Shown here one piece after another: positions 1-64,000 of a DNA stretch of 64,000 nt. The position numbers were made by a program, and so were the translations under genes. The DNA comes from Saccoglossus kowalevskii (Eukaryota > Hemichordata > Enteropneusta > Harrimaniidae): contig NW_003129863.1 of NCBI RefSeq assembly GCF_000003605.2, positions 203,504-267,503 of the forward strand. Reading direction: 5' to 3'. The first letter of the stretch is position 1. The number at the start of each line of letters is the position of its first letter. The notes under the pieces are model-generated. The model ran no database searches and had not been told where the DNA came from. It worked only from the letters and a program-made list of their open reading frames with translations.

Positions 1-135
1 CTACTGTGTGTAATTTCGGAGCTGACTTTATGTATTATGAAAGTTGGTGGTGTTCAGTCATTCAGTGTACAAGCGTACAGTTTAACAGTACAAGTGATCT
101 AACGCCTCCTGTACATACAATTCCCAGAGAGGCTG
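1..135 (+). CDS. Gene A exon 3' (partial): second half of class II D1 domain
   Basis: Read in frame from base 3: TVCNFGADFMYYESWWCSV and on to a GTAAGC donor after base 135 (ends phase 1). The CNFGADF core is shared with the matching exons of B, C and D (59395-59579). The acceptor lies before the window. Confidence 0.8.
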
Positions 136-3100
136 GTAAGCATCTGCACTATACATAGCTTTTCTTTCTTGCTTTAAGACAGCAGTGATTATTTTATTTT
201 GATGATTGGATAGTATGACTGTGAATAATGAACTTTGGCGTCGATTTTGAACCTTACTTTGCTAACTGGCATTACCAAATACAGACATTGTTTCGTCTTC
301 GACGTATAAGAGAGACATATTAATGAGCAACTAAAGGCGGATATGTTTAATAAAAATTATGGAGAGATGATAGATAGACAAATTTAGGGAATAAACAACC
401 GCATTTGAATGTTCCAATCAATAATGCACAATTCTCGACTGTGGCTAGTCTCGATTGTTGCTTTGGTTTATTCCGATTTACTAATCTCCCTTTTATTAGG
501 TATCATGGGACCTCCTAATATAACAAACATCACTGCTGGCAGCGATCAGATATACTTGTCATGGAAGGCACCGGAGACTCCGTACACCAATATAATCACC
601 GGGGAACCCAAACTAGTCAGTGATATCATGAGTGTCTACTATAATTATACATATTGCAAAGCAAATTACACAGACTTGTGTGTGAGTATGAATTTTTTTT
701 TCATTATTTTCTGTTTTAGTAAATATATTGACTACACAAACTAAGTCTGATTTGGGATTATGTTTGTCTGTTCCAGTTGAAGATATTGTAATATTTTATT
801 TCTAGCAACATAGCAGTACAGAAACTAAGACGAATATGCTTTTACATGAGTTCATAGAGCCATGGACGTCTTATGACATAAAAATACAAGGCAAGACTAA
901 TGGAAACTATGGCATTCCTATAAACCTGGTTATTTTTACCAATGAAGCAGGTAGGGTGATTGAAATAATGTTTTGATAGATGTAAAACCATTATTATATT
1001 AATTGTTGTTAAAGTATACTTGTTGAAACTACTATGACTTTCTGGCAGTTATTATACCCCAACGACTGCGAGTACCTAAACGGGAGCTGGTGCAAAGACG
1101 AGTAGGGGAAAGTTGTACGATGATTTCGACGGGCTTAATAGGTTTTCCTGCATTTCCATCGCAGGTTGAATGTTATTACAGCTTACGTTTGTTAGTAGCT
1201 TCTTCCTGTTGTGTAGAGGTGCATTATTGCTTCATTAAATCGGATGTTGATTTTAACAAACAAGTTATTTGGAATCTCGGTTATAGCGAAAGTCTTCAGG
1301 TCTTTGGATATTTACTTAACTTCAAATTTTATTAGCATTGGCAGTAAACCTCATACTGGAACAATGGAGACAAGACGGACAGCGATAATAGATGTGTTAA
1401 TAATTCGTCCGTCTATAAAATGATTCTTACTAATTATAAACCAATTGAAATTTAACAACTGTTTTATATGAATGACATGCAATTCTGCTAGTTCGGACCA
1501 CAATTCATAGGTCGTGTCGGTCGGTCGGTTCATTCATTCATCCATCCATTGTAAGCCAACAATATCACACTCACGCAACGCACTGATATACAACAACCTT
1601 ACAACATTCACAATGCATTAGAAATATATTCTGTATCTAATATATTCCAGCACCGAGTAAAGGAGTGAAAATAGCTATAGTAGAAGTTCAACCACCTGTT
1701 TGTGAGGAATCTCCTGACATAAGAAACGTAACAATCAAGTGGAAGGTAAGCCTATATAATTTTGAAATGTCTATAAAAAACATTAAACGCAAATGATCTC
1801 ATCGCCGAGAGTGAGGGGGCCACGTGACTTCTTTCTGTCCCTCATATAGTGTTATAATATCTCCCACTGGGCATCATGGTGTTTACTGTTTGATTTACCC
1901 TTGTAACCATGGTGTTTATAAAAGAGAACGTGATGATGGAAGAGAATGGAACACTATTTGTTTAATGGGCTAAACAAATCTCGTAGCTATCTCAATCTCA
2001 TCAATGTCTCTGTGCCCATTTGTGTCGGAGGCCCAAGTCTTCAACGACATTGAGTATTTGTCATCAGAATGTTGTATGCAAATTTGTGCAATAATGAAGA
2101 CTTGTATTATTACATTAGTAGTTTAGGATGGACTATAGGTACGACCATGAGGGCGCTGTTCATATTGGGATGCGATGACGTCATACGGGGATGGATGACG
2201 TCACAATGGGAGGCCGTGCATAGATGAGCATAAATAATGACGTCACAATGGGAATTCGTGCATAAATTAGCATAGATGAGAACCATGGCCGTAAAGGGGT
2301 TCATTTGAATTAGGATGACGTCACAATGGGATATTGTGCATACATTTGCATACATAAAATTGATGTGAATACGAGGTCGTGTCGAGTTCATCGTGAATAC
2401 ATTTGCATAAATTACCATCATTTTTTTAATTATTTTTTTTAATTATTTTTAATAATTTTTAATTATTTTTTTTAATGCAAAACAAAACAATACAAAAACA
2501 AACTGTATACAGATGACATAAATAATGACGTCACAATGGGAATTCTGCATNNNNNNNNNNNNNNNNNNNNNNNNNNNNNNNNNNNNNNNNNNNNNNNNNN
2601 NNNNNNNNNNNNNNNNNNNNNNNNNNNNNNNNNNNNNNNNNNNNNNNNNNNNNNNNNNNNNNNNNNNNNNNNNNNNNNNNNNNNNNNNNNNNNNNNNNNN
2701 NNNNNNNNNNNNNNNNNNNNNNNNNNNNNNNNNNNNNNNNNNNNNNNNNNNNNNNNNNNNNNNNNNNNNNNNNNNNNNNNNNNNNNNNNNNNNNNNNNNN
2801 NNNNNNNNNNNNNNNNNNNNNNNNNNNNNNNNNNNNNNNNNNNNNNNNNNNNNNNNNNNNNNNNNNNNNNNNNNNNNNNNNNNNNNNNNNNNNNNNNNNN
2901 NNNNNNNNNNNNNNNNNNNNNNNNNNNNNNNNNNNNNNNNNNNNNNNNNNNNNNNNNNNNNNNNNNNNNNNNNNNNNNNNNNNNNNNNNNNNNNNNNNNN
3001 NNNNNNNNNNNNNNNNNNNNNNNNNNNNNNNNNNNNNNNNNNNNNNNNNNNNNNNNNNNNNNNNNNNNNNNNNNNNNNNNNNNNNNNNNNNNNNNNNNNN

Positions 3101-6100
3101 NNNNNNNNNNNNNNNNNNNNNNNNNNNNNNNNNNNNNNNNNNNNNNNNNNNNNNNNNNNNNNNNNNNNNNNNNNNNNNNNNNNNNNNNNNNNNNNNNNNN
3201 NNNNNNNNNNNNNNNNNNNNNNNNNNNNNNNNNNNNNNNNNNNNNNNNNNNNNNNNNNNNNNNNNNNNNNNNNNNNNNNNNNNNNNNNNNNNNNNNNNNN
3301 NNNNNNNNNNNNNNNNNNNNNNNNNNNNNNNNNNNNNNNNNNNNNNNNNNNNNNNNNNNNNNNNNNNGGGCCATGGTCCTCATTTATGCTAATTTATGCA
3401 CGAATTTCCATTGTGACGTCATTATTTATGCTCATCTATGCACGGCCTCCCATTGTGACGTCATCCATTCCCGTATGACGTCATCGCATCCCAATATGAA
3501 CAGCGCCCTCATGGTCGTACCTATAGTCCATCCTAAACTACTTACATTGGTATTAAATATTCATGCTCAAATAAATCGTAAGAAAACAATTATGGAAACT
3601 TAAGTTAGTATGGCTTCAAATAATACATTTGTCCGCCAATCGCCAAGATTTCGGTTCTTTCGCCGTGGTTTGGTCATATCTAATACTTTCTTCTGGGTGT
3701 TGAGAGATTGGGTCAAAGCATCCTCGAATGTTCAGTCTTGATCAACGGAAAATATCAATCGGTTAGCTTTTTTTCAGTTGTCAGTAGGTTATTGGCATTC
3801 AAATTAACGGTATTGGGAACGGAAAAAATAAAAACATATATTCGATTTAGTTGGCCTGACAGCCCGATCAAGTCCCTAAGTACATATTTCTCCTGCGACA
3901 TTGGGATTTACCGTAAAGCCATATGAAGGAGATATTTCAGGAAGCATGTACTATGTCGCCTGGGTTAATTATCATGTTGTAGGAGTTATTTATAAAAGCA
4001 CTCCCTTTGCATGGCATGCATTTGCGGCGGGTTTACGTAGTCCAATATCTTAAACGGCTATAGCTGTGAAACAACAAACCACTTGGTGGAATTACTTCAT
4101 TTAATTTCAAAACAAACATCTACTATTTACATCATGGATTCAAATGCTGCCTCAAAACAGACACGTATCATAGTATATAATATCATATCATAACTGTTTT
4201 ATCGCAAAATTTTTTATCTGTATACATAGGAAACTTACTTGATTGAAATTTAATTCAATCCTGTGAAGCAAAACAATAATATGAACAACGAAAGTGTATT
4301 GTAATTCCATTGCAGCCCATAGACGAGGAAGATCATAATGGAGTGTTAACACGTTATGAAGTACACTATAGCTACAGTAATACCACTTTACAAATACAGA
4401 ACATTACAGATGTCAGTGCCACGTCTACACTGCTTACTGATCTATATAGATGGGAACAGTATTATATCACAGTCAGTATCTGTACTAGTGCTGGATGTAC
4501 GGAGCATAGAGATGCACCTTACGTTTTAGAACCTGATAAAGTAGGTAGGTTGCATTATGTTGTGCTACTGTGATGATCATTGCTCAATCACGACACTAAT
4601 TAAATGATGGCGATGGTGAAAAATTACTATATAAGGTTATAGAATTAATAGTTCTTATTTCCAATATAGCTCTTGGTTCTCCGAGTAAAATCCAGGCAGA
4701 ACTAACATCGTGGAACTCATTCAACGTGTCATGGTTACCACCTGATAATGATGAATGTATTGTTGGTTACAACGTGAAGTGTGAGAATGGTTGGTCAGCT
4801 ACGAGCGTGTTTGTTCGTGATGACCTCTATGTAAATTTTACCAATCTCTCAGTATCTTTTTACACTATATACGTGTCGGCTGAGATATATTCAAATTACA
4901 ATTCATCTGTGAATGGTTCTCGTGTAGTAATCAGGATAACAATTCCAGGTATATATACTATTTATATATGTGTGTAATATAATATTCAATTCACCAGTGT
5001 TTGGGTACCATGCAGTAACTGGTATAAACATTGCAGGTATGTATACTATACTATATATGTGTCTGCAGGGATATATTCAGATTACAATTCATCAGTGCTT
5101 GGGTACCATGTAGTAACTGGTATAAACATTGCAGGTATGTATACTATACTATATATGTATCTGCAGTGATATATTCAGATTACAATTCATCAGTGTTTGA
5201 GTACCATGCAGTAACTGGTATAAACATTGCAGGTATGTATACTGTACTATATATATATGTTTGCAGTGATATATTCAGATTAAAATTCATCAGTGCCTGG
5301 GGTACCATACAGTAACTGGTATAAATATTGCAGGTATGTATACTGTACTATATATATGTCTGCAGTGATATATTCAGATTACAATTCGTCAGTACCCGGG
5401 GTACCATGCAGTAACTGGTATAAGCATTGCAGGTATGTATAATATACAATATATATGTCTGCAGTGGTATATCCAGATTACAATTAATCAGTGCCTGGGG
5501 TACCATGCAGTAACTGGTATAAATATTGCAGGTATGTATACTGTACTATATATATGTCTGCAGTGATATATTCAGATTACAATTCATCAGTACCCGGGGT
5601 ACCATGCAGTAACTGGTATAAACATTCCAGGTATGTATACTGTACTATATATGTGTCTGCAGAGATATATTCAGATTAAAATTCATCATTTTTTGGGTAC
5701 CATGCAGTAACTGGTATAAACATTGCAGGTATGTATACTGTACTATATATATATATATATCTGCAGTGATATATTGAGATTACAATCCATCAGTGTTGGG
5801 GTAGCATGTATAGAATCAATCATCATAGAACGAGGTGAAGGAAATCAGTCACCCTAGAATACAATGTTCATTGTTTAAAGAAGTGTAAGACATTAACACC
5901 TAGATCACACTATCCAATTATGTAACCACTGGAAGACTTTTAAAGATTCAATCACTCTCAGTTAAAATGCCGATAGAAATGTTGGGAGACTAGTATAGAA
6001 TCTGTCACCATGAACAATGTTCATGACTAGAATGTTTGGGTGATTTCTTAGAGAGTGGATGGTGTTGTTGGAACAACTGCAGGGGTCATTCACCTTAGCA

Positions 6101-8967
6101 TACAGTTGGGTGAAATTGTTTGTAAAATTGTAAAAAAATGCTTTACAAACCAACCTGTTAGGGCGGCAAACCAACCAGTTAGGGTGGAGTTTAAGAATTA
6201 TTTAATTTGAATACTATATATATTCATTTTTTCTCAATTAAGAAATTGATGAACAATTTGTAGGGAATCATGGGCTTGGATGGAATTGCTGGAAGTCATT
6301 TAGGTAGTCGCCATGGAATGAAATGTTCATGTATAAATTGTTGAAACACTTGTAAGGAACAAATCATCATTTGATCACAATGTCCGTAAATTGCTGAAAA
6401 ACTTTCAAGTAATCTTTCCTCGTAGATTGCAGTTTCCATGAATGGAATTATTAAACGATTTGTCCATGTATAGGATTTGTGACCTATAGGAAATAAATCG
6501 CCATAAACTGTAATGTTATGGTCGGAATTGTTATATAATTGAATGTGTTATATAACCAGTAGGAAATAAATCGCCATATAGTGGAATGTTTATGCATAGA
6601 ATTGTTGGAATACGGATTAATCACCGTGATTACATACTCAGTGAATAAAATTGTTGGAAGACGTGAAGAAATAAATTCACCCTAGACGGCAAATTGCAAA
6701 GAGTGAATGTTCAACCTAGAAGGCAAAGTCCATGAAATAGATGACAATCAATCAATCAGCGTACAGGAAATCGATCAGCCATGCGCTTTTCTCGGACGGA
6801 GACGGAATTTTAGACCTCTAGATTACAATAACTTTGTAACCAGTCACCCTGCATTGAACTGTTTGAAAACTTGTTTTGTATCAATTACTCAGACTGCATT
6901 ATCTAGTAAAATTATTGCTAGACTAGCCAAGAAGGCCATGGAATTCTAAAGGAAGATTTAAAGAGAATCAATAATTCCTCAATGCAATTTCCATTGAGAT
7001 GAGATATACAAGATATTCACAGTTAGATTCAGATGAAGTATAAATAATCAAATCCACTACTAGGTAATTCAAAGCTAACTGCCCCGTTTCATTCATTAAG
7101 GTGGCAATAGGGGTAAAATGTGGTAAAATTATGATTCGTGTATTCTAAGCTATCCTGAACATTTATATCTGGGTGAATACGGTAGTGTGTATGCCATACT
7201 AATCATTGTCTAAGGTATTATCTGACTGTCAAATTCGCAATTGACACATAACACATAACTTTGGTAGCGCTGGAGGCTAGATGATCGCATCTCAAGTTGT
7301 CTTCATCTGTTTTGTCTTCTAATTATGGCCATAATTTTTCACATGTTTTACGACTGATGCTGCCTTAAATTATTACAGTACCACTTCACAGAACGTTATG
7401 TGTTCCTTTGGTGTCAGAAAGAAACATGATTCCAATGAACAACTTATACAATTAAAACAAATTTAAAACGTTATTTAAGCTTGGATAATTGTATTTCATT
7501 TTTTACATTCTTATAGGCACTAATGCAGCCACTAATGCGGGCACTGCTATAATTGTTGTGACATTGGTAACATTATTCTTATTAATTTTCATCTGCTTGC
7601 TGCTGGCAATTTATCATATTAAACGTGATGCTATTATAGCATTTGTTTCCAATCCACTACCACAAAAAGTATGGCAAGATTATATGGTAAGTGACGATAT
7701 ATTATTATGGAAATATATATGTAAATATATCTAGTATCTTTAGATGCAGGGATATACATGTCCCATTATGATTCAGACTTGTTCCTCAATGCGCTTTGCC
7801 CTCCAAATGTCGCATTTCTTTTTTGTGAGTATTTGTGTCGTTAGAACATCACCCATTTTGACTATAAAACCTCAATATTTAAATTTTAAAATTAAAAAAA
7901 AAATCGTTTATAGTGATTTCCCCACTTCTGCACAAATTGTAAAAGCGTTATAAATGTTATTATTATATTAAATACATCAATAGATTAATTTGAATTAAAT
8001 GAATAGCTGACGCCACTTTGAACTCTATATTTACGTTGGTATATTATTAGCATTATAAAATGCAAAACAAATGACTGTTGCTGTTACAAATGTGTTTATT
8101 TATTCATGGAATATGTTCACAGTACAGCCCGTGACCATGTCTAGCCATGGACATAGAGTTGAAGTAAAGCCATGCAGTTGAATTATTTTTTTATTTTTAG
8201 CAGTATATATGGTTCCTCTTTCAGAAAATTCATTTTAAGCAGCTTTGTTTTGGAACAGATAATTGCAACTGTGTATTTAATTTTTATTGTTTGAATAGGT
8301 GACTCATAGTGTTATGTGTCACTTGTTAAAAGTGCACTCACCATCCTTACACAGACACTGATGTAATCCGTCTAGTAGTGATGTTTACATGACCAACATC
8401 TAATTTGTTATACTGCAGAAAATCACATTCAAAGTGGAGGAGTATCAAATTGCCGTAGATCCTGATGACGCAGATGAAGAATACGATACAATACGTGAGA
8501 GCAGTGATACAACAAACGTAATGATAACGACAACATCAACTACAATAACATCACCAATTGCAACATCAGAGGCATCATTATCTGACTTATCAGTGTCATC
8601 AGCAATTAGTCATAATTCGGTGAATGGAAATGATGGTATTGAACTCAGACATAATGTGTGGAAGCAGCTGTATTGGAAGACAGAACCATCACTTCCCTTA
8701 ATGAATTCTGATAATTACGTCCATAGACAAGATGAACAACCAGAACAATCGCCTGTTGAATCATCTTGTGATATTCCGTCTTACAGTCATATGTGTGCCA
8801 ACTCACGCGTATCTAGCATTAGTTATTTCGATAATAAAGATGAGAATGATTTGCGCAAATTTTATAATATATTTCTTGGAACCATTGGTGATGAAACTCG
8901 CGATACACCGAATATCAAGAATCAATATTCTAAGGTGACCGAGCCAGGAGGTGAATGTAACTCATGA
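1..8967 (+). CDS. Receptor gene A, class II cytokine receptor-like, short tail (5' end outside window)
   Basis: Predicted type I membrane receptor. Exons seen: 1-135 (partial), 500-681, 806-950, 1651-1745, 4316-4544, 4670-4948, 7517-7686 and 8419-8967, all with GT/AG sites and compatible phases (1,0,1,0,1,1,0). In order they encode the second half of a class II D1 domain, a D2 FN3 domain opening GIMGPPNITNIT, a two-exon D3, a one-exon D4, a transmembrane exon and a tail of 182 aa. By comparison with gene D the missing 5' part probably holds another D1-D2 pair. Family knowledge: such receptors bind helical cytokines and signal through JAK kinases on the juxtamembrane Box1. The tail ends at a TGA where gene D has CCC, and homologous sequence continues after it, so this tail looks shortened. 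No frameshift was seen in the exons. Confidence 0.75.
179..387 (+). pseudogene. Fossil extra copy of the D1 second-half exon (gene A)
   Basis: Similar to the exon at 20505-20707 (GATGATTGG, then NFG-like and NWH-like stretches) and closer still to the better preserved relic at 59131-59359 in gene D. In A the frame opens with a stop and holds others. It starts only about 43 bases after the exon 3' donor, too close for normal splicing between the two. Confidence 0.6.
500..681 (+). CDS. Gene A exon 4': first half of D2 (FN3)
   Basis: Acceptor TTTTATTAG, donor GTGAGT; phase 1 in, 0 out. Encodes GIMGPPNITNITAGSD, then YLSWKAPETPY. The GPP opening and the W of strand C match the start of D2 in class II cytokine receptors. 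Several N-glycosylation sequons; two Cys near the end (YTYCK, DLC). Confidence 0.85.
806..950 (+). CDS. Gene A exon 5': second half of D2 (FN3)
   Basis: Acceptor ATTTCTAG, donor GTAGGG; phase 0 in, 1 out. Encodes QHSSTETKTNMLLHEF, then EPWTSYDIKIQGKTNGNYG, the strand E-F-G part of an FN3 fold. Length 145 nt; the gene D copy is 144 nt and frame-broken. Confidence 0.85.
1651..1745 (+). CDS. Gene A exon 6: first part of D3 (FN3)
   Basis: Acceptor TATATTCCAG, donor GTAAGC; phase 1 in, 0 out, 95 nt as in B, C and D. Encodes APSKGVKIAIVEVQPPVC, then RNVTIKWK. The Cys before ESPDIRNVT is also present in C and D but is Trp in B. Confidence 0.85.
2118..3541. mobile_element. DNA transposon with long terminal inverted repeats, interrupted by an N gap
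   Basis: The left end (2118-2290) and right end (3369-3541) are near-perfect inverted copies of about 173 bp, starting GTAGTTTAGGATGG. Flanks are TTACATTA (2110-2117) and TTACATTG (3542-3549), an apparent 8-bp target duplication, which would fit hAT-type elements. Gene D has the unoccupied site with one TTTCATTG (57016-57023, - strand). The palindrome TGACGTCA occurs eight times in the visible part. No transposase is visible; the middle is the gap. It lies in the intron between gene A exons 6 and 7. Confidence 0.8.
2551..3367. other. Assembly gap (817 N)
   Basis: Run of N inside the inverted-repeat transposon; translations across it mean nothing. Confidence 1.
4316..4544 (+). CDS. Gene A exon 7: main part of D3 (FN3)
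   Basis: Acceptor CATTGCAG, donor GTAGGT; phase 0 in, 1 out, 229 nt as in B. Encodes RYEVHYSYSNTTLQIQ, then VSICTSAGCTEH, a typical FN3 C'-G segment. Very similar in all four genes. Confidence 0.88.
4670..4948 (+). CDS. Gene A exon 8: membrane-proximal D4 (FN3)
   Basis: Acceptor CAATATAG, donor GTATAT; phase 1 in, 1 out. Encodes WNSFNVSWLPPDNDECIVGY, then EIYSNYNSSVNGS. The 3' end of this exon is the source of the repeat array that follows it. Confidence 0.87.
4949..5815 (+). repeat. Minisatellite derived from the 3' end of gene A exon 8
   Basis: About eight tandem units of roughly 97-101 bp. Each contains a copy of the exon end (IYSDYNSSVFGYHAVTGINI), a CTGCAG acceptor-like site and a GTATGT donor. 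Several units are frame-broken or contain stops. Only about two units follow exon 8 in gene D (55385-55557) and one short one in B and C, so the array expanded in A. Confidence 0.85.
5816..7516 (+). other. Gene A intron between exon 8 repeats and transmembrane exon
   Basis: No exon or RNA gene recognised. Homologous sequence is present in gene D (about 54384-55380), so this is shared intron. Short open frames here look random. Confidence 0.6.
7517..7686 (+). CDS. Gene A transmembrane and Box1-like exon
   Basis: Acceptor TTCTTATAG, donor GTAAGT; phase 1 in, 0 out. A hydrophobic run (AIIVVTLVTLFLLIFICLLL) is followed by basic HIKRD and then FVSNPLPQKVWQDYM. The N-P-L-P and following W resemble the Box1 JAK-binding motif of cytokine receptors (inference). 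Confidence 0.88.
8419..8967 (+). CDS. Gene A cytoplasmic tail exon (short form)
   Basis: Acceptor ATACTGCAG, phase 0 in, TGA at 8965-8967; 182 residues rich in Ser, Thr, Asp and Glu. Tyr sites include EEYDTI and DNYVHRQ. The segments DNYVHR and DLRKFYNIFL...GDET are shared with the B/C tails. Gene D reads CCC in place of the TGA. Confidence 0.85.
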   Translation, partial: KITFKVEEYQIAVDPDDADEEYDTIRESSDTTNVMITTTSTTITSPIATSEASLSDLSVSSAISHNSVNGNDGIELRHNVWKQLYWKTEPSLPLMNSDNYVHRQDEQPEQSPVESSCDIPSYSHMCANSRVSSISYFDNKDENDLRKFYNIFLGTIGDETRDTPNIKNQYSKVTEPGGECNS

Positions 8968-9304
8968 AACACATTGGGTGAGGCAGCACCAGACGAGTCA
9001 TATAATTACGGTAAAATGACAGGAGCTGATGATGGCTCAATTCTGCTTGGCCCAAACATCCACTGATAATATTCCCTCTAGTGTTGCTGATGTAATGAGT
9101 ATGTATTTCTAACAACAGTCAGACGCGCTTCACGGCCCAATGAATAAGCCATTCATTTATGATGACTTTAAAGTAGAAGACCTCAGTTACATCACGTCGG
9201 CAAAAACACCTAACGTAGCATTGAGTAAAAATTACAAATTTGTTCTTGAAAATGGGCATTCACCAATTGACGAATACGGCTTGTGCCAAGACACAGTACA
9301 TTAA
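8968..9304 (+). pseudogene. Former tail-coding sequence beyond the gene A stop
   Basis: Similarity to the gene D tail continues in frame after the TGA (NTLGEAAPDESYNYGKMT), then a deletion and a TAA that D shares. After that TAA an open frame runs from MNKPFIYDDFKVEDLSYI to ENGHSPIDEYG. This suggests an ancestral tail longer than either A or D now encodes. Confidence 0.5.
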
Positions 9305-10786
9305 CACCTTGTTGGAGGAAAAAAAAACAGCCGGACACAAATGAGAATGTGGAATTACCGAGGAGGTGCCAGTCAGAGATGTGCCTGAACCACATGTGGA
9401 TGCGAATGTTCAAGGCAAGCCAAGTAATGTTGGTCTTATATGAATGACTGTTAACTCTCTTGTTAAAACCACAACAAATTATGGTGATAATTAACTGATA
9501 TAATATGAAAATAGCATGACTTTCAAAGATATAGCTGAACAATCAACAAGGAAAATTGTTAGCCATTTGTGTAAACAGTAACAGTGCTGACAGTCAACAA
9601 TTTGTAATGGTACGCAGCATACATATTTCGCACATATTTTCTGGTACTAAACACAGACATAGTTTTCTCTTCTTTCTAGAAAATTCAACATTAATTTGAA
9701 CCTTACTTTATTAAATTAGGATATTCTATATTTCTTTCTAAAATCACTAAATTTAGAAGCAAACAGAGTGACAAGACACCATATTAGTGGAAGGTGCACA
9801 AATTAAAGCAACAGATGAAAATGAAATGTTTTGATGAAGAAGGAAAAATTAATTGGCATCAATTGGCGTTCAAACATGATGGGTTGGGGTCTTGGCGTCG
9901 AACATAATGTGGCAATTTTTATGTTTGTTCTGGATTATGTGTGATTTTGAACATTGTATTGTATAATGGTCGACTGTAAGCAGGGGATGTAATTGTTTAT
10001 TACATATAAACTGTAAATTACAGTAATTTGCCATGAAATATCATTAGCAATGTCTGCAATAGATATGAGGCAACATAGTCCCTTTTAAAAGTTTGTTCTG
10101 GTACACTTTGAGCTACAAAGAAGTATTTTGACACCCTATAATTATTGTTGAATGTTATGATTGTGTAATATGACCTTGATAGCTGGATTATTTTACAAAC
10201 AAGGGCACCAGGAACCATTAAATAAAAATGCAAACTAGTCATCTGTCCACGAATTAAAAACAAAAACACCAGGGTGAAGTCAACACCAGGCTGCAGGACA
10301 TGTGCTATGATTAATCATCAGAATAATAGAAATAGTTAAAACCGTACGTATAGATGAACTCATTGAAATCAAACCGTGCAACTTCGAGAAGCATCGGAAG
10401 CAAATGGCAATGTTTGAAAATCGACGCACCAATGACACTTTCTGAATGTCAGGGTTTTGGTATTAATAAAAGTATAAGAAATCGGTGTCAAATATATGTT
10501 TAAAGCAGTCCGTTGGCACAATAGTTTTGCAAAACGGTAACAACGAAAATTACCTTCAATTCACCGTGTATTGATTTATTTCCAGTCTAGAAATAACATT
10601 GAATATGTCATGTACTATAATATTTTTAAATATTGTGGGAGCATTTACCTTGTACTTTAGTTTTCTTCAATTTGTGTGTTTGTTTGTATATGTATAGAAA
10701 TAAATCTCCATAGTGTATGCCATCATGAGCACACAAAACACAACTGATGATCACTAGGTGGCGTACATCAAATACAATATGGTAAG
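9305..10786 (+). other. Gene A 3' flank, no gene seen
   Basis: Homologous in inverted orientation to about 50600-51850 downstream of gene D, so it is part of the duplicated arm. It would include the gene A 3' UTR. Short open frames in it are not supported. Confidence 0.6.
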
Positions 10787-11341
10787 TGTGACAGGTATTT
10801 TTGATGTTTAAAAACCTTTCACTTAGGTAACCGGGGTTCGGTCGTTTTTCACGCTAGACTCACAAAAAAAAACACACACACAAGCTCCATTCATGTTCCA
10901 AACGATTCTCCGCCAAGTCCCTGGTTTTCACCCGAGACAGCATGAAATCAATCTTTATTTTTTGTCACTCCTTAACCAATTACAATCAGTATAAGAGACT
11001 CCAAGGCCTTGCCTTCAAACAAACAACCAATCACATGAAAGTTTTACACAACATAATCAATTAATTAATCGTCAAGCTATTTAGCAAACCCACTACTATA
11101 TGTCAACACTAACTAATATTTATGGGGTAATAGTCTTGCACTAACATTCCACAAAGATACCACATTAGTTAGAATCGCAAACAAGATTGGTTATAAGATG
11201 TTTTTGGCTGATTTCGACTAGCTCGCCATCTGGCCTTGTCATTAACCTTTATCAGTAGATGTCATGGCAACCACTGTCAAACTGACTGACCTCATCACTT
11301 AACCCCTATCAGTAGATGCCATGTAAATATAAATCATGACA
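10787..11341 (+). mobile_element. Solo-LTR-like insertion, copy 1
   Basis: Starts TGTGACAGG and ends ATCATGACA, flanked by TAAG on both sides (10783-10786 and 11342-11345). The right arm (about 50572-50580, - strand) has the unoccupied site GGTAAGTATC. It shares internal sequence (AACCAATTAC, AGACTC, CCAATCAC) with copies at 51860-52535 and 61298-61870. No coding sequence. Confidence 0.7.
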
Positions 11342-12533
11342 TAAGTATCACTGTATTTGTGTGAAAACATACATCATAGACAAACGTCCATCAGGTGTTC
11401 AGGCGTATGTTTGAACAGATGCGTAGCTATTTGGTTTGCTAAGTTGTGCCAGTCATATCTTGCACTGCGAGTCTAGCTCAAACAATGCCCGCACTTAGAT
11501 GAGGAGGTACAGGACATGTATAACTGCTGTAGCCAATTGACCGATACGAATTTAATACTTGGCGTGTTTAGACGACGTATCATTGTTACGGCATGCAATA
11601 TAAGATCAACGTGCCGACAAATCATTGGCAACTTTATCGTTATGTTTAATCATGAGCATTCCATCACTGAACTTTATTCCGTTTCTCACGCGTGTGCCAA
11701 CATTCAAGATCCGGCATAGAGTTATTTGTATCAGTATGAAAATGGTGGTCTCAGCAGTGAGTCCCCGTGTTAGTTGAACAAGGACTCGTATTATACTGGA
11801 AATACGGAATATCGAACGCTGGAATTAATGTTAATCTGAACTGTGGGGCCAAATCAGCTATTATAACTTAATCAAAGGGAAATTGAAGCGTTAACATGTT
11901 TACTTAACATCAACAAAGACACGTAATGGCGTAAATACATTAACGACATACAGATTCGGTCCGTCATTTTGTAAACTCATATCCGGTTCAAATTTGAATC
12001 TCAGTCATGTAGAAACAGATGCTGGGTGCCGCACATGAGAAATTACTACATTTCCATTAAGTCCACGGTTTATCAGCACGTATAAACAAGGCTACAGTTT
12101 ACTGTATGTCCCAGTGGAATATACCACCCTACTGCTATACTATAAACTTATGCTATATCATAAATCAACATAGCATAATTTATAAGTCACCATTATTCAT
12201 TGTATAACGTGACCTTTGTATCCACAATATTGTTTAAATTTACAGTCCAATAACCTTGAAAACGGTGTAATATTTTGGTAACTATTAACTCGATGGAATT
12301 GTATCTTCTAATTAGAGCTATTAGATGCTGGTTAGTTATTAAAAATAGTTGGACAAATTGTGTTATTAGGCTGGACAATAAGTTAGTTTAAAATAAATTT
12401 AATGTCATGTGATATAAAATAAATATGAGTTAATCAAAAATAACGAATTCATCACCAACTACTAGTATCAGAGTTTTTCGTTATAAGAATTGATAAAACA
12501 CAAACTGTGTTAAGCCATCAGTTAGGCCTGTGG

Positions 12534-12541
12534 TGACGTCA
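12534..12541 (+). promoter_or_regulatory. CRE/ATF-like palindrome TGACGTCA, unit 1
   Basis: Perfect TGACGTCA 35 bp before the start codon of exon 1 copy 1; kept in all four units. Function is inference. Confidence 0.45.
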
Positions 12542-12575
12542 CTGCAAAAAGCTTTTGACAGGTTCCCCATCTGTC

Positions 12576-12639
12576 ATGGCAATGACTCGTCACATATTGA
12601 CGGTGCTTGCGAGTCTTTTGGTCCTTGGACCTGTTAAAG
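12576..12639 (+). CDS. Gene B exon 1, copy 1 (signal peptide)
   Basis: ATG then MAMTRHILTVLASLLVLGPV and KG; donor GTAAGT, ends phase 1. A short n-region with Arg-His and a hydrophobic core fit a signal peptide. A second in-frame Met is at codon 3. Any of the copies could splice to 18853. Confidence 0.75.
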
Positions 12640-15600
12640 GTAAGTGAAAGTCTCAACTGAATATATACTTGAGTCGGTCTACTGCACGTATTTCACAATA
12701 AATAATGTACTTTGGAAGTCCGTCCAGAGTGTCTTTCTAGCGTCGTAAAGATCGAGAATAACAACATTCCGCACTGTTGTAATTTGTTTGTGTTTTTGTC
12801 GATTTGACAATATACATTTGGCTGTTAAAATATCTTTACTTGCGAACGATATCCCTTTAAAACACAGTTCTGTCGCCATTTCTGTTTTCGTATTTCTTGT
12901 ATCGACTGCTCGTAAAATTGCCGAGTTTGCTCTCTTGGTCGTTGTAATTTACTGTATATCAGCGTAATTACGATTCATGACTGTTATGTCTAAAACTGTT
13001 TTTATGAGCCCATATGCCGTTAATGGCAATGTGCTGTATTTTATTCCATTTCTGCGACTATATTGTTATCAAACATTGGTTGTATGTAATCTTAAAAAAA
13101 CTGCAGACTCATAAGATGTTTTTGGCTGATTTCGACTAGCTCGCCATCTGGCCTTGTCATTAACCTTTATCAGTAGATGTCATGGCAACCACTGTCAAAC
13201 TGACTGACCTCATCACTTAACCCCTATCAGTAGATGCCATACAAATATAAATCATGACATAATTATCACTGTATTTGTGTGAAAACATACATCATAGACA
13301 AACGTCCATCAGGTGTTCAGGCGTATGTTTGAACAGATGCGTAGCTATTTGGTTTGCTAAGTTGTGCCAGTCATATCTTGCACTGCGAGTCTAGCTCAAA
13401 CAATGCCCGCACTTAGATGAGGAGGTACAGGACATGTATAACTGCTATAGCCAATTGACCGATACGAATTTAATACTTGGCGTGTTTAGACGACGTATCA
13501 TTGTTACGGCATGCAATATAAGATCAACGTGCCGACAAATCATTGGCAACTTTATCGTTATGTTTAATCATGAACATTCCATCACTGAACTTTATTCCGT
13601 TTCTCACGCGTGTGCCAACATTCAAGATCCGGCATAGAGTTATTTGTATCAGTATGAAAATGGTGGTCTCAGCAGTGAGTCCCCGTGTTAGTTGAACAAG
13701 GACTCGTATTATACTGGAAATACGGAATATCGAACGCTGGAATTAATGTTAATCTGAACTGTGGGGCCAAATCATCTATTATAACTTAATCAAAGGGAAA
13801 TTGAAGCGTTAACATGTTTACTTAACATCAACAAAGACACGTAATGGCGTAAATACATTAACGACATACAGATTCGGTCCGTCATTTTGTAAACTCATAT
13901 CCGGTTCAAATTTGAATCTCAGTCATGTAGAAACAGATGCTGGGTGCCGCACATGAGAAATGACTACATTTCCATTAAGTCCACGGTTTATCAGCACGTA
14001 TAAACAAGGCTACAGTTTACTGTATGTCCCAGTGGAATATACCACCCTACTGCTATACTATAAACTTATGCTATATCATAAATCAACATAGCATAATTTA
14101 TAAGTCACCATTATTCATTGTATAACGTGACCTTTGTATCCACAATATTGTTTAAATTTACAGTCCAATAACCTTGAAAACGGTGTAATATTTTGGTAAC
14201 TATTAACTCGATGGAATTGTATCTTCTAATTAGAGCTATTAGATGCTGGTTAGTTATTAAAAATAGTTGGACAAATTGTGTTATTAGGCTGGACAATAAG
14301 TTAGTTTAAAATAAAATTAATGTCATGTGATGTGATATAAAATAAATATGAGTTAATCAAAAATAACGAATTCATCACAAACTACTAGTATCAGAGTTTT
14401 TCGTTATAAGAATTGATAAAACACAAACTGTGTTAAGCCATCAGTTAGGCCTGTGGTGACGTCACTGCAAAAAGCTTTTGACAGGTTCCCCATCTGTCAT
14501 GGCAATGACTCGTCACATATTGACGGTGCTTGCGAGTCTTTTGGTCCTTGGACCTGTTAAAGGTAAGTGAAAGTCTCAACTGAATATATACTTGAGTCGG
14601 TCTACTGCACGTATTTCACAATAAATAATGTACTTTGGAAGTCCGTCCAGAGTGTCTTTCTAGCGTCGTAAAGATCGAGAATAACAACATTCCGCACTGT
14701 TGTAATTTGTTTGTGTTTTTGTCGATTTGACAATATACATTTGGCTGTTAAAATATCTTTACTTGCGAACGATATCCCTTTAAAACACAGTTCTGTCGCC
14801 ATTTCTGTTTTCGTATTTCTTGTATCGACTGCTCGTAAAATTGCCGAGTTTGCTCTCTTGGTCGTTGTAATTTACTGTATATCAGCGTAATTACGATTCA
14901 TGACTGTTATGTCTAAAAACTGTTTTTATGAGCCCATATGCCGTTAATGGCAATGTGCTGTATTTTATTCCATTTCTGCGACTATATTGTTATCAAACAT
15001 TGGTTGTATGTAATCTTAAAAAAACTGCAGACTCATAAGATGTTTTTGGCTGATTTCGACTAGCTCGCCATCTGGCCTTGTCATTAACCTTTATCAGTAG
15101 ATGTCATGGCAACCACTGTCAAACTGACTGACCTCATCACTTAACCCCTATCAGTAGATGCCATACAAATATAAATCATGACATAATTATCACTGTATTT
15201 GTGTGAAAACATACGTCATAGACAAACGTCCATCAGGTGTTCATGCGTATGTTTGAACAGATGCGTAGCTATTTGGTTTGCTAAGTTGTGCCAGTCATAT
15301 CTTGCACTGCGAGTCTAGCTCAAACAATGCCCGGACTTAGATGAGGAGGTACAGGACATGTATAACTGCTGTCGCCAATTGACCGATACGAATTTAATAC
15401 TTGGCGTGTTTAGACGACGTATCATTGTTACGGCATGAAATATAAGATCAAAGTGCCGACAAATCATTGGCAACTTTATCGTTATGTTTAATCATGAACA
15501 TTCCATCACTGAACTTTATTCCGTTTCTCACGTGTGTGCCAACATTCAAGATCCGGCATAGAGTTATTTGTATCAGTATGAAAATGGTGGTCTCAGCAGT

Positions 15601-18600
15601 GTGTCCCCGTGTTAGTTGAACAAGGGCTCGTATTATACTGGAAATACGGAATATCGAACGCTGGAATTAATGTTAATCTGAACTGTGGGGCCAAATCAGC
15701 TATTATAACTTAATCAAAGGGAAATTGAAGCGTTAACATGTTTACTTAACATCAACAAAGACACGTAATGGCGTAAATACATTAACGACATACAGATTCG
15801 GTCCGTCATTTTGTAAACTCATATCCGGTTCAAATTTGAATCTCAGTCATGTAGAAACAGATGCTGGGTGCCGCACATGAGAAATGACTACATTTCCATT
15901 AAGTCCACGGTTTATCAGCACGTATAAACAAGGCTACAGTTTACTGTATGTCCCAGTGGAATACACCACCCTACTGCTATACTATAACCTTATGCTATAT
16001 CATAAATCAACATAGCATAATTTATAAGTCACCATTATTCATTGTATAACGTGACCTTTGTATCCACAATATTGTTTAAATTTACAGTCCAATACCCTTG
16101 AAAACGATGTAATATTTTGGTAACTATGAACTCGATGGAATTGTATCTTCTAATTAGAGCTATTAGATGCTGGTTAGTTATTAAAAATAGTTGGACAAAT
16201 TGTGTTATTAGGTTGGACAATAAGTTAGTTTAAAATAAATTTAATGTCATGTGATATAAAATAAATATGAGTTAATCAAAAATAACGAATTCATCACAAA
16301 CTACTAGTATCAGAGTCTTTCGTTATAAGAATTGATAAAACACAAACTGTGTTAAGCCATCAGTTAGGCCCGTGGTGACGTCACTGCAAACAGCTTTTGA
16401 CAGGTTCCCCTAACGCATCTGTCATGGCAACGACTCGTCACATATTGACGGTGCTTGCGAGTCTTTTGGTCCTTGGATCTGTTAAAGGTAAGTGAAAGTC
16501 TCAACTGAATATATACTTGAGTCGGTCTACTGCACGTATTTGACAATGAATGATGTACTTTGGAAGTCCGTCCAGAGTGTCTTTCTAGTGTCGTAAAGAT
16601 CGNNNNNNNNNNNNNNNNNNNNNNNNNNNNNNNNNNNNNNNNNNNNNNNNNNAAACAAGGCTACAGTTTACTGTATGTCCCAGTGGAATATACCACCCTA
16701 CTGCTATACTATAAACTTATGCTATATCATAAATCAACATAGCATAATTTATAAGTCACCATTATTCATTGTATAACGTGACCTTTGTATCCACAATATT
16801 GTTTAAATTTACAGTCCAATACCCTTGAAAACGATGTAATATTTTGGTAACTATGAACTCGATGGAATTGTATCTTCTAATTAGAGCTATTAGATGCTGG
16901 TTAGTTATTAAAAATAGTTGGACAAATTGTGTTATTAGGTTGGACAATAAGTTAGTTTAAAATAAATTTAATGTCATGTGATATAAAATAAATATGAGTT
17001 AATCAAAAATAACGAATTCATCACAAACTACTAGTATCAGAGTCTTTCGTTATAAGAATTGATAAAACACAAACTGTGTTAAGCCATCAGTTAGGCCCGT
17101 GGTGACGTCACTGCAAACAGCTTTTGACAGGTTCCCCTAACGCATCTGTCATGGCAACGACTCGTCACATATTGACGGTGCTTGCGAGTCTTTTGGTCCT
17201 TGGATCTGTTAAAGGTAAGTGAAAGTCTCAACTGAATATATACTTGAGTCGGTCTACTGCACGTATTTGACAATGAATGATGTACTTTGGAAGTCCGTCC
17301 AGAGTGTCTTTCTAGTGTCGTAAAGATCGAGAATAACAACATTCCGCACTGTTGTAATCTGTTTGTGTTTTTGTCGATTTGACAATATACATTTGGCTGT
17401 TAAAATATCTTTACTTGCGAACGATATCCCTTTAAAACACAGTTCTGTCGCCATTTCTGTTTTCGTATTTCTTGTATCAACTGCTCGTAAAATTGCCGAG
17501 TTTGCTCTCTTGGTCGTTGTACTTTACTGTATATCAGACTATTTATTGATATTCGTAGTAATTAGTGAAAAAGTAGTACAAGCTATATATGCAAATATAC
17601 ACGCAATTAATCATCGCTAGGACATTTAAAAAAGAACAACAATTATTTACATAATTTATATTTAAATTTGAAAAAGCGGCAAAGCGCATTTCACCTCCTA
17701 CGTTTCTGGGTAGCATAAGGAAAACCATTTTGTAAGCGGTTTGAAAGAGTTTCTTGAAATCGGTTACTGCGAATGCGTAAATCTCGTTTAAATTATTGTC
17801 TTCATGTGCGTGATTCCAGCACACAAACACTGTTTTGTCAATACGCCTGCGTGAAAATGTCTGGGCACCCTCTACAATCATTATTCATCAATGAATTACA
17901 TTTACTGTTTTGACGCATGCGCGACTCGTCAGTCAAATTTACCAGAAATTTCATTTTTAGAACCATGATACAATTTATCAGACAGATCGGTGTCCTGTAT
18001 GTCTGTAATCCTGATTAATGATTTTTATAATCATGTGATACTCTGTCGAGTATCATCATACTTTCAGTGAACTCACATTCTTCTATTCAAGTATTGTGTA
18101 CCTACAGGACTAACAGCAGTTACCATAACAATATTGTGTGTTTTTTGTGTCGAGGAGCGATCAGAATGAGTAATTTTTGAATGGAGTATGTACATATGTT
18201 AATATGAATGTCTGTTTCTCTGTAGTATTATTAATGGTTTAAACAGTAAACCCATATCACGACTAGTAATGTCATGTCACATTATAGATTTTAAAAATGC
18301 GATTGTGCGATTCATATTTTTTTCTTCAAATCTCGGTATAAATATTGGTTCAATTTACAGAAGACCGGTAACATTTTATGTAATGAAATTGTAAGACTGT
18401 TTAGTGGTTGAGCAAATTGAGTACTAATCGTTATAGCCCGCGGGATATAAATAATCACATCTATTTTAAATAAATGGAGGGAAATGTGGATTAATCTCAC
18501 CGTTGGTAATAAGAATAAGTACATAAACATATAATAGCTATAATGTCCTTCCCCAATATCCGGTGTTGATACTCATACTACGTTACACTGTATTGTTTTA

Positions 18601-21600
18601 ATTTATATTAAGTTATTCAGTGAGGTTAATCTAGGTCTGTGGCCCGTATGAAATGTTAGAATTGTTAGATTCAAGCTTGACACATGAGTACCGATCATGT
18701 AAGTCGGCGCCCTCTAGCGACGAAGTGCCTCTGTGATTTTTTTGATCCGTGAATTCGGGCAATAAAATAGTAGTTGAAGTATTCGTTTTTTATTTATTTA
18801 TTTACTTTATGTGGACAAACAACTAACAATGCATTATTATATTAACTTTTAGCAACAGACGTTGGTCCACCAAGAAATGTTAGATATATAACCGTCAATA
18901 TGAACGCCACACTTGTATGGAATCGCCCAGCTAATGTTACTGACGAAGAGGGCGTAGTATATACTGTCAGATACCGATCGTAGGTGTATTTTCTCATTCA
19001 TCATCATAGTCAAATCACATGATGCAATGACAACACATAATCAATGAATACACTATATTTAAATCGCCACAGTCGCCATGCACACAGTGTATTTCATGCG
19101 AGCTGGATAAGTCGCTTTATGAACCACTTGCGCGCGCATACTTGATATTGATTGCAACATAAACATGTACGCCCGATATTGTGCTTATCGAGATACCAAA
19201 GGATGTCACGAAAAATTCTTATTTACCGATTACCATTAGACTGACATATTTGTCTTTTCCGACATGACAACATTACGTATCTCGTTACATCCGGGAAGGT
19301 GGTCTCTACTTGACTTTGAATGCAAATGGCCGCCAAGGTCTCGCTCAGAGCGTTAAAGTTTCAAAACTTATTTGCTCCTTGAATATTGTTTCATTCTCTG
19401 CCGCCATCACTCTTCTCGCCCGCTGCTCCTATATCATAGTTACAAACGCTAGGAAATATGTGAAGGCCGTGTTGGAAGGTAATGGAAATGTTGTATATTT
19501 TGTAAGCGAATGAAGATTTTCGGTAAACTGCGTAAAGTGTCTGCAACCCCTGATACCCCATCACCCGAATTCATATACGTTTCGCAGTCTGTAAGATTCA
19601 GCTCTTAATATTTATCCATCACAACTGACATTAGTTATTTAGTGGTTTACGTGCAAGTGATATTTACAAGGTACTGACCGAACATGCAGTCAAACAATCA
19701 TACAACACTAGTTGCCTCTTCCCGTAACGATCAAATGAACCAAGAGTGAGTTGCATGACGCGATTGGTTGAAATAATCTCCTCATTTATATAAATTAATA
19801 TTCACGATCAATGTAAGCCTGGCCTTTCGAGCAAAGTTGTGACAAAAAGCTTACCGTTACGAGGAGAAAAAATAATCGATATTACGAATTCATAGAGAAT
19901 GCTAAAGCACATTGATATTTCAATCTATTATTTCTTTTTTCAAAATTGCGCATAATGTTTTAATAACTTTTACCAGTGATAAGTTACCTAATTAGTATGA
20001 ATTTCGAGAAATCACTGTGTGTACATGAGCAGTTTTGAACGCGATAAAATCACGCGTAGAACTCACTCCTGCAAAAAATCTAGTTGTTGGTTGAATTGTT
20101 TCGATGATTATTTATTAAAGAAATCACTGAATTCACTACATATATTTGTAAATGGGACGGCGCACTCTTGTGCCAATCCTCCTGTATTAAACTATGCCTA
20201 TTTTATATATAATTAAGATGTTTGTTCTTGTTTATTTCTGTCAAAATTTTGGCCAGTATTTTCAGCATATTTGGTTTTGATTTATCATTAAAATATAATT
20301 TTACCAGGCGGTAAAACATATCTCATTTGTTGATATGCGTTTTCGTTTTCGTTTTAATCGTATTTGATTCGCACGAGATTCGTCTGCTGCCGAGCCCCTA
20401 TAGTTTTCTGTCATGGTGCTTGGATACCCCAGAAAGAACTGGCTCAGAAAATATCCTGATTGGCCGAGAAGCAATAGATTAACTGTAGATTATCTTGATT
20501 CCAGGCACGTTATGAAGATAATTGGTGATGATTGGGTGATTAAAAATGACTGTGAAAACACTGTGGCACACATGTGTAATTTTGGCGCAGATTTTGACTC
20601 TTGCGTTGACATTTGGTATGCACAAGTAGCAGCACGGCGAACACCTGGTGATCAGCAAGGTAGTTCATGGTCCGCAACCCCCGCAGCTGTTCAGCCATGT
20701 TACGATGGTGAGTTGTATTGAGTTATAAACTAGCACTCGAATATGCTTGGTAAAATGTATGTCATAGCCGCGTATCGTCATTCCAGGTGGGTATTAGGCA
20801 TTATCTTTAGAGCAGCTTGTATTATTTGTGGATTAGATAAGGCTTTTGCGTCCAGTGTTAGTACGGCAGAAGCGCTCGCACCTTCTTCAAATCAACCCCC
20901 ACTCAAACATGTATACATACTTCCCACGGGTGCGATTGTATTGAAACAATGTCAAGCATATCTTCACATTGCTATCAACAAGCGTGATTTCTAAAACAAT
21001 ATCCGTGTCGCTTTTAGCAAGTATGTGGTATATTGGGTATTTTTTTTTTGGGTATTGGTTCGGATTGGAATTCCTCTCCAGCCATGTATATTCAAGACAA
21101 TATACACAATAACTGATTTGTAAACTGAATGATTATTTTATTCTTCCTGTGCTTCCAGTTCATCAATTTTTTCTATTGGTAATACTGTAAAACCATTTAT
21201 TTACACTGACATTTAATCTCATTATTTTGACGTTTTAAGCTTATTCGCTGGGTTTTAAGTTCACGAACTCGACAAGGGAAAAATGAGTTCTATTGTTATT
21301 TTACAAGTCCATGTGGATTTAATTTAGCGGATAATACACATCAGCGAAATCAAAACCCAGTGAATACCTAAAGCATTTACAGTACAGTTAGAATCTAATT
21401 ATTTTCATCCAGGTAGTTCCCCTTTTTGTTGAATGTATTCAAATGAGGAGTTTCGATGATTTGGGTATATCTATAAAAATTAATATATATGCCATATTAT
21501 TTATATATTACTGAAATTTATTCAGTAAATAAAAAACAAGACAATTGTAGGAAGGTGATTGGCCATTTTATAATTAGAAATTATCTAAATCTTTTCCAAG

Positions 21601-24600
21601 AGTCTCAAAACCCCAGAGTAGTACCTAAGCCAAAATATAGTTACAGCAAGTTATCGTAATCGGCTGATCAATAAGTAAGTGGAAGCCATATTGAACAAAC
21701 GCAAATTATGTTGCACAACATGTCCAACTCATATTATTATTATAACATTTTTCTCATATTTTTGGAAAATGTACATCAGCTCATATTGTATATAACACCC
21801 ATATAACACAGTTTGGGTTCAATAAAAGTGGTAATATGACTCAATAATATCTAACCTTTATCATCACACTGATGAATAATATACGTACATAAATGAAATA
21901 TAATAGTTGTGTGCACCGGATGGCCATATTTTGATTATGCAAATGAGTCATTTCTTCAACCATAACGACTCATTTTATGACATCACATGTAAACCTCTAT
22001 GTTTTTGATATATTTTTGTCATTTATAGTTAGAAATGTTTTTCACCCACAACCGTTTGACAGATTGCTTTGAAAGTTGTTGTTGACATGGACACATCCAG
22101 ACTTATTATTTGTATGGCATTATATGCAAGTGTCTATTTTTAGTGCAGTTTGTTTTTGCTCATTGTTGGCATTTTGTGACTTCTTCTCCGAAACCTCCTG
22201 CCACATTGCTTGGTCAACTTTCAAGTTTGTTTTTTGGTGAAGATCTCCATTTATTGTGATTTATTATTATTATTATTTTTGGATTTGTTCTCTTTCCCAT
22301 ACTTTATACATGGAATCCAGTAGACAATTGTATCAATTGGAAGCTAGGCTTTCTCAGTACACATTATCTTGGAAAATAGACTGGATGGGCCAATGTTTAC
22401 CAGAAATGCTCAAGTTCAGATCAAGGTCATGTCAAGGTTTATACGTTTGCTTATGTTATATGGTGACACTGAACACTAAGGATAAGAGGGATTAAAATAC
22501 CTTTAAAAAAATCTTCAAAGCCGGGCCAGGGTCATCTCATGGTCACATGCGGACTGCATGTGTGTTGGTGGCCAGAAGGTCACCTCTCCGTCAAGATCTG
22601 TTATTTATCTCATATGGACTTCGAGGGGCGTGTACTGAAATGCTACGAGTTTTAGCTTGTTATCATACACATTTGTTATCGACACACAACATGGTTAAAA
22701 AATCGCTGGTTGTACCTTCTCAGACATGTTACCGATAAGTCACAGCCCTGGCTCATGGACTAAATACAGTCAAACAGAGTGGGGATAACCATGGGAAATG
22801 ATTGCATGGCTCGCTCATCGGGTGATAATTTAATATAGTGAAAAAAACTACTAATGTATTGTTTATTGGTCATAAAAACAATGCATAATAATCTATCGAC
22901 CTAATAGAATCCGCACGTATTGCAATATAATAATATTATGCCTTTATTAACAAAGCGAGTATTGCAGAAATATAGTCCAGGTCTACATCGACTTTTTGTA
23001 ATCGCTGGCATACTTGTGACTATTAAAATGGTGTAAAATTGGGGTATATGTTTTCGTTGAAGAAATATTAAAACCCTAAACATAAAATACCTTTGAATTA
23101 CGTAAAATGTAGTTTTAAATCTAAGGATGTCTTAGCGACTAAATGGTTCTTAAACTTTACTTCATGGTTTTATTATAAAACTAAGTTTAAATAATTCTTA
23201 TTGCAGGGATAATTGGACCTCCTGAAATGACTAATGTAACGGCTGGAAGTGATTACATATACATGACATGGCTGGCTCCTAAAACACCGTATATAGCCTA
23301 TAAACGTATGAGTGATCGAACGTCAATCAATTATAATTTAACGTATTGGAAAACCCATAACAATAATGTTACTGTAAGTATCAACATGTTTATAGCGTTG
23401 TATACAATTAAGCAAAAGTTGCTTTGGTACATACTTGGCTGATTTGTGATAGTAAATAACCATTTGCTTTATATTGTAAGCTATGAACTATGCTGAGAAT
23501 TCACTGACGAACACTGATCAACATTGTGTTGAGTTGACACAGTGCTATTCTGTGTGATGCATACACCTATCAATCAATACACATATAATAAAATATAGAT
23601 GAGTTCATAAAAGTTTGACCTAAGTCTACCGCTCATTTACACGTTACGCTATTTGCTCGCACAAATGTCAAATAATGATAGTATACCGAATCAGTACCAC
23701 CAACATTAATAATTGTGCTTCAATTTAAATATTTCGTATACGAACTTCTTTTACTAGTAGTCCAATTAACTAATTTATATATGTGATTTGCATATCAGAA
23801 TCGCATTTTTAGTTTATGTTCACTTAAACTGGCTAATTTGTGTGTTGTTAAGGTACATTCCGATTTGATCAATATACCCCGAGGAAGGTGTTGTTAAATA
23901 TCATGTATTTTGTTTATATTTTTTTAGAAAAATATAAATTTAGGAAATAGAAGCTATGTGATATTGAAATATTTGATCGTTCCATACACTTCATATGATA
24001 TTGTTGTTCAAGGCTGGACTATTAATAATGGATATGGTACTCCAAGAAAGTTGACAGTAACTACCAGAGAAGCAGGTACAATGATAGGAATGAGACGAAC
24101 AAATCTTGTAATGAGATAATACAATATTATATGATAAAATATATGATCGAAACGAAACGAAACGATACGATACGAAATGACATTAGCTCTGTTTAACTTA
24201 CTTAGATATTGTTTCTTGGAAAATATGATCTTGATATTAGTTATAACAATTGTTATATTGTTAGATCAGGATTAACTATTTTATATTACATGGTTACACT
24301 ATCAATTGCCTTATGCATCGTTTAATTTTCTTAGCCCCGGCAATCGGTGTTGATAATGTAACACTGGGAGTTCTGTCACCTGATTGGAAGTCCTCGCCAG
24401 ATTTGAGAAACGTTACCGTTGCTTGGTCTGTAAGTTTTTTTTATTTTGATTAATAAATACTTTAAATAATCTTATTTACTTATTGGCACGGCCAAAATGA
24501 GCGACGATAGGTATTCCCGTGTGACACGTCCTACATATTGTACCTGTTCGTATGTACGGCGGTGATTGTTATTGTAATTACTAAAACAGTTGGTGCTAAT

Positions 24601-27600
24601 GTTTATAAGTGAATGTCATTGTTTTATGTCATTAGAACATGGTTGAGTTCGGATATATTGAAAATGTTGTTACTATATTTTGAATCAATCCATGGCCTTT
24701 ATACTTGTCTATGTACTGAGTATATGTGGTTTATATAATACGGGCACATTGCAACTGTTATCTGAACAACTACAAATTTTTGAATTACTACAAATTATAA
24801 TACTTCTTTAAGGAATTGTGTTGTCGTTCAAAATCTTAACTTATTGTGAAATTTCCAGCATTGATGTCAATATATGGATCAATCAGAACACTGGGATGCT
24901 TATTACACAATATGAATGTTGTGATACATTATATATAGAATAGATACGATAAATTCGTCACCTTGACATTTTATTCTATTTCAATAGCATGTCGATTAAT
25001 ACTGTAATTCCATTTCAGCTCATAGACGAAGGCGCCCATAATGGAGTGTTAACACGTTATGAAGTACATTATAGCTACAGTAATACCACTCTACCAACAC
25101 AGATCATTACAGATGTCAGTGCAACATCGACACTGCTTACTGGTCTATATAGGTGGGAACAGTATTATATCACAGTCAGTGTCTGTACTAGTGCTGGATG
25201 TACGGAGCATAAAGGTGCACCTTACGTTTTAGAACCCGATAAAGTAGGTATGTGTCTTAATCGGGAAAGTGGCCATTGTAAGACTAGAACACACATTTCC
25301 ATATCTAGAACATGTAAATGTAATAATAATCACAATTGTCGTTTCTCTTAGAGTGATCAGATGTTTCAAATAACGCAATTTATGACGTGCCGACCTGTTG
25401 TTTTTTAGAAACATGGGTGGCGGGTTGCAGAAAGATGTATTTATACCCAAACCTCATATAATCTATAACGAACTTATTCTATTATGTAATGTATTGCATT
25501 GCGTTGCATTGTTTTTTTGAATGTCATCACTATTCCCATCCTAATGTGCTCTTGCTCGTTCTCTCCTCCACCATTTTTTTGTCATTTCCTCGTCCACTAA
25601 AATAATTTTATCTATAAAAACAGAATCATTTTGTGTTCTATTTAGAGCTGGATTCTCCAAGTGAGATGTTGGCACGACTGACGTCATCGAACTCATTCAG
25701 CGTGTCATGGCTGCCACCGTATAATGATGAATGTATACTTGCTTACCACGTAACATTTAATGAAAGACGGTCACCAAAACGTCGTGAATTTTTGTCTGAT
25801 GAAGAAAGTGTGCATATTACGGACGTGCCAGCAGCTTATTACAGTATATTTGTGTCTGCAGAGGTATATTCGAATTACAATTCGTCAGTGTTTGGGTACC
25901 ATGCAGTAACTGGTATAAACATTCCAGGTGCGTATACTATATCGTATATTTATCTGAAATGATACATTCAGACAATTCACCAACATTTCAGATATGCCTC
26001 GAGCTAACACCACGCCACTTCAAGTTGTTTCTGGCTACGTCCTTACAATAGCTATCTGTCCCGTGACGTATCCTCCACTAAACATTTCAGGTATATATAC
26101 TTTTATACTATAATGTCTGTAGTAATTTATTATTACTATATCTTAAACGTGTTCTTCTTCGATATATTCGGCGATTCCGACATTTGTATTTAGGATAAAT
26201 TCGTAATATTCACTGATAGTTAAAAAGGCGGCAACGTTTTCTACAAATAAAAGCTTGTTTAAAAAAAGTACTTTTCTAGTAAACGTAAAGTAGTAAATTA
26301 TTGAGAACAAATAAAACAGTAAAAGGGTACTGCTTGGAATGAAAAAAAACAAATGATAAACAAAAATTGTCTGCTATCAAAGCTTAACGGAGTATCTGAA
26401 CAAAAGAGACAAGCACAATTGTGATATTACTATCATTAGACTATATAGACCGTATCGAAAATAAAAACGAATTGTATACTTTTACGAAATATTTATACCG
26501 CTATTTTATATACAGTGTTATTGGTTATTTCTTGTAGGCACAGATGCAACTAAAATATATATAATTGCTGTGGTATGTATTTTAATATTGGTATGTTTAT
26601 GCTTGGTACTTCCATACTACAATTGGGACGCCTTGAAAAAAATGTTCAGCAGTCCTATCTCCAAGATGAAATGGCATGAGTATGTAGTATGTATTGTTTA
26701 ACAAATATTAAACAAATTATATTATATGAGATTTTTTACGAGAATGCCACAAACTATGCACGAAGGCAGTGAAGTAAAGTAACAATGTGATCACGTACTG
26801 TCTAAGTGCATATTTTGTTTGCATCCTTGTAATAATGCTATTATACATCTTCCCGGGCCGGGGTCGCTCAGTGTTGGAAGGCAATTATAACTGAGCAAGA
26901 TAGAAAAATCTGTGGCACTTTCTTGCCATGAACACCATGACCAAATATCCACGCACTGAATTGTGGGATACAGATGTTTAATGTTGATATGTATTATGCA
27001 AATATTAGAGGTTGTTAAGTACAAATCTCGAGTATATAAACAACTATTGTTAGGGGTGATTGTGTAATTGCCGTTATCAGTATAATTTGTATAATTTTCT
27101 ACTAAGTCTAAATAAATATCTGTACATAATCGATGAAATTACAATTCATAATAACCGATGAGTTTTGAATGCCCCTTCCATAATAAAAAAATCGCATTTT
27201 TAGAACCCCAACACATAAAACATGTTCAATGATATCACTTAGTAGGAAATCAACCCAAAATAACCTAATGTGACTGCTACTTCTGAATTTGGTGCGCGCA
27301 CTAAAGTCATAATGTTAAAAGTCACACTATTTAAGACTAAACACTACGAAACTTGACTGATTGATTTATCTATCTAATTTGATCACCTGTCCTTTGCAGC
27401 AAACCATGTTGCAAGAGAAAGAACATTCTTCCAATGATACCTTGAAGTTCAACGAACCAACTGAAGTATACGATTCAGTATCTCCTCATGTCTCAAGTCT
27501 GAAACCAGTTGCATCATCTGTATTCCATGTTTCGTCGACGATGAATAAGAGTTCTTTGAGTGAGAATAGTGGAATCGAACTTGTGATGGATATGAGTCAT

Positions 27601-28647
27601 CAGAAGCCAGTAGTTAAAGAGGTAGAGACCGTAACCATAGCAGACGAACTTTCCACAACATATTCTAATAACTATGTCCATAGACGAGCGAAACAACCCA
27701 GTTCAACACTTCATAGAACATGGAATGATATTTCATGTTACAGAAAATTTCGATATAACTCTGTGACAATGAATATTAGTGACGACGATGAGGGTGATTT
27801 TGATTTGAAAAGATTTGTTAATGATTTCTTTGATAGAATGAGTGATGAAACTGAGAATGTGTCTAATATCGATATTGACAGTAGTTGCCATGAACTATAT
27901 ACTAAACCAGTATATTGGCGCGATTCTTCTAAAACAGGCAAGGGTGAAACAACGAATTGCTCAGATAATTACAGTAGAGTGACAGAGGCTGACAATGGAT
28001 TGATAAGGCTTCGTCCAAACAATAAAATCCAGAGTGATTCATCACCACACATTACAACGTTAACGGGTGAGGATCTTTGTGGTACACTTTACAAAGAGAT
28101 CCATCCAGATTTGACTCGTACACCATCACCAGGTATTCAAGTGCCAGACGAACAAATGTCAGCTGATACCTCTATAATTGAGGACCTTATTGAACCCTGT
28201 TTGGAGGCTGTACCTGAAACGCCGACCGAAGAAACTTGTGAGAATAGTCAATCCTTCAATCATCTTGAATTGTCGGACATTTTTGATTTTCAAGTTGACG
28301 ATAGTACATCATTAGGAGGAAATGAACATCCATTGATGTTGTTCAGTCCAATTTGCGATTGTCATGGAGATGACTCTGATCAACATACATTGAAAGGCGA
28401 CAGCACGGTGGAAGATTATTCATCGGTGGGGGAGAATATTGAACAAAACTGTGCCAATGATGAAGTTACTGGGAGCAGAATGTTACAATTGATTGAAAGG
28501 CGTGTGGCAAATTCAAAACGACAAATAAGCACAGGAATAACAGCAACCCCTCTACTCAATAATGTTATGTTACATGCACAGAAAAAATACAACGTTCATG
28601 ATCTTCTGATAGATGATGGTGAAGATGGCATGCTTATCACAATATAG
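12576..28647 (+). CDS. Receptor gene B, class II cytokine receptor-like, long tail
   Basis: Best-preserved gene. Exons: one of four exon 1 copies (12576-12639, 14499-14562, 16424-16487, 17151-17214), then 18853-18979, 20505-20707, 23207-23373, 23928-24075, 24335-24429, 25019-25247, 25646-25927, 26538-26686 and 27400-28647. Total 2712 nt, 903 aa, no frameshift. Order: signal peptide of about 22 aa; class II D1 (VVYTVRYRS and CNFGADF); D2 opening IIGPPEMTNVT; D3; D4; a transmembrane segment with Box1-like FSSPISKMKW; 415-aa tail. Phases are 1-2-1-0-1-0-1-1-0. Family knowledge: cytokine binding and JAK-STAT signalling at the cell surface. An interferon/IL-10-receptor-like role is inferred from domain order, motifs and phases; the ligand is unknown. 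An orphan receptor with convergent FN3 exons is the alternative. Gene C is its inverted copy. Confidence 0.82.
14457..14464 (+). promoter_or_regulatory. CRE/ATF-like palindrome, unit 2
   Basis: TGACGTCA at the same distance from the start codon as in unit 1. Confidence 0.45.
14499..14562 (+). CDS. Gene B exon 1, copy 2 (signal peptide)
   Basis: Identical peptide to copy 1 (ending LVLGPVKG), same GTAAGT donor and phase. Confidence 0.72.
16376..16383 (+). promoter_or_regulatory. CRE/ATF-like palindrome, unit 3
   Basis: TGACGTCA upstream of exon 1 copy 3. An extra 6 bases (TAACGC) lie between it and the ATG relative to units 1 and 2. Confidence 0.45.
16424..16487 (+). CDS. Gene B exon 1, copy 3 (signal peptide)
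   Basis: MATTRHILTV, then LVLGSVKG; differs from copies 1-2 at Met3 to Thr and Pro to Ser. GTAAGT donor. Confidence 0.72.
16603..16652. other. Assembly gap (50 N)
   Basis: The 677 bases after the gap (16653-17329) repeat the 677 before it (15926-16602) almost exactly, so this may be an unmerged contig overlap. Confidence 1.
17103..17110 (+). promoter_or_regulatory. CRE/ATF-like palindrome, copy 4
   Basis: TGACGTCA before the most downstream exon 1 copy. Confidence 0.45.
17151..17214 (+). CDS. Gene B exon 1, copy 4 (signal peptide, nearest to exon 2)
   Basis: Same peptide as copy 3. Closest to exon 2 (intron about 1.6 kb), so the default first exon; may be the same genomic copy as copy 3 if the gap is an overlap. 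Confidence 0.75.
17541..18852 (+). other. Gene B intron 1, no feature seen
   Basis: Homologous to about 47927-49150 in gene C. No conserved exon recognised. Confidence 0.6.
18853..18979 (+). CDS. Gene B exon 2: first half of class II D1
   Basis: Acceptor ACTTTTAG, donor GTAGGT; phase 1 in, 2 out, 127 nt. Encodes PPRNVRYITVNMNATLVW, then GVVYTVRYR. P-x-NV...N...L-W...VxYTVxY is the hallmark of the first exon of class II cytokine receptor D1. Confidence 0.88.
18980..20504 (+). other. Gene B intron 2, no feature seen
   Basis: Homologous to 46189-47799 in gene C; short open frames such as 19310-19513 are mirrored there but show no family resemblance. Confidence 0.55.
20505..20707 (+). CDS. Gene B exon 3: second half of class II D1
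   Basis: Acceptor GATTCCAG, donor GTGAGT; phase 2 in, 1 out, 203 nt. Encodes GDDWVIKNDCENTVAHMCN, then IWYAQVAARR, then SSWS. W...C...C, YAxVxA and SxW follow the class II D1 pattern. Confidence 0.88.
20708..23206 (+). other. Gene B intron 3 (about 2.5 kb)
   Basis: No second D1-D2 module was found here, unlike gene D. The 3' part is homologous to the gene C intron. Short open frames at 20743-20994 and 22256-22495 have no recognisable family. Confidence 0.55.
23207..23373 (+). CDS. Gene B exon 4: first half of D2 (FN3)
   Basis: Acceptor TTATTGCAG, donor GTAAGT; phase 1 in, 0 out. Encodes GIIGPPEMTNVTAGSDYIYM, then TWLAPKTPY. IGPP at the D1/D2 junction is typical of class II receptors. Confidence 0.88.
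23928..24075 (+). CDS. Gene B exon 5: second half of D2 (FN3)
   Basis: Acceptor TTTTTTAG, donor GTACAA; phase 0 in, 1 out, 148 nt. Encodes KNINLGNRSYVILKYLIVPY, then TSYDIVVQGW. Confidence 0.86.
24335..24429 (+). CDS. Gene B exon 6: first part of D3
   Basis: Acceptor TTTTCTTAG, donor GTAAGT; phase 1 in, 0 out. Encodes APAIGVDNVTLGVLSPDW, then RNVTVAWS. Trp replaces the Cys of the other copies. Confidence 0.86.
25019..25247 (+). CDS. Gene B exon 7: main part of D3
   Basis: Acceptor CATTTCAG, donor GTATGT; phase 0 in, 1 out, 229 nt. Encodes RYEVHYSYSNTTLPTQ, then VSVCTSAGCTEHKGAPY. Confidence 0.88.
25646..25927 (+). CDS. Gene B exon 8: membrane-proximal D4 (FN3)
   Basis: Acceptor CTATTTAG, donor GTGCGT; phase 1 in, 1 out, 282 nt. 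Encodes SNSFSVSWLPPYNDECILAY, then EVYSNYNSSVFGYHAVTG. Confidence 0.88.
25992..26090 (+). CDS. Possible optional stalk exon of gene B
   Basis: 99 nt open in the right frame (phase 1 in, 1 out) with an ACATTTCAG acceptor and a GTATAT donor; would add 33 residues (DMPRANTTPLQVVSGYV and on). The preceding intron would be only 64 bp, and the gene C counterpart has a stop, so it may not be used. Confidence 0.35.
26538..26686 (+). CDS. Gene B transmembrane and Box1-like exon
   Basis: Acceptor CTTGTAG, donor GTATGT; phase 1 in, 0 out. Hydrophobic IYIIAVVCILILVCLCLVLP, then YYNWDALKKMFSSPISKMKW. The Pro within a hydrophobic/basic stretch before W fits a Box1-type JAK site. Confidence 0.88.
27400..28647 (+). 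CDS. Gene B cytoplasmic tail exon (long form)
   Basis: Acceptor CCTTTGCAG, phase 0 in, TAG at 28645-28647; 415 residues. Acidic and Ser/Thr-rich, with many Tyr sites: EVYDSV, NNYVHRR, ELYTKPVYW, DNYSRVT, TLYKEI, EDYSSV, KYNVHDLL. An acidic-hydrophobic block, DFDLKRFVNDFFDRMSDET, is shared with the A/D tails. Several Tyr have a hydrophobic residue at +3, as SH2 docking sites often do; the docking role is inferred. Confidence 0.9.
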   Translation, partial: QTMLQEKEHSSNDTLKFNEPTEVYDSVSPHVSSLKPVASSVFHVSSTMNKSSLSENSGIELVMDMSHQKPVVKEVETVTIADELSTTYSNNYVHRRAKQPSSTLHRTWNDISCYRKFRYNSVTMNISDDDEGDFDLKRFVNDFFDRMSDETENVSNIDIDSSCHELYTKPVYWRDSSKTGKGETTNCSDNYSRVTEADNGLIRLRPNNKIQSDSSPHITTLTGEDLCGTLYKEIHPDLTRTPSPGIQVPDEQMSADTSIIEDLIEPCLEAVPETPTEETCENSQSFNHLELSDIFDFQVDDSTSLGGNEHPLMLFSPICDCHGDDSDQHTLKGDSTVEDYSSVGENIEQNCANDEVTGSRMLQLIERRVANSKRQISTGITATPLLNNVMLHAQKKYNVHDLLIDDGEDGMLITI

Positions 28648-29240
28648 ACCAACTTACACAATCGAATTTTCCCTGGAAATGGTGAAATACATGCGTAATC
28701 AGGTGTTACAGTTTCTGACTAATGAAGAATTTGTGTACCAACTGTAATCACACTGTGTGTGTTTGTATGTCCTCTCAATTATTGTTGGTATGTGTGTATG
28801 AATATATTTGTTTGTCGATTCTGAGCGTAGTAAGCTTGATTGGGCGACACATTCCTATTAGACCTTTCTAATAACGAAGATTTTTACATAAATTTATTTA
28901 AACATTTGTATACGTTTTATACCTTCTTGAAAACGGATATTTTAATTGTTAGGTTTGATGCTACATATAACGTCGATGTTTTAACAATTTTTATTATTTC
29001 AGTGCTTCAGTTTGTGTAATCAGCTGACGAAAATACAATATTACTAAAAAACCTTTGGTAAAATATGTTGTCATTCTTACATCAATATTTTGCAGTTCAA
29101 TTATAACAACGTGTAATACTGTACATACTGTGAATTAATATAATCCCGCGAGATTATCTTTGCTTACACAAAATAACCGTATCTAGAATTTGTAAGAGTG
29201 TGAAACTAATACAAAATTGTAAGATCAAGTCCATATTTAG
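28648..29240 (+). other. Gene B 3' UTR/flank and end of left inverted arm
   Basis: Homologous in inverse to about 36890-37560 after gene C; similarity fades near 29240, marking the inner edge of the palindrome arm. Confidence 0.6.
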
Positions 29241-30229
29241 GATAATCAACGTCCCATAAATTATGGATTTTATCTAATACAAAGCAATCGACATTTGCTT
29301 AAGGTAGAGTTGCAGTTTACCTGACAGGTATTTTATTTAGTTGATTAGGAAACCAAGATGACCTCCCTTGTCCACAAAACTACATATATTCGGAAAGCTT
29401 ATTGTATAAATTTTAAAATTGTCTTAGTATTTGTTTTCTATGGACACTGTAGTTTAAAATATGCACAGAAATGTGCTTTTTTGGTCAAAAGTGATTTAAA
29501 AAAATTAGCTTCTAAACCATGCTTCTGTTTCCTGTCAAAATTGGTATATGGGTACATATGTTTACTATGAAGAAAATGCCGTCTTGAAAACTGTCTACCA
29601 GTCTCAATTTAGCGGGGCGGCAGCTCAAACTTCACTACTTCAAGTTTATGCATAAATTAACACCCAGGCTAGTTGTCTGTACGATTGTTGTAACACTGTT
29701 CAACCAAAAACAATACCCCGACGGTGTTTTGAAGATAAACACATTGTAAATCATTTGTGAAAATTTCAAAACAAAAAGTCAAAGCGTCTAGGAGCTATTT
29801 CTTTTTTAAAGTTCTGGGATGTGCACTAAAGAGAAGCTGAGATAATTGCTAATTTACATAACAATTCACTCAGTAAGAAGTTTGCTAATGCTCATAATTA
29901 AAATGGCTGTAACAGTTCAAAATTTAAATGTATTATCGTTTTGTTAAAAGTTAAATATAGTGCATAATATGGAGATCCCGTCATTTATTTTTTTTACCAT
30001 GTTTCCTTTTTTATTATTTATGTACAGCCTTGCTAAATCTTGTTAATCATTCAAAAGAGAAAATGTTTGCACCTGTTATCTATATTTTAAAATCGTTTTT
30101 TGTGTATGTTCCACTAATCACAATTATACAAAATTTTAACAGTCTATAGCCAAGACTGTTTGGATAATAAAAAGCCAAAAAATAAATTTCACTCCCAAGT
30201 GCCCACGAACCTGCATCTCTACCTTAATT
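29241..30229. other. Central spacer, AT-rich, nothing recognised
   Basis: No homology to the arms, no domain-like open frame, no RNA gene seen. Confidence 0.6.
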
Positions 30230-30895
30230 GCTAAATTTACTACACAAAGAATTACATGTACTTAACTTAATATTTGAAACTGGCTGGGAAATCGTTGAAG
30301 TCAAAGGACATCCACTGCGCCAATGCTCAAATTTCCCGCACGTAGAGCATGCTCCCAGTTTCTTTGAACTCTCCGCCCTCGTAAATGTATCTGACTGGAC
30401 CTGGTATCCCTCTTGCTGTGGTGCCAGATATGTATGCTAACGTGGTTGCTAGGAAAAGGAAAATTTGTTATGCTTTTTCTTGGCTTCAGAATCTTTACGT
30501 TTCATGTCGGCTTTGGCAATGGCTTTAAAATACGTTTTTCGTATGCCTTGCATTCTTTAACAACTTCCAAGCCCAAGTCTTTCCTATCGGCAAGCCGAAC
30601 AAATTTTTGCCGCCGTGTGACTAAGTTCATACCTTCGACCAGGTGTCCCTTCGCCGCTGAAGTATGCGAGTTTTCTGTTCAGACTGCCTCCACTTGTCCT
30701 TTAGCTTCTGTAAAATAATCGGACACATGTTCGTTATGCAGGAACAGATCTTCGCAGCCTTTATTGTTAAAAATAGGAGTGACCTGTTTCTGAATGCCCT
30801 TGAGTGCTTGTTATTTGCACGAGGCAAAAAGTTGTGGAAATGTTGCCATTGTTGAGTTAAAACTGGAGAACCGGGCATTCAAAAGCTTGTCCATA
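30230..30895 (-). pseudogene. Retroelement gag relic with zinc knuckle
   Basis: On the - strand one frame runs from KLLNARFSSFNSTMATFPQ through NEHVSDYFTEAKGQ to RRQKFVRLADRKDLGLEVV, broken by stops. A second segment has a CX2CX4HX4C knuckle (CSTCGKFEHWRSGC). The RQKxxRxADRxxxG segment resembles gag-like proteins I associate with DIRS/Ngaro-type elements; that family is a guess. Not functional. Confidence 0.6.
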
Positions 30896-32315
30896 TCCGC
30901 TAAAAGCTTATTGCTTGTTTCTCCAACCGCCTTTTATACGACGTGTGATTCAGTAATCCCAATAAAGTCTTGCGGTTTAAATGTTTTCTTGTATATTACG
31001 CAAATGAAATGAAAAGTAATTACCATCATACATTCCTGACAAACACAGTGGTTACTTTTATTGGGGAAATTGTATAATATATGGAAGTGCCACAAAATCT
31101 GCACATTTTAGGGCGATATTCTTTATTTAAATAAGTCGACCTTCAGTGCCGACACATATATCCTTGAAAACCCCAGTAGATTAAAATCATCGGATAACGT
31201 TCAATTGAGAGATCATTTACAAAAACAATCTGTCGTACAAATCAGTGCCCTGGAGCCAGTGCTGCACATATTCATGTAGTACACAACCAAACATATGCTT
31301 ACAAGTGTCTACTCAAAGTAGTTGTTGATTTCTTTGTGATATACTTTGAGTTATTATGAGTCATCATCGTCTGGCAGATGATCAGTAACATTACCTGTTT
31401 ATGGTATAACATAAACTCAACTTGTGGAGGGTTTGCCGTTATTATTGTCATAGTTTTTTTTCAATAGCACCGAGTTGTTGCCATGAATTTGCCATGTTGC
31501 TGCCATTTGTATTATGGTCTACACGCGTTTCAATCTTTGGTTGATCTTCCTTGTCTCCATGGGTGTCGTTTCAGATCTCAAGACAATGGTCCAATGTAAT
31601 ATATAATTCATCAGACACAACTTGACTTGACGTAAAGTGTCAACAACTATCCATCCATTCATCAATATCCGGTGGCGTCCAATACACGCGAAATGACTTT
31701 GAGTATGATGACTTTCGACGTCTTACACGGAAGGTTCAGCGTTGCCGTTCCCGTTGGTTGTTTGTTATTTTGATTTTAAAAAGCTCACTCTTACTTTAAA
31801 CAAACTAATTATTTCACGTGAACCATTTCTGTTTTGACGAATAATTACCGAATTCTTCATCGCTAAATTTGAATTTTCCGCCTTCATCTGCACCATTCAC
31901 ACTCAAAACTACAGATCGCGTATTTTTTTTAATTCTTTTTTCATATTTCGTTTTTATCAAAAATAGCTGAAATTCTTCAAAGATTCCTTGCTCATATGAT
32001 TGTTGGCCAATTGGCAAGAATTTGTAAGAAACATCCACGTTTCAAATAATAAAGTAACAATCACCTGTCACATGCAATTTCTAATTTACTCGAAAGTGAG
32101 GGTTACTTTCACTTTCCATCGTTCAATTTGTCGGAAATTTGGTCTGCAGTGACAGGATATAATGAAACACTATTTGAGGACCGAAAACAAGATTTGCGAA
32201 TTTCTTACTCTCTTGTCCATTTGCGTGTAAGCTCTACTAATACCTAACTTGTCCATCTCGTTAAGCCACAATATCTCTTGCAACTTTTTGTGACAAATAT
32301 GGACATGAATTCCCT
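30896..32315. other. Central spacer, nothing recognised
   Basis: Open frames such as 31814-32038 (-) match no family I know and look random. Confidence 0.5.
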
Positions 32316-33376
32316 TTATGTGGATATATAAACATTAATACTAACATGATCTTGTGAATTCACAACTATATGGCAATACAAAGCGAGTGGTGAATATAGT
32401 AATTTTACATCAGCCTGATTATTTACTTGAATTAAGACGTTGTAATCAAATAAACGAAAATCAATTTCGTATTTTGAATACAGTCCTTCAATTTGCTGCT
32501 TCGAAAGTTGGCTACAGTACTTCACCAATACATCAATCGATGACGGTAAACTGAAAACCACCTCTTCAATACATATTCGAATAATTCCTTTCATTTTTAC
32601 AATTTAACAAATTCGTTGAACCCTTCGATGGCGAGTGGTAAATATACTAATTTTACATCAGATTATTTCCTAGAATTAAGACAGATTAAAAACTCGGCAG
32701 TGTTGTAATCAAATAAACGAAAATCAAATTCGTATTTTGAATAGAGTCCTTCAATTTGCTGCTTCGAAAGTTGGCTATAGTACTCCACCAATACATCAAC
32801 CGATGAACTGTTCGTTCTATGTGGAGCGTATGAAGAGAAATCAACAACACTACTTGCGTTGATTGCCTCCACTACGCTCTCGCTGTCTTCATTTAGTGTT
32901 TCAAATTTTCCAAGAATGTCGAAGTCGATATTGCACGGATTACATTGATTGTTAATCAATCCCCAGTGCTCATTTAATTGGTTCGAATCTGTTTTCAATA
33001 TATGGTTAACAAAATCACTGAAACTTAACTTGTTTGTTGCATAATTTATTTTGTCCACCACAGTCATCAATGGGCTGCGGGAAATCGTAATTATATTCCT
33101 GATTGGGGTAACTATCCAAATTTGGGTAATTCAACCGATACATCACACGGTTGCTAGGTATCTCTGATACGTTTTTGAAAGTTCCCCGCAACACAAGAAA
33201 CACCTTTCACCAGTTTGCACTATCAACCTTTGCTGCGGACAGTAGAGAATGTTGTAATTATCGTCTACAAGAAAATTGTTATACTTGACTCTTCCAGCAC
33301 TCAGTTCTGGATATTGTTGGCACATCATACCAACATGTTCTCTCCTTCTTTTTTGTATTTCTTTCCAGTCAGGCAT
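32316..33376 (-). pseudogene. Carbohydrate sulfotransferase relic (chondroitin/HNK-1 sulfotransferase type)
   Basis: Pieces in three frames fit the Golgi sulfotransferase family that moves sulfate from PAPS to sugars: RVKYNNFLVDDNYNILYC; KVDSANW-stop-KVFLVLRGTF (the N-x-W PAPS-loop region); NKLSFSDFVNHIL; NEHWGLINNQCNPCNIDFDI and LGKFETLNED; C-terminal IEGLYSKYEFDFRLFDY. The middle part with the 3'-phosphate-binding Arg is missing. The C-terminal piece occurs twice (32663-33070 and 32316-32594). Frameshifts, a stop and the deletion show it is dead. No link to the receptors is seen. Confidence 0.72.
32383..32808 (-). repeat. Tandem duplication of the sulfotransferase C-terminal segment
   Basis: GCGAGTGGT...AATTTTACATCAG recurs 248 bp apart (32383 and 32631), as does the following IEGLYSKYE(I/F)DFRLFDY sequence. 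Confidence 0.7.
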
Positions 33377-33489
33377 CTACAGGTGGACAAAGAAGATTGA
33401 TAAAAACGATCAATGTCACGTAAAATAGTGGAATCTGTGTAGTGGTTTACTTTCTCAAAAATTGCTTTGATTTACACTCTATAGTCTTC

Positions 33490-33680
33490 GTTACATACTT
33501 CAATACTGAAATGAACTCACTATTTTTCTAGCATATATATTGTTCTGAAGACTCTATTGTCGTGAACTCACTGTATTAACAAGTACTCATTCTATTGTTA
33601 TGAACTCACTCCATCATTACGAAGTCATTGTTTTGGTGTTCACTCACTCTTTGTTACAAACCCGCTCTATTATTACGTAC
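33490..33680 (+). repeat. Degenerate short tandem repeat
   Basis: Loose repeats around GAACTCACT and TCTATTGTTATGAACTCACT. Confidence 0.45.
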
Positions 33681-33683
33681 ATA

Positions 33684-34226
33684 TAATATCTTGGTGATTG
33701 TGGTTTGTTTTGAATCTGTAGTTGTTAAATCTGTTACGTGGGGTCTGGCCAGTCTGACCAACATACTGGATACCACATCCGGGTACTGAACAGGTAAGGA
33801 GGTATATAACATTTGTATACTCACAGGTAATGTTTTTATGGATTGTGTACTGTTGTGTCGTATTAAAACTTTTGAATATGGTAGCAGAACTGACGTGCTT
33901 ACATGTTTTACAGCGAGTTAAATTAAATGGTGTAAAGCCAGTGGAATCGGAAGTAGTGGATGATTGAAAGTAACCAGGTTGTCTCGAATGTTATTGTTTT
34001 GCAGTGGTTTTGTCAATGTGCCCTGCTTGTAACAGAGAATTAACTAGACTTCTAGCTTGACTGGTGAATAACTTAGTAGGAGCGGATGAGAGTGCCTGAT
34101 ATGTGGTGTTCTCTTGGAGGTGGTTATGTATTTCACTGATTTAAAACTCTCTGTCCATTATAGCAATACCCAATCCCTTGTCAGCAGGTTGGAAGACGAT
34201 ATTTTTGTCCTTTTTAAGAATGGCAA
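33684..34226 (-). pseudogene. Penelope-like retroelement relic (RT start plus GIY-YIG endonuclease)
   Basis: On the - strand: VFQPADKGLGIAIMDREF (an RT-associated ADKG...IMD motif), then QENTTYQALSSAPTKLF; after a stop, TPFNLTRCKTCKHVSS; then NVIYLLTCSVPGCGIQYVGQ with TGQ and RNR, which is the GIY-YIG endonuclease pattern (here VIYLL...IQYVGQTG). The reverse transcriptase core is missing. Confidence 0.75.
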
Positions 34227-34245
34227 GGGCATGCTTTTCTTCTTT

Positions 34246-34278
34246 TATAGTTTTTTTTGTTTTTTTTGTTTTTTTTGT
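34246..34278 (+). repeat. T8G short tandem repeat
   Basis: Three or four runs of eight T separated by G. Confidence 0.8.
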
Positions 34279-34497
34279 GATAAATATTTCGTATTACCCA
34301 TAAACAAAAAAATTACAGGACTCTTTTATAGTTTATTTGTCTTTGTCTTGACTAATCTGCCGACCTTTCTATCGAACTCGTCATGCCCTTTTCACCATAG
34401 TATGCTGTCACCAAACACCGCAAATCATCGCGGAATAACATGCTACTTTCCACGGAAGATATTTGCGATCAGTGCACATTTTTATAGCAATATAATT

Positions 34498-34644
34498 TTA
34501 AAGCGGAAGGGTCGTCACCTGCGCACGCGCAGGAATTGAGTCCCAAGCTAAAAACGCAAAGGCTCATGGGTAGATGCTTGTTTTTAAACAATGACAGGCA
34601 ATGGCCATCTGACGCATGCGCAGGTGACGACTCCTTCGCTTTAA
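34498..34644. mobile_element. MITE with TTAA target duplication (piggyBac-like)
   Basis: Ends AGCGGAAGGGTCGTCACCTG and its inverted partner CAGGTGACGACTCCTTCGCT face each other across about 140 bp; each is flanked by TTAA. No coding capacity. Confidence 0.75.
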
Positions 34645-36889
34645 TCTCAATAATAATGATGAACCAATTTTAACTGTAATTGATGTCTTTTCGGCTGCTA
34701 CTGGCTTGCGCCGCTTTTCCTTTTACTTGGTATTCTATGCAAGTTACTCGTTCAAACTTAACTCTGCTGGTACCTATACTGGAGCCATCATCGCCTGAGA
34801 ACATTCAAACACAGCTATAATTATCTACATAGTACTTGGCTACACTGAAAATGTTACTTTGGAATAGGACAAGGGAATACTAACAATTGATTAACAAAAA
34901 ACACAGTATTCATCCGATAGCTAAACAAATTAGACAACAATTTCTAGATCAACACAACATTACGTATACATGCCATTTTAATCACCAACTCGCATTAACA
35001 CATCGCAATGTGCTTATCTTGTTGTTGATTCAAATTCCTCCTTGCTCATCACTGGTGGATCCAAAAATTCGGTAAGGGGGTGCGCTCCTATTGACCTCCG
35101 CGCAGCTTCGGTGGGTTTGTAAAAGTAATTTATCAAGTTGTTTTTGCGGACTGAAGGGGGGAGGCAGGCGCGCCTCCTCCTAAATCTGAGCGTGCTCGTC
35201 GAGATAAACCGGCTGTAATTCAATGACCATCGCTCGCATACGTTTTCTTGGCTTGGGTAGCGTGTACGAACTGTATCGGGAACGCTCCTTGGAAAATCAC
35301 CTATGTTTCGTCAGTTATGCTTTAATAACAACGTATCGTCTTTGGTATTGAACAACGCCATCCTCGCCATTCGCAATCCAGGTATCGAATCGTCCAAAAT
35401 AAGTTTGACGATGAAATCCACACGTTCATGGAACACTGATAAAACACACACGCACACAGGGCGCCAAGTTAGTGCAACTCTTACCTTTATTCATTAAACC
35501 TACACGCACATAAACGAAAGGTGGCGCTATTCACTGGTCTCCGCAAATCTGGTCAATATTCATTGTCAAAGCAAATAAATGAACCCAAGGTCGCACAAAC
35601 AACAACATATTATAACAACATAAAACAAAGTTCATCACAATGTCACAAAATATATGCGTATCATAAATAATATGTGTTATAATTAGCGGCATACTATTAC
35701 TCATCGGTGGTTTAATTTCGCTATTTTCATATTTATTGACGGGGTTTAAATGCACAGATTCGCCAGTAGTTTTAATGTATTGTCACGTGCTCAAATTGAG
35801 TTAATTCAGCGGATTTCATTCATCAGCGAAATTAGTGAAATTACATTCCAAGAAATAATTAATGCGTTTAGAATATTGTGTAACTGGTAACGGTTACAAA
35901 GTAAAACGGCTTACGTAATTTGATACCTAGGACTGCACAGCACAAAACACACCCTGACCGTTGGCGGCGTTAGGATCGATGTAACTCATGCATCATTTTC
36001 ACGTATCATGATGACCTTTGTTCTAACCGTTAAGATAATGTCTTACGTGTGTTACTGTGTTTTATAGCCTGACGTTATTATTATCAATATGTTTCGGAGA
36101 ATTAGGTCACATTTCGGTGCTTTATTTATATAGTCGTATATTATAATGGTACACAATTTAATTACATACTGGTCATAAAATTCACAGGAAATACACATTT
36201 ATTGTATTGTTAATATTCGCGGCATTTACCACCTTTACACAGAGTTCACCCACTCAATTCAGACTGCAATCAGGCGAGGAGCGCGACAGAAACCTATCTA
36301 AACTAATTGAGTTTGTGTCAGCCGCTAGTAAATGTTCAGCCAATTTGTATCTATATCTCAGTGAAATATTGTGTAGTGATTGCAATATTAATGTTACACA
36401 TAATTAAATGTTTGGAAACAGTAGTAATCAACGCTTAATATGGATAATATGCGAGATATGCTTCAGATTGGCGTAGAGAGAACGCTGGTCGGGACGTCTT
36501 TTATAATTTATTGTCAATTTAGCCTTTTTACCTTTATTCTTTTTGTAAAGCATAAAAGATGTTTCGATTTTCCCAGTCTAGACGGTTCTTGTCAACCAGT
36601 ACCTACTCAAAACGTAATAGGTACGACTTCCTACACTGCTTTTTCCAATTATCATATGTATTTGGAACACAAAACATCGCGCAGGCCAGCCTCAATCGGA
36701 AAATATCTTAAACATTTCCGGAAGTTCTCGTTAATGACCTACGGCTATGACACATGTGTCACAGGAACGGGCGCGTTCACATTTTATTTAGCAAAACGTC
36801 ATTACACTAATGTGTAGTTGAAGTCAAGTTTTTTTGACAGCTGAGATCCGACCTAAGCTAAAGGCAATTGAAATACGAACTTGATACGA
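34645..36889. other. Central spacer, no supported gene
   Basis: Open frames at 36207-36407 and 36440-36817 (+, 125 aa, one hydrophobic stretch) have no recognisable domain, splice context or arm homology. I see no RNA gene. Confidence 0.5.
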
Positions 36890-37563
36890 ATTTTGTAATA
36901 ATTTCACTCTCTTACAAATTCTAGATATTGTTATTTTGTGTAAGCAACGATAATCTCGCAGGTTTATATCAATTCACAGTATGTACAGTATTATACGTTG
37001 TTATAATTGAACTGCAAAATATTGATGTAATAATGACAACATATTTTACCAAAGTTTGTTTTCAGTGATATTGTATATTTGTCAGCTGATTACACAAACT
37101 GAAGCACTGAAATAATAAATATTGAATACTCGTTTTTCGAATAATTATATATACAAATGTTTAAATAAATTCATGTAAAAATCTTAGTTATTTAGAAAGG
37201 TCTAATAGGAATGTGTCGCCTAATCAAACTTACTGCGTTCACAACCGACAAACAAATATATACATACACACATAACAACAATAATTGAGAGAACATACAA
37301 ACACACAGTGTGATTACAGTTGCTACACAAATTCGTCATTGGTCGGAAACTGTAACACCTAATTACACATGTATTTAACCATTTCACGAGACAATTTGAT
37401 TGTGTAAGTTGGTCTATATTATGATAGGCATGCCATCTTCACCATCATCTATCAGAAGATCATGAACGTTATAAATTGTCGGTGCATGTAATAATATTGA
37501 GTAGAGGGTTTGTTGTTATTCCTATGCTTCGTTGTCTTTTTGAATTTACCACGTGCCTTTCAA

Positions 37564-38634
37564 TCAATTGTAACATACTGCTTCCAGCGACTTCATCGTT
37601 GGCACAGTTTTTTCAATATTCTCACCCACCGATGAATACTCTTCCACCGTGCTGTCGCCTTTCAATGTATGTTGATCAGAGTCATCTCCATGACAATCGC
37701 AAATTGGACTGAACAACATCAATGGATATCTATTGCCTTCTAACGATGTACTATCGTCAACTTGAAAATAAAAAATGTCCGACAATTCAAGATGAGTGAA
37801 TGATTTACTATTCTTACAAGTCTCTCCGGTCGGTGTTTCAGGTACAGCCTCCAAACAGGGTTCAGCAGGGTACCCAATTATAGATGTACCAGCGGGCATT
37901 TGTTTGTCTGGCACTTGAATACCTGGTGATGGTGTACGAGTCAAATCCGGACGAATCTCTTTGTAAAGTGTACCACAAAGATCCTTACTCGTTGAAGTTG
38001 TAACATGTGGTGATGAATCACTCTGGATTTTATTGTTTGGACGAAGCCTTATCAATCCATTATCAGCTCCTGTTACTCTACTGTAATTATCTGAGCAATT
38101 CGTTGTTTCACCTTTGCCTGTTTTAGAAGAATCGCGCCAATATACTGGTTTAGTATATAGTTCATGGCAACTACTGTCAATATCGATATTAGACGCATTC
38201 TCAGTTTCATCACTCATTCCATCAAAGAAATCATTAACAAATCTTTTCAAATCAAAATCATCCTCATCGTCGTCACTAATATCCGTTGTCACAGAGTTAT
38301 ATCGAAATTTTCTGTAACATGAAATATCATTCAATGTTCTTAGAAGTGTTGAACTGGGTTGTTTCGCTCGTCTATGGACATAGTTATTAGAATATGTTGT
38401 GGAATGTTCTTCTGCTATGGTTACAGTCCCTCCCTCTTTAACCACTGCCATCTGATGATCCATATCCTTTGCAAGTTCGATTCCACTATTCTCACTCAAA
38501 GAACTATTATTCGTCGTCGAAGAAACTGGTTTCAGACTTGTGACACGAGGAGATACCGAATCGTAGACTTCAGTTGGTTCGTTGAACTTCAAGGTATCAT
38601 TGGAAGAATGTTCTTTCTCTTGAAACATAGTTTG
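37564..38634 (-). CDS. Gene C cytoplasmic tail exon (frameshifted end)
   Basis: Acceptor CCTTTGCAG, phase 0 in; 356 residues to a TGA. Close to the B tail up to SSVGENIE, keeping EVYDSV, NNYVHRR, ELYTKPVYW, DNYSRVT, TLYKEI and EEYSSV. A one-base deletion in a run of A then shifts the frame. The next 200 bases still resemble the B C-terminus. Confidence 0.85.
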   Translation of the reverse strand, partial: QTMFQEKEHSSNDTLKFNEPTEVYDSVSPRVTSLKPVSSTTNNSSLSENSGIELAKDMDHQMAVVKEGGTVTIAEEHSTTYSNNYVHRRAKQPSSTLLRTLNDISCYRKFRYNSVTTDISDDDEDDFDLKRFVNDFFDGMSDETENASNIDIDSSCHELYTKPVYWRDSSKTGKGETTNCSDNYSRVTGADNGLIRLRPNNKIQSDSSPHVTTSTSKDLCGTLYKEIRPDLTRTPSPGIQVPDKQMPAGTSIIGYPAEPCLEAVPETPTGETCKNSKSFTHLELSDIFYFQVDDSTSLEGNRYPLMLFSPICDCHGDDSDQHTLKGDSTVEEYSSVGENIEKTVPTMKSLEAVCYN

Positions 38635-41600
38635 CTGCAAAGGATAGGTGATCAAATTAGATAGATAAATCAATCAGTCAAGTTTCGTAGTGTTTAGTCT
38701 GGCCATTAACATTATGACTTTAGTCATAATTCAGAAAAAAACAGTCCATGGGCCACATTAGATTATTTTTGCTGACTTCCAACTAACTGTGAGGACTAAA
38801 TGATATGTGGTATCATTGAACATGTTTTGTGTGTTGGCGACTTTTTTAGTCTGGGAGTGGCATTAAGCCTCGTCGGTTATCATGAATTGTAATTTCATCG
38901 ATTATGTACAGATATTTATTTAGATTTAGTAGAAAATTATACAAATTATACTGACCCAGTAAGTAGGAAAGCGGCTATTACACGTACACCCTTAACAATA
39001 GGTATTTATATACTCGTCACGGCGTAAAGACGGGATTTGTACTTAACAACCTCTAATATTTGCATAATACATATCAATATGAAACGTCTGTATCCCACAA
39101 TTCAGTGCGTGGTAAAATTTTGTGGATATTTGCTCTTGGTGTTCATAGAAAAGAAAGTGCCACAGGTTTTCCTAACTTGCTCAGTTATATTTGCTCTCTA
39201 ACACTGAGCGATTGGGCCGGGAAGATGTATAATAATAGCATTATTACGAGGATTCAGACAAAATATGCACTTAGACAGTACGTGGCTACATTGCTACTTC
39301 TCCTTATTACCTTCGTGCATACTTTGTGGCATTCTCGTAATAAATCTCATATAATATAATTTGTATAATACATACTATATATTCATGCCATTTCCTCTTA
39401 GAGATTGGATTGCTGAACAATCTTTTCAAGGTGTCTCGATTGTAGTATGGAAGTACCAAGCATAAACATAATAATATTAAAATACATGCCGCAGCAATTA
39501 TAAATATTTTAGTTGCATCTGTGCCTACAAGAAATAACCAATAACACTGTTAAAATAATGGTATAACAATTTTATTTTCGATACGGTCTATATAGTCTAA
39601 TGTAATTTTAGTAATATTACTTTCTTGCTTGTATCTCTTGTTCAGATACTTCGTTAAGCTTTGATAGCAGACAGTTTTTGTTTAGCATTTGTTTTTTCGT
39701 TCCAAGCAGTACCCTTTTACTGTTTCATTTGTTCTCAATTTACCTCTTTACATTTTTAAAACAAGCTTGTTCTGGCATGATTTTGAGCAGCAACACCTTT
39801 TATTCGTAGAAAACGTTGCCGCCTTGTAACTATCAGTAAATATTCGAATTTACACTAAATACAAATGTTGGAATCGCCAAACGAACACGTATAATTTATA
39901 GCAAGAATAAATCACTACAGACATTATAGTATAATAGTATGTATACCTGAAATATTTAGTGGAGGATACATCACAGGTCAGATAGGTATTGTAAATGCGT
40001 AGCCAGAAACAACTCGAAGTGGCGTGATGTTAACTCGAGGAATATCTGAAATGTTGGGGAATTATTTGAATGTGTCCCTGCAGACAAATATATGCTATAG
40101 TATACATACCTGGAATGTTTATGCCAGTTACTGCATGGTACCCCAACACAGACGAATTGTAATACGAATATACCTCTGCAGACACATATATATTGTAATA
40201 AGTTGCCGGCACGTTCGTAATATGCGCAATTTCTTCATCAGACAAAATTTCACGACGTTTTGGAGATTGTCTTTCATTAAATGTTACGTGGTAAGCAAGT
40301 ATACATTCATCATTATCCGGTGGCAGCCATGACACGCTGAATGAGTTCGATGACGTCAGTCGTGCCGACATTTCCCTCGGAGAATCCAGCTCTAAATGGA
40401 ACACAAAATTATTCTGTTTAGATATATAAATTTTAAGAGAGAGAAAGAGATTGGAGGACAAAGAAATGACAAAAAGTGTGGATGAGAAATTGAGCACAAT
40501 AAGGGTGGAAATTGTAATTGCTTTAAAAAAACCTCATACATTCATTATTGTATCATTTTCAACAACATTGTATAATAGCATCTGTCACGTGTGGCATATT
40601 TGTAGAAAACAGATTACCATTACATTTAACGTGGTCGCAAACACCTTCTAGATANNNNNNNNNNNNNNNNNNNNNNNNNNNNNNNNNNNNNNNNNNNNNN
40701 NNNNNNNNNNNNNNNNNNNNNNNNNNNNNNNNNNNNNNNNNNNNNNNNNNNNNNNNNNNNNNNNNNNNNNNNNNNNNNNNNNNNNNNNNNNNNNNNNNNN
40801 NNNNNNNNNNNNNNNNNNNNNNNNNNNNNNNNNNNNNNNNNNNNNNNNNNNNNNNNNNNNNNNNNNNNNNNNNNNNNNNNNNNNNNNNNNNNNNNNNNNN
40901 NNNNNNNNNNNNNNNNNNNNNNNNNNNNNNNNNNNNNNNNNNNNNNNNNNNNNNNNNNNNNNNNNNNNNNNNNNNNNNNNNNNNNNNNNNNNNNNNNNNN
41001 NNNNNNNNNNNNNNNNNNNNNNNNNNNNNNNNTGCTCCGTACATCCAGCACTAGTACAGACACTGACTGTGATATAATACTGTTCCCATCTATATAGATC
41101 AGTAAGCACAGTAGATGTTGCACTGACATCTGTAATGATCTGTGTTTGTAGAGTGGTATCACTGTAGCTATAGTGTACTTCATAACGTGTTAACACTCCA
41201 TTATGGGCGCCCTCGTCTATGGGCTGAAATGGAATTACAGTAATCGACATATTAGTGAAATAGGATAAAATGTCAAGGTGACGAATTGATCGTATCCATT
41301 CCATGTATCGATTCATCCATACTGTAATAAGCATCACAGTGTTTTGATTGGTCCATCTATTGACATCAAGGATAGCAATTTCACAATATGTTAAGATTTT
41401 GAACCAATTTTAAAACAATTCCTATTATAAATTGTAGTAATTCGAACATTTGTAGTTGTTCAGATAACAGTTGCATTGTGCCCGTATTATATAAACCACA
41501 TATACTCGAGACTGGAGTAATCACGGCAAGTATAAGGGCCGTAAATTGATCCAAAATATAGTAACCAGATTTCCAATATATCCCAACTCAACTATATACT

Positions 41601-44600
41601 GGTGACATAAAACAATAGCATTCACTTACAGACATAAGCACCAATTGTTTTGGTTATTACAATAACAATCACCGCCGCACATACGAACGGTATACCAATC
41701 GTTCTTCATTTTGGTCGTGCCAGTAAGTAAAAAAAAATATTAAAAATGAAAAGTTCTCATCTTTATTGCATCTTCAATATTTATTGATCAAAATAAATAA
41801 CTTACAGACCAAGAAACGGTAACGTTTCTCAAATCAGGCGACGACTTACAATCAGGTGACAGAATTCCCAGTGTTACATAATGAACACCGATTGCCGGGG
41901 CTGAAAAATTAAATAAGGCATAATGCATTTAGACGCAATTGATAGTGTGTCTATGTGATATCAAAAATCGTAGTTAATTTTAATCTAAAATTATATCAAT
42001 GGTTATCATATAATTAATATCAGGAGCACAAGAGCTTATTTCATATCGTATCGTATATTTTATCATATAATATTGTATTATCTCATTATGAGTGTAGTTC
42101 GTCTCATTCCTATCATTGTACCTGCTTCTCTGGTAGTTACTGTCAACGTTCGTGGAGTACCATATCTATTATCAATAGTCCAGCCTTGTAGAACAATATC
42201 ATATGAAGTGTATGGAACGATTAAATATTTCAATATCACATAGCTTCTATTTTCCAAATTTATATTTTTCTAAAAATAAATACAAAATACACACAAAACA
42301 CATGAAATTTAATAAAACCTTTCCCTGGGTATATTCATTTGATTAAATCGGAATGTACCCTGGCAACACACAAATTAGCCAACAAAGTTCGATTCCGATA
42401 TGCAAAAGCAGAAGTTGATTTTATTTACATATTATTTTGTTGATACAAGTTGAAAACTCATCAGATATATGCTTTGTATGTGAATTTCGACGAATAGCAT
42501 GCAAATTACATATATAAAATAACAAATAGAACTAATACTATGCTAATTATATATACACAGTATATAATAGGGCCACTAGTATACCAGTTGTATATATAAA
42601 GTGATCAATTTGTCTATTGGTATGTAAATCACCTATATGAACCAGTTATTTTTATTATTAATATTCAAACAACACGTACAATTTATATATACAAACTAGT
42701 TAATTAGACTACCGTAAGCGAATTGCATATAAGAAGTAGTTAAATTGAATTAATGTTAGAGGTACTGATTCGGTATACCATCATCATTTGACATTTGCGG
42801 TCAGGCATTAGCGTAACGTGTAAATGGGCGATAGGCGCAGGTCAAACTTTGATGAACTCATCTAAGTTTTACTATATGTGTATTGATTGATAGGTGTATA
42901 CATCACACAATAGCAATGTGACAACTCAACTCAATGTCGATGAGTGTTCGACAGTAAATTCTCGGCATGGATCGATCATCAGTTGAATGACTGAATGACT
43001 TACAATATAAAACAAATGGTTATTTACTATCACAAATCAGCCAAGTATGTACCAAAGCAAATTTTTCTGAATTCTATACAACGCTATAACATGTTGATAC
43101 TTACAGTTACACTGTTGTTATGGGTTTTCCAATACGTTAAATTATAATTGATTGACGTTCGATCACTCATACGCTTATACGTTGAATACGGTGTTTTGGG
43201 ACCCAACCATGTCATGTATATGTAATCACTCCCAGCCGTTAAATTAGTCATTTCAGGAGGTCCAATTATCCCTGCAATAGGAATTATTTAAACTTAGTTT
43301 TATGATAAACCATGAAGTAACGGCTAAGAACTATTTAATCACTAAGACCTTCGTAGATTTAAAACTACATTTTATGTAATTCAAAGGTATTTTATGTTAG
43401 TGTTTTAATATTTCTTCAACGAAAACATATTTCCAAACTTTACACCATTTTAACAGTGACAAGTATGCCCGCAACGGCCACCGACATTATGCATTGTTTT
43501 GATGACCAATAAACAAGTAGTTTTTTCACTATGTTAAATTATCACCCGATGATCGAGCCGTGAAATAATTTCCCATGTCCAGCCCCACTCTGTTTGACTG
43601 TATTTAGTCCATGAGCCAGGGCTTATCGGTAACATGTCTGAGGAGGTACAACCAGTGATTTTTTTAACCATGCTGTGTGCCGATAACGAATTTGTATGAT
43701 AACAAGCTCAATTTTGTAGCATTTCATTACACGCCCCACAAAGTTCATATGAGATAAATTTTAAATGTGGTGAGGTAATTGTATCGCATCAAAGTAAGTT
43801 TTTACGAGAGCCCATAACAAAATGAGCAAGGATACATTTTAAACAAGCGACCTTGCGGTCGGTAGAGCTCCGCTGTAATTGACAAGTACAGAGTGCAGTG
43901 GCAGTTACTGCCTGAATTGAAGAAGTGGAAACTATGACAAAGGTGATGTTCGCACGCAATAAGAGCGGGCAATAGAAGCTGGCAGTAATTAACAGTAGAT
44001 TGTAGTCTCTTTCGGGCACGCCCTGAACTTTGACAATATTTCACGCTTTTGCCACAAAAATGCGATTATTCATTTAATCAAATCGGCTGCAGTCACATCA
44101 AACACAAATGTATTTTCGAGTATTATATATCAATCGAGAAAGAACTAATAGTAGATTGAATGTATACTAGTCACTGTCCGGCACAACATATTGTCACTTG
44201 CCATGTAATCATGCCCTAAACTAGGTCCATATTTAACGTTTTTCGCACATAAAATGCGATATTATTTATAATCAAATCGGCTGCAGCCACTTCAAACACA
44301 AATTCATTTTTGAATGTTATATGTCAATTGAGAGGTGACTAATAGTAGATTAAAATACATTAGTCATTATGCGTGCTCTCAATGTGTGCTAGCTTCTATT
44401 ACGTGCCAACTTCACACTGGTGAATCTTACCACAGTTTAGTAATTGTGGCAATAGTCACTGGAAGCGCATATCCTGTAATTGGAAACGTATGTAATGCAT
44501 ATATGTATAATTGATGATGTGTGTGTACAGGAAATTAAAGCTGAAACATGAATTTCTTTTATTACATGAATATATTTTTGCGTTACTCTACATGTGACTG

Positions 44601-47600
44601 AATTGAGAATGACAAATTTAGACAATATGAGAAAGTGACATGCGATCTTGAGTTGACCTTGACCTTTCCTTGAAAGGTCTTGATGGAGAGGTGACCTTCT
44701 GACAACCAACACACATGCAATAAACATGTGACCTTGAAATGAACCTGACCTGGAGCCTTGAGGTGACTCTAACTCGGCCTTAGAGATTTTGGGAAAGGAT
44801 TTTAGTCCCTCCCACCCTCACTGTTCAGTATCACCCATATAAAAGCAGGAAACTTATACAACTTATAAATGAACTTGATCTGAACTTGAGCAATTCATTT
44901 CTTGAGACATGGACAAATTATCTCATGCGTCTTGCCCGTCATTCTTTGCTACGGCTTAGGTTCAGATAATACAGGAATCTAGCTAGCGACAAAACTATTC
45001 TTTTGGTAACTGCAGATTCTACTTCACATTCATGACGGGGCAAAAGAAACAGATTAGACAAAGTGCATGTCAGTTGGATTTGTTACCAATTCATAGCAGT
45101 GTGGAGGTTCTGTATGAGCTATGATTATAGAATTATGTAAAATTAGATGACAGTAGATAGTCGCAACAAGACTTCGGCAACCATGTTACACCAGGGAACT
45201 TTAATACAAAAATCAAAAGTTATTTCAAGGGGGCGTTATAACGTCAAATTACATGAAATAGTGTAACATACTTGGGATTAATAGGTTTAGGCTTAGCAAG
45301 AACCCGGAGCAAGAAGCAGAGATTAGGAAGTATTCGCCAATAGCCTCTAGCGTTCAGACAAACTGTTGTAGCGTAAACCATACAAAAGTCGCACAAATGC
45401 ACAATTGTTTGACTTTATCGGTAAACAATACAATAAATGATTCAGTGAGCTATGGTCAGAAAATATTACGCTAGAAGCATGCGTGTTTGGTGCAGCTGTG
45501 ATATGTTAACAAACATGTCAGTAAATGATTATCAATGAATGATTTCGACTGTAGGGTGTAAGGTAGTAGCAAACAGTGATCGTTATTCGAATGGTGACAT
45601 CGAGAAGACGAAGTACAATGGCCAAACAGCCAGATCCAGGTAGCAAACAAGTAGAGTCAGCTGATAACCAAGTATGAGTAAAAAGGTAGTTTCAAAAAGT
45701 GAACTCAGTTCATGTGTGTGACCTCTGATGTGATTCAATACACCAACATAAGTTTCCCGAAAATACATCGAAATAAAAAAGTGATTTTGACAACTCTACA
45801 TCATTTGCTCTATCCAGCTTCTTGGCGCGCCCAATCAAATGACTCAATTTAACTGCAGTGAAATACAGCTTTTCCTAACACAATCACGTACAGGTTCATG
45901 GACCGGTTATGAATGGCTGGCTTTAGCGAAACCGTGAGATTCGGACGATGATTCGAATGCTAGTTTATAATTCAGTACAACTTACCATCGTAACATGGCT
46001 CAACAGTTGCGGGAGGTGCGGACCATGAACTACCTTGCTGATCACCAGGTGTTCGTCGTGCTGCGACTTGTGCATACCAAATGTCAACGCAGGAGTAAAA
46101 ATAAGCGCCAAAATTACACATGTGTGCCATAGTGTTTTCACAGTCATTTTTAATCATCCAGTCATCAGTTATTTCCTTCATCGCGTGCCTGGAATCAAGA
46201 TAATCTACAGTTAATCTATTGCCTCTCGGCCAATTAGACTGCTAGAAATCAAGATATATTTTCTGAGCCAGCTCTTTCAGGGGTTTCTACGCACCATGAC
46301 GGAAAACTATAAGGGCTCAGCAGAGCAGAAGAATCTCGTGCGTTGGCACTGTTTTCAAATGCGATTAAAACGAAAACGCATATTAGTGAATACTATCGGT
46401 GTATAAATTCAGATTGGTAATATTTGAACTAGTTCCCCCAAAATAGTGTGTGTATATAGTCAACAAATGAGATATATTATACCGCCTGGTAAAATTATAT
46501 TCTAATTATAAATTAAAACTAAATATTACGCTGAAAGTACTGGTCAAAATTTTGACCGAAATAAATAAGAACTATCATCGCAATTATATATAATATATGC
46601 ATAGTTTATTACAGGGGAATTGGAACGAGAGGGTGCCGTCCCTTTTACAAATATATGTATTGATTTCAGTGATTTCTTTAAAAAATAATCCTTGAAACAA
46701 TTCAACGGCAACCTATTTGTTTGCAGGAGTGAATTCTGCGTGTCATTGAATTGCGTTCAACACTCATGCTCATGCACACACACAGTGATTCCTCGAATGC
46801 ATACTAATTAGGTAACTTGTCACTGGTAAACGTTATTAAAACATTATATGCAATTTTGAACAATAATAATAGATGTGCTTTCAGCTTACGAATTTTGAAT
46901 TTGAATTTGTCTATGAATTTCGTAAATTCGATTATTTTTTTCTGCTCGTGACGATAGAATCAGTTAATTTAGAACTACCATTTTGCCTATCTGAAAGCAT
47001 TTTGGCACAACTTTGCTAAAAAAGCCAGGTTTACATTAATCGTGAAGATAAATTTATGCAAATGAGACGATTATTTCAACCAATCGCCTCATGCAACTCA
47101 CTCTTAGTTCATTTGGGCATTAAGGGAAAACGCAAATAGTTTTGTATCGTTTGTTGGAATGCATTTTCGGTCAGCACCATGCGAATGTCACTTACACATA
47201 GCGTAAACCAATAAATAACTGATGTAATTTGTACTGAATAAATACTAAAAACTGAAACATACAGCCTGCGAAACGTTGATGAATTCGGGTGAAGGGATAT
47301 CAGTTGTTACAGACACTTTACACAGTTTACCGAAAATCTTCATTCGCTTACAAAATATACAACATTTTCATTACCTCCCAACACGGCCTTCACATATTTC
47401 CTAGCGTTTGTAACCATGATATTGGAGCAGCGGGCGCGAAGAGTGATGGCGGCAGAAAATGAAACAATATTCAAGGGCCACAAAAGTCTCGAAACGTCCT
47501 CGCTCTGAGCGAGATCTTGGCAGCCAATTGCTTTCAAAGTCAAGTAAGAGACCACCTTCCCGGATGTAACGAGATACGTAATGTTGCCATGGCGGAAAAT

Positions 47601-49652
47601 ACAAATATGTCAGTCTGCTGGTAATTGGTATATAAGAATTTTTTACTTTTTGTAACATAGTTTGGTTTGTCGAAATAATATAGGGCGAACCTGTTGATGT
47701 TGCAATCAATATAGTGTATTTCATTGATAATGTGTTGTAATTTCCATGTTATTGCATCATGTGATTTGAATATAATCATGAATGAAGAAATACACCTACG
47801 ATCGGTATCTGACAGTATATACTACGCCCTCTTCGTCAGTAACATTGGCTGGGCGATTCCATACAAGTGTGGCGTTCATATTGACGGTTATATATCTAAC
47901 ATTTCTTGGTGGACCAACGTCTGTTGCTAAAAGTTAATATAATAATGCATTGTTAGTTGTTTATCCACATAAAGAACTAAAGAAATAAAGAACGAATACT
48001 TCGAATACTATTTTATTGCCCAAATCGGTGCTCATGTGTCTACCTTGAATCCAACATTTCTGACACGTGCCACAGACCTAGGTTAAACTATCTGAATAAC
48101 TTATTATAAATTAAGACAATACACTGTAGTATGAGTATCAACACCGGATATTGGGGAAGGACATTATATTTATTATATGTTTATGTACTTATTCTTATTA
48201 CCAACGGTGAGATTAATCCACGTTTTCCTCTATATATTTAAAATAGATGTGATTATTTATATCACGCGGGCTATAACGATTAGTACTCAATTTGCTCAAC
48301 CACTAAACAGTCTTACAATTTCATTACACAAAATGTTACTAATTTTCTATAAATTGAATCAATTTTTATACCGAGATTTGAAAAAAAATATGAATCGCAC
48401 AATCGCATGTTTATAATCTATAATTTTGTGACATGACATTACTAGTCGTGATATGGGTTTACTGTTTGAACCATTAATAATACTACAGAGAAACAGACTT
48501 GCATACTTATTAACATATGTACATACTCCATTCAAAAATTACTCATTCTGATCGCTCCTCGAAACACAAAAAACACACAATATTGTTATGGTAACTGCTG
48601 TTAGTCCAGTAGGTACACAATACTTGAATAGAAGAATCACAGACAGAGTATCACATGATTATAAGAATCATTAATCAGGATTACAGACATACAGGACACC
48701 GATCTGTCTGATAAATTGTATCATGGTTCTAAAAATGAAATTTCTAGTAAATTTTACGAACGAGTCGCACATGCGCCAACATAGTAAATGTAATTAATCG
48801 ATGAATTGTAGCTTGGTGCCCAGAAATCATCACGCAGGCGTAATGGCAAAACGGTGTATGTGTGCTGGAATCACGCACACGAAGACAATAATTTGAACGA
48901 GATTTACGCATTCGCAGTAACTGATTTCAAGAAACTCTTTCAAACCGCTTACAAAATGGTTTTCCTTATACTACCCAGAAAAGTAGGAGGTGAAATGCGC
49001 TGTTTGCCTTTTGTTTAAATTTAAATATGAAATATATAAATCATTTTTGTTCATTTTTTAATTAATTGCATGTATATTTGCATATATAGCTTGTACTAAT
49101 TTTTTACTGATTACTACGAATGTCATTAAATATTCTCAGAAATGGAATAAAATACAGCACATTGCCATTAACGGCAGATGGGCTCATAAAAACAGCTTCA
49201 GACATAACAGCCATGAATCGTAATTACGCTGATATACAGTAAAGTAAAACGACCAAGAGAGCAAACTGTTAACTCGGCAATTTTACGAGCAGTCGATACA
49301 AAAAATACGAAAACAGAAATGGCGACAAAACTGTGATTTAAAGGAATGTCGTACGCAGTGAATGTAAATATATTTTAACAGCCAGATGTATATTGTCAAA
49401 TCGACAAAAACACAAACAAATTACACACTTGGTGGCACTGGTAATTTGAACAATGCGGAATGTTGTTATTGTCGACCTTTACGACACTAGAAAGACTCTC
49501 TGGAAGGACGGTCCTAAGTACATCATTCATTGTCAAATACGTGCAGTAGACCGACTCAAGTATATATTCAGTTGAGATTTTCACTTACCTTTAACATATC
49601 CTAGAACCAGAAGACTAGCAAGCATCGTCAATATGTGACGAGTCATTGCCAT
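37564..49652 (-). CDS. Receptor gene C, class II cytokine receptor-like, long tail with C-terminal frameshift
   Basis: Inverted paralogue of gene B with the same ten exons and phases: 49589-49652, 47800-47926, 45986-46188, 43105-43271, 42122-42269, 41806-41900, 41033-41223 (3' part in a gap), 40110-40391, 39376-39524 and 37564-38634. Domains: signal peptide (ending LVLGYVKG), D1, D2, D3, D4, transmembrane exon with Box1-like FSNPISKRKW, tail. Exon lengths match B except at the gap and the tail. Relative to B one base is missing in the tail near 37613 (after GENIE), so the last 75 or so residues of B, including KYNVHDLL, are replaced by about 15 unrelated ones. It has a single promoter/exon 1 copy. 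Likely expressible unless the gap hides damage. Confidence 0.78.
39376..39524 (-). CDS. Gene C transmembrane and Box1-like exon
   Basis: Acceptor CTTGTAG, donor GTATGT; 149 nt as in B. IFIIAAACILILLCLCLVLP, then YYNRDTLKRLFSNPISKRKW. Confidence 0.86.
39948..40046 (-). pseudogene. Gene C counterpart of the optional stalk exon, with stop
   Basis: Aligned to 25992-26090 with splice-like edges, but reads TGA where B has TGT. Confidence 0.5.
40110..40391 (-). CDS. Gene C exon 8: membrane-proximal D4
   Basis: 282 nt, phase 1 in and out, donor GTATGT. SNSFSVSWLPPDNDECILAY, then EVYSYYNSSVLGYHAVTG. Confidence 0.87.
40655..41032. other. Assembly gap (378 N)
   Basis: Hides the 3' end of gene C exon 7 and part of its intron. 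Confidence 1.
41033..41223 (-). CDS. Gene C exon 7 (partial): main part of D3
   Basis: Acceptor CATTTCAG, phase 0 in; RYEVHYSYSDTTLQTQ to CTSAGCTE, then the gap. About 38 nt are missing if the length matches B. Confidence 0.85.
41806..41900 (-). CDS. Gene C exon 6: first part of D3
   Basis: 95 nt, acceptor TTTTTCAG, donor GTAAGT. APAIGVHYVTLGILSPDC, then RNVTVSWS; keeps the Cys lost in B. Confidence 0.86.
42122..42269 (-). CDS. Gene C exon 5: second half of D2
   Basis: 148 nt, phase 0 in, 1 out, donor GTACAA. KNINLENRSYVILKYLIVPY, then TSYDIVLQGW. Confidence 0.86.
43105..43271 (-). CDS. Gene C exon 4: first half of D2
   Basis: 167 nt, acceptor CTATTGCAG, donor GTAAGT. GIIGPPEMTNLTAGSDYIYM, then TWLGPKTPY. 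Confidence 0.87.
43757..44678. repeat. Gene C intron 3 segment absent from gene B, with an internal duplication
   Basis: B runs straight across this point (about 22600). Inside, AATCAAATCGGCTGCAG recurs about 200 bp apart with similar following sequence. Likely an insertion; no coding sequence recognised. Confidence 0.5.
45986..46188 (-). CDS. Gene C exon 3: second half of class II D1
   Basis: 203 nt, phase 2 in, 1 out, donor GTAAGT. DDWMIKNDCENTMAHMCN, then IWYAQVAARR and SSWS. Confidence 0.87.
47800..47926 (-). CDS. Gene C exon 2: first half of class II D1
   Basis: 127 nt, phase 1 in, 2 out, donor GTAGGT. Peptide the same as B exon 2 (PPRNVRYITVNMNATLVW, VVYTVRYR). Confidence 0.88.
49589..49652 (-). 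CDS. Gene C exon 1 (signal peptide), single copy
   Basis: MAMTRHILTMLASLLVLGYV then KG; donor GTAAGT, ends phase 1. Only one copy in this arm. Confidence 0.8.
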
Positions 49653-49683
49653 GACAGATGCGTTAGGGGGACCTGTTTGCAGT

Positions 49684-49691
49684 AACGTCAC
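49684..49691 (-). promoter_or_regulatory. Degenerate CRE-like site before gene C
   Basis: TGACGTTA where the gene B units have TGACGTCA. Confidence 0.35.
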
Positions 49692-50599
49692 CACGGGCCT
49701 AACTGATGGCTTAACACAGTTTGTGTTTTATCAATTCTTAGAACCGAAGACTATGATATTAGTAGTTTGTGCTAAATTCGTTATTTTTGATTAAATAATT
49801 TTTATTTTACATCACATGACATTAAAGTTAATTTAAACTAACTTATTGTCCAGCCTAATAACACAATTTTTCCAACTATTTTAACTAACCAACCAGCATC
49901 TAATAGTTCCAATTTAAGAAGATACAATTCCATCGAGTTCATAGTTACCAAAATATTACACCGTTTTCAAGGTTATTGGACTGTGAATATTGTCGATACA
50001 AAGGTCACGTTTTGCAATGAATAATGGCGACCTCTAAATTATGCTATGTTGATTTATGATATAGCATAAGTTTATAGTATAGCAGTAGGGTGGTGTATTC
50101 CACTGGGACATACAGTGAACTGTAGCCTTGTTCATACGTACTGATAAACCGTGGACTTAATGACAACATAGTCATTTCTCACGTGCGGCACTCAGCTTCT
50201 GTTCATACATGACTGTTAAGTAAACATGTTAACGCATCAATTTCCCTGTGATTAAGTTTTAAGATTAAACATAATGATAAAGTTGCCAATGATTTGTCGG
50301 CACTTTGATCTTATATTTCATGCCGTAACCATGATACGTAGTCTAAACACGCCAAGTATTGAATTTTTATCGGTCAATTGGCGACAGCAGTTATATGTAC
50401 TGTGCCTCCATCTAAGTGCGGGCAATGTTTGAGCTAGATAGACTCGCAATGCAAGATATGATATAATTGGCACAACTTAGCAAACCAAATAGCTCCGCAA
50501 TATATACGCCTGAATACTTAATGGACGTTTGTCTATGATCTATGTTTTCACACGATCCAGTGATACTTACCATATTATATTTGATGTACGCCACCTAGT

Positions 50600-51859
50600 G
50601 ATCATCAGTTGTGTTCTGTGTGTTCACGATGGCATACACTATGGAGATTTATTTCTATACATATAAACAAACACACAAATTGAAGAAAACTGAAGTACAA
50701 GATAAATGCTCCCACAATATTTAAAGATATTATAGTACATGAAATATTCAATGTTATTGCTAGACTAAATTGAAGGTAATCCTTAATTGTTACTGTTTTG
50801 CAAAGCTATTGTGACAAGGGGCTGCTTTATACATATTTTTGACACCGATATCAAAGAATAATCGTAACTTTTATTTATACCAAAACCGTGACATTCAGAA
50901 AGTGTCAGCGCTGCGTCGATTTTCAAACATTTTCCATTCGCTTCCCATGCTTTCCGAAGTTGCACGATTTGATTTCAATGTGTTCATCTATACGCTGTGA
51001 TTTATTTATAATATTTTGAAGATTAGTCTTAGCACATGTCCGTCAGCCTGGTGTTGACCCCGTTTTTTATAGTTTTTACTTCGTGTTGTACGGCCATGGA
51101 CAGTGAATGAGTCTCATTTCCTGAATATGATGAAATGAAATGAAATGAAATGCCGAGAATAAAATGGACACATGACTTGTTTGCATATTTATTTAAAGGC
51201 TCCTGGTGCCCTTGTTTATGAAATAATCCAACTACAAAAATCATGTTACACAATCATACATTCAACATTAGAGGGTGTCAAAATACCTTTTCGTAGCTCA
51301 ATTTGTGCAACAAATACCAGAAAACTTTTTAGAGGGACTATATTGCCTCATGTGCTTATCTACTTCAGACATTGCCAATGATATTTCATGGCAAATTACT
51401 GTAATTTACAGCTCATAGATAATAAACATTTACATCCCCTGTTTACAGTCAACCATTATACAATACAATACAATTTCCAAAATCACACATAATCCAAAAC
51501 AAACAAAAAAATGCCCACATTATGTTTGACGCTAAAACCCCAACCCATCATGTTTGAACACTAATTGATGCCAATTAACTTGTTTCTGCATCATCAAAAC
51601 ATCTGCGCACCTTCCACTAATATGGTGTCTTGTCACCTTGTTTGCTTCATAATGTGGTTATCTTAGAAATAAATAAAGAATATCCTAATTTAATAAAGTA
51701 ATGTTCAAATTAATATATCATTTTTAGAAAGTAGAGGAAACTAGTAAATATTTAGTACTAACTAAATGTCTAGTACCAGAAAATATGTGCGAAATATGTA
51801 TCCTGTGTACCAATTTAAGAGTTTTTAACTGCCAGCATAAAGATTTGAAGTTACTGTTT
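50600..51859 (-). other. Gene D 3' flank, no gene seen
   Basis: Mirror of about 9600-10780 after gene A; lies between the C promoter and the D tail. No supported coding sequence. Confidence 0.6.
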
Positions 51860-52535
51860 TGTCAGGGGGAAATTCTTCTCCACGGGGTTCTCCACACTTG
51901 TCAGGGGGGAAACTCGTCTCGTCTCTATATCTCGTCCCCTTGAGGTACGGGATCGGGAAAGTCACTTTAACTTTACAGTCAAATAAGGCACACACAAAGA
52001 AATACGTTTCAGCTCTCGTCCAAGTCGATCTTTTGGAGCACTCTATAAGACACAGCGCCCTGGGTAAAAGTCCCCAACACTCTCACAAGGCTGAACCAAG
52101 ACTCGCCCCTGGACTGGACTGCCTCAAGGCTCGCCCCTGGACTGGACTGCCTCAAGGCTCGCCCCTGGACTGGACTCTCGTCTGCGTCTGTCGTGGAGTA
52201 TTCGCCAAGACCAACTCAAACTCTCTTTATTCATTTTCAAAACTCTAACCAATTACAAAACAGTAAAAGACTCTAGGGCGTAACCTTCAATCATAAAGCC
52301 AATCACACTAAGTACTGAATACGTCATATCTTTTGATTAATCGTTCACTACATTAATAACTATGAATATAAACTGTCAGAATGGCGACGACTATTTCGTA
52401 ATTAGTTCCAAATCACTGAGCCAAGTTCCGTCCAAAACTTCTAATAGGCCTGAACGATGACAGACATAACACAGCAATTCGGCTAATAATCAACTAATTA
52501 AGTCGGTCAACAGATACGCGTAAACAAATTCATTA
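51860..52535 (+). mobile_element. Solo-LTR-like insertion, copy 2, with 30-bp tandem repeats
   Basis: Begins TGTCAGGGGGAAA; shares CCTTGAGGTACGGGATCGG with copy 3 and AACCAATTACAA with copy 1. Inside (52080-52180) CTCGCCCCTGGACTGGACTG is repeated three times in 30-bp units. Absent from the gene A flank. The right edge is uncertain. Confidence 0.6.
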
Positions 52536-52795
52536 TAGTTCACTCAAATAGCTAACAATTCTCAATATAAGGCGTCTCACATTTCGTGGAACAGTCCAGC
52601 TGTGAAGTTACTGTATCTTGGCTCACGCTGTAGTCGTCAATTGGTGAATGCCCATTTTAAAGAGCGAATTTGTAATTTTTACTCAATGCTGAGTTGTGTG
52701 TTTTTGCCGACGTGATGTAAATGAGGTCTTCTACTTTAGAGACATCATCAATGAATGGCTTATTCATTGGGTCGAGAAGCGCGCCTGACTGTTTG

Positions 52796-53535
52796 TTAGG
52801 AATACGTACTCATTTCATCAGCAACACTAGAAGGAATATTATCAATGGAAGTTGCAGCACTTGGGGTTGAATATTTGTTTAGGCCAAGCAGAATTGAACC
52901 ATCACCAGCCGCTGTCATTCTACTGTAATTATAGGACTCATTTGGTGCTGCCTCACTCAATGTGTTGGGTGAGTTCCATTCACCTTCTGACTTCGTTACC
53001 CTAGGATATTGATTCTTGATATTCGATGTATCGCGAGTTTCATCACCAATGGTTCCAAGAAATAGATTACAAAATTTGCTCAAATCTTTCTCATCTTCAT
53101 TATCGAGATAACTAATGCTAGATACGCATGAGTTGGCACACATGTGACTGTAAGACGGAATATCACAAGATGATTCAACAGGCGATTGTTCTGGTTGTTC
53201 ATCTTGTCTATGGACGTAATTATCAGAATTCATTAAAGGATGTAATGGTTCTGTTATGTTAACTGCTTCTTCTATTACAGCTTCTTCCATATGACCAACA
53301 TTATGTCTGAGTTCAATACCATCATTTCCATTCACTGAATTATGACTAATTGCTGATGACACTGATACGTCAGATAATGATGCCTCTGATTTTGCAATTG
53401 GTGATGTTATTGTAGTTGATGTTGTTGTTATTATTACATTTGTTGTATCACTACTCTCACGTATTGTATCGTATTCTTCATCTGCGTCATCAGGATTACA
53501 TCAATTTGATACTCCTCCACTTTGAATGTGATTTT
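52796..53535 (-). CDS. Gene D cytoplasmic tail exon
   Basis: Acceptor ATACTGCAG; TAA at 52796-52798. One base is missing near 53500 (after KVEEYQI) relative to A, so the first codons and the rest are in different frames. Contains DNYVHRQ, DLSKFCNLFLGTIGDET and YNYSRMT, and reads through the site of the gene A stop. Confidence 0.7.
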
Positions 53536-54212
53536 CTGCAGTATAACAAATTAGATGTTGGTCATGTAAACATCACTACTAGACGGAGTACATCAGTGTA
53601 TGTGCAATAATGATGTGTGTACATAGCAATATGAATCACCTATGCCCCCACAATAAGAAAATGAAATAAACGGTTGCAATTGTCTATTCCAAAACAAGGC
53701 AGCCTAAAAATGAATTATCTGAAAGGGGAACGATATATACTGCTAAAAATAACTATTTACTTCAATTCTATGGGATTAATTCAACTCCATGTCCATGGAT
53801 ATACATTGTCACGGGCTGTACCATGAACATATTCCATGAAAACAAATCAATACAGTTTGTAACCGCAGAAGTCAGTTGTTTTGCATTTTCTCGGTATTTG
53901 CAATATTAATTAGTTCAATTAATTCAAATTAATGTATTGATGCATTTAATATAGTAATAACATTTATAACGCTTTTACTATTTGTGCAGTATAGAGGTGG
54001 GGAAATCACTATAAATGATTTTTTTCTAATTTTTCAAATTGAGATTGAGTTTTTATAGTCATAATGGGTAACGTTCTGACAGCACACATACTCACAAATA
54101 GGAAATGAATTGTGGAACAAGTCTGAATCATAATGGGACATGTATATCCCTGCATCTAAAGATACTAGATATATTTACATATATATTTCCATAATAATAT
54201 ATCGTCACTTAC

Positions 54213-54383
54213 CATATAATCTTGCCATACTTTTTGTGGTAGTGGATTGGAAACAAATGCTATAATAGCATCACGTTTAATATGATAAATTGCCAGCAGC
54301 AAGCAGATCAAAATTGAATAAGAATAATGTTACCAATGTCACAACAATTATAGCAGTGCCCGCATTAGTGGCTGCATTAGTGC
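54213..54383 (-). CDS. Gene D transmembrane exon, with +1 insertion
   Basis: 171 nt against 170 in A; an extra C after TTATTCTTATT shifts the frame inside the hydrophobic run. Otherwise nearly identical, including FVSNPLPQKVWQDYM in the original frame. Confidence 0.7.
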
Positions 54384-55557
54384 CTATAACGAATATAAAA
54401 AATGAAATACAATATAATTGGAATACTATTAACGTTTTACATGTTATTCTTTAAAATTTATCATGGAATCATGTTTCCCCTCTGGCGCCACAGGAACACA
54501 TAACGTTCTGCGAAGTGGTACTGTAATTAAGGTAGGAGCAGAAGAAAACATGTGACAAATTACTCATATCATGTATGTAGGGATATGGCCATAATTAGAA
54601 AACAAAAACAGATAAAGAAAACTTGATGCGATCACCTAGCCACCGGCTGTGTCATGCACGTTACTGAATGTGTTAACACCCACAATTCCGACAGTCAGAT
54701 AATCCCTCAGACAAAGATTAGTACGGCATACACACTACCGTATTCACCTAGATCTAAATGTTCAGGTTCTTATAGCTGCTTTTAGCACATTTACCCCTAT
54801 TGCCACAATAATGAATGAAACGGGAGTAGTGGTTGAATTGATTATCTGAGCCTCATCTGAATTGAACTGTTGATATCTTGTATATCTCATCTCAATGGAA
54901 ATTGCATTGAAGAATTATTGATTCCCTTTAAATCTTCCATAGCATTCCGTTGCCTTCTTGGCTAGTTTACCAATAATTATACTTATAGATTTGCAGTTTG
55001 AGTAATTGATGGATAAGAAGTTTTCAAAAAATTCAATTCAAGATGACCGGTTCCATGGATTTCTACAAACAATTTCTTCTATGAATTGTAATCTAGAGTG
55101 ATAAAATACCGTCTTCGTCTGAGAACAGAGCATGGCTGATCGATTTCCAACAGACTGATAGACTGATTGTCATCTCTTCCATGGACTGTGCCTTCTAGGT
55201 TTAACTAACATTCAGTCTCTGCAAATTGCCGTCAACGATGAATGGATATATTACTATATGTATAACTCCTTCTCGTTTCATTGTATTCTTTACAATTCTA
55301 CAAACATTTTCATCCATGGACAATGCAATATATTTTCCTAAATGTAAAAACTCAAGGCGATTGATTCCCTGCCAGTCACCTAACAAAATTTTCATACCTG
55401 GAATATTTATCCCACTTACTGCATGGTACCCAAACACTGATGAATTGTTACCTGAATATATCACTGTAGACACATATATATGTTACGAGAATCATCACAG
55501 ATGAATTGTAATTTGAATATAACACTACAGACACACATACGTACATAGTATACATAC

Positions 55558-55836
55558 CTGGAATGTTTATTCTGGTTACTACATGAGAACCATTCACAGA
55601 AGAATTGTAATTTGAATATATCTCAGCAGACACGTATATAGTGTAATAAGATACTAAAAGATTGTTAATATTCACATAGAGGTCATCACGAACAAACACG
55701 CTCATAGCTGACCGACCATTCTCACACTTCACGTTGTAACCAACTATACATTCATCATCATCAGGTGGTAACCATGACACTTTGAATGAGTTCCACGATG
55801 TTTGTTCTGCCCTGATTTCACTCGGAGGACTGAGAG
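55558..55836 (-). CDS. Gene D exon 8: membrane-proximal D4
   Basis: 279 nt, phase 1 in and out, intact. WNSFKVSWLPPDDDECIVGY, then EIYSNYNSSVNGS. Followed by about two minisatellite units. Confidence 0.86.
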
Positions 55837-55964
55837 CTATATTGGAAATAACAAATATTTATTCTATAACCGTATATAGTAATTTGTTACCATTCAATTA
55901 ATGTTGTGATCATCACAGTAGCACAACGTTTTCTGTCGATTTGCACTTGCATAATGCAACCTAC

Positions 55965-56192
55965 CTAATTTATAGGGTTCTAAAACGTAAGGTGCACCCC
56001 ATGCTCCGTACATCCAGCACTAGTACAGACACTGACTGTGACATAATATTGTTCCCATCTATATAGACCAGTAAGCAGTGTAGACGTGGCACTGACATCT
56101 GTAATGTTTTGTATTTGTAGAGTGGTATTACTGTAGCTATAGTGTACTTCATAACGTGTTAACACTCCATTATGATCTTCCTCGTCTATGGG
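55965..56192 (-). CDS. Gene D exon 7: D3, with -1 deletion
   Basis: 228 nt against 229; one base is lost after CTEH, giving a stop (TAG) before the exon ends. Confidence 0.75.
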
Positions 56193-57356
56193 CTGCAATG
56201 GAATTACAATACATTTCGTTGTTCATATTATTGTATTGCTTCACAGGATTGAATTAAATTACATTCAAGTAAATTTCCTATGTATACAGATAAAATGTTT
56301 TGCGATATCATTTCATCATTACTTGCCTTAGATTTTATATTTTCAATTAACAATGACACATTTTTGAGAAAATATTTATGTACGAATTCGTACATAATGT
56401 ACATTTCGAATTGGTTTTGCTTATAGTGTGCCAGTGTTTACAATAGCGTTATTGTAGATGATGCCCGATTGAATCCATGATGTAAATAGTTTGTTTTGAT
56501 ATTGAATGAAGTAATGCCACCAAGTAATTTGTTGTTTCACAGCTATAGCCGTTTAAGATATTGCACTACATGTACACCTGTCGCAAATGCATGCCATGCA
56601 GAAGGAGTGCTTTTATCAATAACTCATACAACATGATGATTAACCCAGACGACCTAGTACATGCTTGGAAATTAATTTCCAGCTTCCTGAAATATCTCTC
56701 ATAATGGCTTTACGGCAGATCCCAATGTCGCAAGAGAAAGGAATTTGATTGGGCTGTCAGGCCAACTAATACCGCCAATATGTGTTTTTTTTCACATTCC
56801 GTTCCCACTAACGTTAATTTGAATGCCAATAACCTACTGACAACTGAAACAAAAGCTAATCAATTGATAGTTTTTCGTTGATATGACCAAACCACGGTGA
56901 AATAACCGAAAATCTTGGCGATTGGCGGGCACATCTGTCATTGAAGAACTTAAGTTTCCGAAAAATATTGACTAATTGTTTTCTTACGATTTATTTGACC
57001 ATAAACATTTAATACCAATGAAATAATGCAAATCATTGCACAACATTTGCATACAACATTCTGATGACAAATAAACAATTTCGTTGAAGGCTGGGGCCTC
57101 CGACGTAAATGGGTACAGAGACATTGATGAGATTGAGATAGCTACGAGATTTGTTTTAGCCCATTAAACAAATGGTGTCCCATTCTCTTCCATCATCACG
57201 TCCTCTTTTATAAACACCATGGTTACAAAGGTGACAAACAGCTATGATGGGAGATATCACGTGGCTCTCGCACTCTCGGCGATGTGAACTCAGCGATCAT
57301 TTGCATTTAATGTTTTTTTTATAGACATTTCAAATTACAAAAGTATATAGGCTTAC

Positions 57357-57451
57357 CTTCCACTTGATTGTCACGTTTCTTTTGTCAGGAGATTCCTCAC
57401 AATCGGGTGGTTGAACTTTTAATATAGCTATTTTCACTCCTTTACTCGGTG
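57357..57451 (-). CDS. Gene D exon 6: first part of D3
   Basis: 95 nt, acceptor TATTCCAG, donor GTAAGC. APSKGVKIAILKVQPPDC, then RNVTIKWK. Confidence 0.85.
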
Positions 57452-57470
57452 CTGGAATATATTAGATACA

Positions 57471-57885
57471 GAATTTATTTCTAAAGCATTACGAATGTTG
57501 TAAGGTTGTTGTATATCAGTGTGTGCGCGCGTGTGTGTGTGTGTGTGTGTGGGGGGGGGGGTTATTGTTGTTTCTCACAACGAACGATCAAATGAATGAA
57601 TGAATGAATGACCGACACGACCTATGAATTGTAGTCCGAACTAGCAGAACTGCATGTGAGTCATTTAAACAGAGAATTTATTTCTAAAGCATTGCGAATG
57701 TTGTAAGGTTGTTGTATATCAGTGTGTGCGCGCGTGGGTGTGTGTGTGTGTGTGTGTGTGGGGGGGGGGGTTATTGTTGTCTCACAACGAACGATCAAAT
57801 GAATGAATGAATGACCGACACGACCTAGTCCGAACTAGCAGAACTGCATGTGAGTCATTTAAACAGAGTTGTTAAATTTCAATTG
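57471..57885. repeat. Tandem duplication with GT/G-run microsatellite and ATGA repeats
   Basis: A segment of about 200 bp, TTGTAAGGTTGTTGTATATC through the (GT)n, a run of about 11 G and (ATGA)n to AACTGCATGTGAGTC, occurs twice. Gene A has one copy (about 1440-1640, inverse) without the long GT run. Confidence 0.8.
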
Positions 57886-58510
57886 ATTCAGAATTAGTAA
57901 GAATCCTTTTATAGCCGCCCGAAATATTAACGCCTTTATTGCCGATGTTCGCCTCGTCTCCATTGTTCCAGTATAAGGCTTACTGCTAATGTTAATGCTA
58001 ATGAAAGTTAAGTAAAAATCCAAAGACCGCAAACTTGAGGATTTTTGCTAGAACCGAGATTCCAAATAACTCGTTTGTTAAAATCAGAATCCGAATATAA
58101 TGAAGCAATATTGCAAATTTGGGGAAATTTTGGTGGTTTTATACATCCAAATCATGGGTTGTTTAGACGAATGACTGGTCGTTGCCCTGTAGGGAACACT
58201 GACAATTAAGTTTGTCTGCATTTGCGGACTGTTTACTGGCCCATTGCTCCTCTACAAAAGAGGAGCTACTAACAAACGTAAGCGTTGAAAACATTCAACC
58301 TGAGTTGGAGCTGCTGGAAAACCACTTAAGTCCGTCAAAATCATCGTACAACTCCCCCCCCCCCTACTTTTTCGGACCAACTCCCGTTTATGTACTCGTT
58401 GGGGTATAATAACTGGCAGAAGGTCATAGTAGTTTCAACAGGGAAACCTTGACAACAATTAGTATAATGGTGGCTTTACATCTATCAAAACATTATTCTA
58501 ATCACCCTAC

Positions 58511-58654
58511 CTGTTTCTTTGGTAAAAATAACCAGGTTTATAGGAATGCCATACTTTTCAATTGTCTGCCTTGTATTTTTAGGTCATAAGACGTCCATGG
58601 CTCTATGAACTCATGTAAAAGTACATTCGTTTTAGTTTCCGTACTGCCATGTTG
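58511..58654 (-). CDS. Gene D exon 5': second half of second D2, with -1 deletion
   Basis: 144 nt against 145 in A. The frame shifts after YDLKIQGR and meets TAA soon after. Confidence 0.75.
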
Positions 58655-58802
58655 CTAGAAATAAAATATTACAATACGTTTAACCGCAAATGTTGTAAAT
58701 AGGAAAAAAAGACAAATATAATCCCAAATCAGCCTTAGTTTGTGTAGTTAATATGTTTGTTTAAACAGAAAATATTGAAAAAAAAAACTGTTTCATACTC
58801 AC

Positions 58803-58984
58803 ACACCCGTCTGTGTAATTTGTTTTGCAATATGTATAATTATAAAAGACGCTCATAATATCACTGACTAGCTTGGGTTCCCCGGTGATTATATTGGTGT
58901 ACGGTGTCTCCGGTGCTTCCCATGACAAGTATATATTATCGCTGTCTGCAGTTATGTTCGTTATATTAGGAGGTCCCATGATAC
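58803..58984 (-). CDS. Gene D exon 4': first half of second D2
   Basis: 182 nt as in A. GIMGPPNITNITADSD, then YLSWEAPETPY; donor GTGAGT. Confidence 0.86.
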
Positions 58985-59130
58985 CTAATAAAAAAGAGGT
59001 TAGTAAATCGGAATAAACCAAAGCAACAATCGGGTATATCACGAGATATTGCGCAATTCACTTTACATTGGCACAGCCGGGAATTGTGCTTTATCGATTT
59101 TAACATTCAAATGCGGCGGTAGTTTATTTC

Positions 59131-59359
59131 CTAAATTTGTCTATCTATCATCTCTCCATAATTTGTATTAAACATATCCACCTTTAGTTGCTCATTATTA
59201 TGTATTTTTATACGACGACGACGAAGCAATGTCTGTATTTGGGAATGCCAGTTACCAAAGTAAAGTTCAAAATCGGCGCCAAAGTTACATATTTGCGACA
59301 CCGTATTCAAACAGTCATTGTTAACCATCCAATCATCACCATGGAATAATCGCTGCCGT
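59131..59359 (-). pseudogene. Fossil or alternative extra copy of the D1 second-half exon (gene D)
   Basis: Open from an acceptor TTGCTTTAAG in the phase expected for this exon: GDDWMVNNDCLNTVSQICNF, then GADFELYFGNWHSQIQ, but no donor where one is expected, and a TAG follows. It lies 35 bases after exon 3', too close to be spliced to it, so it could only serve as an alternative 3' end or is a relic. Confidence 0.6.
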
Positions 59360-59394
59360 CTTAAAGCAACGAAAAGCTATGTATAGATGCTTAC

Positions 59395-59579
59395 CAGATT
59401 CTCTTGGAATTGTTTGTACAGGAGGCGTTAGATCACTTGTACTGTTAAACTGTAGGCTTGTACACTGAATGACTGAACACCACCAACTTTCATAATACTT
59501 AAAGTCAGCACCGAAATTACACACAGTAGTTGTAATGTTTGTGCATTCAGGCTTTTCGAGATAAGGAACAGTGCCACAT
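59395..59579 (-). CDS. Gene D exon 3': second half of second D1
   Basis: 185 nt, phase 2 in, 1 out; acceptor TTTACAG, donor GTAAGC. VPYLEKPECTNITTTVCNF, then GADFKYYESWWCSV. Partner of the partial exon at 1-135. Confidence 0.86.
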
Positions 59580-60089
59580 CTGTAAATAGATTAGATCATG
59601 CAATTTGCCATGATATAATTACATGCTAATTACATTCAAACTCAGACAACTCTTGGTCTGGTTTATTGTGTTACGGACTTTTGCTATTAGTGTGCAATTC
59701 AAAACCTTTAACCAAATAATGTATAATAGTTTTCATTATATGTTCATGTTATTTCAAAAGCTTGTACATGTATTATGGACATATATCACTATTCATGGCT
59801 GCATAGCTATCAACATAGCAACATAAAATATCAATGACACCCATCGACTCAGTACTGTCCTGACAGTATGACAGAAATGTGTCGATAAAGCCTCCTAATT
59901 CGTAACATGAACAAATATATATATGCGCAATACTTCTTGTTGATATATGGTCAGTTTTCTTATACTGTTCGGAGGAGTCTCAACAACTATCACAAAATAC
60001 AGTTTTTTTGGGAGTTTTCTACCGTTGTTTCCATCGTGATGGTTGCAAGGCAGTGAAAATGCCCGGATGTCTGCCCCGGGGATACTTAC

Positions 60090-60213
60090 TTTTGGTATCT
60101 GACGGTATAAAATACATCTTCATCATCGTATACGTTGGTCGGGCGATCCCATGTAAGTGTAGAATTCAAGTTCACAGTCACATAATTAATATTCGTTGGA
60201 ATACCAATAACAT
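60090..60213 (-). CDS. Gene D exon 2': first half of second D1
   Basis: 124 nt, phase 1 in, 2 out. IPTNINYVTVNLNSTLTW, then DVFYTVRYQ: the class II D1 signature again. Donor GTAAGT. Confidence 0.87.
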
Positions 60214-60604
60214 CTATAACATAAGATCATAAAATAAGTGTTACCATGACACATTAATACAACATGCACTTATTGAAAGTCATAAAACAACATGATATGT
60301 GTTTTTTTTTTGCAAAAGAGAGAGAAGAGGTGGATTACCTACACAACACTATTCCAGTGACCATAGTTTGTTTTAAGCATAGTAGTATATGTTAAGATAC
60401 ATTTGTGGGTAACAAGTGTTCAATTAAATTGTTAATTGTTGTTCTCTTTTTATATGACATCATGTGACCACAAATTGACCATAGACATCGCATTTTGTAT
60501 AATAATTCGAAATGTTGATCATTGACGCGCACTAGTGACTAATCAAGGAATTGAAATTGAAGTAGGATTAATGACATATTATTATTACTTATAAAAAGAC
60601 ATAC

Positions 60605-60737
60605 TGGAAACTGTTAAATGTCTCGGAATTCCATATTTTCCCTTTGTTTCACCCTGGAGTACAATTTCGTAAGACATTACAGGTTCTATTAATTCCATCA
60701 GAGTTACGTTGCTGTCTTCTCCCAAATACTGTTGCAT
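60605..60737 (-). CDS. Gene D exon 5: second half of first D2
   Basis: 133 nt, phase 0 in, 1 out; acceptor ATTCATAG, donor GTATGT. MQQYLGEDSNVTLMELIEPV, then MSYEIVLQGETKGKYG. Confidence 0.84.
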
Positions 60738-60843
60738 CTATGAATGGAAACAAGATAGTATAATACATTATTGTTTATTTCTACGTTTTCGAGCTCGAAT
60801 ATTTTGATGATATACAGACAAATGTACAATCTTATAGATTTAC

Positions 60844-61022
60844 CTTAGTTTCAGTTTCGTTTATTTTCCAGTATGTAAGATTGTAATTAACTGTCATTAC
60901 ATCGTCCATTCGTAGATATCCACTATCAGAGTTACTGAATGGTGTCTCTGGTGCTAACCATTCTAAATAGATGTGATAGCTGTACGCAATTACTGTGGTA
61001 AACTCAGGGCGTCCGATGATAC
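60844..61022 (-). CDS. Gene D exon 4: first half of first D2
   Basis: 179 nt, phase 1 in, 0 out; acceptor TTCAACACAG, donor GTAAAT. GIIGRPEFTTVIAYSYHIYL, then EWLAPETPF. IGRP in place of IGPP. Confidence 0.85.
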
Positions 61023-61297
61023 CTGTGTTGAATGTATAATTATCAACACGGTTCTGATTACTGATATATGACAATTTTATTTTAGGTGTTTAATACACTC
61101 ACAATACAATGATAAGTATATTAATACGAGTTTTACTAAGGCCAGCCTAGCTACAGAAAGTTTTATAAACGAAGCTTCAGGATTGAACAGATTTTGTTAA
61201 AATGTTGTGGATATGTTTATAATTATGATTAATACTAATTAAAAAAACATTGCTGAACCTATACAGTCTAGTCATGAAGAATGTACATGCATATATA

Positions 61298-61870
61298 TGT
61301 CATGAATTAGTTTTCGCGTATCTGTTGACCGACTTGGTTAGCTGGTTACTAGTGGATGGCTGTGTTATATCTGTCATCATTTAGGCTCATGCGAGGTCCT
61401 GGACGGAACTCAGTGATTTGGAACTAATTACGATATGACCGTCTCCATCCGAACTACTATTTCTGACAGTTTGGTATTTGTAGTTTATTAATATAGCGGA
61501 CGATTAATCAGCAGATATGACGTGTCCAGTACTTAGTGTGATTGGCTGTATGATTGAAGGTTACGCCTTAGAGTCCTTAAACGTCTTTGTAATTGGTTAA
61601 GTTTTGAGACGTAATAAACTGTCGAAGTCCTTGGACAGAGAGAGAGAGAGAGAGGGAGAGAGAGAGAGAGAGCTACGCGTGCTGGTGAGTGCTGAGCAGA
61701 GTCGCGGACGAGGCAGTTTGCCTTAAGGCGTTCTCGATGTGGCTAAAAGCTAGCTATTGATAGGTATTTCGTTGTGTGTGTCTATTTGACTGTAAGGTTT
61801 AAGTGACTTTCCGATCCCGTACCTCAAGGGGACGCGATAGAGAGACAAGACGAAAAATTTCCCCATGACA
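61298..61870 (-). mobile_element. Solo-LTR-like insertion, copy 3
   Basis: Termini TGTCATG and CATGACA, flanked by TATATA on both sides. Contains CCTTGAGGTACGGGATCGG (inverse) as in copy 2 and a (GA)n run at about 61636-61672. In the gene D intron between exons 3 and 4. Confidence 0.72.
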
Positions 61871-62078
61871 TATATATGTATTAACTTACAGAATACCATG
61901 TTCCCCACCGACAATTTTGTAGTTTATTTTCCTTATTTGTATTGTTGTATATGCTGTGTGATAAGGCAGGAGCAAATGGACAAACTCACTTTTTCAACAT
62001 GTCTGTTTTAAACGCTGAAAATAATGAAATCAGGATTGAAATGACAGATGTCACATATGTAATATATACGGTACCCAC

Positions 62079-62266
62079 CATCGCAACATGGTTGTACTAT
62101 TTCAGGTTCTGTCCAATCAGCAGCTCGGGTCACATTATTCATTACCCTTATTTGGGCATACCAGTATGCGTAGATGTTATTAAAATCTGCACCAAAGTTA
62201 CAAACTGTTTCTGTTATATTGTAGCAGTCTGGCTTTTGTAACCATTCTCCACTCAGCTGGGATTCC
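62079..62266 (-). CDS. Gene D exon 3: second half of first D1
   Basis: 188 nt, phase 2 in, 1 out; acceptor TTCTTGAAG, donor GTGGGT. EWLQKPDCYNITETVCNF, then YWYAQIRVMNN and ADWTEPE. The YAxIR and W positions fit class II D1. Confidence 0.86.
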
Positions 62267-62906
62267 CTTCAAGAAATAAATTATATATTTTAATGATGCA
62301 GAGAAAGCGTTTATGATATAAAATAACAATTAATCTAAGTTTTTCCTTATGCAGCAGTTATAACGCACGTAATTCAAACGCACTCTGTAAGGCGACTTTT
62401 GAATCTTTAAAATAGCAATAAGTCAAATAAAGTTAATATTGAAGCAATTCTAAAATGCACTTATGGTACGATTTTTGAGTCCTGTGTTTTTGCTAGACAT
62501 GTCGTCCTTTGAATTCTGAATTAATACCCAATAATTCCTATATTATCAAGCAGTGTATACTCTCACATGTATGTCCTTCACGAAATTGACGCGAAACAGA
62601 ACACGGCGAATCGCTATCGGTTTCTTAACCACAGGAGCTAGTAGTCAACATCAGGTAAATATTTGCGGTATATAAACATTTGTTTCTTATTTTTTGTTTT
62701 ATTTGTTTTAAAGGATTTGAGAATAAATATTGAGTACTCTCGAATTTACGAACAGCAAATGAACTATACTGCACACTTTATATTCTAGTTTTTATTCAAC
62801 TGATAAAGTAAGGGTCAGGGTTAAAATGACAACATAAGACATTTTATCCATATTTCTAAGGAATAATGACAAAACTATACAAAAGATAAAATGAGAAATG
62901 ACATAC

Positions 62907-63030
62907 TCTTGGTACCGTACTGTGTAAACGATGACGTCATCAGCGGTGGCATTTTCTGGTGGATCCCATAATAACGTAGAATTCAGATTCACTGTTTGAA
63001 ATCTGATATTAGTTGGCAGAAATCGAACAT
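62907..63030 (-). CDS. Gene D exon 2: first half of first D1
   Basis: 124 nt, phase 1 in, 2 out; acceptor TATCTTCTAG, donor GTATGT. PTNIRFQTVNLNSTLLWDPP, then DVIVYTVRYQ. Strongest class II D1 signature in the window. Confidence 0.88.
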
Positions 63031-64000
63031 CTAGAAGATAAAACATATGTATTCAAAGCTGACATATTATCATCGTTGAACTTATTTTCCAGTGAAATAA
63101 ATCAAAGTACCATGGCAATAATGCAATTGGGCCAAATACATAAATAATAAATCCCAGTCGCAAACTGAATGACCAGCAAGGTCTCGCTATGTGCGAGAAT
63201 ACACGAGATGTTGTTCCTCAAACAGTGTTTCATTTTTCATTGTCATCGCATTAACTGCTCCAAATGCCATAGTTACATAAATAAAAGAACCTGGCAACGG
63301 TGTAGTGTCATCATTAACAAATTCGAGGCAGTATACAGCAATGGTTATCGTATGAGTCCTTATCAGTTACTATAGTAATAGAAACAGTTATGACACTATT
63401 GTTATATAAGTTGTAACGTGTGTTACCACATCAATAGAAAATAGAACACTTATCCAGTGGCATGTGGTAATGGAACAGAAGTACCACGCTTCAGACAGTA
63501 TGCATGGATGAATAATTCTTATATGGATTACAGAATCCAGAAATGAATGACATTTTAATTCATGTTAATCGCTCTTCAAGAATTATAAATATTTGCTATG
63601 TATTTGTATAGTGACTAGCATGTTGCAATTTTACTGAGATCATTTCTGACTGGTACCTAACTAATATAACGCATATGCATCTAGCTCCATCACTGTTTTG
63701 GTTCATTGTCTTCTAGTTTTTTTCGCCCAAACAGTGTTGAACAATAATTTCAGTAGACGGTAATATATGTGTGTGACCTTCAAAGAATAGAATATAGAGG
63801 ATATTACACAGTGATTATGTAAAACATTGCCGATTATTGAGTATTTTACTAAGATCTTTAATATTCGAATTTTTAATTATCAACGTTTTGATGGTACCTA
63901 TATTTATATAGTACGTATGTCTATGTAATAGTGATTTGTTATTGTCGAATACCAAGTGAAATATGGTAATAAGGTTCACATAGCAAAGCAAATAATGTTG
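63031..64000 (-). other. Upstream of gene D exon 2, nothing recognised
   Basis: No exon resembling the signal-peptide exon of B/C could be found on either strand; it probably lies beyond the window. Confidence 0.5.

Follow-up and report, generated by a model that had tools for sequence, protein, structure and literature searches.

Putative class II cytokine receptor genes clustered in an inverted duplication in the acorn worm Saccoglossus kowalevskii

Described receptors and the acorn worm genes

Among the described receptors, IL-20R alpha, IL-22R alpha 1 and IL-22BP resemble the genes reported here in their D1-D2 sequence and in the C-x7-C of D1, and D2 of IL20RA opens with IGPP, as it does in the acorn worm. 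The second cysteine pair, that of D2 (YC(V/L) strand), is a defining feature of class II; IL20RA and IL22BP have this D2 cysteine, whereas the hemichordate modules lack it, and the D2 cysteine of IL-10R2 (IL10RB), a receptor with a short tail and no known stalk, is likewise replaced by another residue in the acorn worm. IFNAR1 has two D1-D2 modules per chain, like genes A and D, although we know of no further FN3 pair in that receptor. To our knowledge, neither IL-20R alpha, IL-22R alpha 1 and IL-22BP nor any other class II receptor of vertebrates has an FN3 stalk of this kind. The plan of a binding module placed on an FN3 stalk and followed by a long tail is shared with the class I receptors gp130 and Domeless, but the class I C-x-W and WSXWS motifs are missing from the hemichordate modules.

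In the available parts of the sources, class I receptors are defined by a four-cysteine D1 with CxW and by WSXWS at the end of D2 (PMC1963337), and published surveys trace the class II receptor module back only to vertebrates. An interferon-receptor-like protein has been claimed in the oyster (CgIFNR-3; PMC8218723), a mollusc and not a deuterostome. Work published in 2023 on S. kowalevskii injected with poly(I:C) described what makes up antiviral immunity in hemichordates as 'a provocative and open question' (PMC10210618); in the portion of its main text available, JAK and class II never occur and 'interferon receptor' appears once, in a reference title. No description of a hemichordate class II cytokine receptor was found in the open-access papers covered by the search (most subscription papers, preprints and database annotations lay outside it).

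We consider it highly probable (approximately 0.88) that the locus encodes single-pass hemichordate class II cytokine receptors, whose D1-D2 is homologous to the ligand-binding module of the interferon/IL-10 receptors. The presence of a class II-module receptor cluster in an acorn worm suggests that part of this signalling system may be older than vertebrates. Hemichordate class II receptors would shift the origin of the family to before the ambulacrarian/chordate split, and those of S. kowalevskii would constitute a named candidate for its antiviral immunity.

Organisation and origin of the cluster

Self-blastn revealed that the window (the whole 64-kb stretch of DNA that was analysed) is an inverted duplication holding four receptor genes, A-D. 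The arm 1..29238 pairs with 59529..36871, with approximately 80-95% DNA identity piece by piece, and the genes form two mirrored pairs, B/C and A/D. Exons were called from AG/GT splice sites and reading frame; further evidence is given in brackets.

1..29238, +, left arm of the inverted duplication, 3' part of gene A and gene B (self-blastn)
1..135, +, gene A second-module D1b exon, starting ~50 bases before the window (splice sites, frame)
500..681, +, gene A second-module D2a exon (GIMGPP)
806..950, +, gene A second-module D2b exon
1651..1745, +, gene A D3a exon (ordinary FN3)
4316..4544, +, gene A D3b exon
4670..4948, +, gene A D4 exon (ordinary FN3, single exon)
7517..7686, +, gene A transmembrane and Box1-like exon
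8419..8967, +, gene A cytoplasmic tail exon, 182 codons
12576..12639, +, gene B signal-peptide exon (hydrophobic ATG exon, phase-1 donor)
18853..18979, +, gene B D1a exon
20433..20707, +, gene B D1b exon (C-x7-C, CNFGADF, SSW)
23207..23373, +, gene B D2a exon (IIGPPE)
23928..24075, +, gene B D2b exon
24335..24429, +, gene B D3a exon
25019..25247, +, gene B D3b exon
25646..25927, +, gene B D4 exon
26538..26686, +, gene B transmembrane and Box1-like exon
27400..28647, +, gene B cytoplasmic tail exon, 415 codons
36871..59529, -, right arm of the inverted duplication, genes C and D (self-blastn)
37564..38634, -, gene C tail exon, end shortened relative to B (tblastn)
39376..39524, -, gene C transmembrane exon
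40110..40391, -, gene C D4 exon
41033..41223, -, gene C D3b exon, cut by N gap 40655-41032
41806..41900, -, gene C D3a exon
42122..42269, -, gene C D2b exon
43105..43271, -, gene C D2a exon (IIGPPE)
45986..46224, -, gene C D1b exon (the only in-phase acceptor is weaker and gives a shorter exon)
47800..47926, -, gene C D1a exon
49589..49652, -, gene C signal-peptide exon (hydrophobic ATG exon, phase-1 donor)
52796..53535, -, gene D tail exon, frame broken near start
54213..54383, -, gene D transmembrane exon, frame broken
55558..55836, -, gene D D4 exon
56001..56192, -, gene D D3b exon, readable part, frame broken near end (tblastn)
57357..57451, -, gene D D3a exon
58511..58654, -, gene D second-module D2b exon, frame broken (tblastn)
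58803..58984, -, gene D second-module D2a exon
59395..59579, -, gene D second-module D1b exon (splice sites, frame)
60090..60213, -, gene D second-module D1a exon
60605..60737, -, gene D first-module D2b exon
60844..61022, -, gene D first-module D2a exon
62079..62266, -, gene D first-module D1b exon
62907..63030, -, gene D first-module D1a exon (first base 63030)

The mirrored exons of gene D continue beyond the right arm, up to 63030 (tblastn), the very position at which the sequence-only reading had let the cluster end, and the 5' end of gene A lies outside the window, with its signal-peptide exon ~5.6 kb upstream. The signal-peptide exon of gene B has extra copies starting at 14499, 16424 and 17151, within a ~1.92-kb repeat (self-blastn). 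A fifth family member, gene E, is located upstream of the window on the opposite strand. Genome-wide protein queries gave 29 and 34 matches, every one on a single contig of 325 kb, which carries five divergent paralogues (A-E). This sharing of one contig, together with a Saccoglossus-like mitochondrial contig, led us to reject vertebrate contamination. The joining of two haplotypes by mis-assembly is also unlikely, because the arms differ by ~15% (dS 0.13-0.15) and are inverted, and the centre of the duplication (29-37 kb) contains no N gap. The sequence-only reading had correctly placed a four-gene cluster in a probable invertebrate, the source being a hemichordate. Rfam and tRNA scans of the window gave no match.

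Complete open spliced models were obtained for genes A (879 aa) and B (927 aa). The order of domains in each gene is: one or two class II modules, two ordinary FN3 domains (D3 and D4, which are extra and not of class II, as tested for gene B), a transmembrane helix and a tail. The expected plan of a single D1-D2 module was right as to the presence of the module, but genes A and D contain two each, and D3/D4 had not been foreseen; the predicted signal peptide and single transmembrane exon are both present, as judged by hydrophobicity only. Two of the genes are disrupted: gene C by (i) an altered D1b acceptor, (ii) the N gap in D3b and (iii) a shortened tail, and gene D by a broken reading frame in four exons, namely those for the second-module D2b, the transmembrane segment and the tail, and the last part of D3b.

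In the phylogenetic analysis the hemichordate modules formed one clade against the vertebrate modules (subject to a long-branch warning), which suggests that the gene cluster most likely arose by local duplication. A single ancestor would have given rise to it by tandem, inverted and within-gene module duplication, all of them local. For the same reason the doubling of modules looks separate from that of IFNAR1, and the resemblance to the vertebrate IFN/IL-10 receptor cluster, proposed earlier, finds no support as shared cluster ancestry.

Evidence for class II affiliation

The motifs first noticed by eye were confirmed in spliceable exons, flanked by AG/GT sites: P-x-NV...LxW...YTVRY and C-x7-C-NFGADF...WYAQ(V/I)...SxW in D1, and IIGPPE at the opening of D2. 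Alignment revealed that the C-x7-C of D1 is kept in all seven hemichordate and all five vertebrate modules compared, some of the former having further cysteines beside this pair. The D2 cysteine within the YC(V/L) strand, present in 5/5 vertebrate rows, is missing from 7/7 hemichordate modules, which have Y(D/E)I instead; the second modules of A and E contain two other cysteines, elsewhere in D2. The intron phases of the hemichordate genes follow the vertebrate class II pattern, reported as 1-2-1-0-1-0 (PMC8863823, in the part available): gene B shows 1-2-1-0-(1-0-1)-1-0, where the bracketed phases belong to FN3 exons and the final 1-0 to the transmembrane and tail exons, and in gene A the 1-2-1-0 run occurs twice.

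Pfam searches with Tissue_fac gave E-values of 4.8e-19 for gene A (in two stretches), 4.2e-8 for gene B and 6.8e-20 for gene E (D1 to D3 only). When four D1 domains were scanned singly, Tissue_fac was in each case above its cut-off and above fn3 (50.4, 36.1, 31.1 and 52.2 bits vs no more than 20.9), so generic FN3 does not outscore class II in this domain. The corresponding check of D2 was less uniform, since Interfer-bind was the best model in three of the four domains, above cut-off for A module 2 and B and under it for A module 1, whereas for E module 2 the sole match was fn3, below its own cut-off (the longer E sequence matched Interfer-bind at 8.3e-9).

It could be argued that these receptors are generic FN3 proteins of the adhesion or phosphatase type, in which the first domains became class II-like by convergence. 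In whole protein B fn3 indeed scores above Tissue_fac, its best stretch being D3, and the PDB search with D3-D4 of this gene, which are ordinary FN3 domains, gave PTPRD/PTPRF and fibronectin as the nearest matches and no cytokine receptor among 19 rows at E<=0.1. Moreover, Tissue_fac catches L001, a generic FN3 exon from the acorn worm genome, at 30 bits, near the value for gene B D1 (31 bits), although fn3 scores higher there; a Tissue_fac match alone, near its cut-off, is thus weak evidence for class II. In the whole-genome Tissue_fac search L001 was the only match and the receptor family was missed, in our view because an intron splits every D1. However, each of the three PDB searches run with D1-D2 has class II chains at the top, unlike those with D3-D4 or with L001 (65 matches, of which the 60 listed include no cytokine receptor), and class II intron phases are kept. 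Convergence is thus largely refuted here, and we regard it as extremely improbable.

The three D1-D2 searches gave the following results: (i) for gene A, 18 of 25 rows at E<=10 were class II, with IL20RA as the best match (8.6e-13) and with IFNAR1 aligned over parts of both modules; (ii) for gene B, 12 of 13 rows were class II, with IL10RB as the best (1.5e-7; YNVQYWK..EPWTTYCVQVRG in D2 of gene B vs YNLTYWK..VPYTSYDIVVQG in IL10RB); and (iii) for a five-module profile, the top 19 of 30 rows and 24 of 30 overall were class II, again led by IL20RA (5.4e-18). These rankings support the interferon/IL-10-receptor reading made at the outset.

Affiliation with the class I branch (gp130, Domeless or IL6R-like receptors) has in its favour the common gp130 plan of a binding module, FN3 stalk and tail, the match of GHR to gene A in the PDB search (E 0.0016), and the fact that invertebrates already have reported class I members, including IL6R-like receptors in S. 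kowalevskii (PMC13203501, available part). Nevertheless, none of the seven hemichordate modules aligned has C-x-W in D1 or WSXWS in D2 (by eye, YG(I/T)P lies near the expected place of the latter), no Pfam class I model matched the proteins or domains scanned, and class I accounts for 0 of the 30 rows of the profile search. We therefore find this affiliation highly improbable.

Cytoplasmic tails and possible signalling

The tails of genes A, B and E contain 9, 12 and 11 tyrosines, respectively, i.e. the tyrosines noted earlier are present, though in moderate number rather than as a Tyr-rich tail. The suggested Box1-like motif corresponds to a membrane-proximal P-x5-W, conserved as S-x-P-(L/I)-x4-W in A, B and E; on the other hand, three JAK probes (FERM_F2, the FWYAPE pattern and Jak1_Phl) had no match in the exon-by-exon search of the genome. 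Neither the IL-10 family model (for the ligand) nor two of the three STAT models gave a match in the same search, while a STAT_linker exon (7.6e-25, profile search) and five IRF exon matches were detected. The JAK, IL-10 and STAT searches were read exon by exon, so a lack of match does not establish absence. A JAK of S. kowalevskii with a kinase domain only was reported in 2026 (PMC13203501, available part).

By analogy with the vertebrate family, the two ordinary FN3 domains would form a stalk between D1-D2 and the membrane, the D1-D2 elbow would bind a secreted helical cytokine, and this binding would pair two receptor chains. Tail tyrosines might then be phosphorylated by a kinase bound to the membrane-proximal motif, and STAT, present in the genome, could be recruited to them. 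It is possible, though doubtful, that acorn worms have an interferon-like cytokine system, antiviral or mucosal, which works in this manner via STAT, with a ligand unrecognised so far and perhaps with no canonical JAK.

True class II homologues might also have no role in cytokine signalling, acting instead as decoys, scavengers or protein-binding receptors similar to tissue factor, or being genes in decay. Tissue factor itself shows that a class II protein need not be a cytokine receptor (PMC1963337, available part), and the disruptions in genes C and D, the short tail of gene A and the JAK and ligand probes without match in the exon-by-exon search all fit such a role. We consider it rather unlikely, since the tails of genes B and E are long and open and share tyrosine motifs with that of A, the P-x5-W motif is kept in all three, and the receptor exons are under purifying selection. 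For the mirrored exon pairs, dN/dS was 0.44 in B/C (dS 0.13) and 0.35 in A/D (dS 0.15), as calculated with some exons trimmed and with the second-module D2b, transmembrane and tail exons of gene D excluded.

Organization of the receptor gene cluster

Self-comparison of the window (bases 203504-267503 of C2165, a contig of 324,751 bases in a genome assembly of 572 Mb and 4830 contigs) revealed an inverted duplication, in which 59529..36871 matches 1..29238 in many pieces, introns included, with approximately 80-95% DNA identity. The receptor genes therefore form two mirrored pairs, A/D and B/C, arranged in the order A>, B>, <C, <D.

Gene models were obtained by a protein-guided exon search combined with the scoring of splice sites. 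Gene B was modelled as an open frame of 927 codons in 10 exons, and gene A as 879 codons in 14 exons, the first of which lie within 5.6 kb upstream of the window; the internal exons of both have AG and GT borders and compatible phases. Gene C is without the D1b (second D1 exon) acceptor of B, its D3b exon holds an N gap, and its tail is shortened. In gene D four exons are frame-broken: second-module D2b, D3b (near its end), the transmembrane (TM) exon and the tail. The disruptions of C and D may mark pseudogenes or stem from errors of assembly. A simple home-made counting method applied to the mirrored copies gave dN/dS values of 0.44 (B/C; dS 0.13) and 0.35 (A/D; dS 0.15), with second-module D2b, TM and tail of D excluded and a few exons shortened to the stretch that could be read in each copy.

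Genome searches, which score the best candidates only, yielded 29 matches to the D1-D2 (class II) module of B and 34 to the modules of A, all on C2165. Among these was a fifth gene:

C2165, about 145.3-163.4 kb, minus strand: gene E, with two modules, the FN3 domains D3 and D4, TM and a 584-codon open tail; its D4 exon reaches into an assembly gap

The sequence-only reading, which had proposed a cluster of four class II cytokine receptor-like genes, was correct as to four genes with class II D1-D2 modules in the window, and required correction with respect to the inverted duplication, the upstream start of A, the additional gene E and the disruption of C and D.

Several further features were noted in and around the cluster. 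Gene E carries an extra D1b exon that resembles the one in B and is flanked by splice borders; it lies at window coordinates of about -45749 to -45550, 43 bases past D1b2, the D1b exon of the second E module. The shortness of the intervening intron suggests mutually exclusive use of the two exons, which would exchange half of the second D1. B-like D1b copies in A and D (near 180-290 and 59236-59340) have a decayed look. The signal-peptide exon occurs four times (12576, 14499, 16424, 17151) within a tandem repeat of ~1.92 kb 5' of gene B (11193-17537); these copies may serve as alternative first exons or promoters, or may reflect faulty assembly around the N gap at 16603. About eight tandem 99-base copies at 4987-5808 derive from the 3' end of the gene A D4 exon, and several show, by eye, AG- and GT-like borders.

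Sulfotransfer_2 genes or pieces lie beside and between the receptor genes, at -15033 to -14230 (1.9e-42), 32663-33130 (a fragment at 33 kb; 4.8e-20), and 72013-72786 and 76741-77553 (both assigned by likeness only). Given this location, they were probably duplicated together with the cluster. An ORF at 33673-33990 on the minus strand (YVGQTGQTPRNRF) resembles by eye the GIY-YIG piece of a retroelement, and had no Pfam match at 0.1.

Class II identity of the D1-D2 modules

When D1 was scanned singly against Pfam, Tissue_fac outscored fn3 in all four cases (A module 1, 50.4 bits; A module 2, 36.1; B, 31.1; E module 1, 52.2; fn3 ≤20.9), which upheld the proposed class II identity against generic FN3. 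For D2 the outcome was mixed: Interfer-bind was best in three of four domains (once under its cut-off), and the fourth matched fn3 alone, under the fn3 cut-off. In gene B, D3 and D4 are ordinary fn3 domains. Whole-protein scores were 4.8e-19 (Tissue_fac) and 5e-19 (fn3) for A, and 4.8e-14 (fn3), 4.2e-8 (Tissue_fac) and 0.0014 (Interfer-bind) for B, the strongest fn3 stretch being D3 in both. A generic FN3 exon from another part of the genome, used as a control (L001; G000:C3100:56144-56386), also passed Tissue_fac at 30 bits, but scored 55 with fn3; a near-threshold Tissue_fac match is therefore insufficient by itself for gene B, and caution is advisable in surveys that count such matches as class II receptors.

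The A modules, B, a five-module profile, B D3-D4 and the generic FN3 exon were compared with all PDB chains. The best matches of the A modules were IL20RA (8.6e-13), IFNAR1, IL22R1, IL22BP and IL10RB; the 25 rows at E≤10 comprised 18 class II receptors, five of growth hormone receptor (best 0.0016) and two others. Gene B matched IL10RB best (1.5e-7), with class II proteins in 12 of 13 rows. For the profile, the first 19 rows were class II (5.4e-18 to 0.0012), followed by DSCAM (0.0033), and the full 30 rows contained 24 class II, six other and no class I proteins, which speaks for class II rather than class I. Cytokine receptors were absent from the 19 rows for B D3-D4 (E≤0.1) and from the best 60 of 65 matches of the generic exon (E≤0.01), so the class II signal is specific to D1-D2. 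The chief alternative is a class II protein put to another use, for which tissue factor is a precedent; a receptor of class I or of the generic FN3 type is much less likely.

An alignment of seven hemichordate and five vertebrate modules showed that C-x7-C of D1 is kept in all 12, with extra D1 cysteines in some hemichordate modules; none of the seven has C-x-W in D1, and WSXWS was not found in them. Their D2 starts with I(I/M)G(P/R)P. At the D2 cysteine site all five vertebrate rows have YC, whereas all seven hemichordate rows have Y(D/E); in A and E, module 2 carries two cysteines at other D2 positions. In the 12-row tree the hemichordate modules formed a single clade (100/99), subject to a long-branch warning, and the doubling of the module in A, D and E therefore most likely arose independently of that in IFNAR1.

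Intron phases are 1-2-1-0 in each module of A, and 1-2-1-0, 1-0-1 (FN3 exons) and 1-0 (TM and tail) in B. PMC8863823 gives 1-2-1-0-1-0 for vertebrate class II genes. By comparison, the FN3 exons are inserted into the phase-1 intron that follows D2.

Taken with the corrections to the cluster, the claim of the sequence-only reading stands: the genes encode class II cytokine receptors, here of a hemichordate, and their architecture is not familiar from vertebrates; we know of no vertebrate example of D1-D2 joined to an FN3 stalk. The open-access papers searched yielded no earlier description of hemichordate class II receptors.

Cytoplasmic tails and downstream components

A, B and E have in common, in their tails, a membrane-proximal S-x-P-(L/I)-x4-W-(Q/H)-(D/E)-Y, followed by E-x-YD, GIEL and (N/D)NY(V/I)HR; NYSR(V/M)T is common to B and E. 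We read the membrane-proximal motif as a putative Box1. Within a repeated stretch, the E tail (C2165, about 145.3-147.1 kb) has four Y-(G/R)-(M/L)-S-Q motifs, which in our view resemble, yet differ from, the YxxQ STAT3 site.

The evidence presented here covers the receptor side, and the following steps draw on knowledge of the family. A helical cytokine would be bound at the elbow of D1-D2 by two receptor chains that come together as a pair; a kinase docked on them would then phosphorylate the tail, to which STAT would be recruited. How far the paired chains extend may be determined by the FN3 stalk, in a gp130-like manner.

In the genome, one exon matched STAT_linker (7.6e-25), and five exons matched IRF, seemingly in three places (one on C2729, two on C1049). 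Exon-by-exon searches gave no match to STAT_alpha, STAT_bind, the IL10 family model or the JAK probes (FERM_F2, Jak1_Phl and a DNA pattern for FWYAPE, which we take to be a JAK mark); these results are no proof of absence, since genes were read exon by exon and the control genomes were silent in every negative family search. The three IRF places are in line with the three S. kowalevskii IRF genes reported in PMC2885996. A JAK with a kinase domain only and an IL6R-like receptor are described for this species in a 2026 paper (PMC13203501).

The source was taken to be an acorn worm of the genus Saccoglossus (Hemichordata), probably S. kowalevskii, on the basis of the IRF places and of a mitochondrial contig of 17,037 bases in the assembly; gene names and usual residues of this contig follow our own reading. 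Most genes lie on the strand opposite COX1, ND2 precedes ND1, and nd5 adjoins cob. The tRNA-Lys is UUU, the sole AAA of COX1 falls at a usually-Lys site, ATA is often found at usually-Ile sites, and AGG is missing from the main frames, save a single codon where the COX3 frame begins, which was left untrimmed there. PMC3121625 and PMC2697986 report for S. kowalevskii mtDNA an inverted COX1, a transposed ND1 or ND2, adjacent nd5 and cob, AUA as Ile, AAA as Lys, no AGG and a UUU tRNA-Lys.
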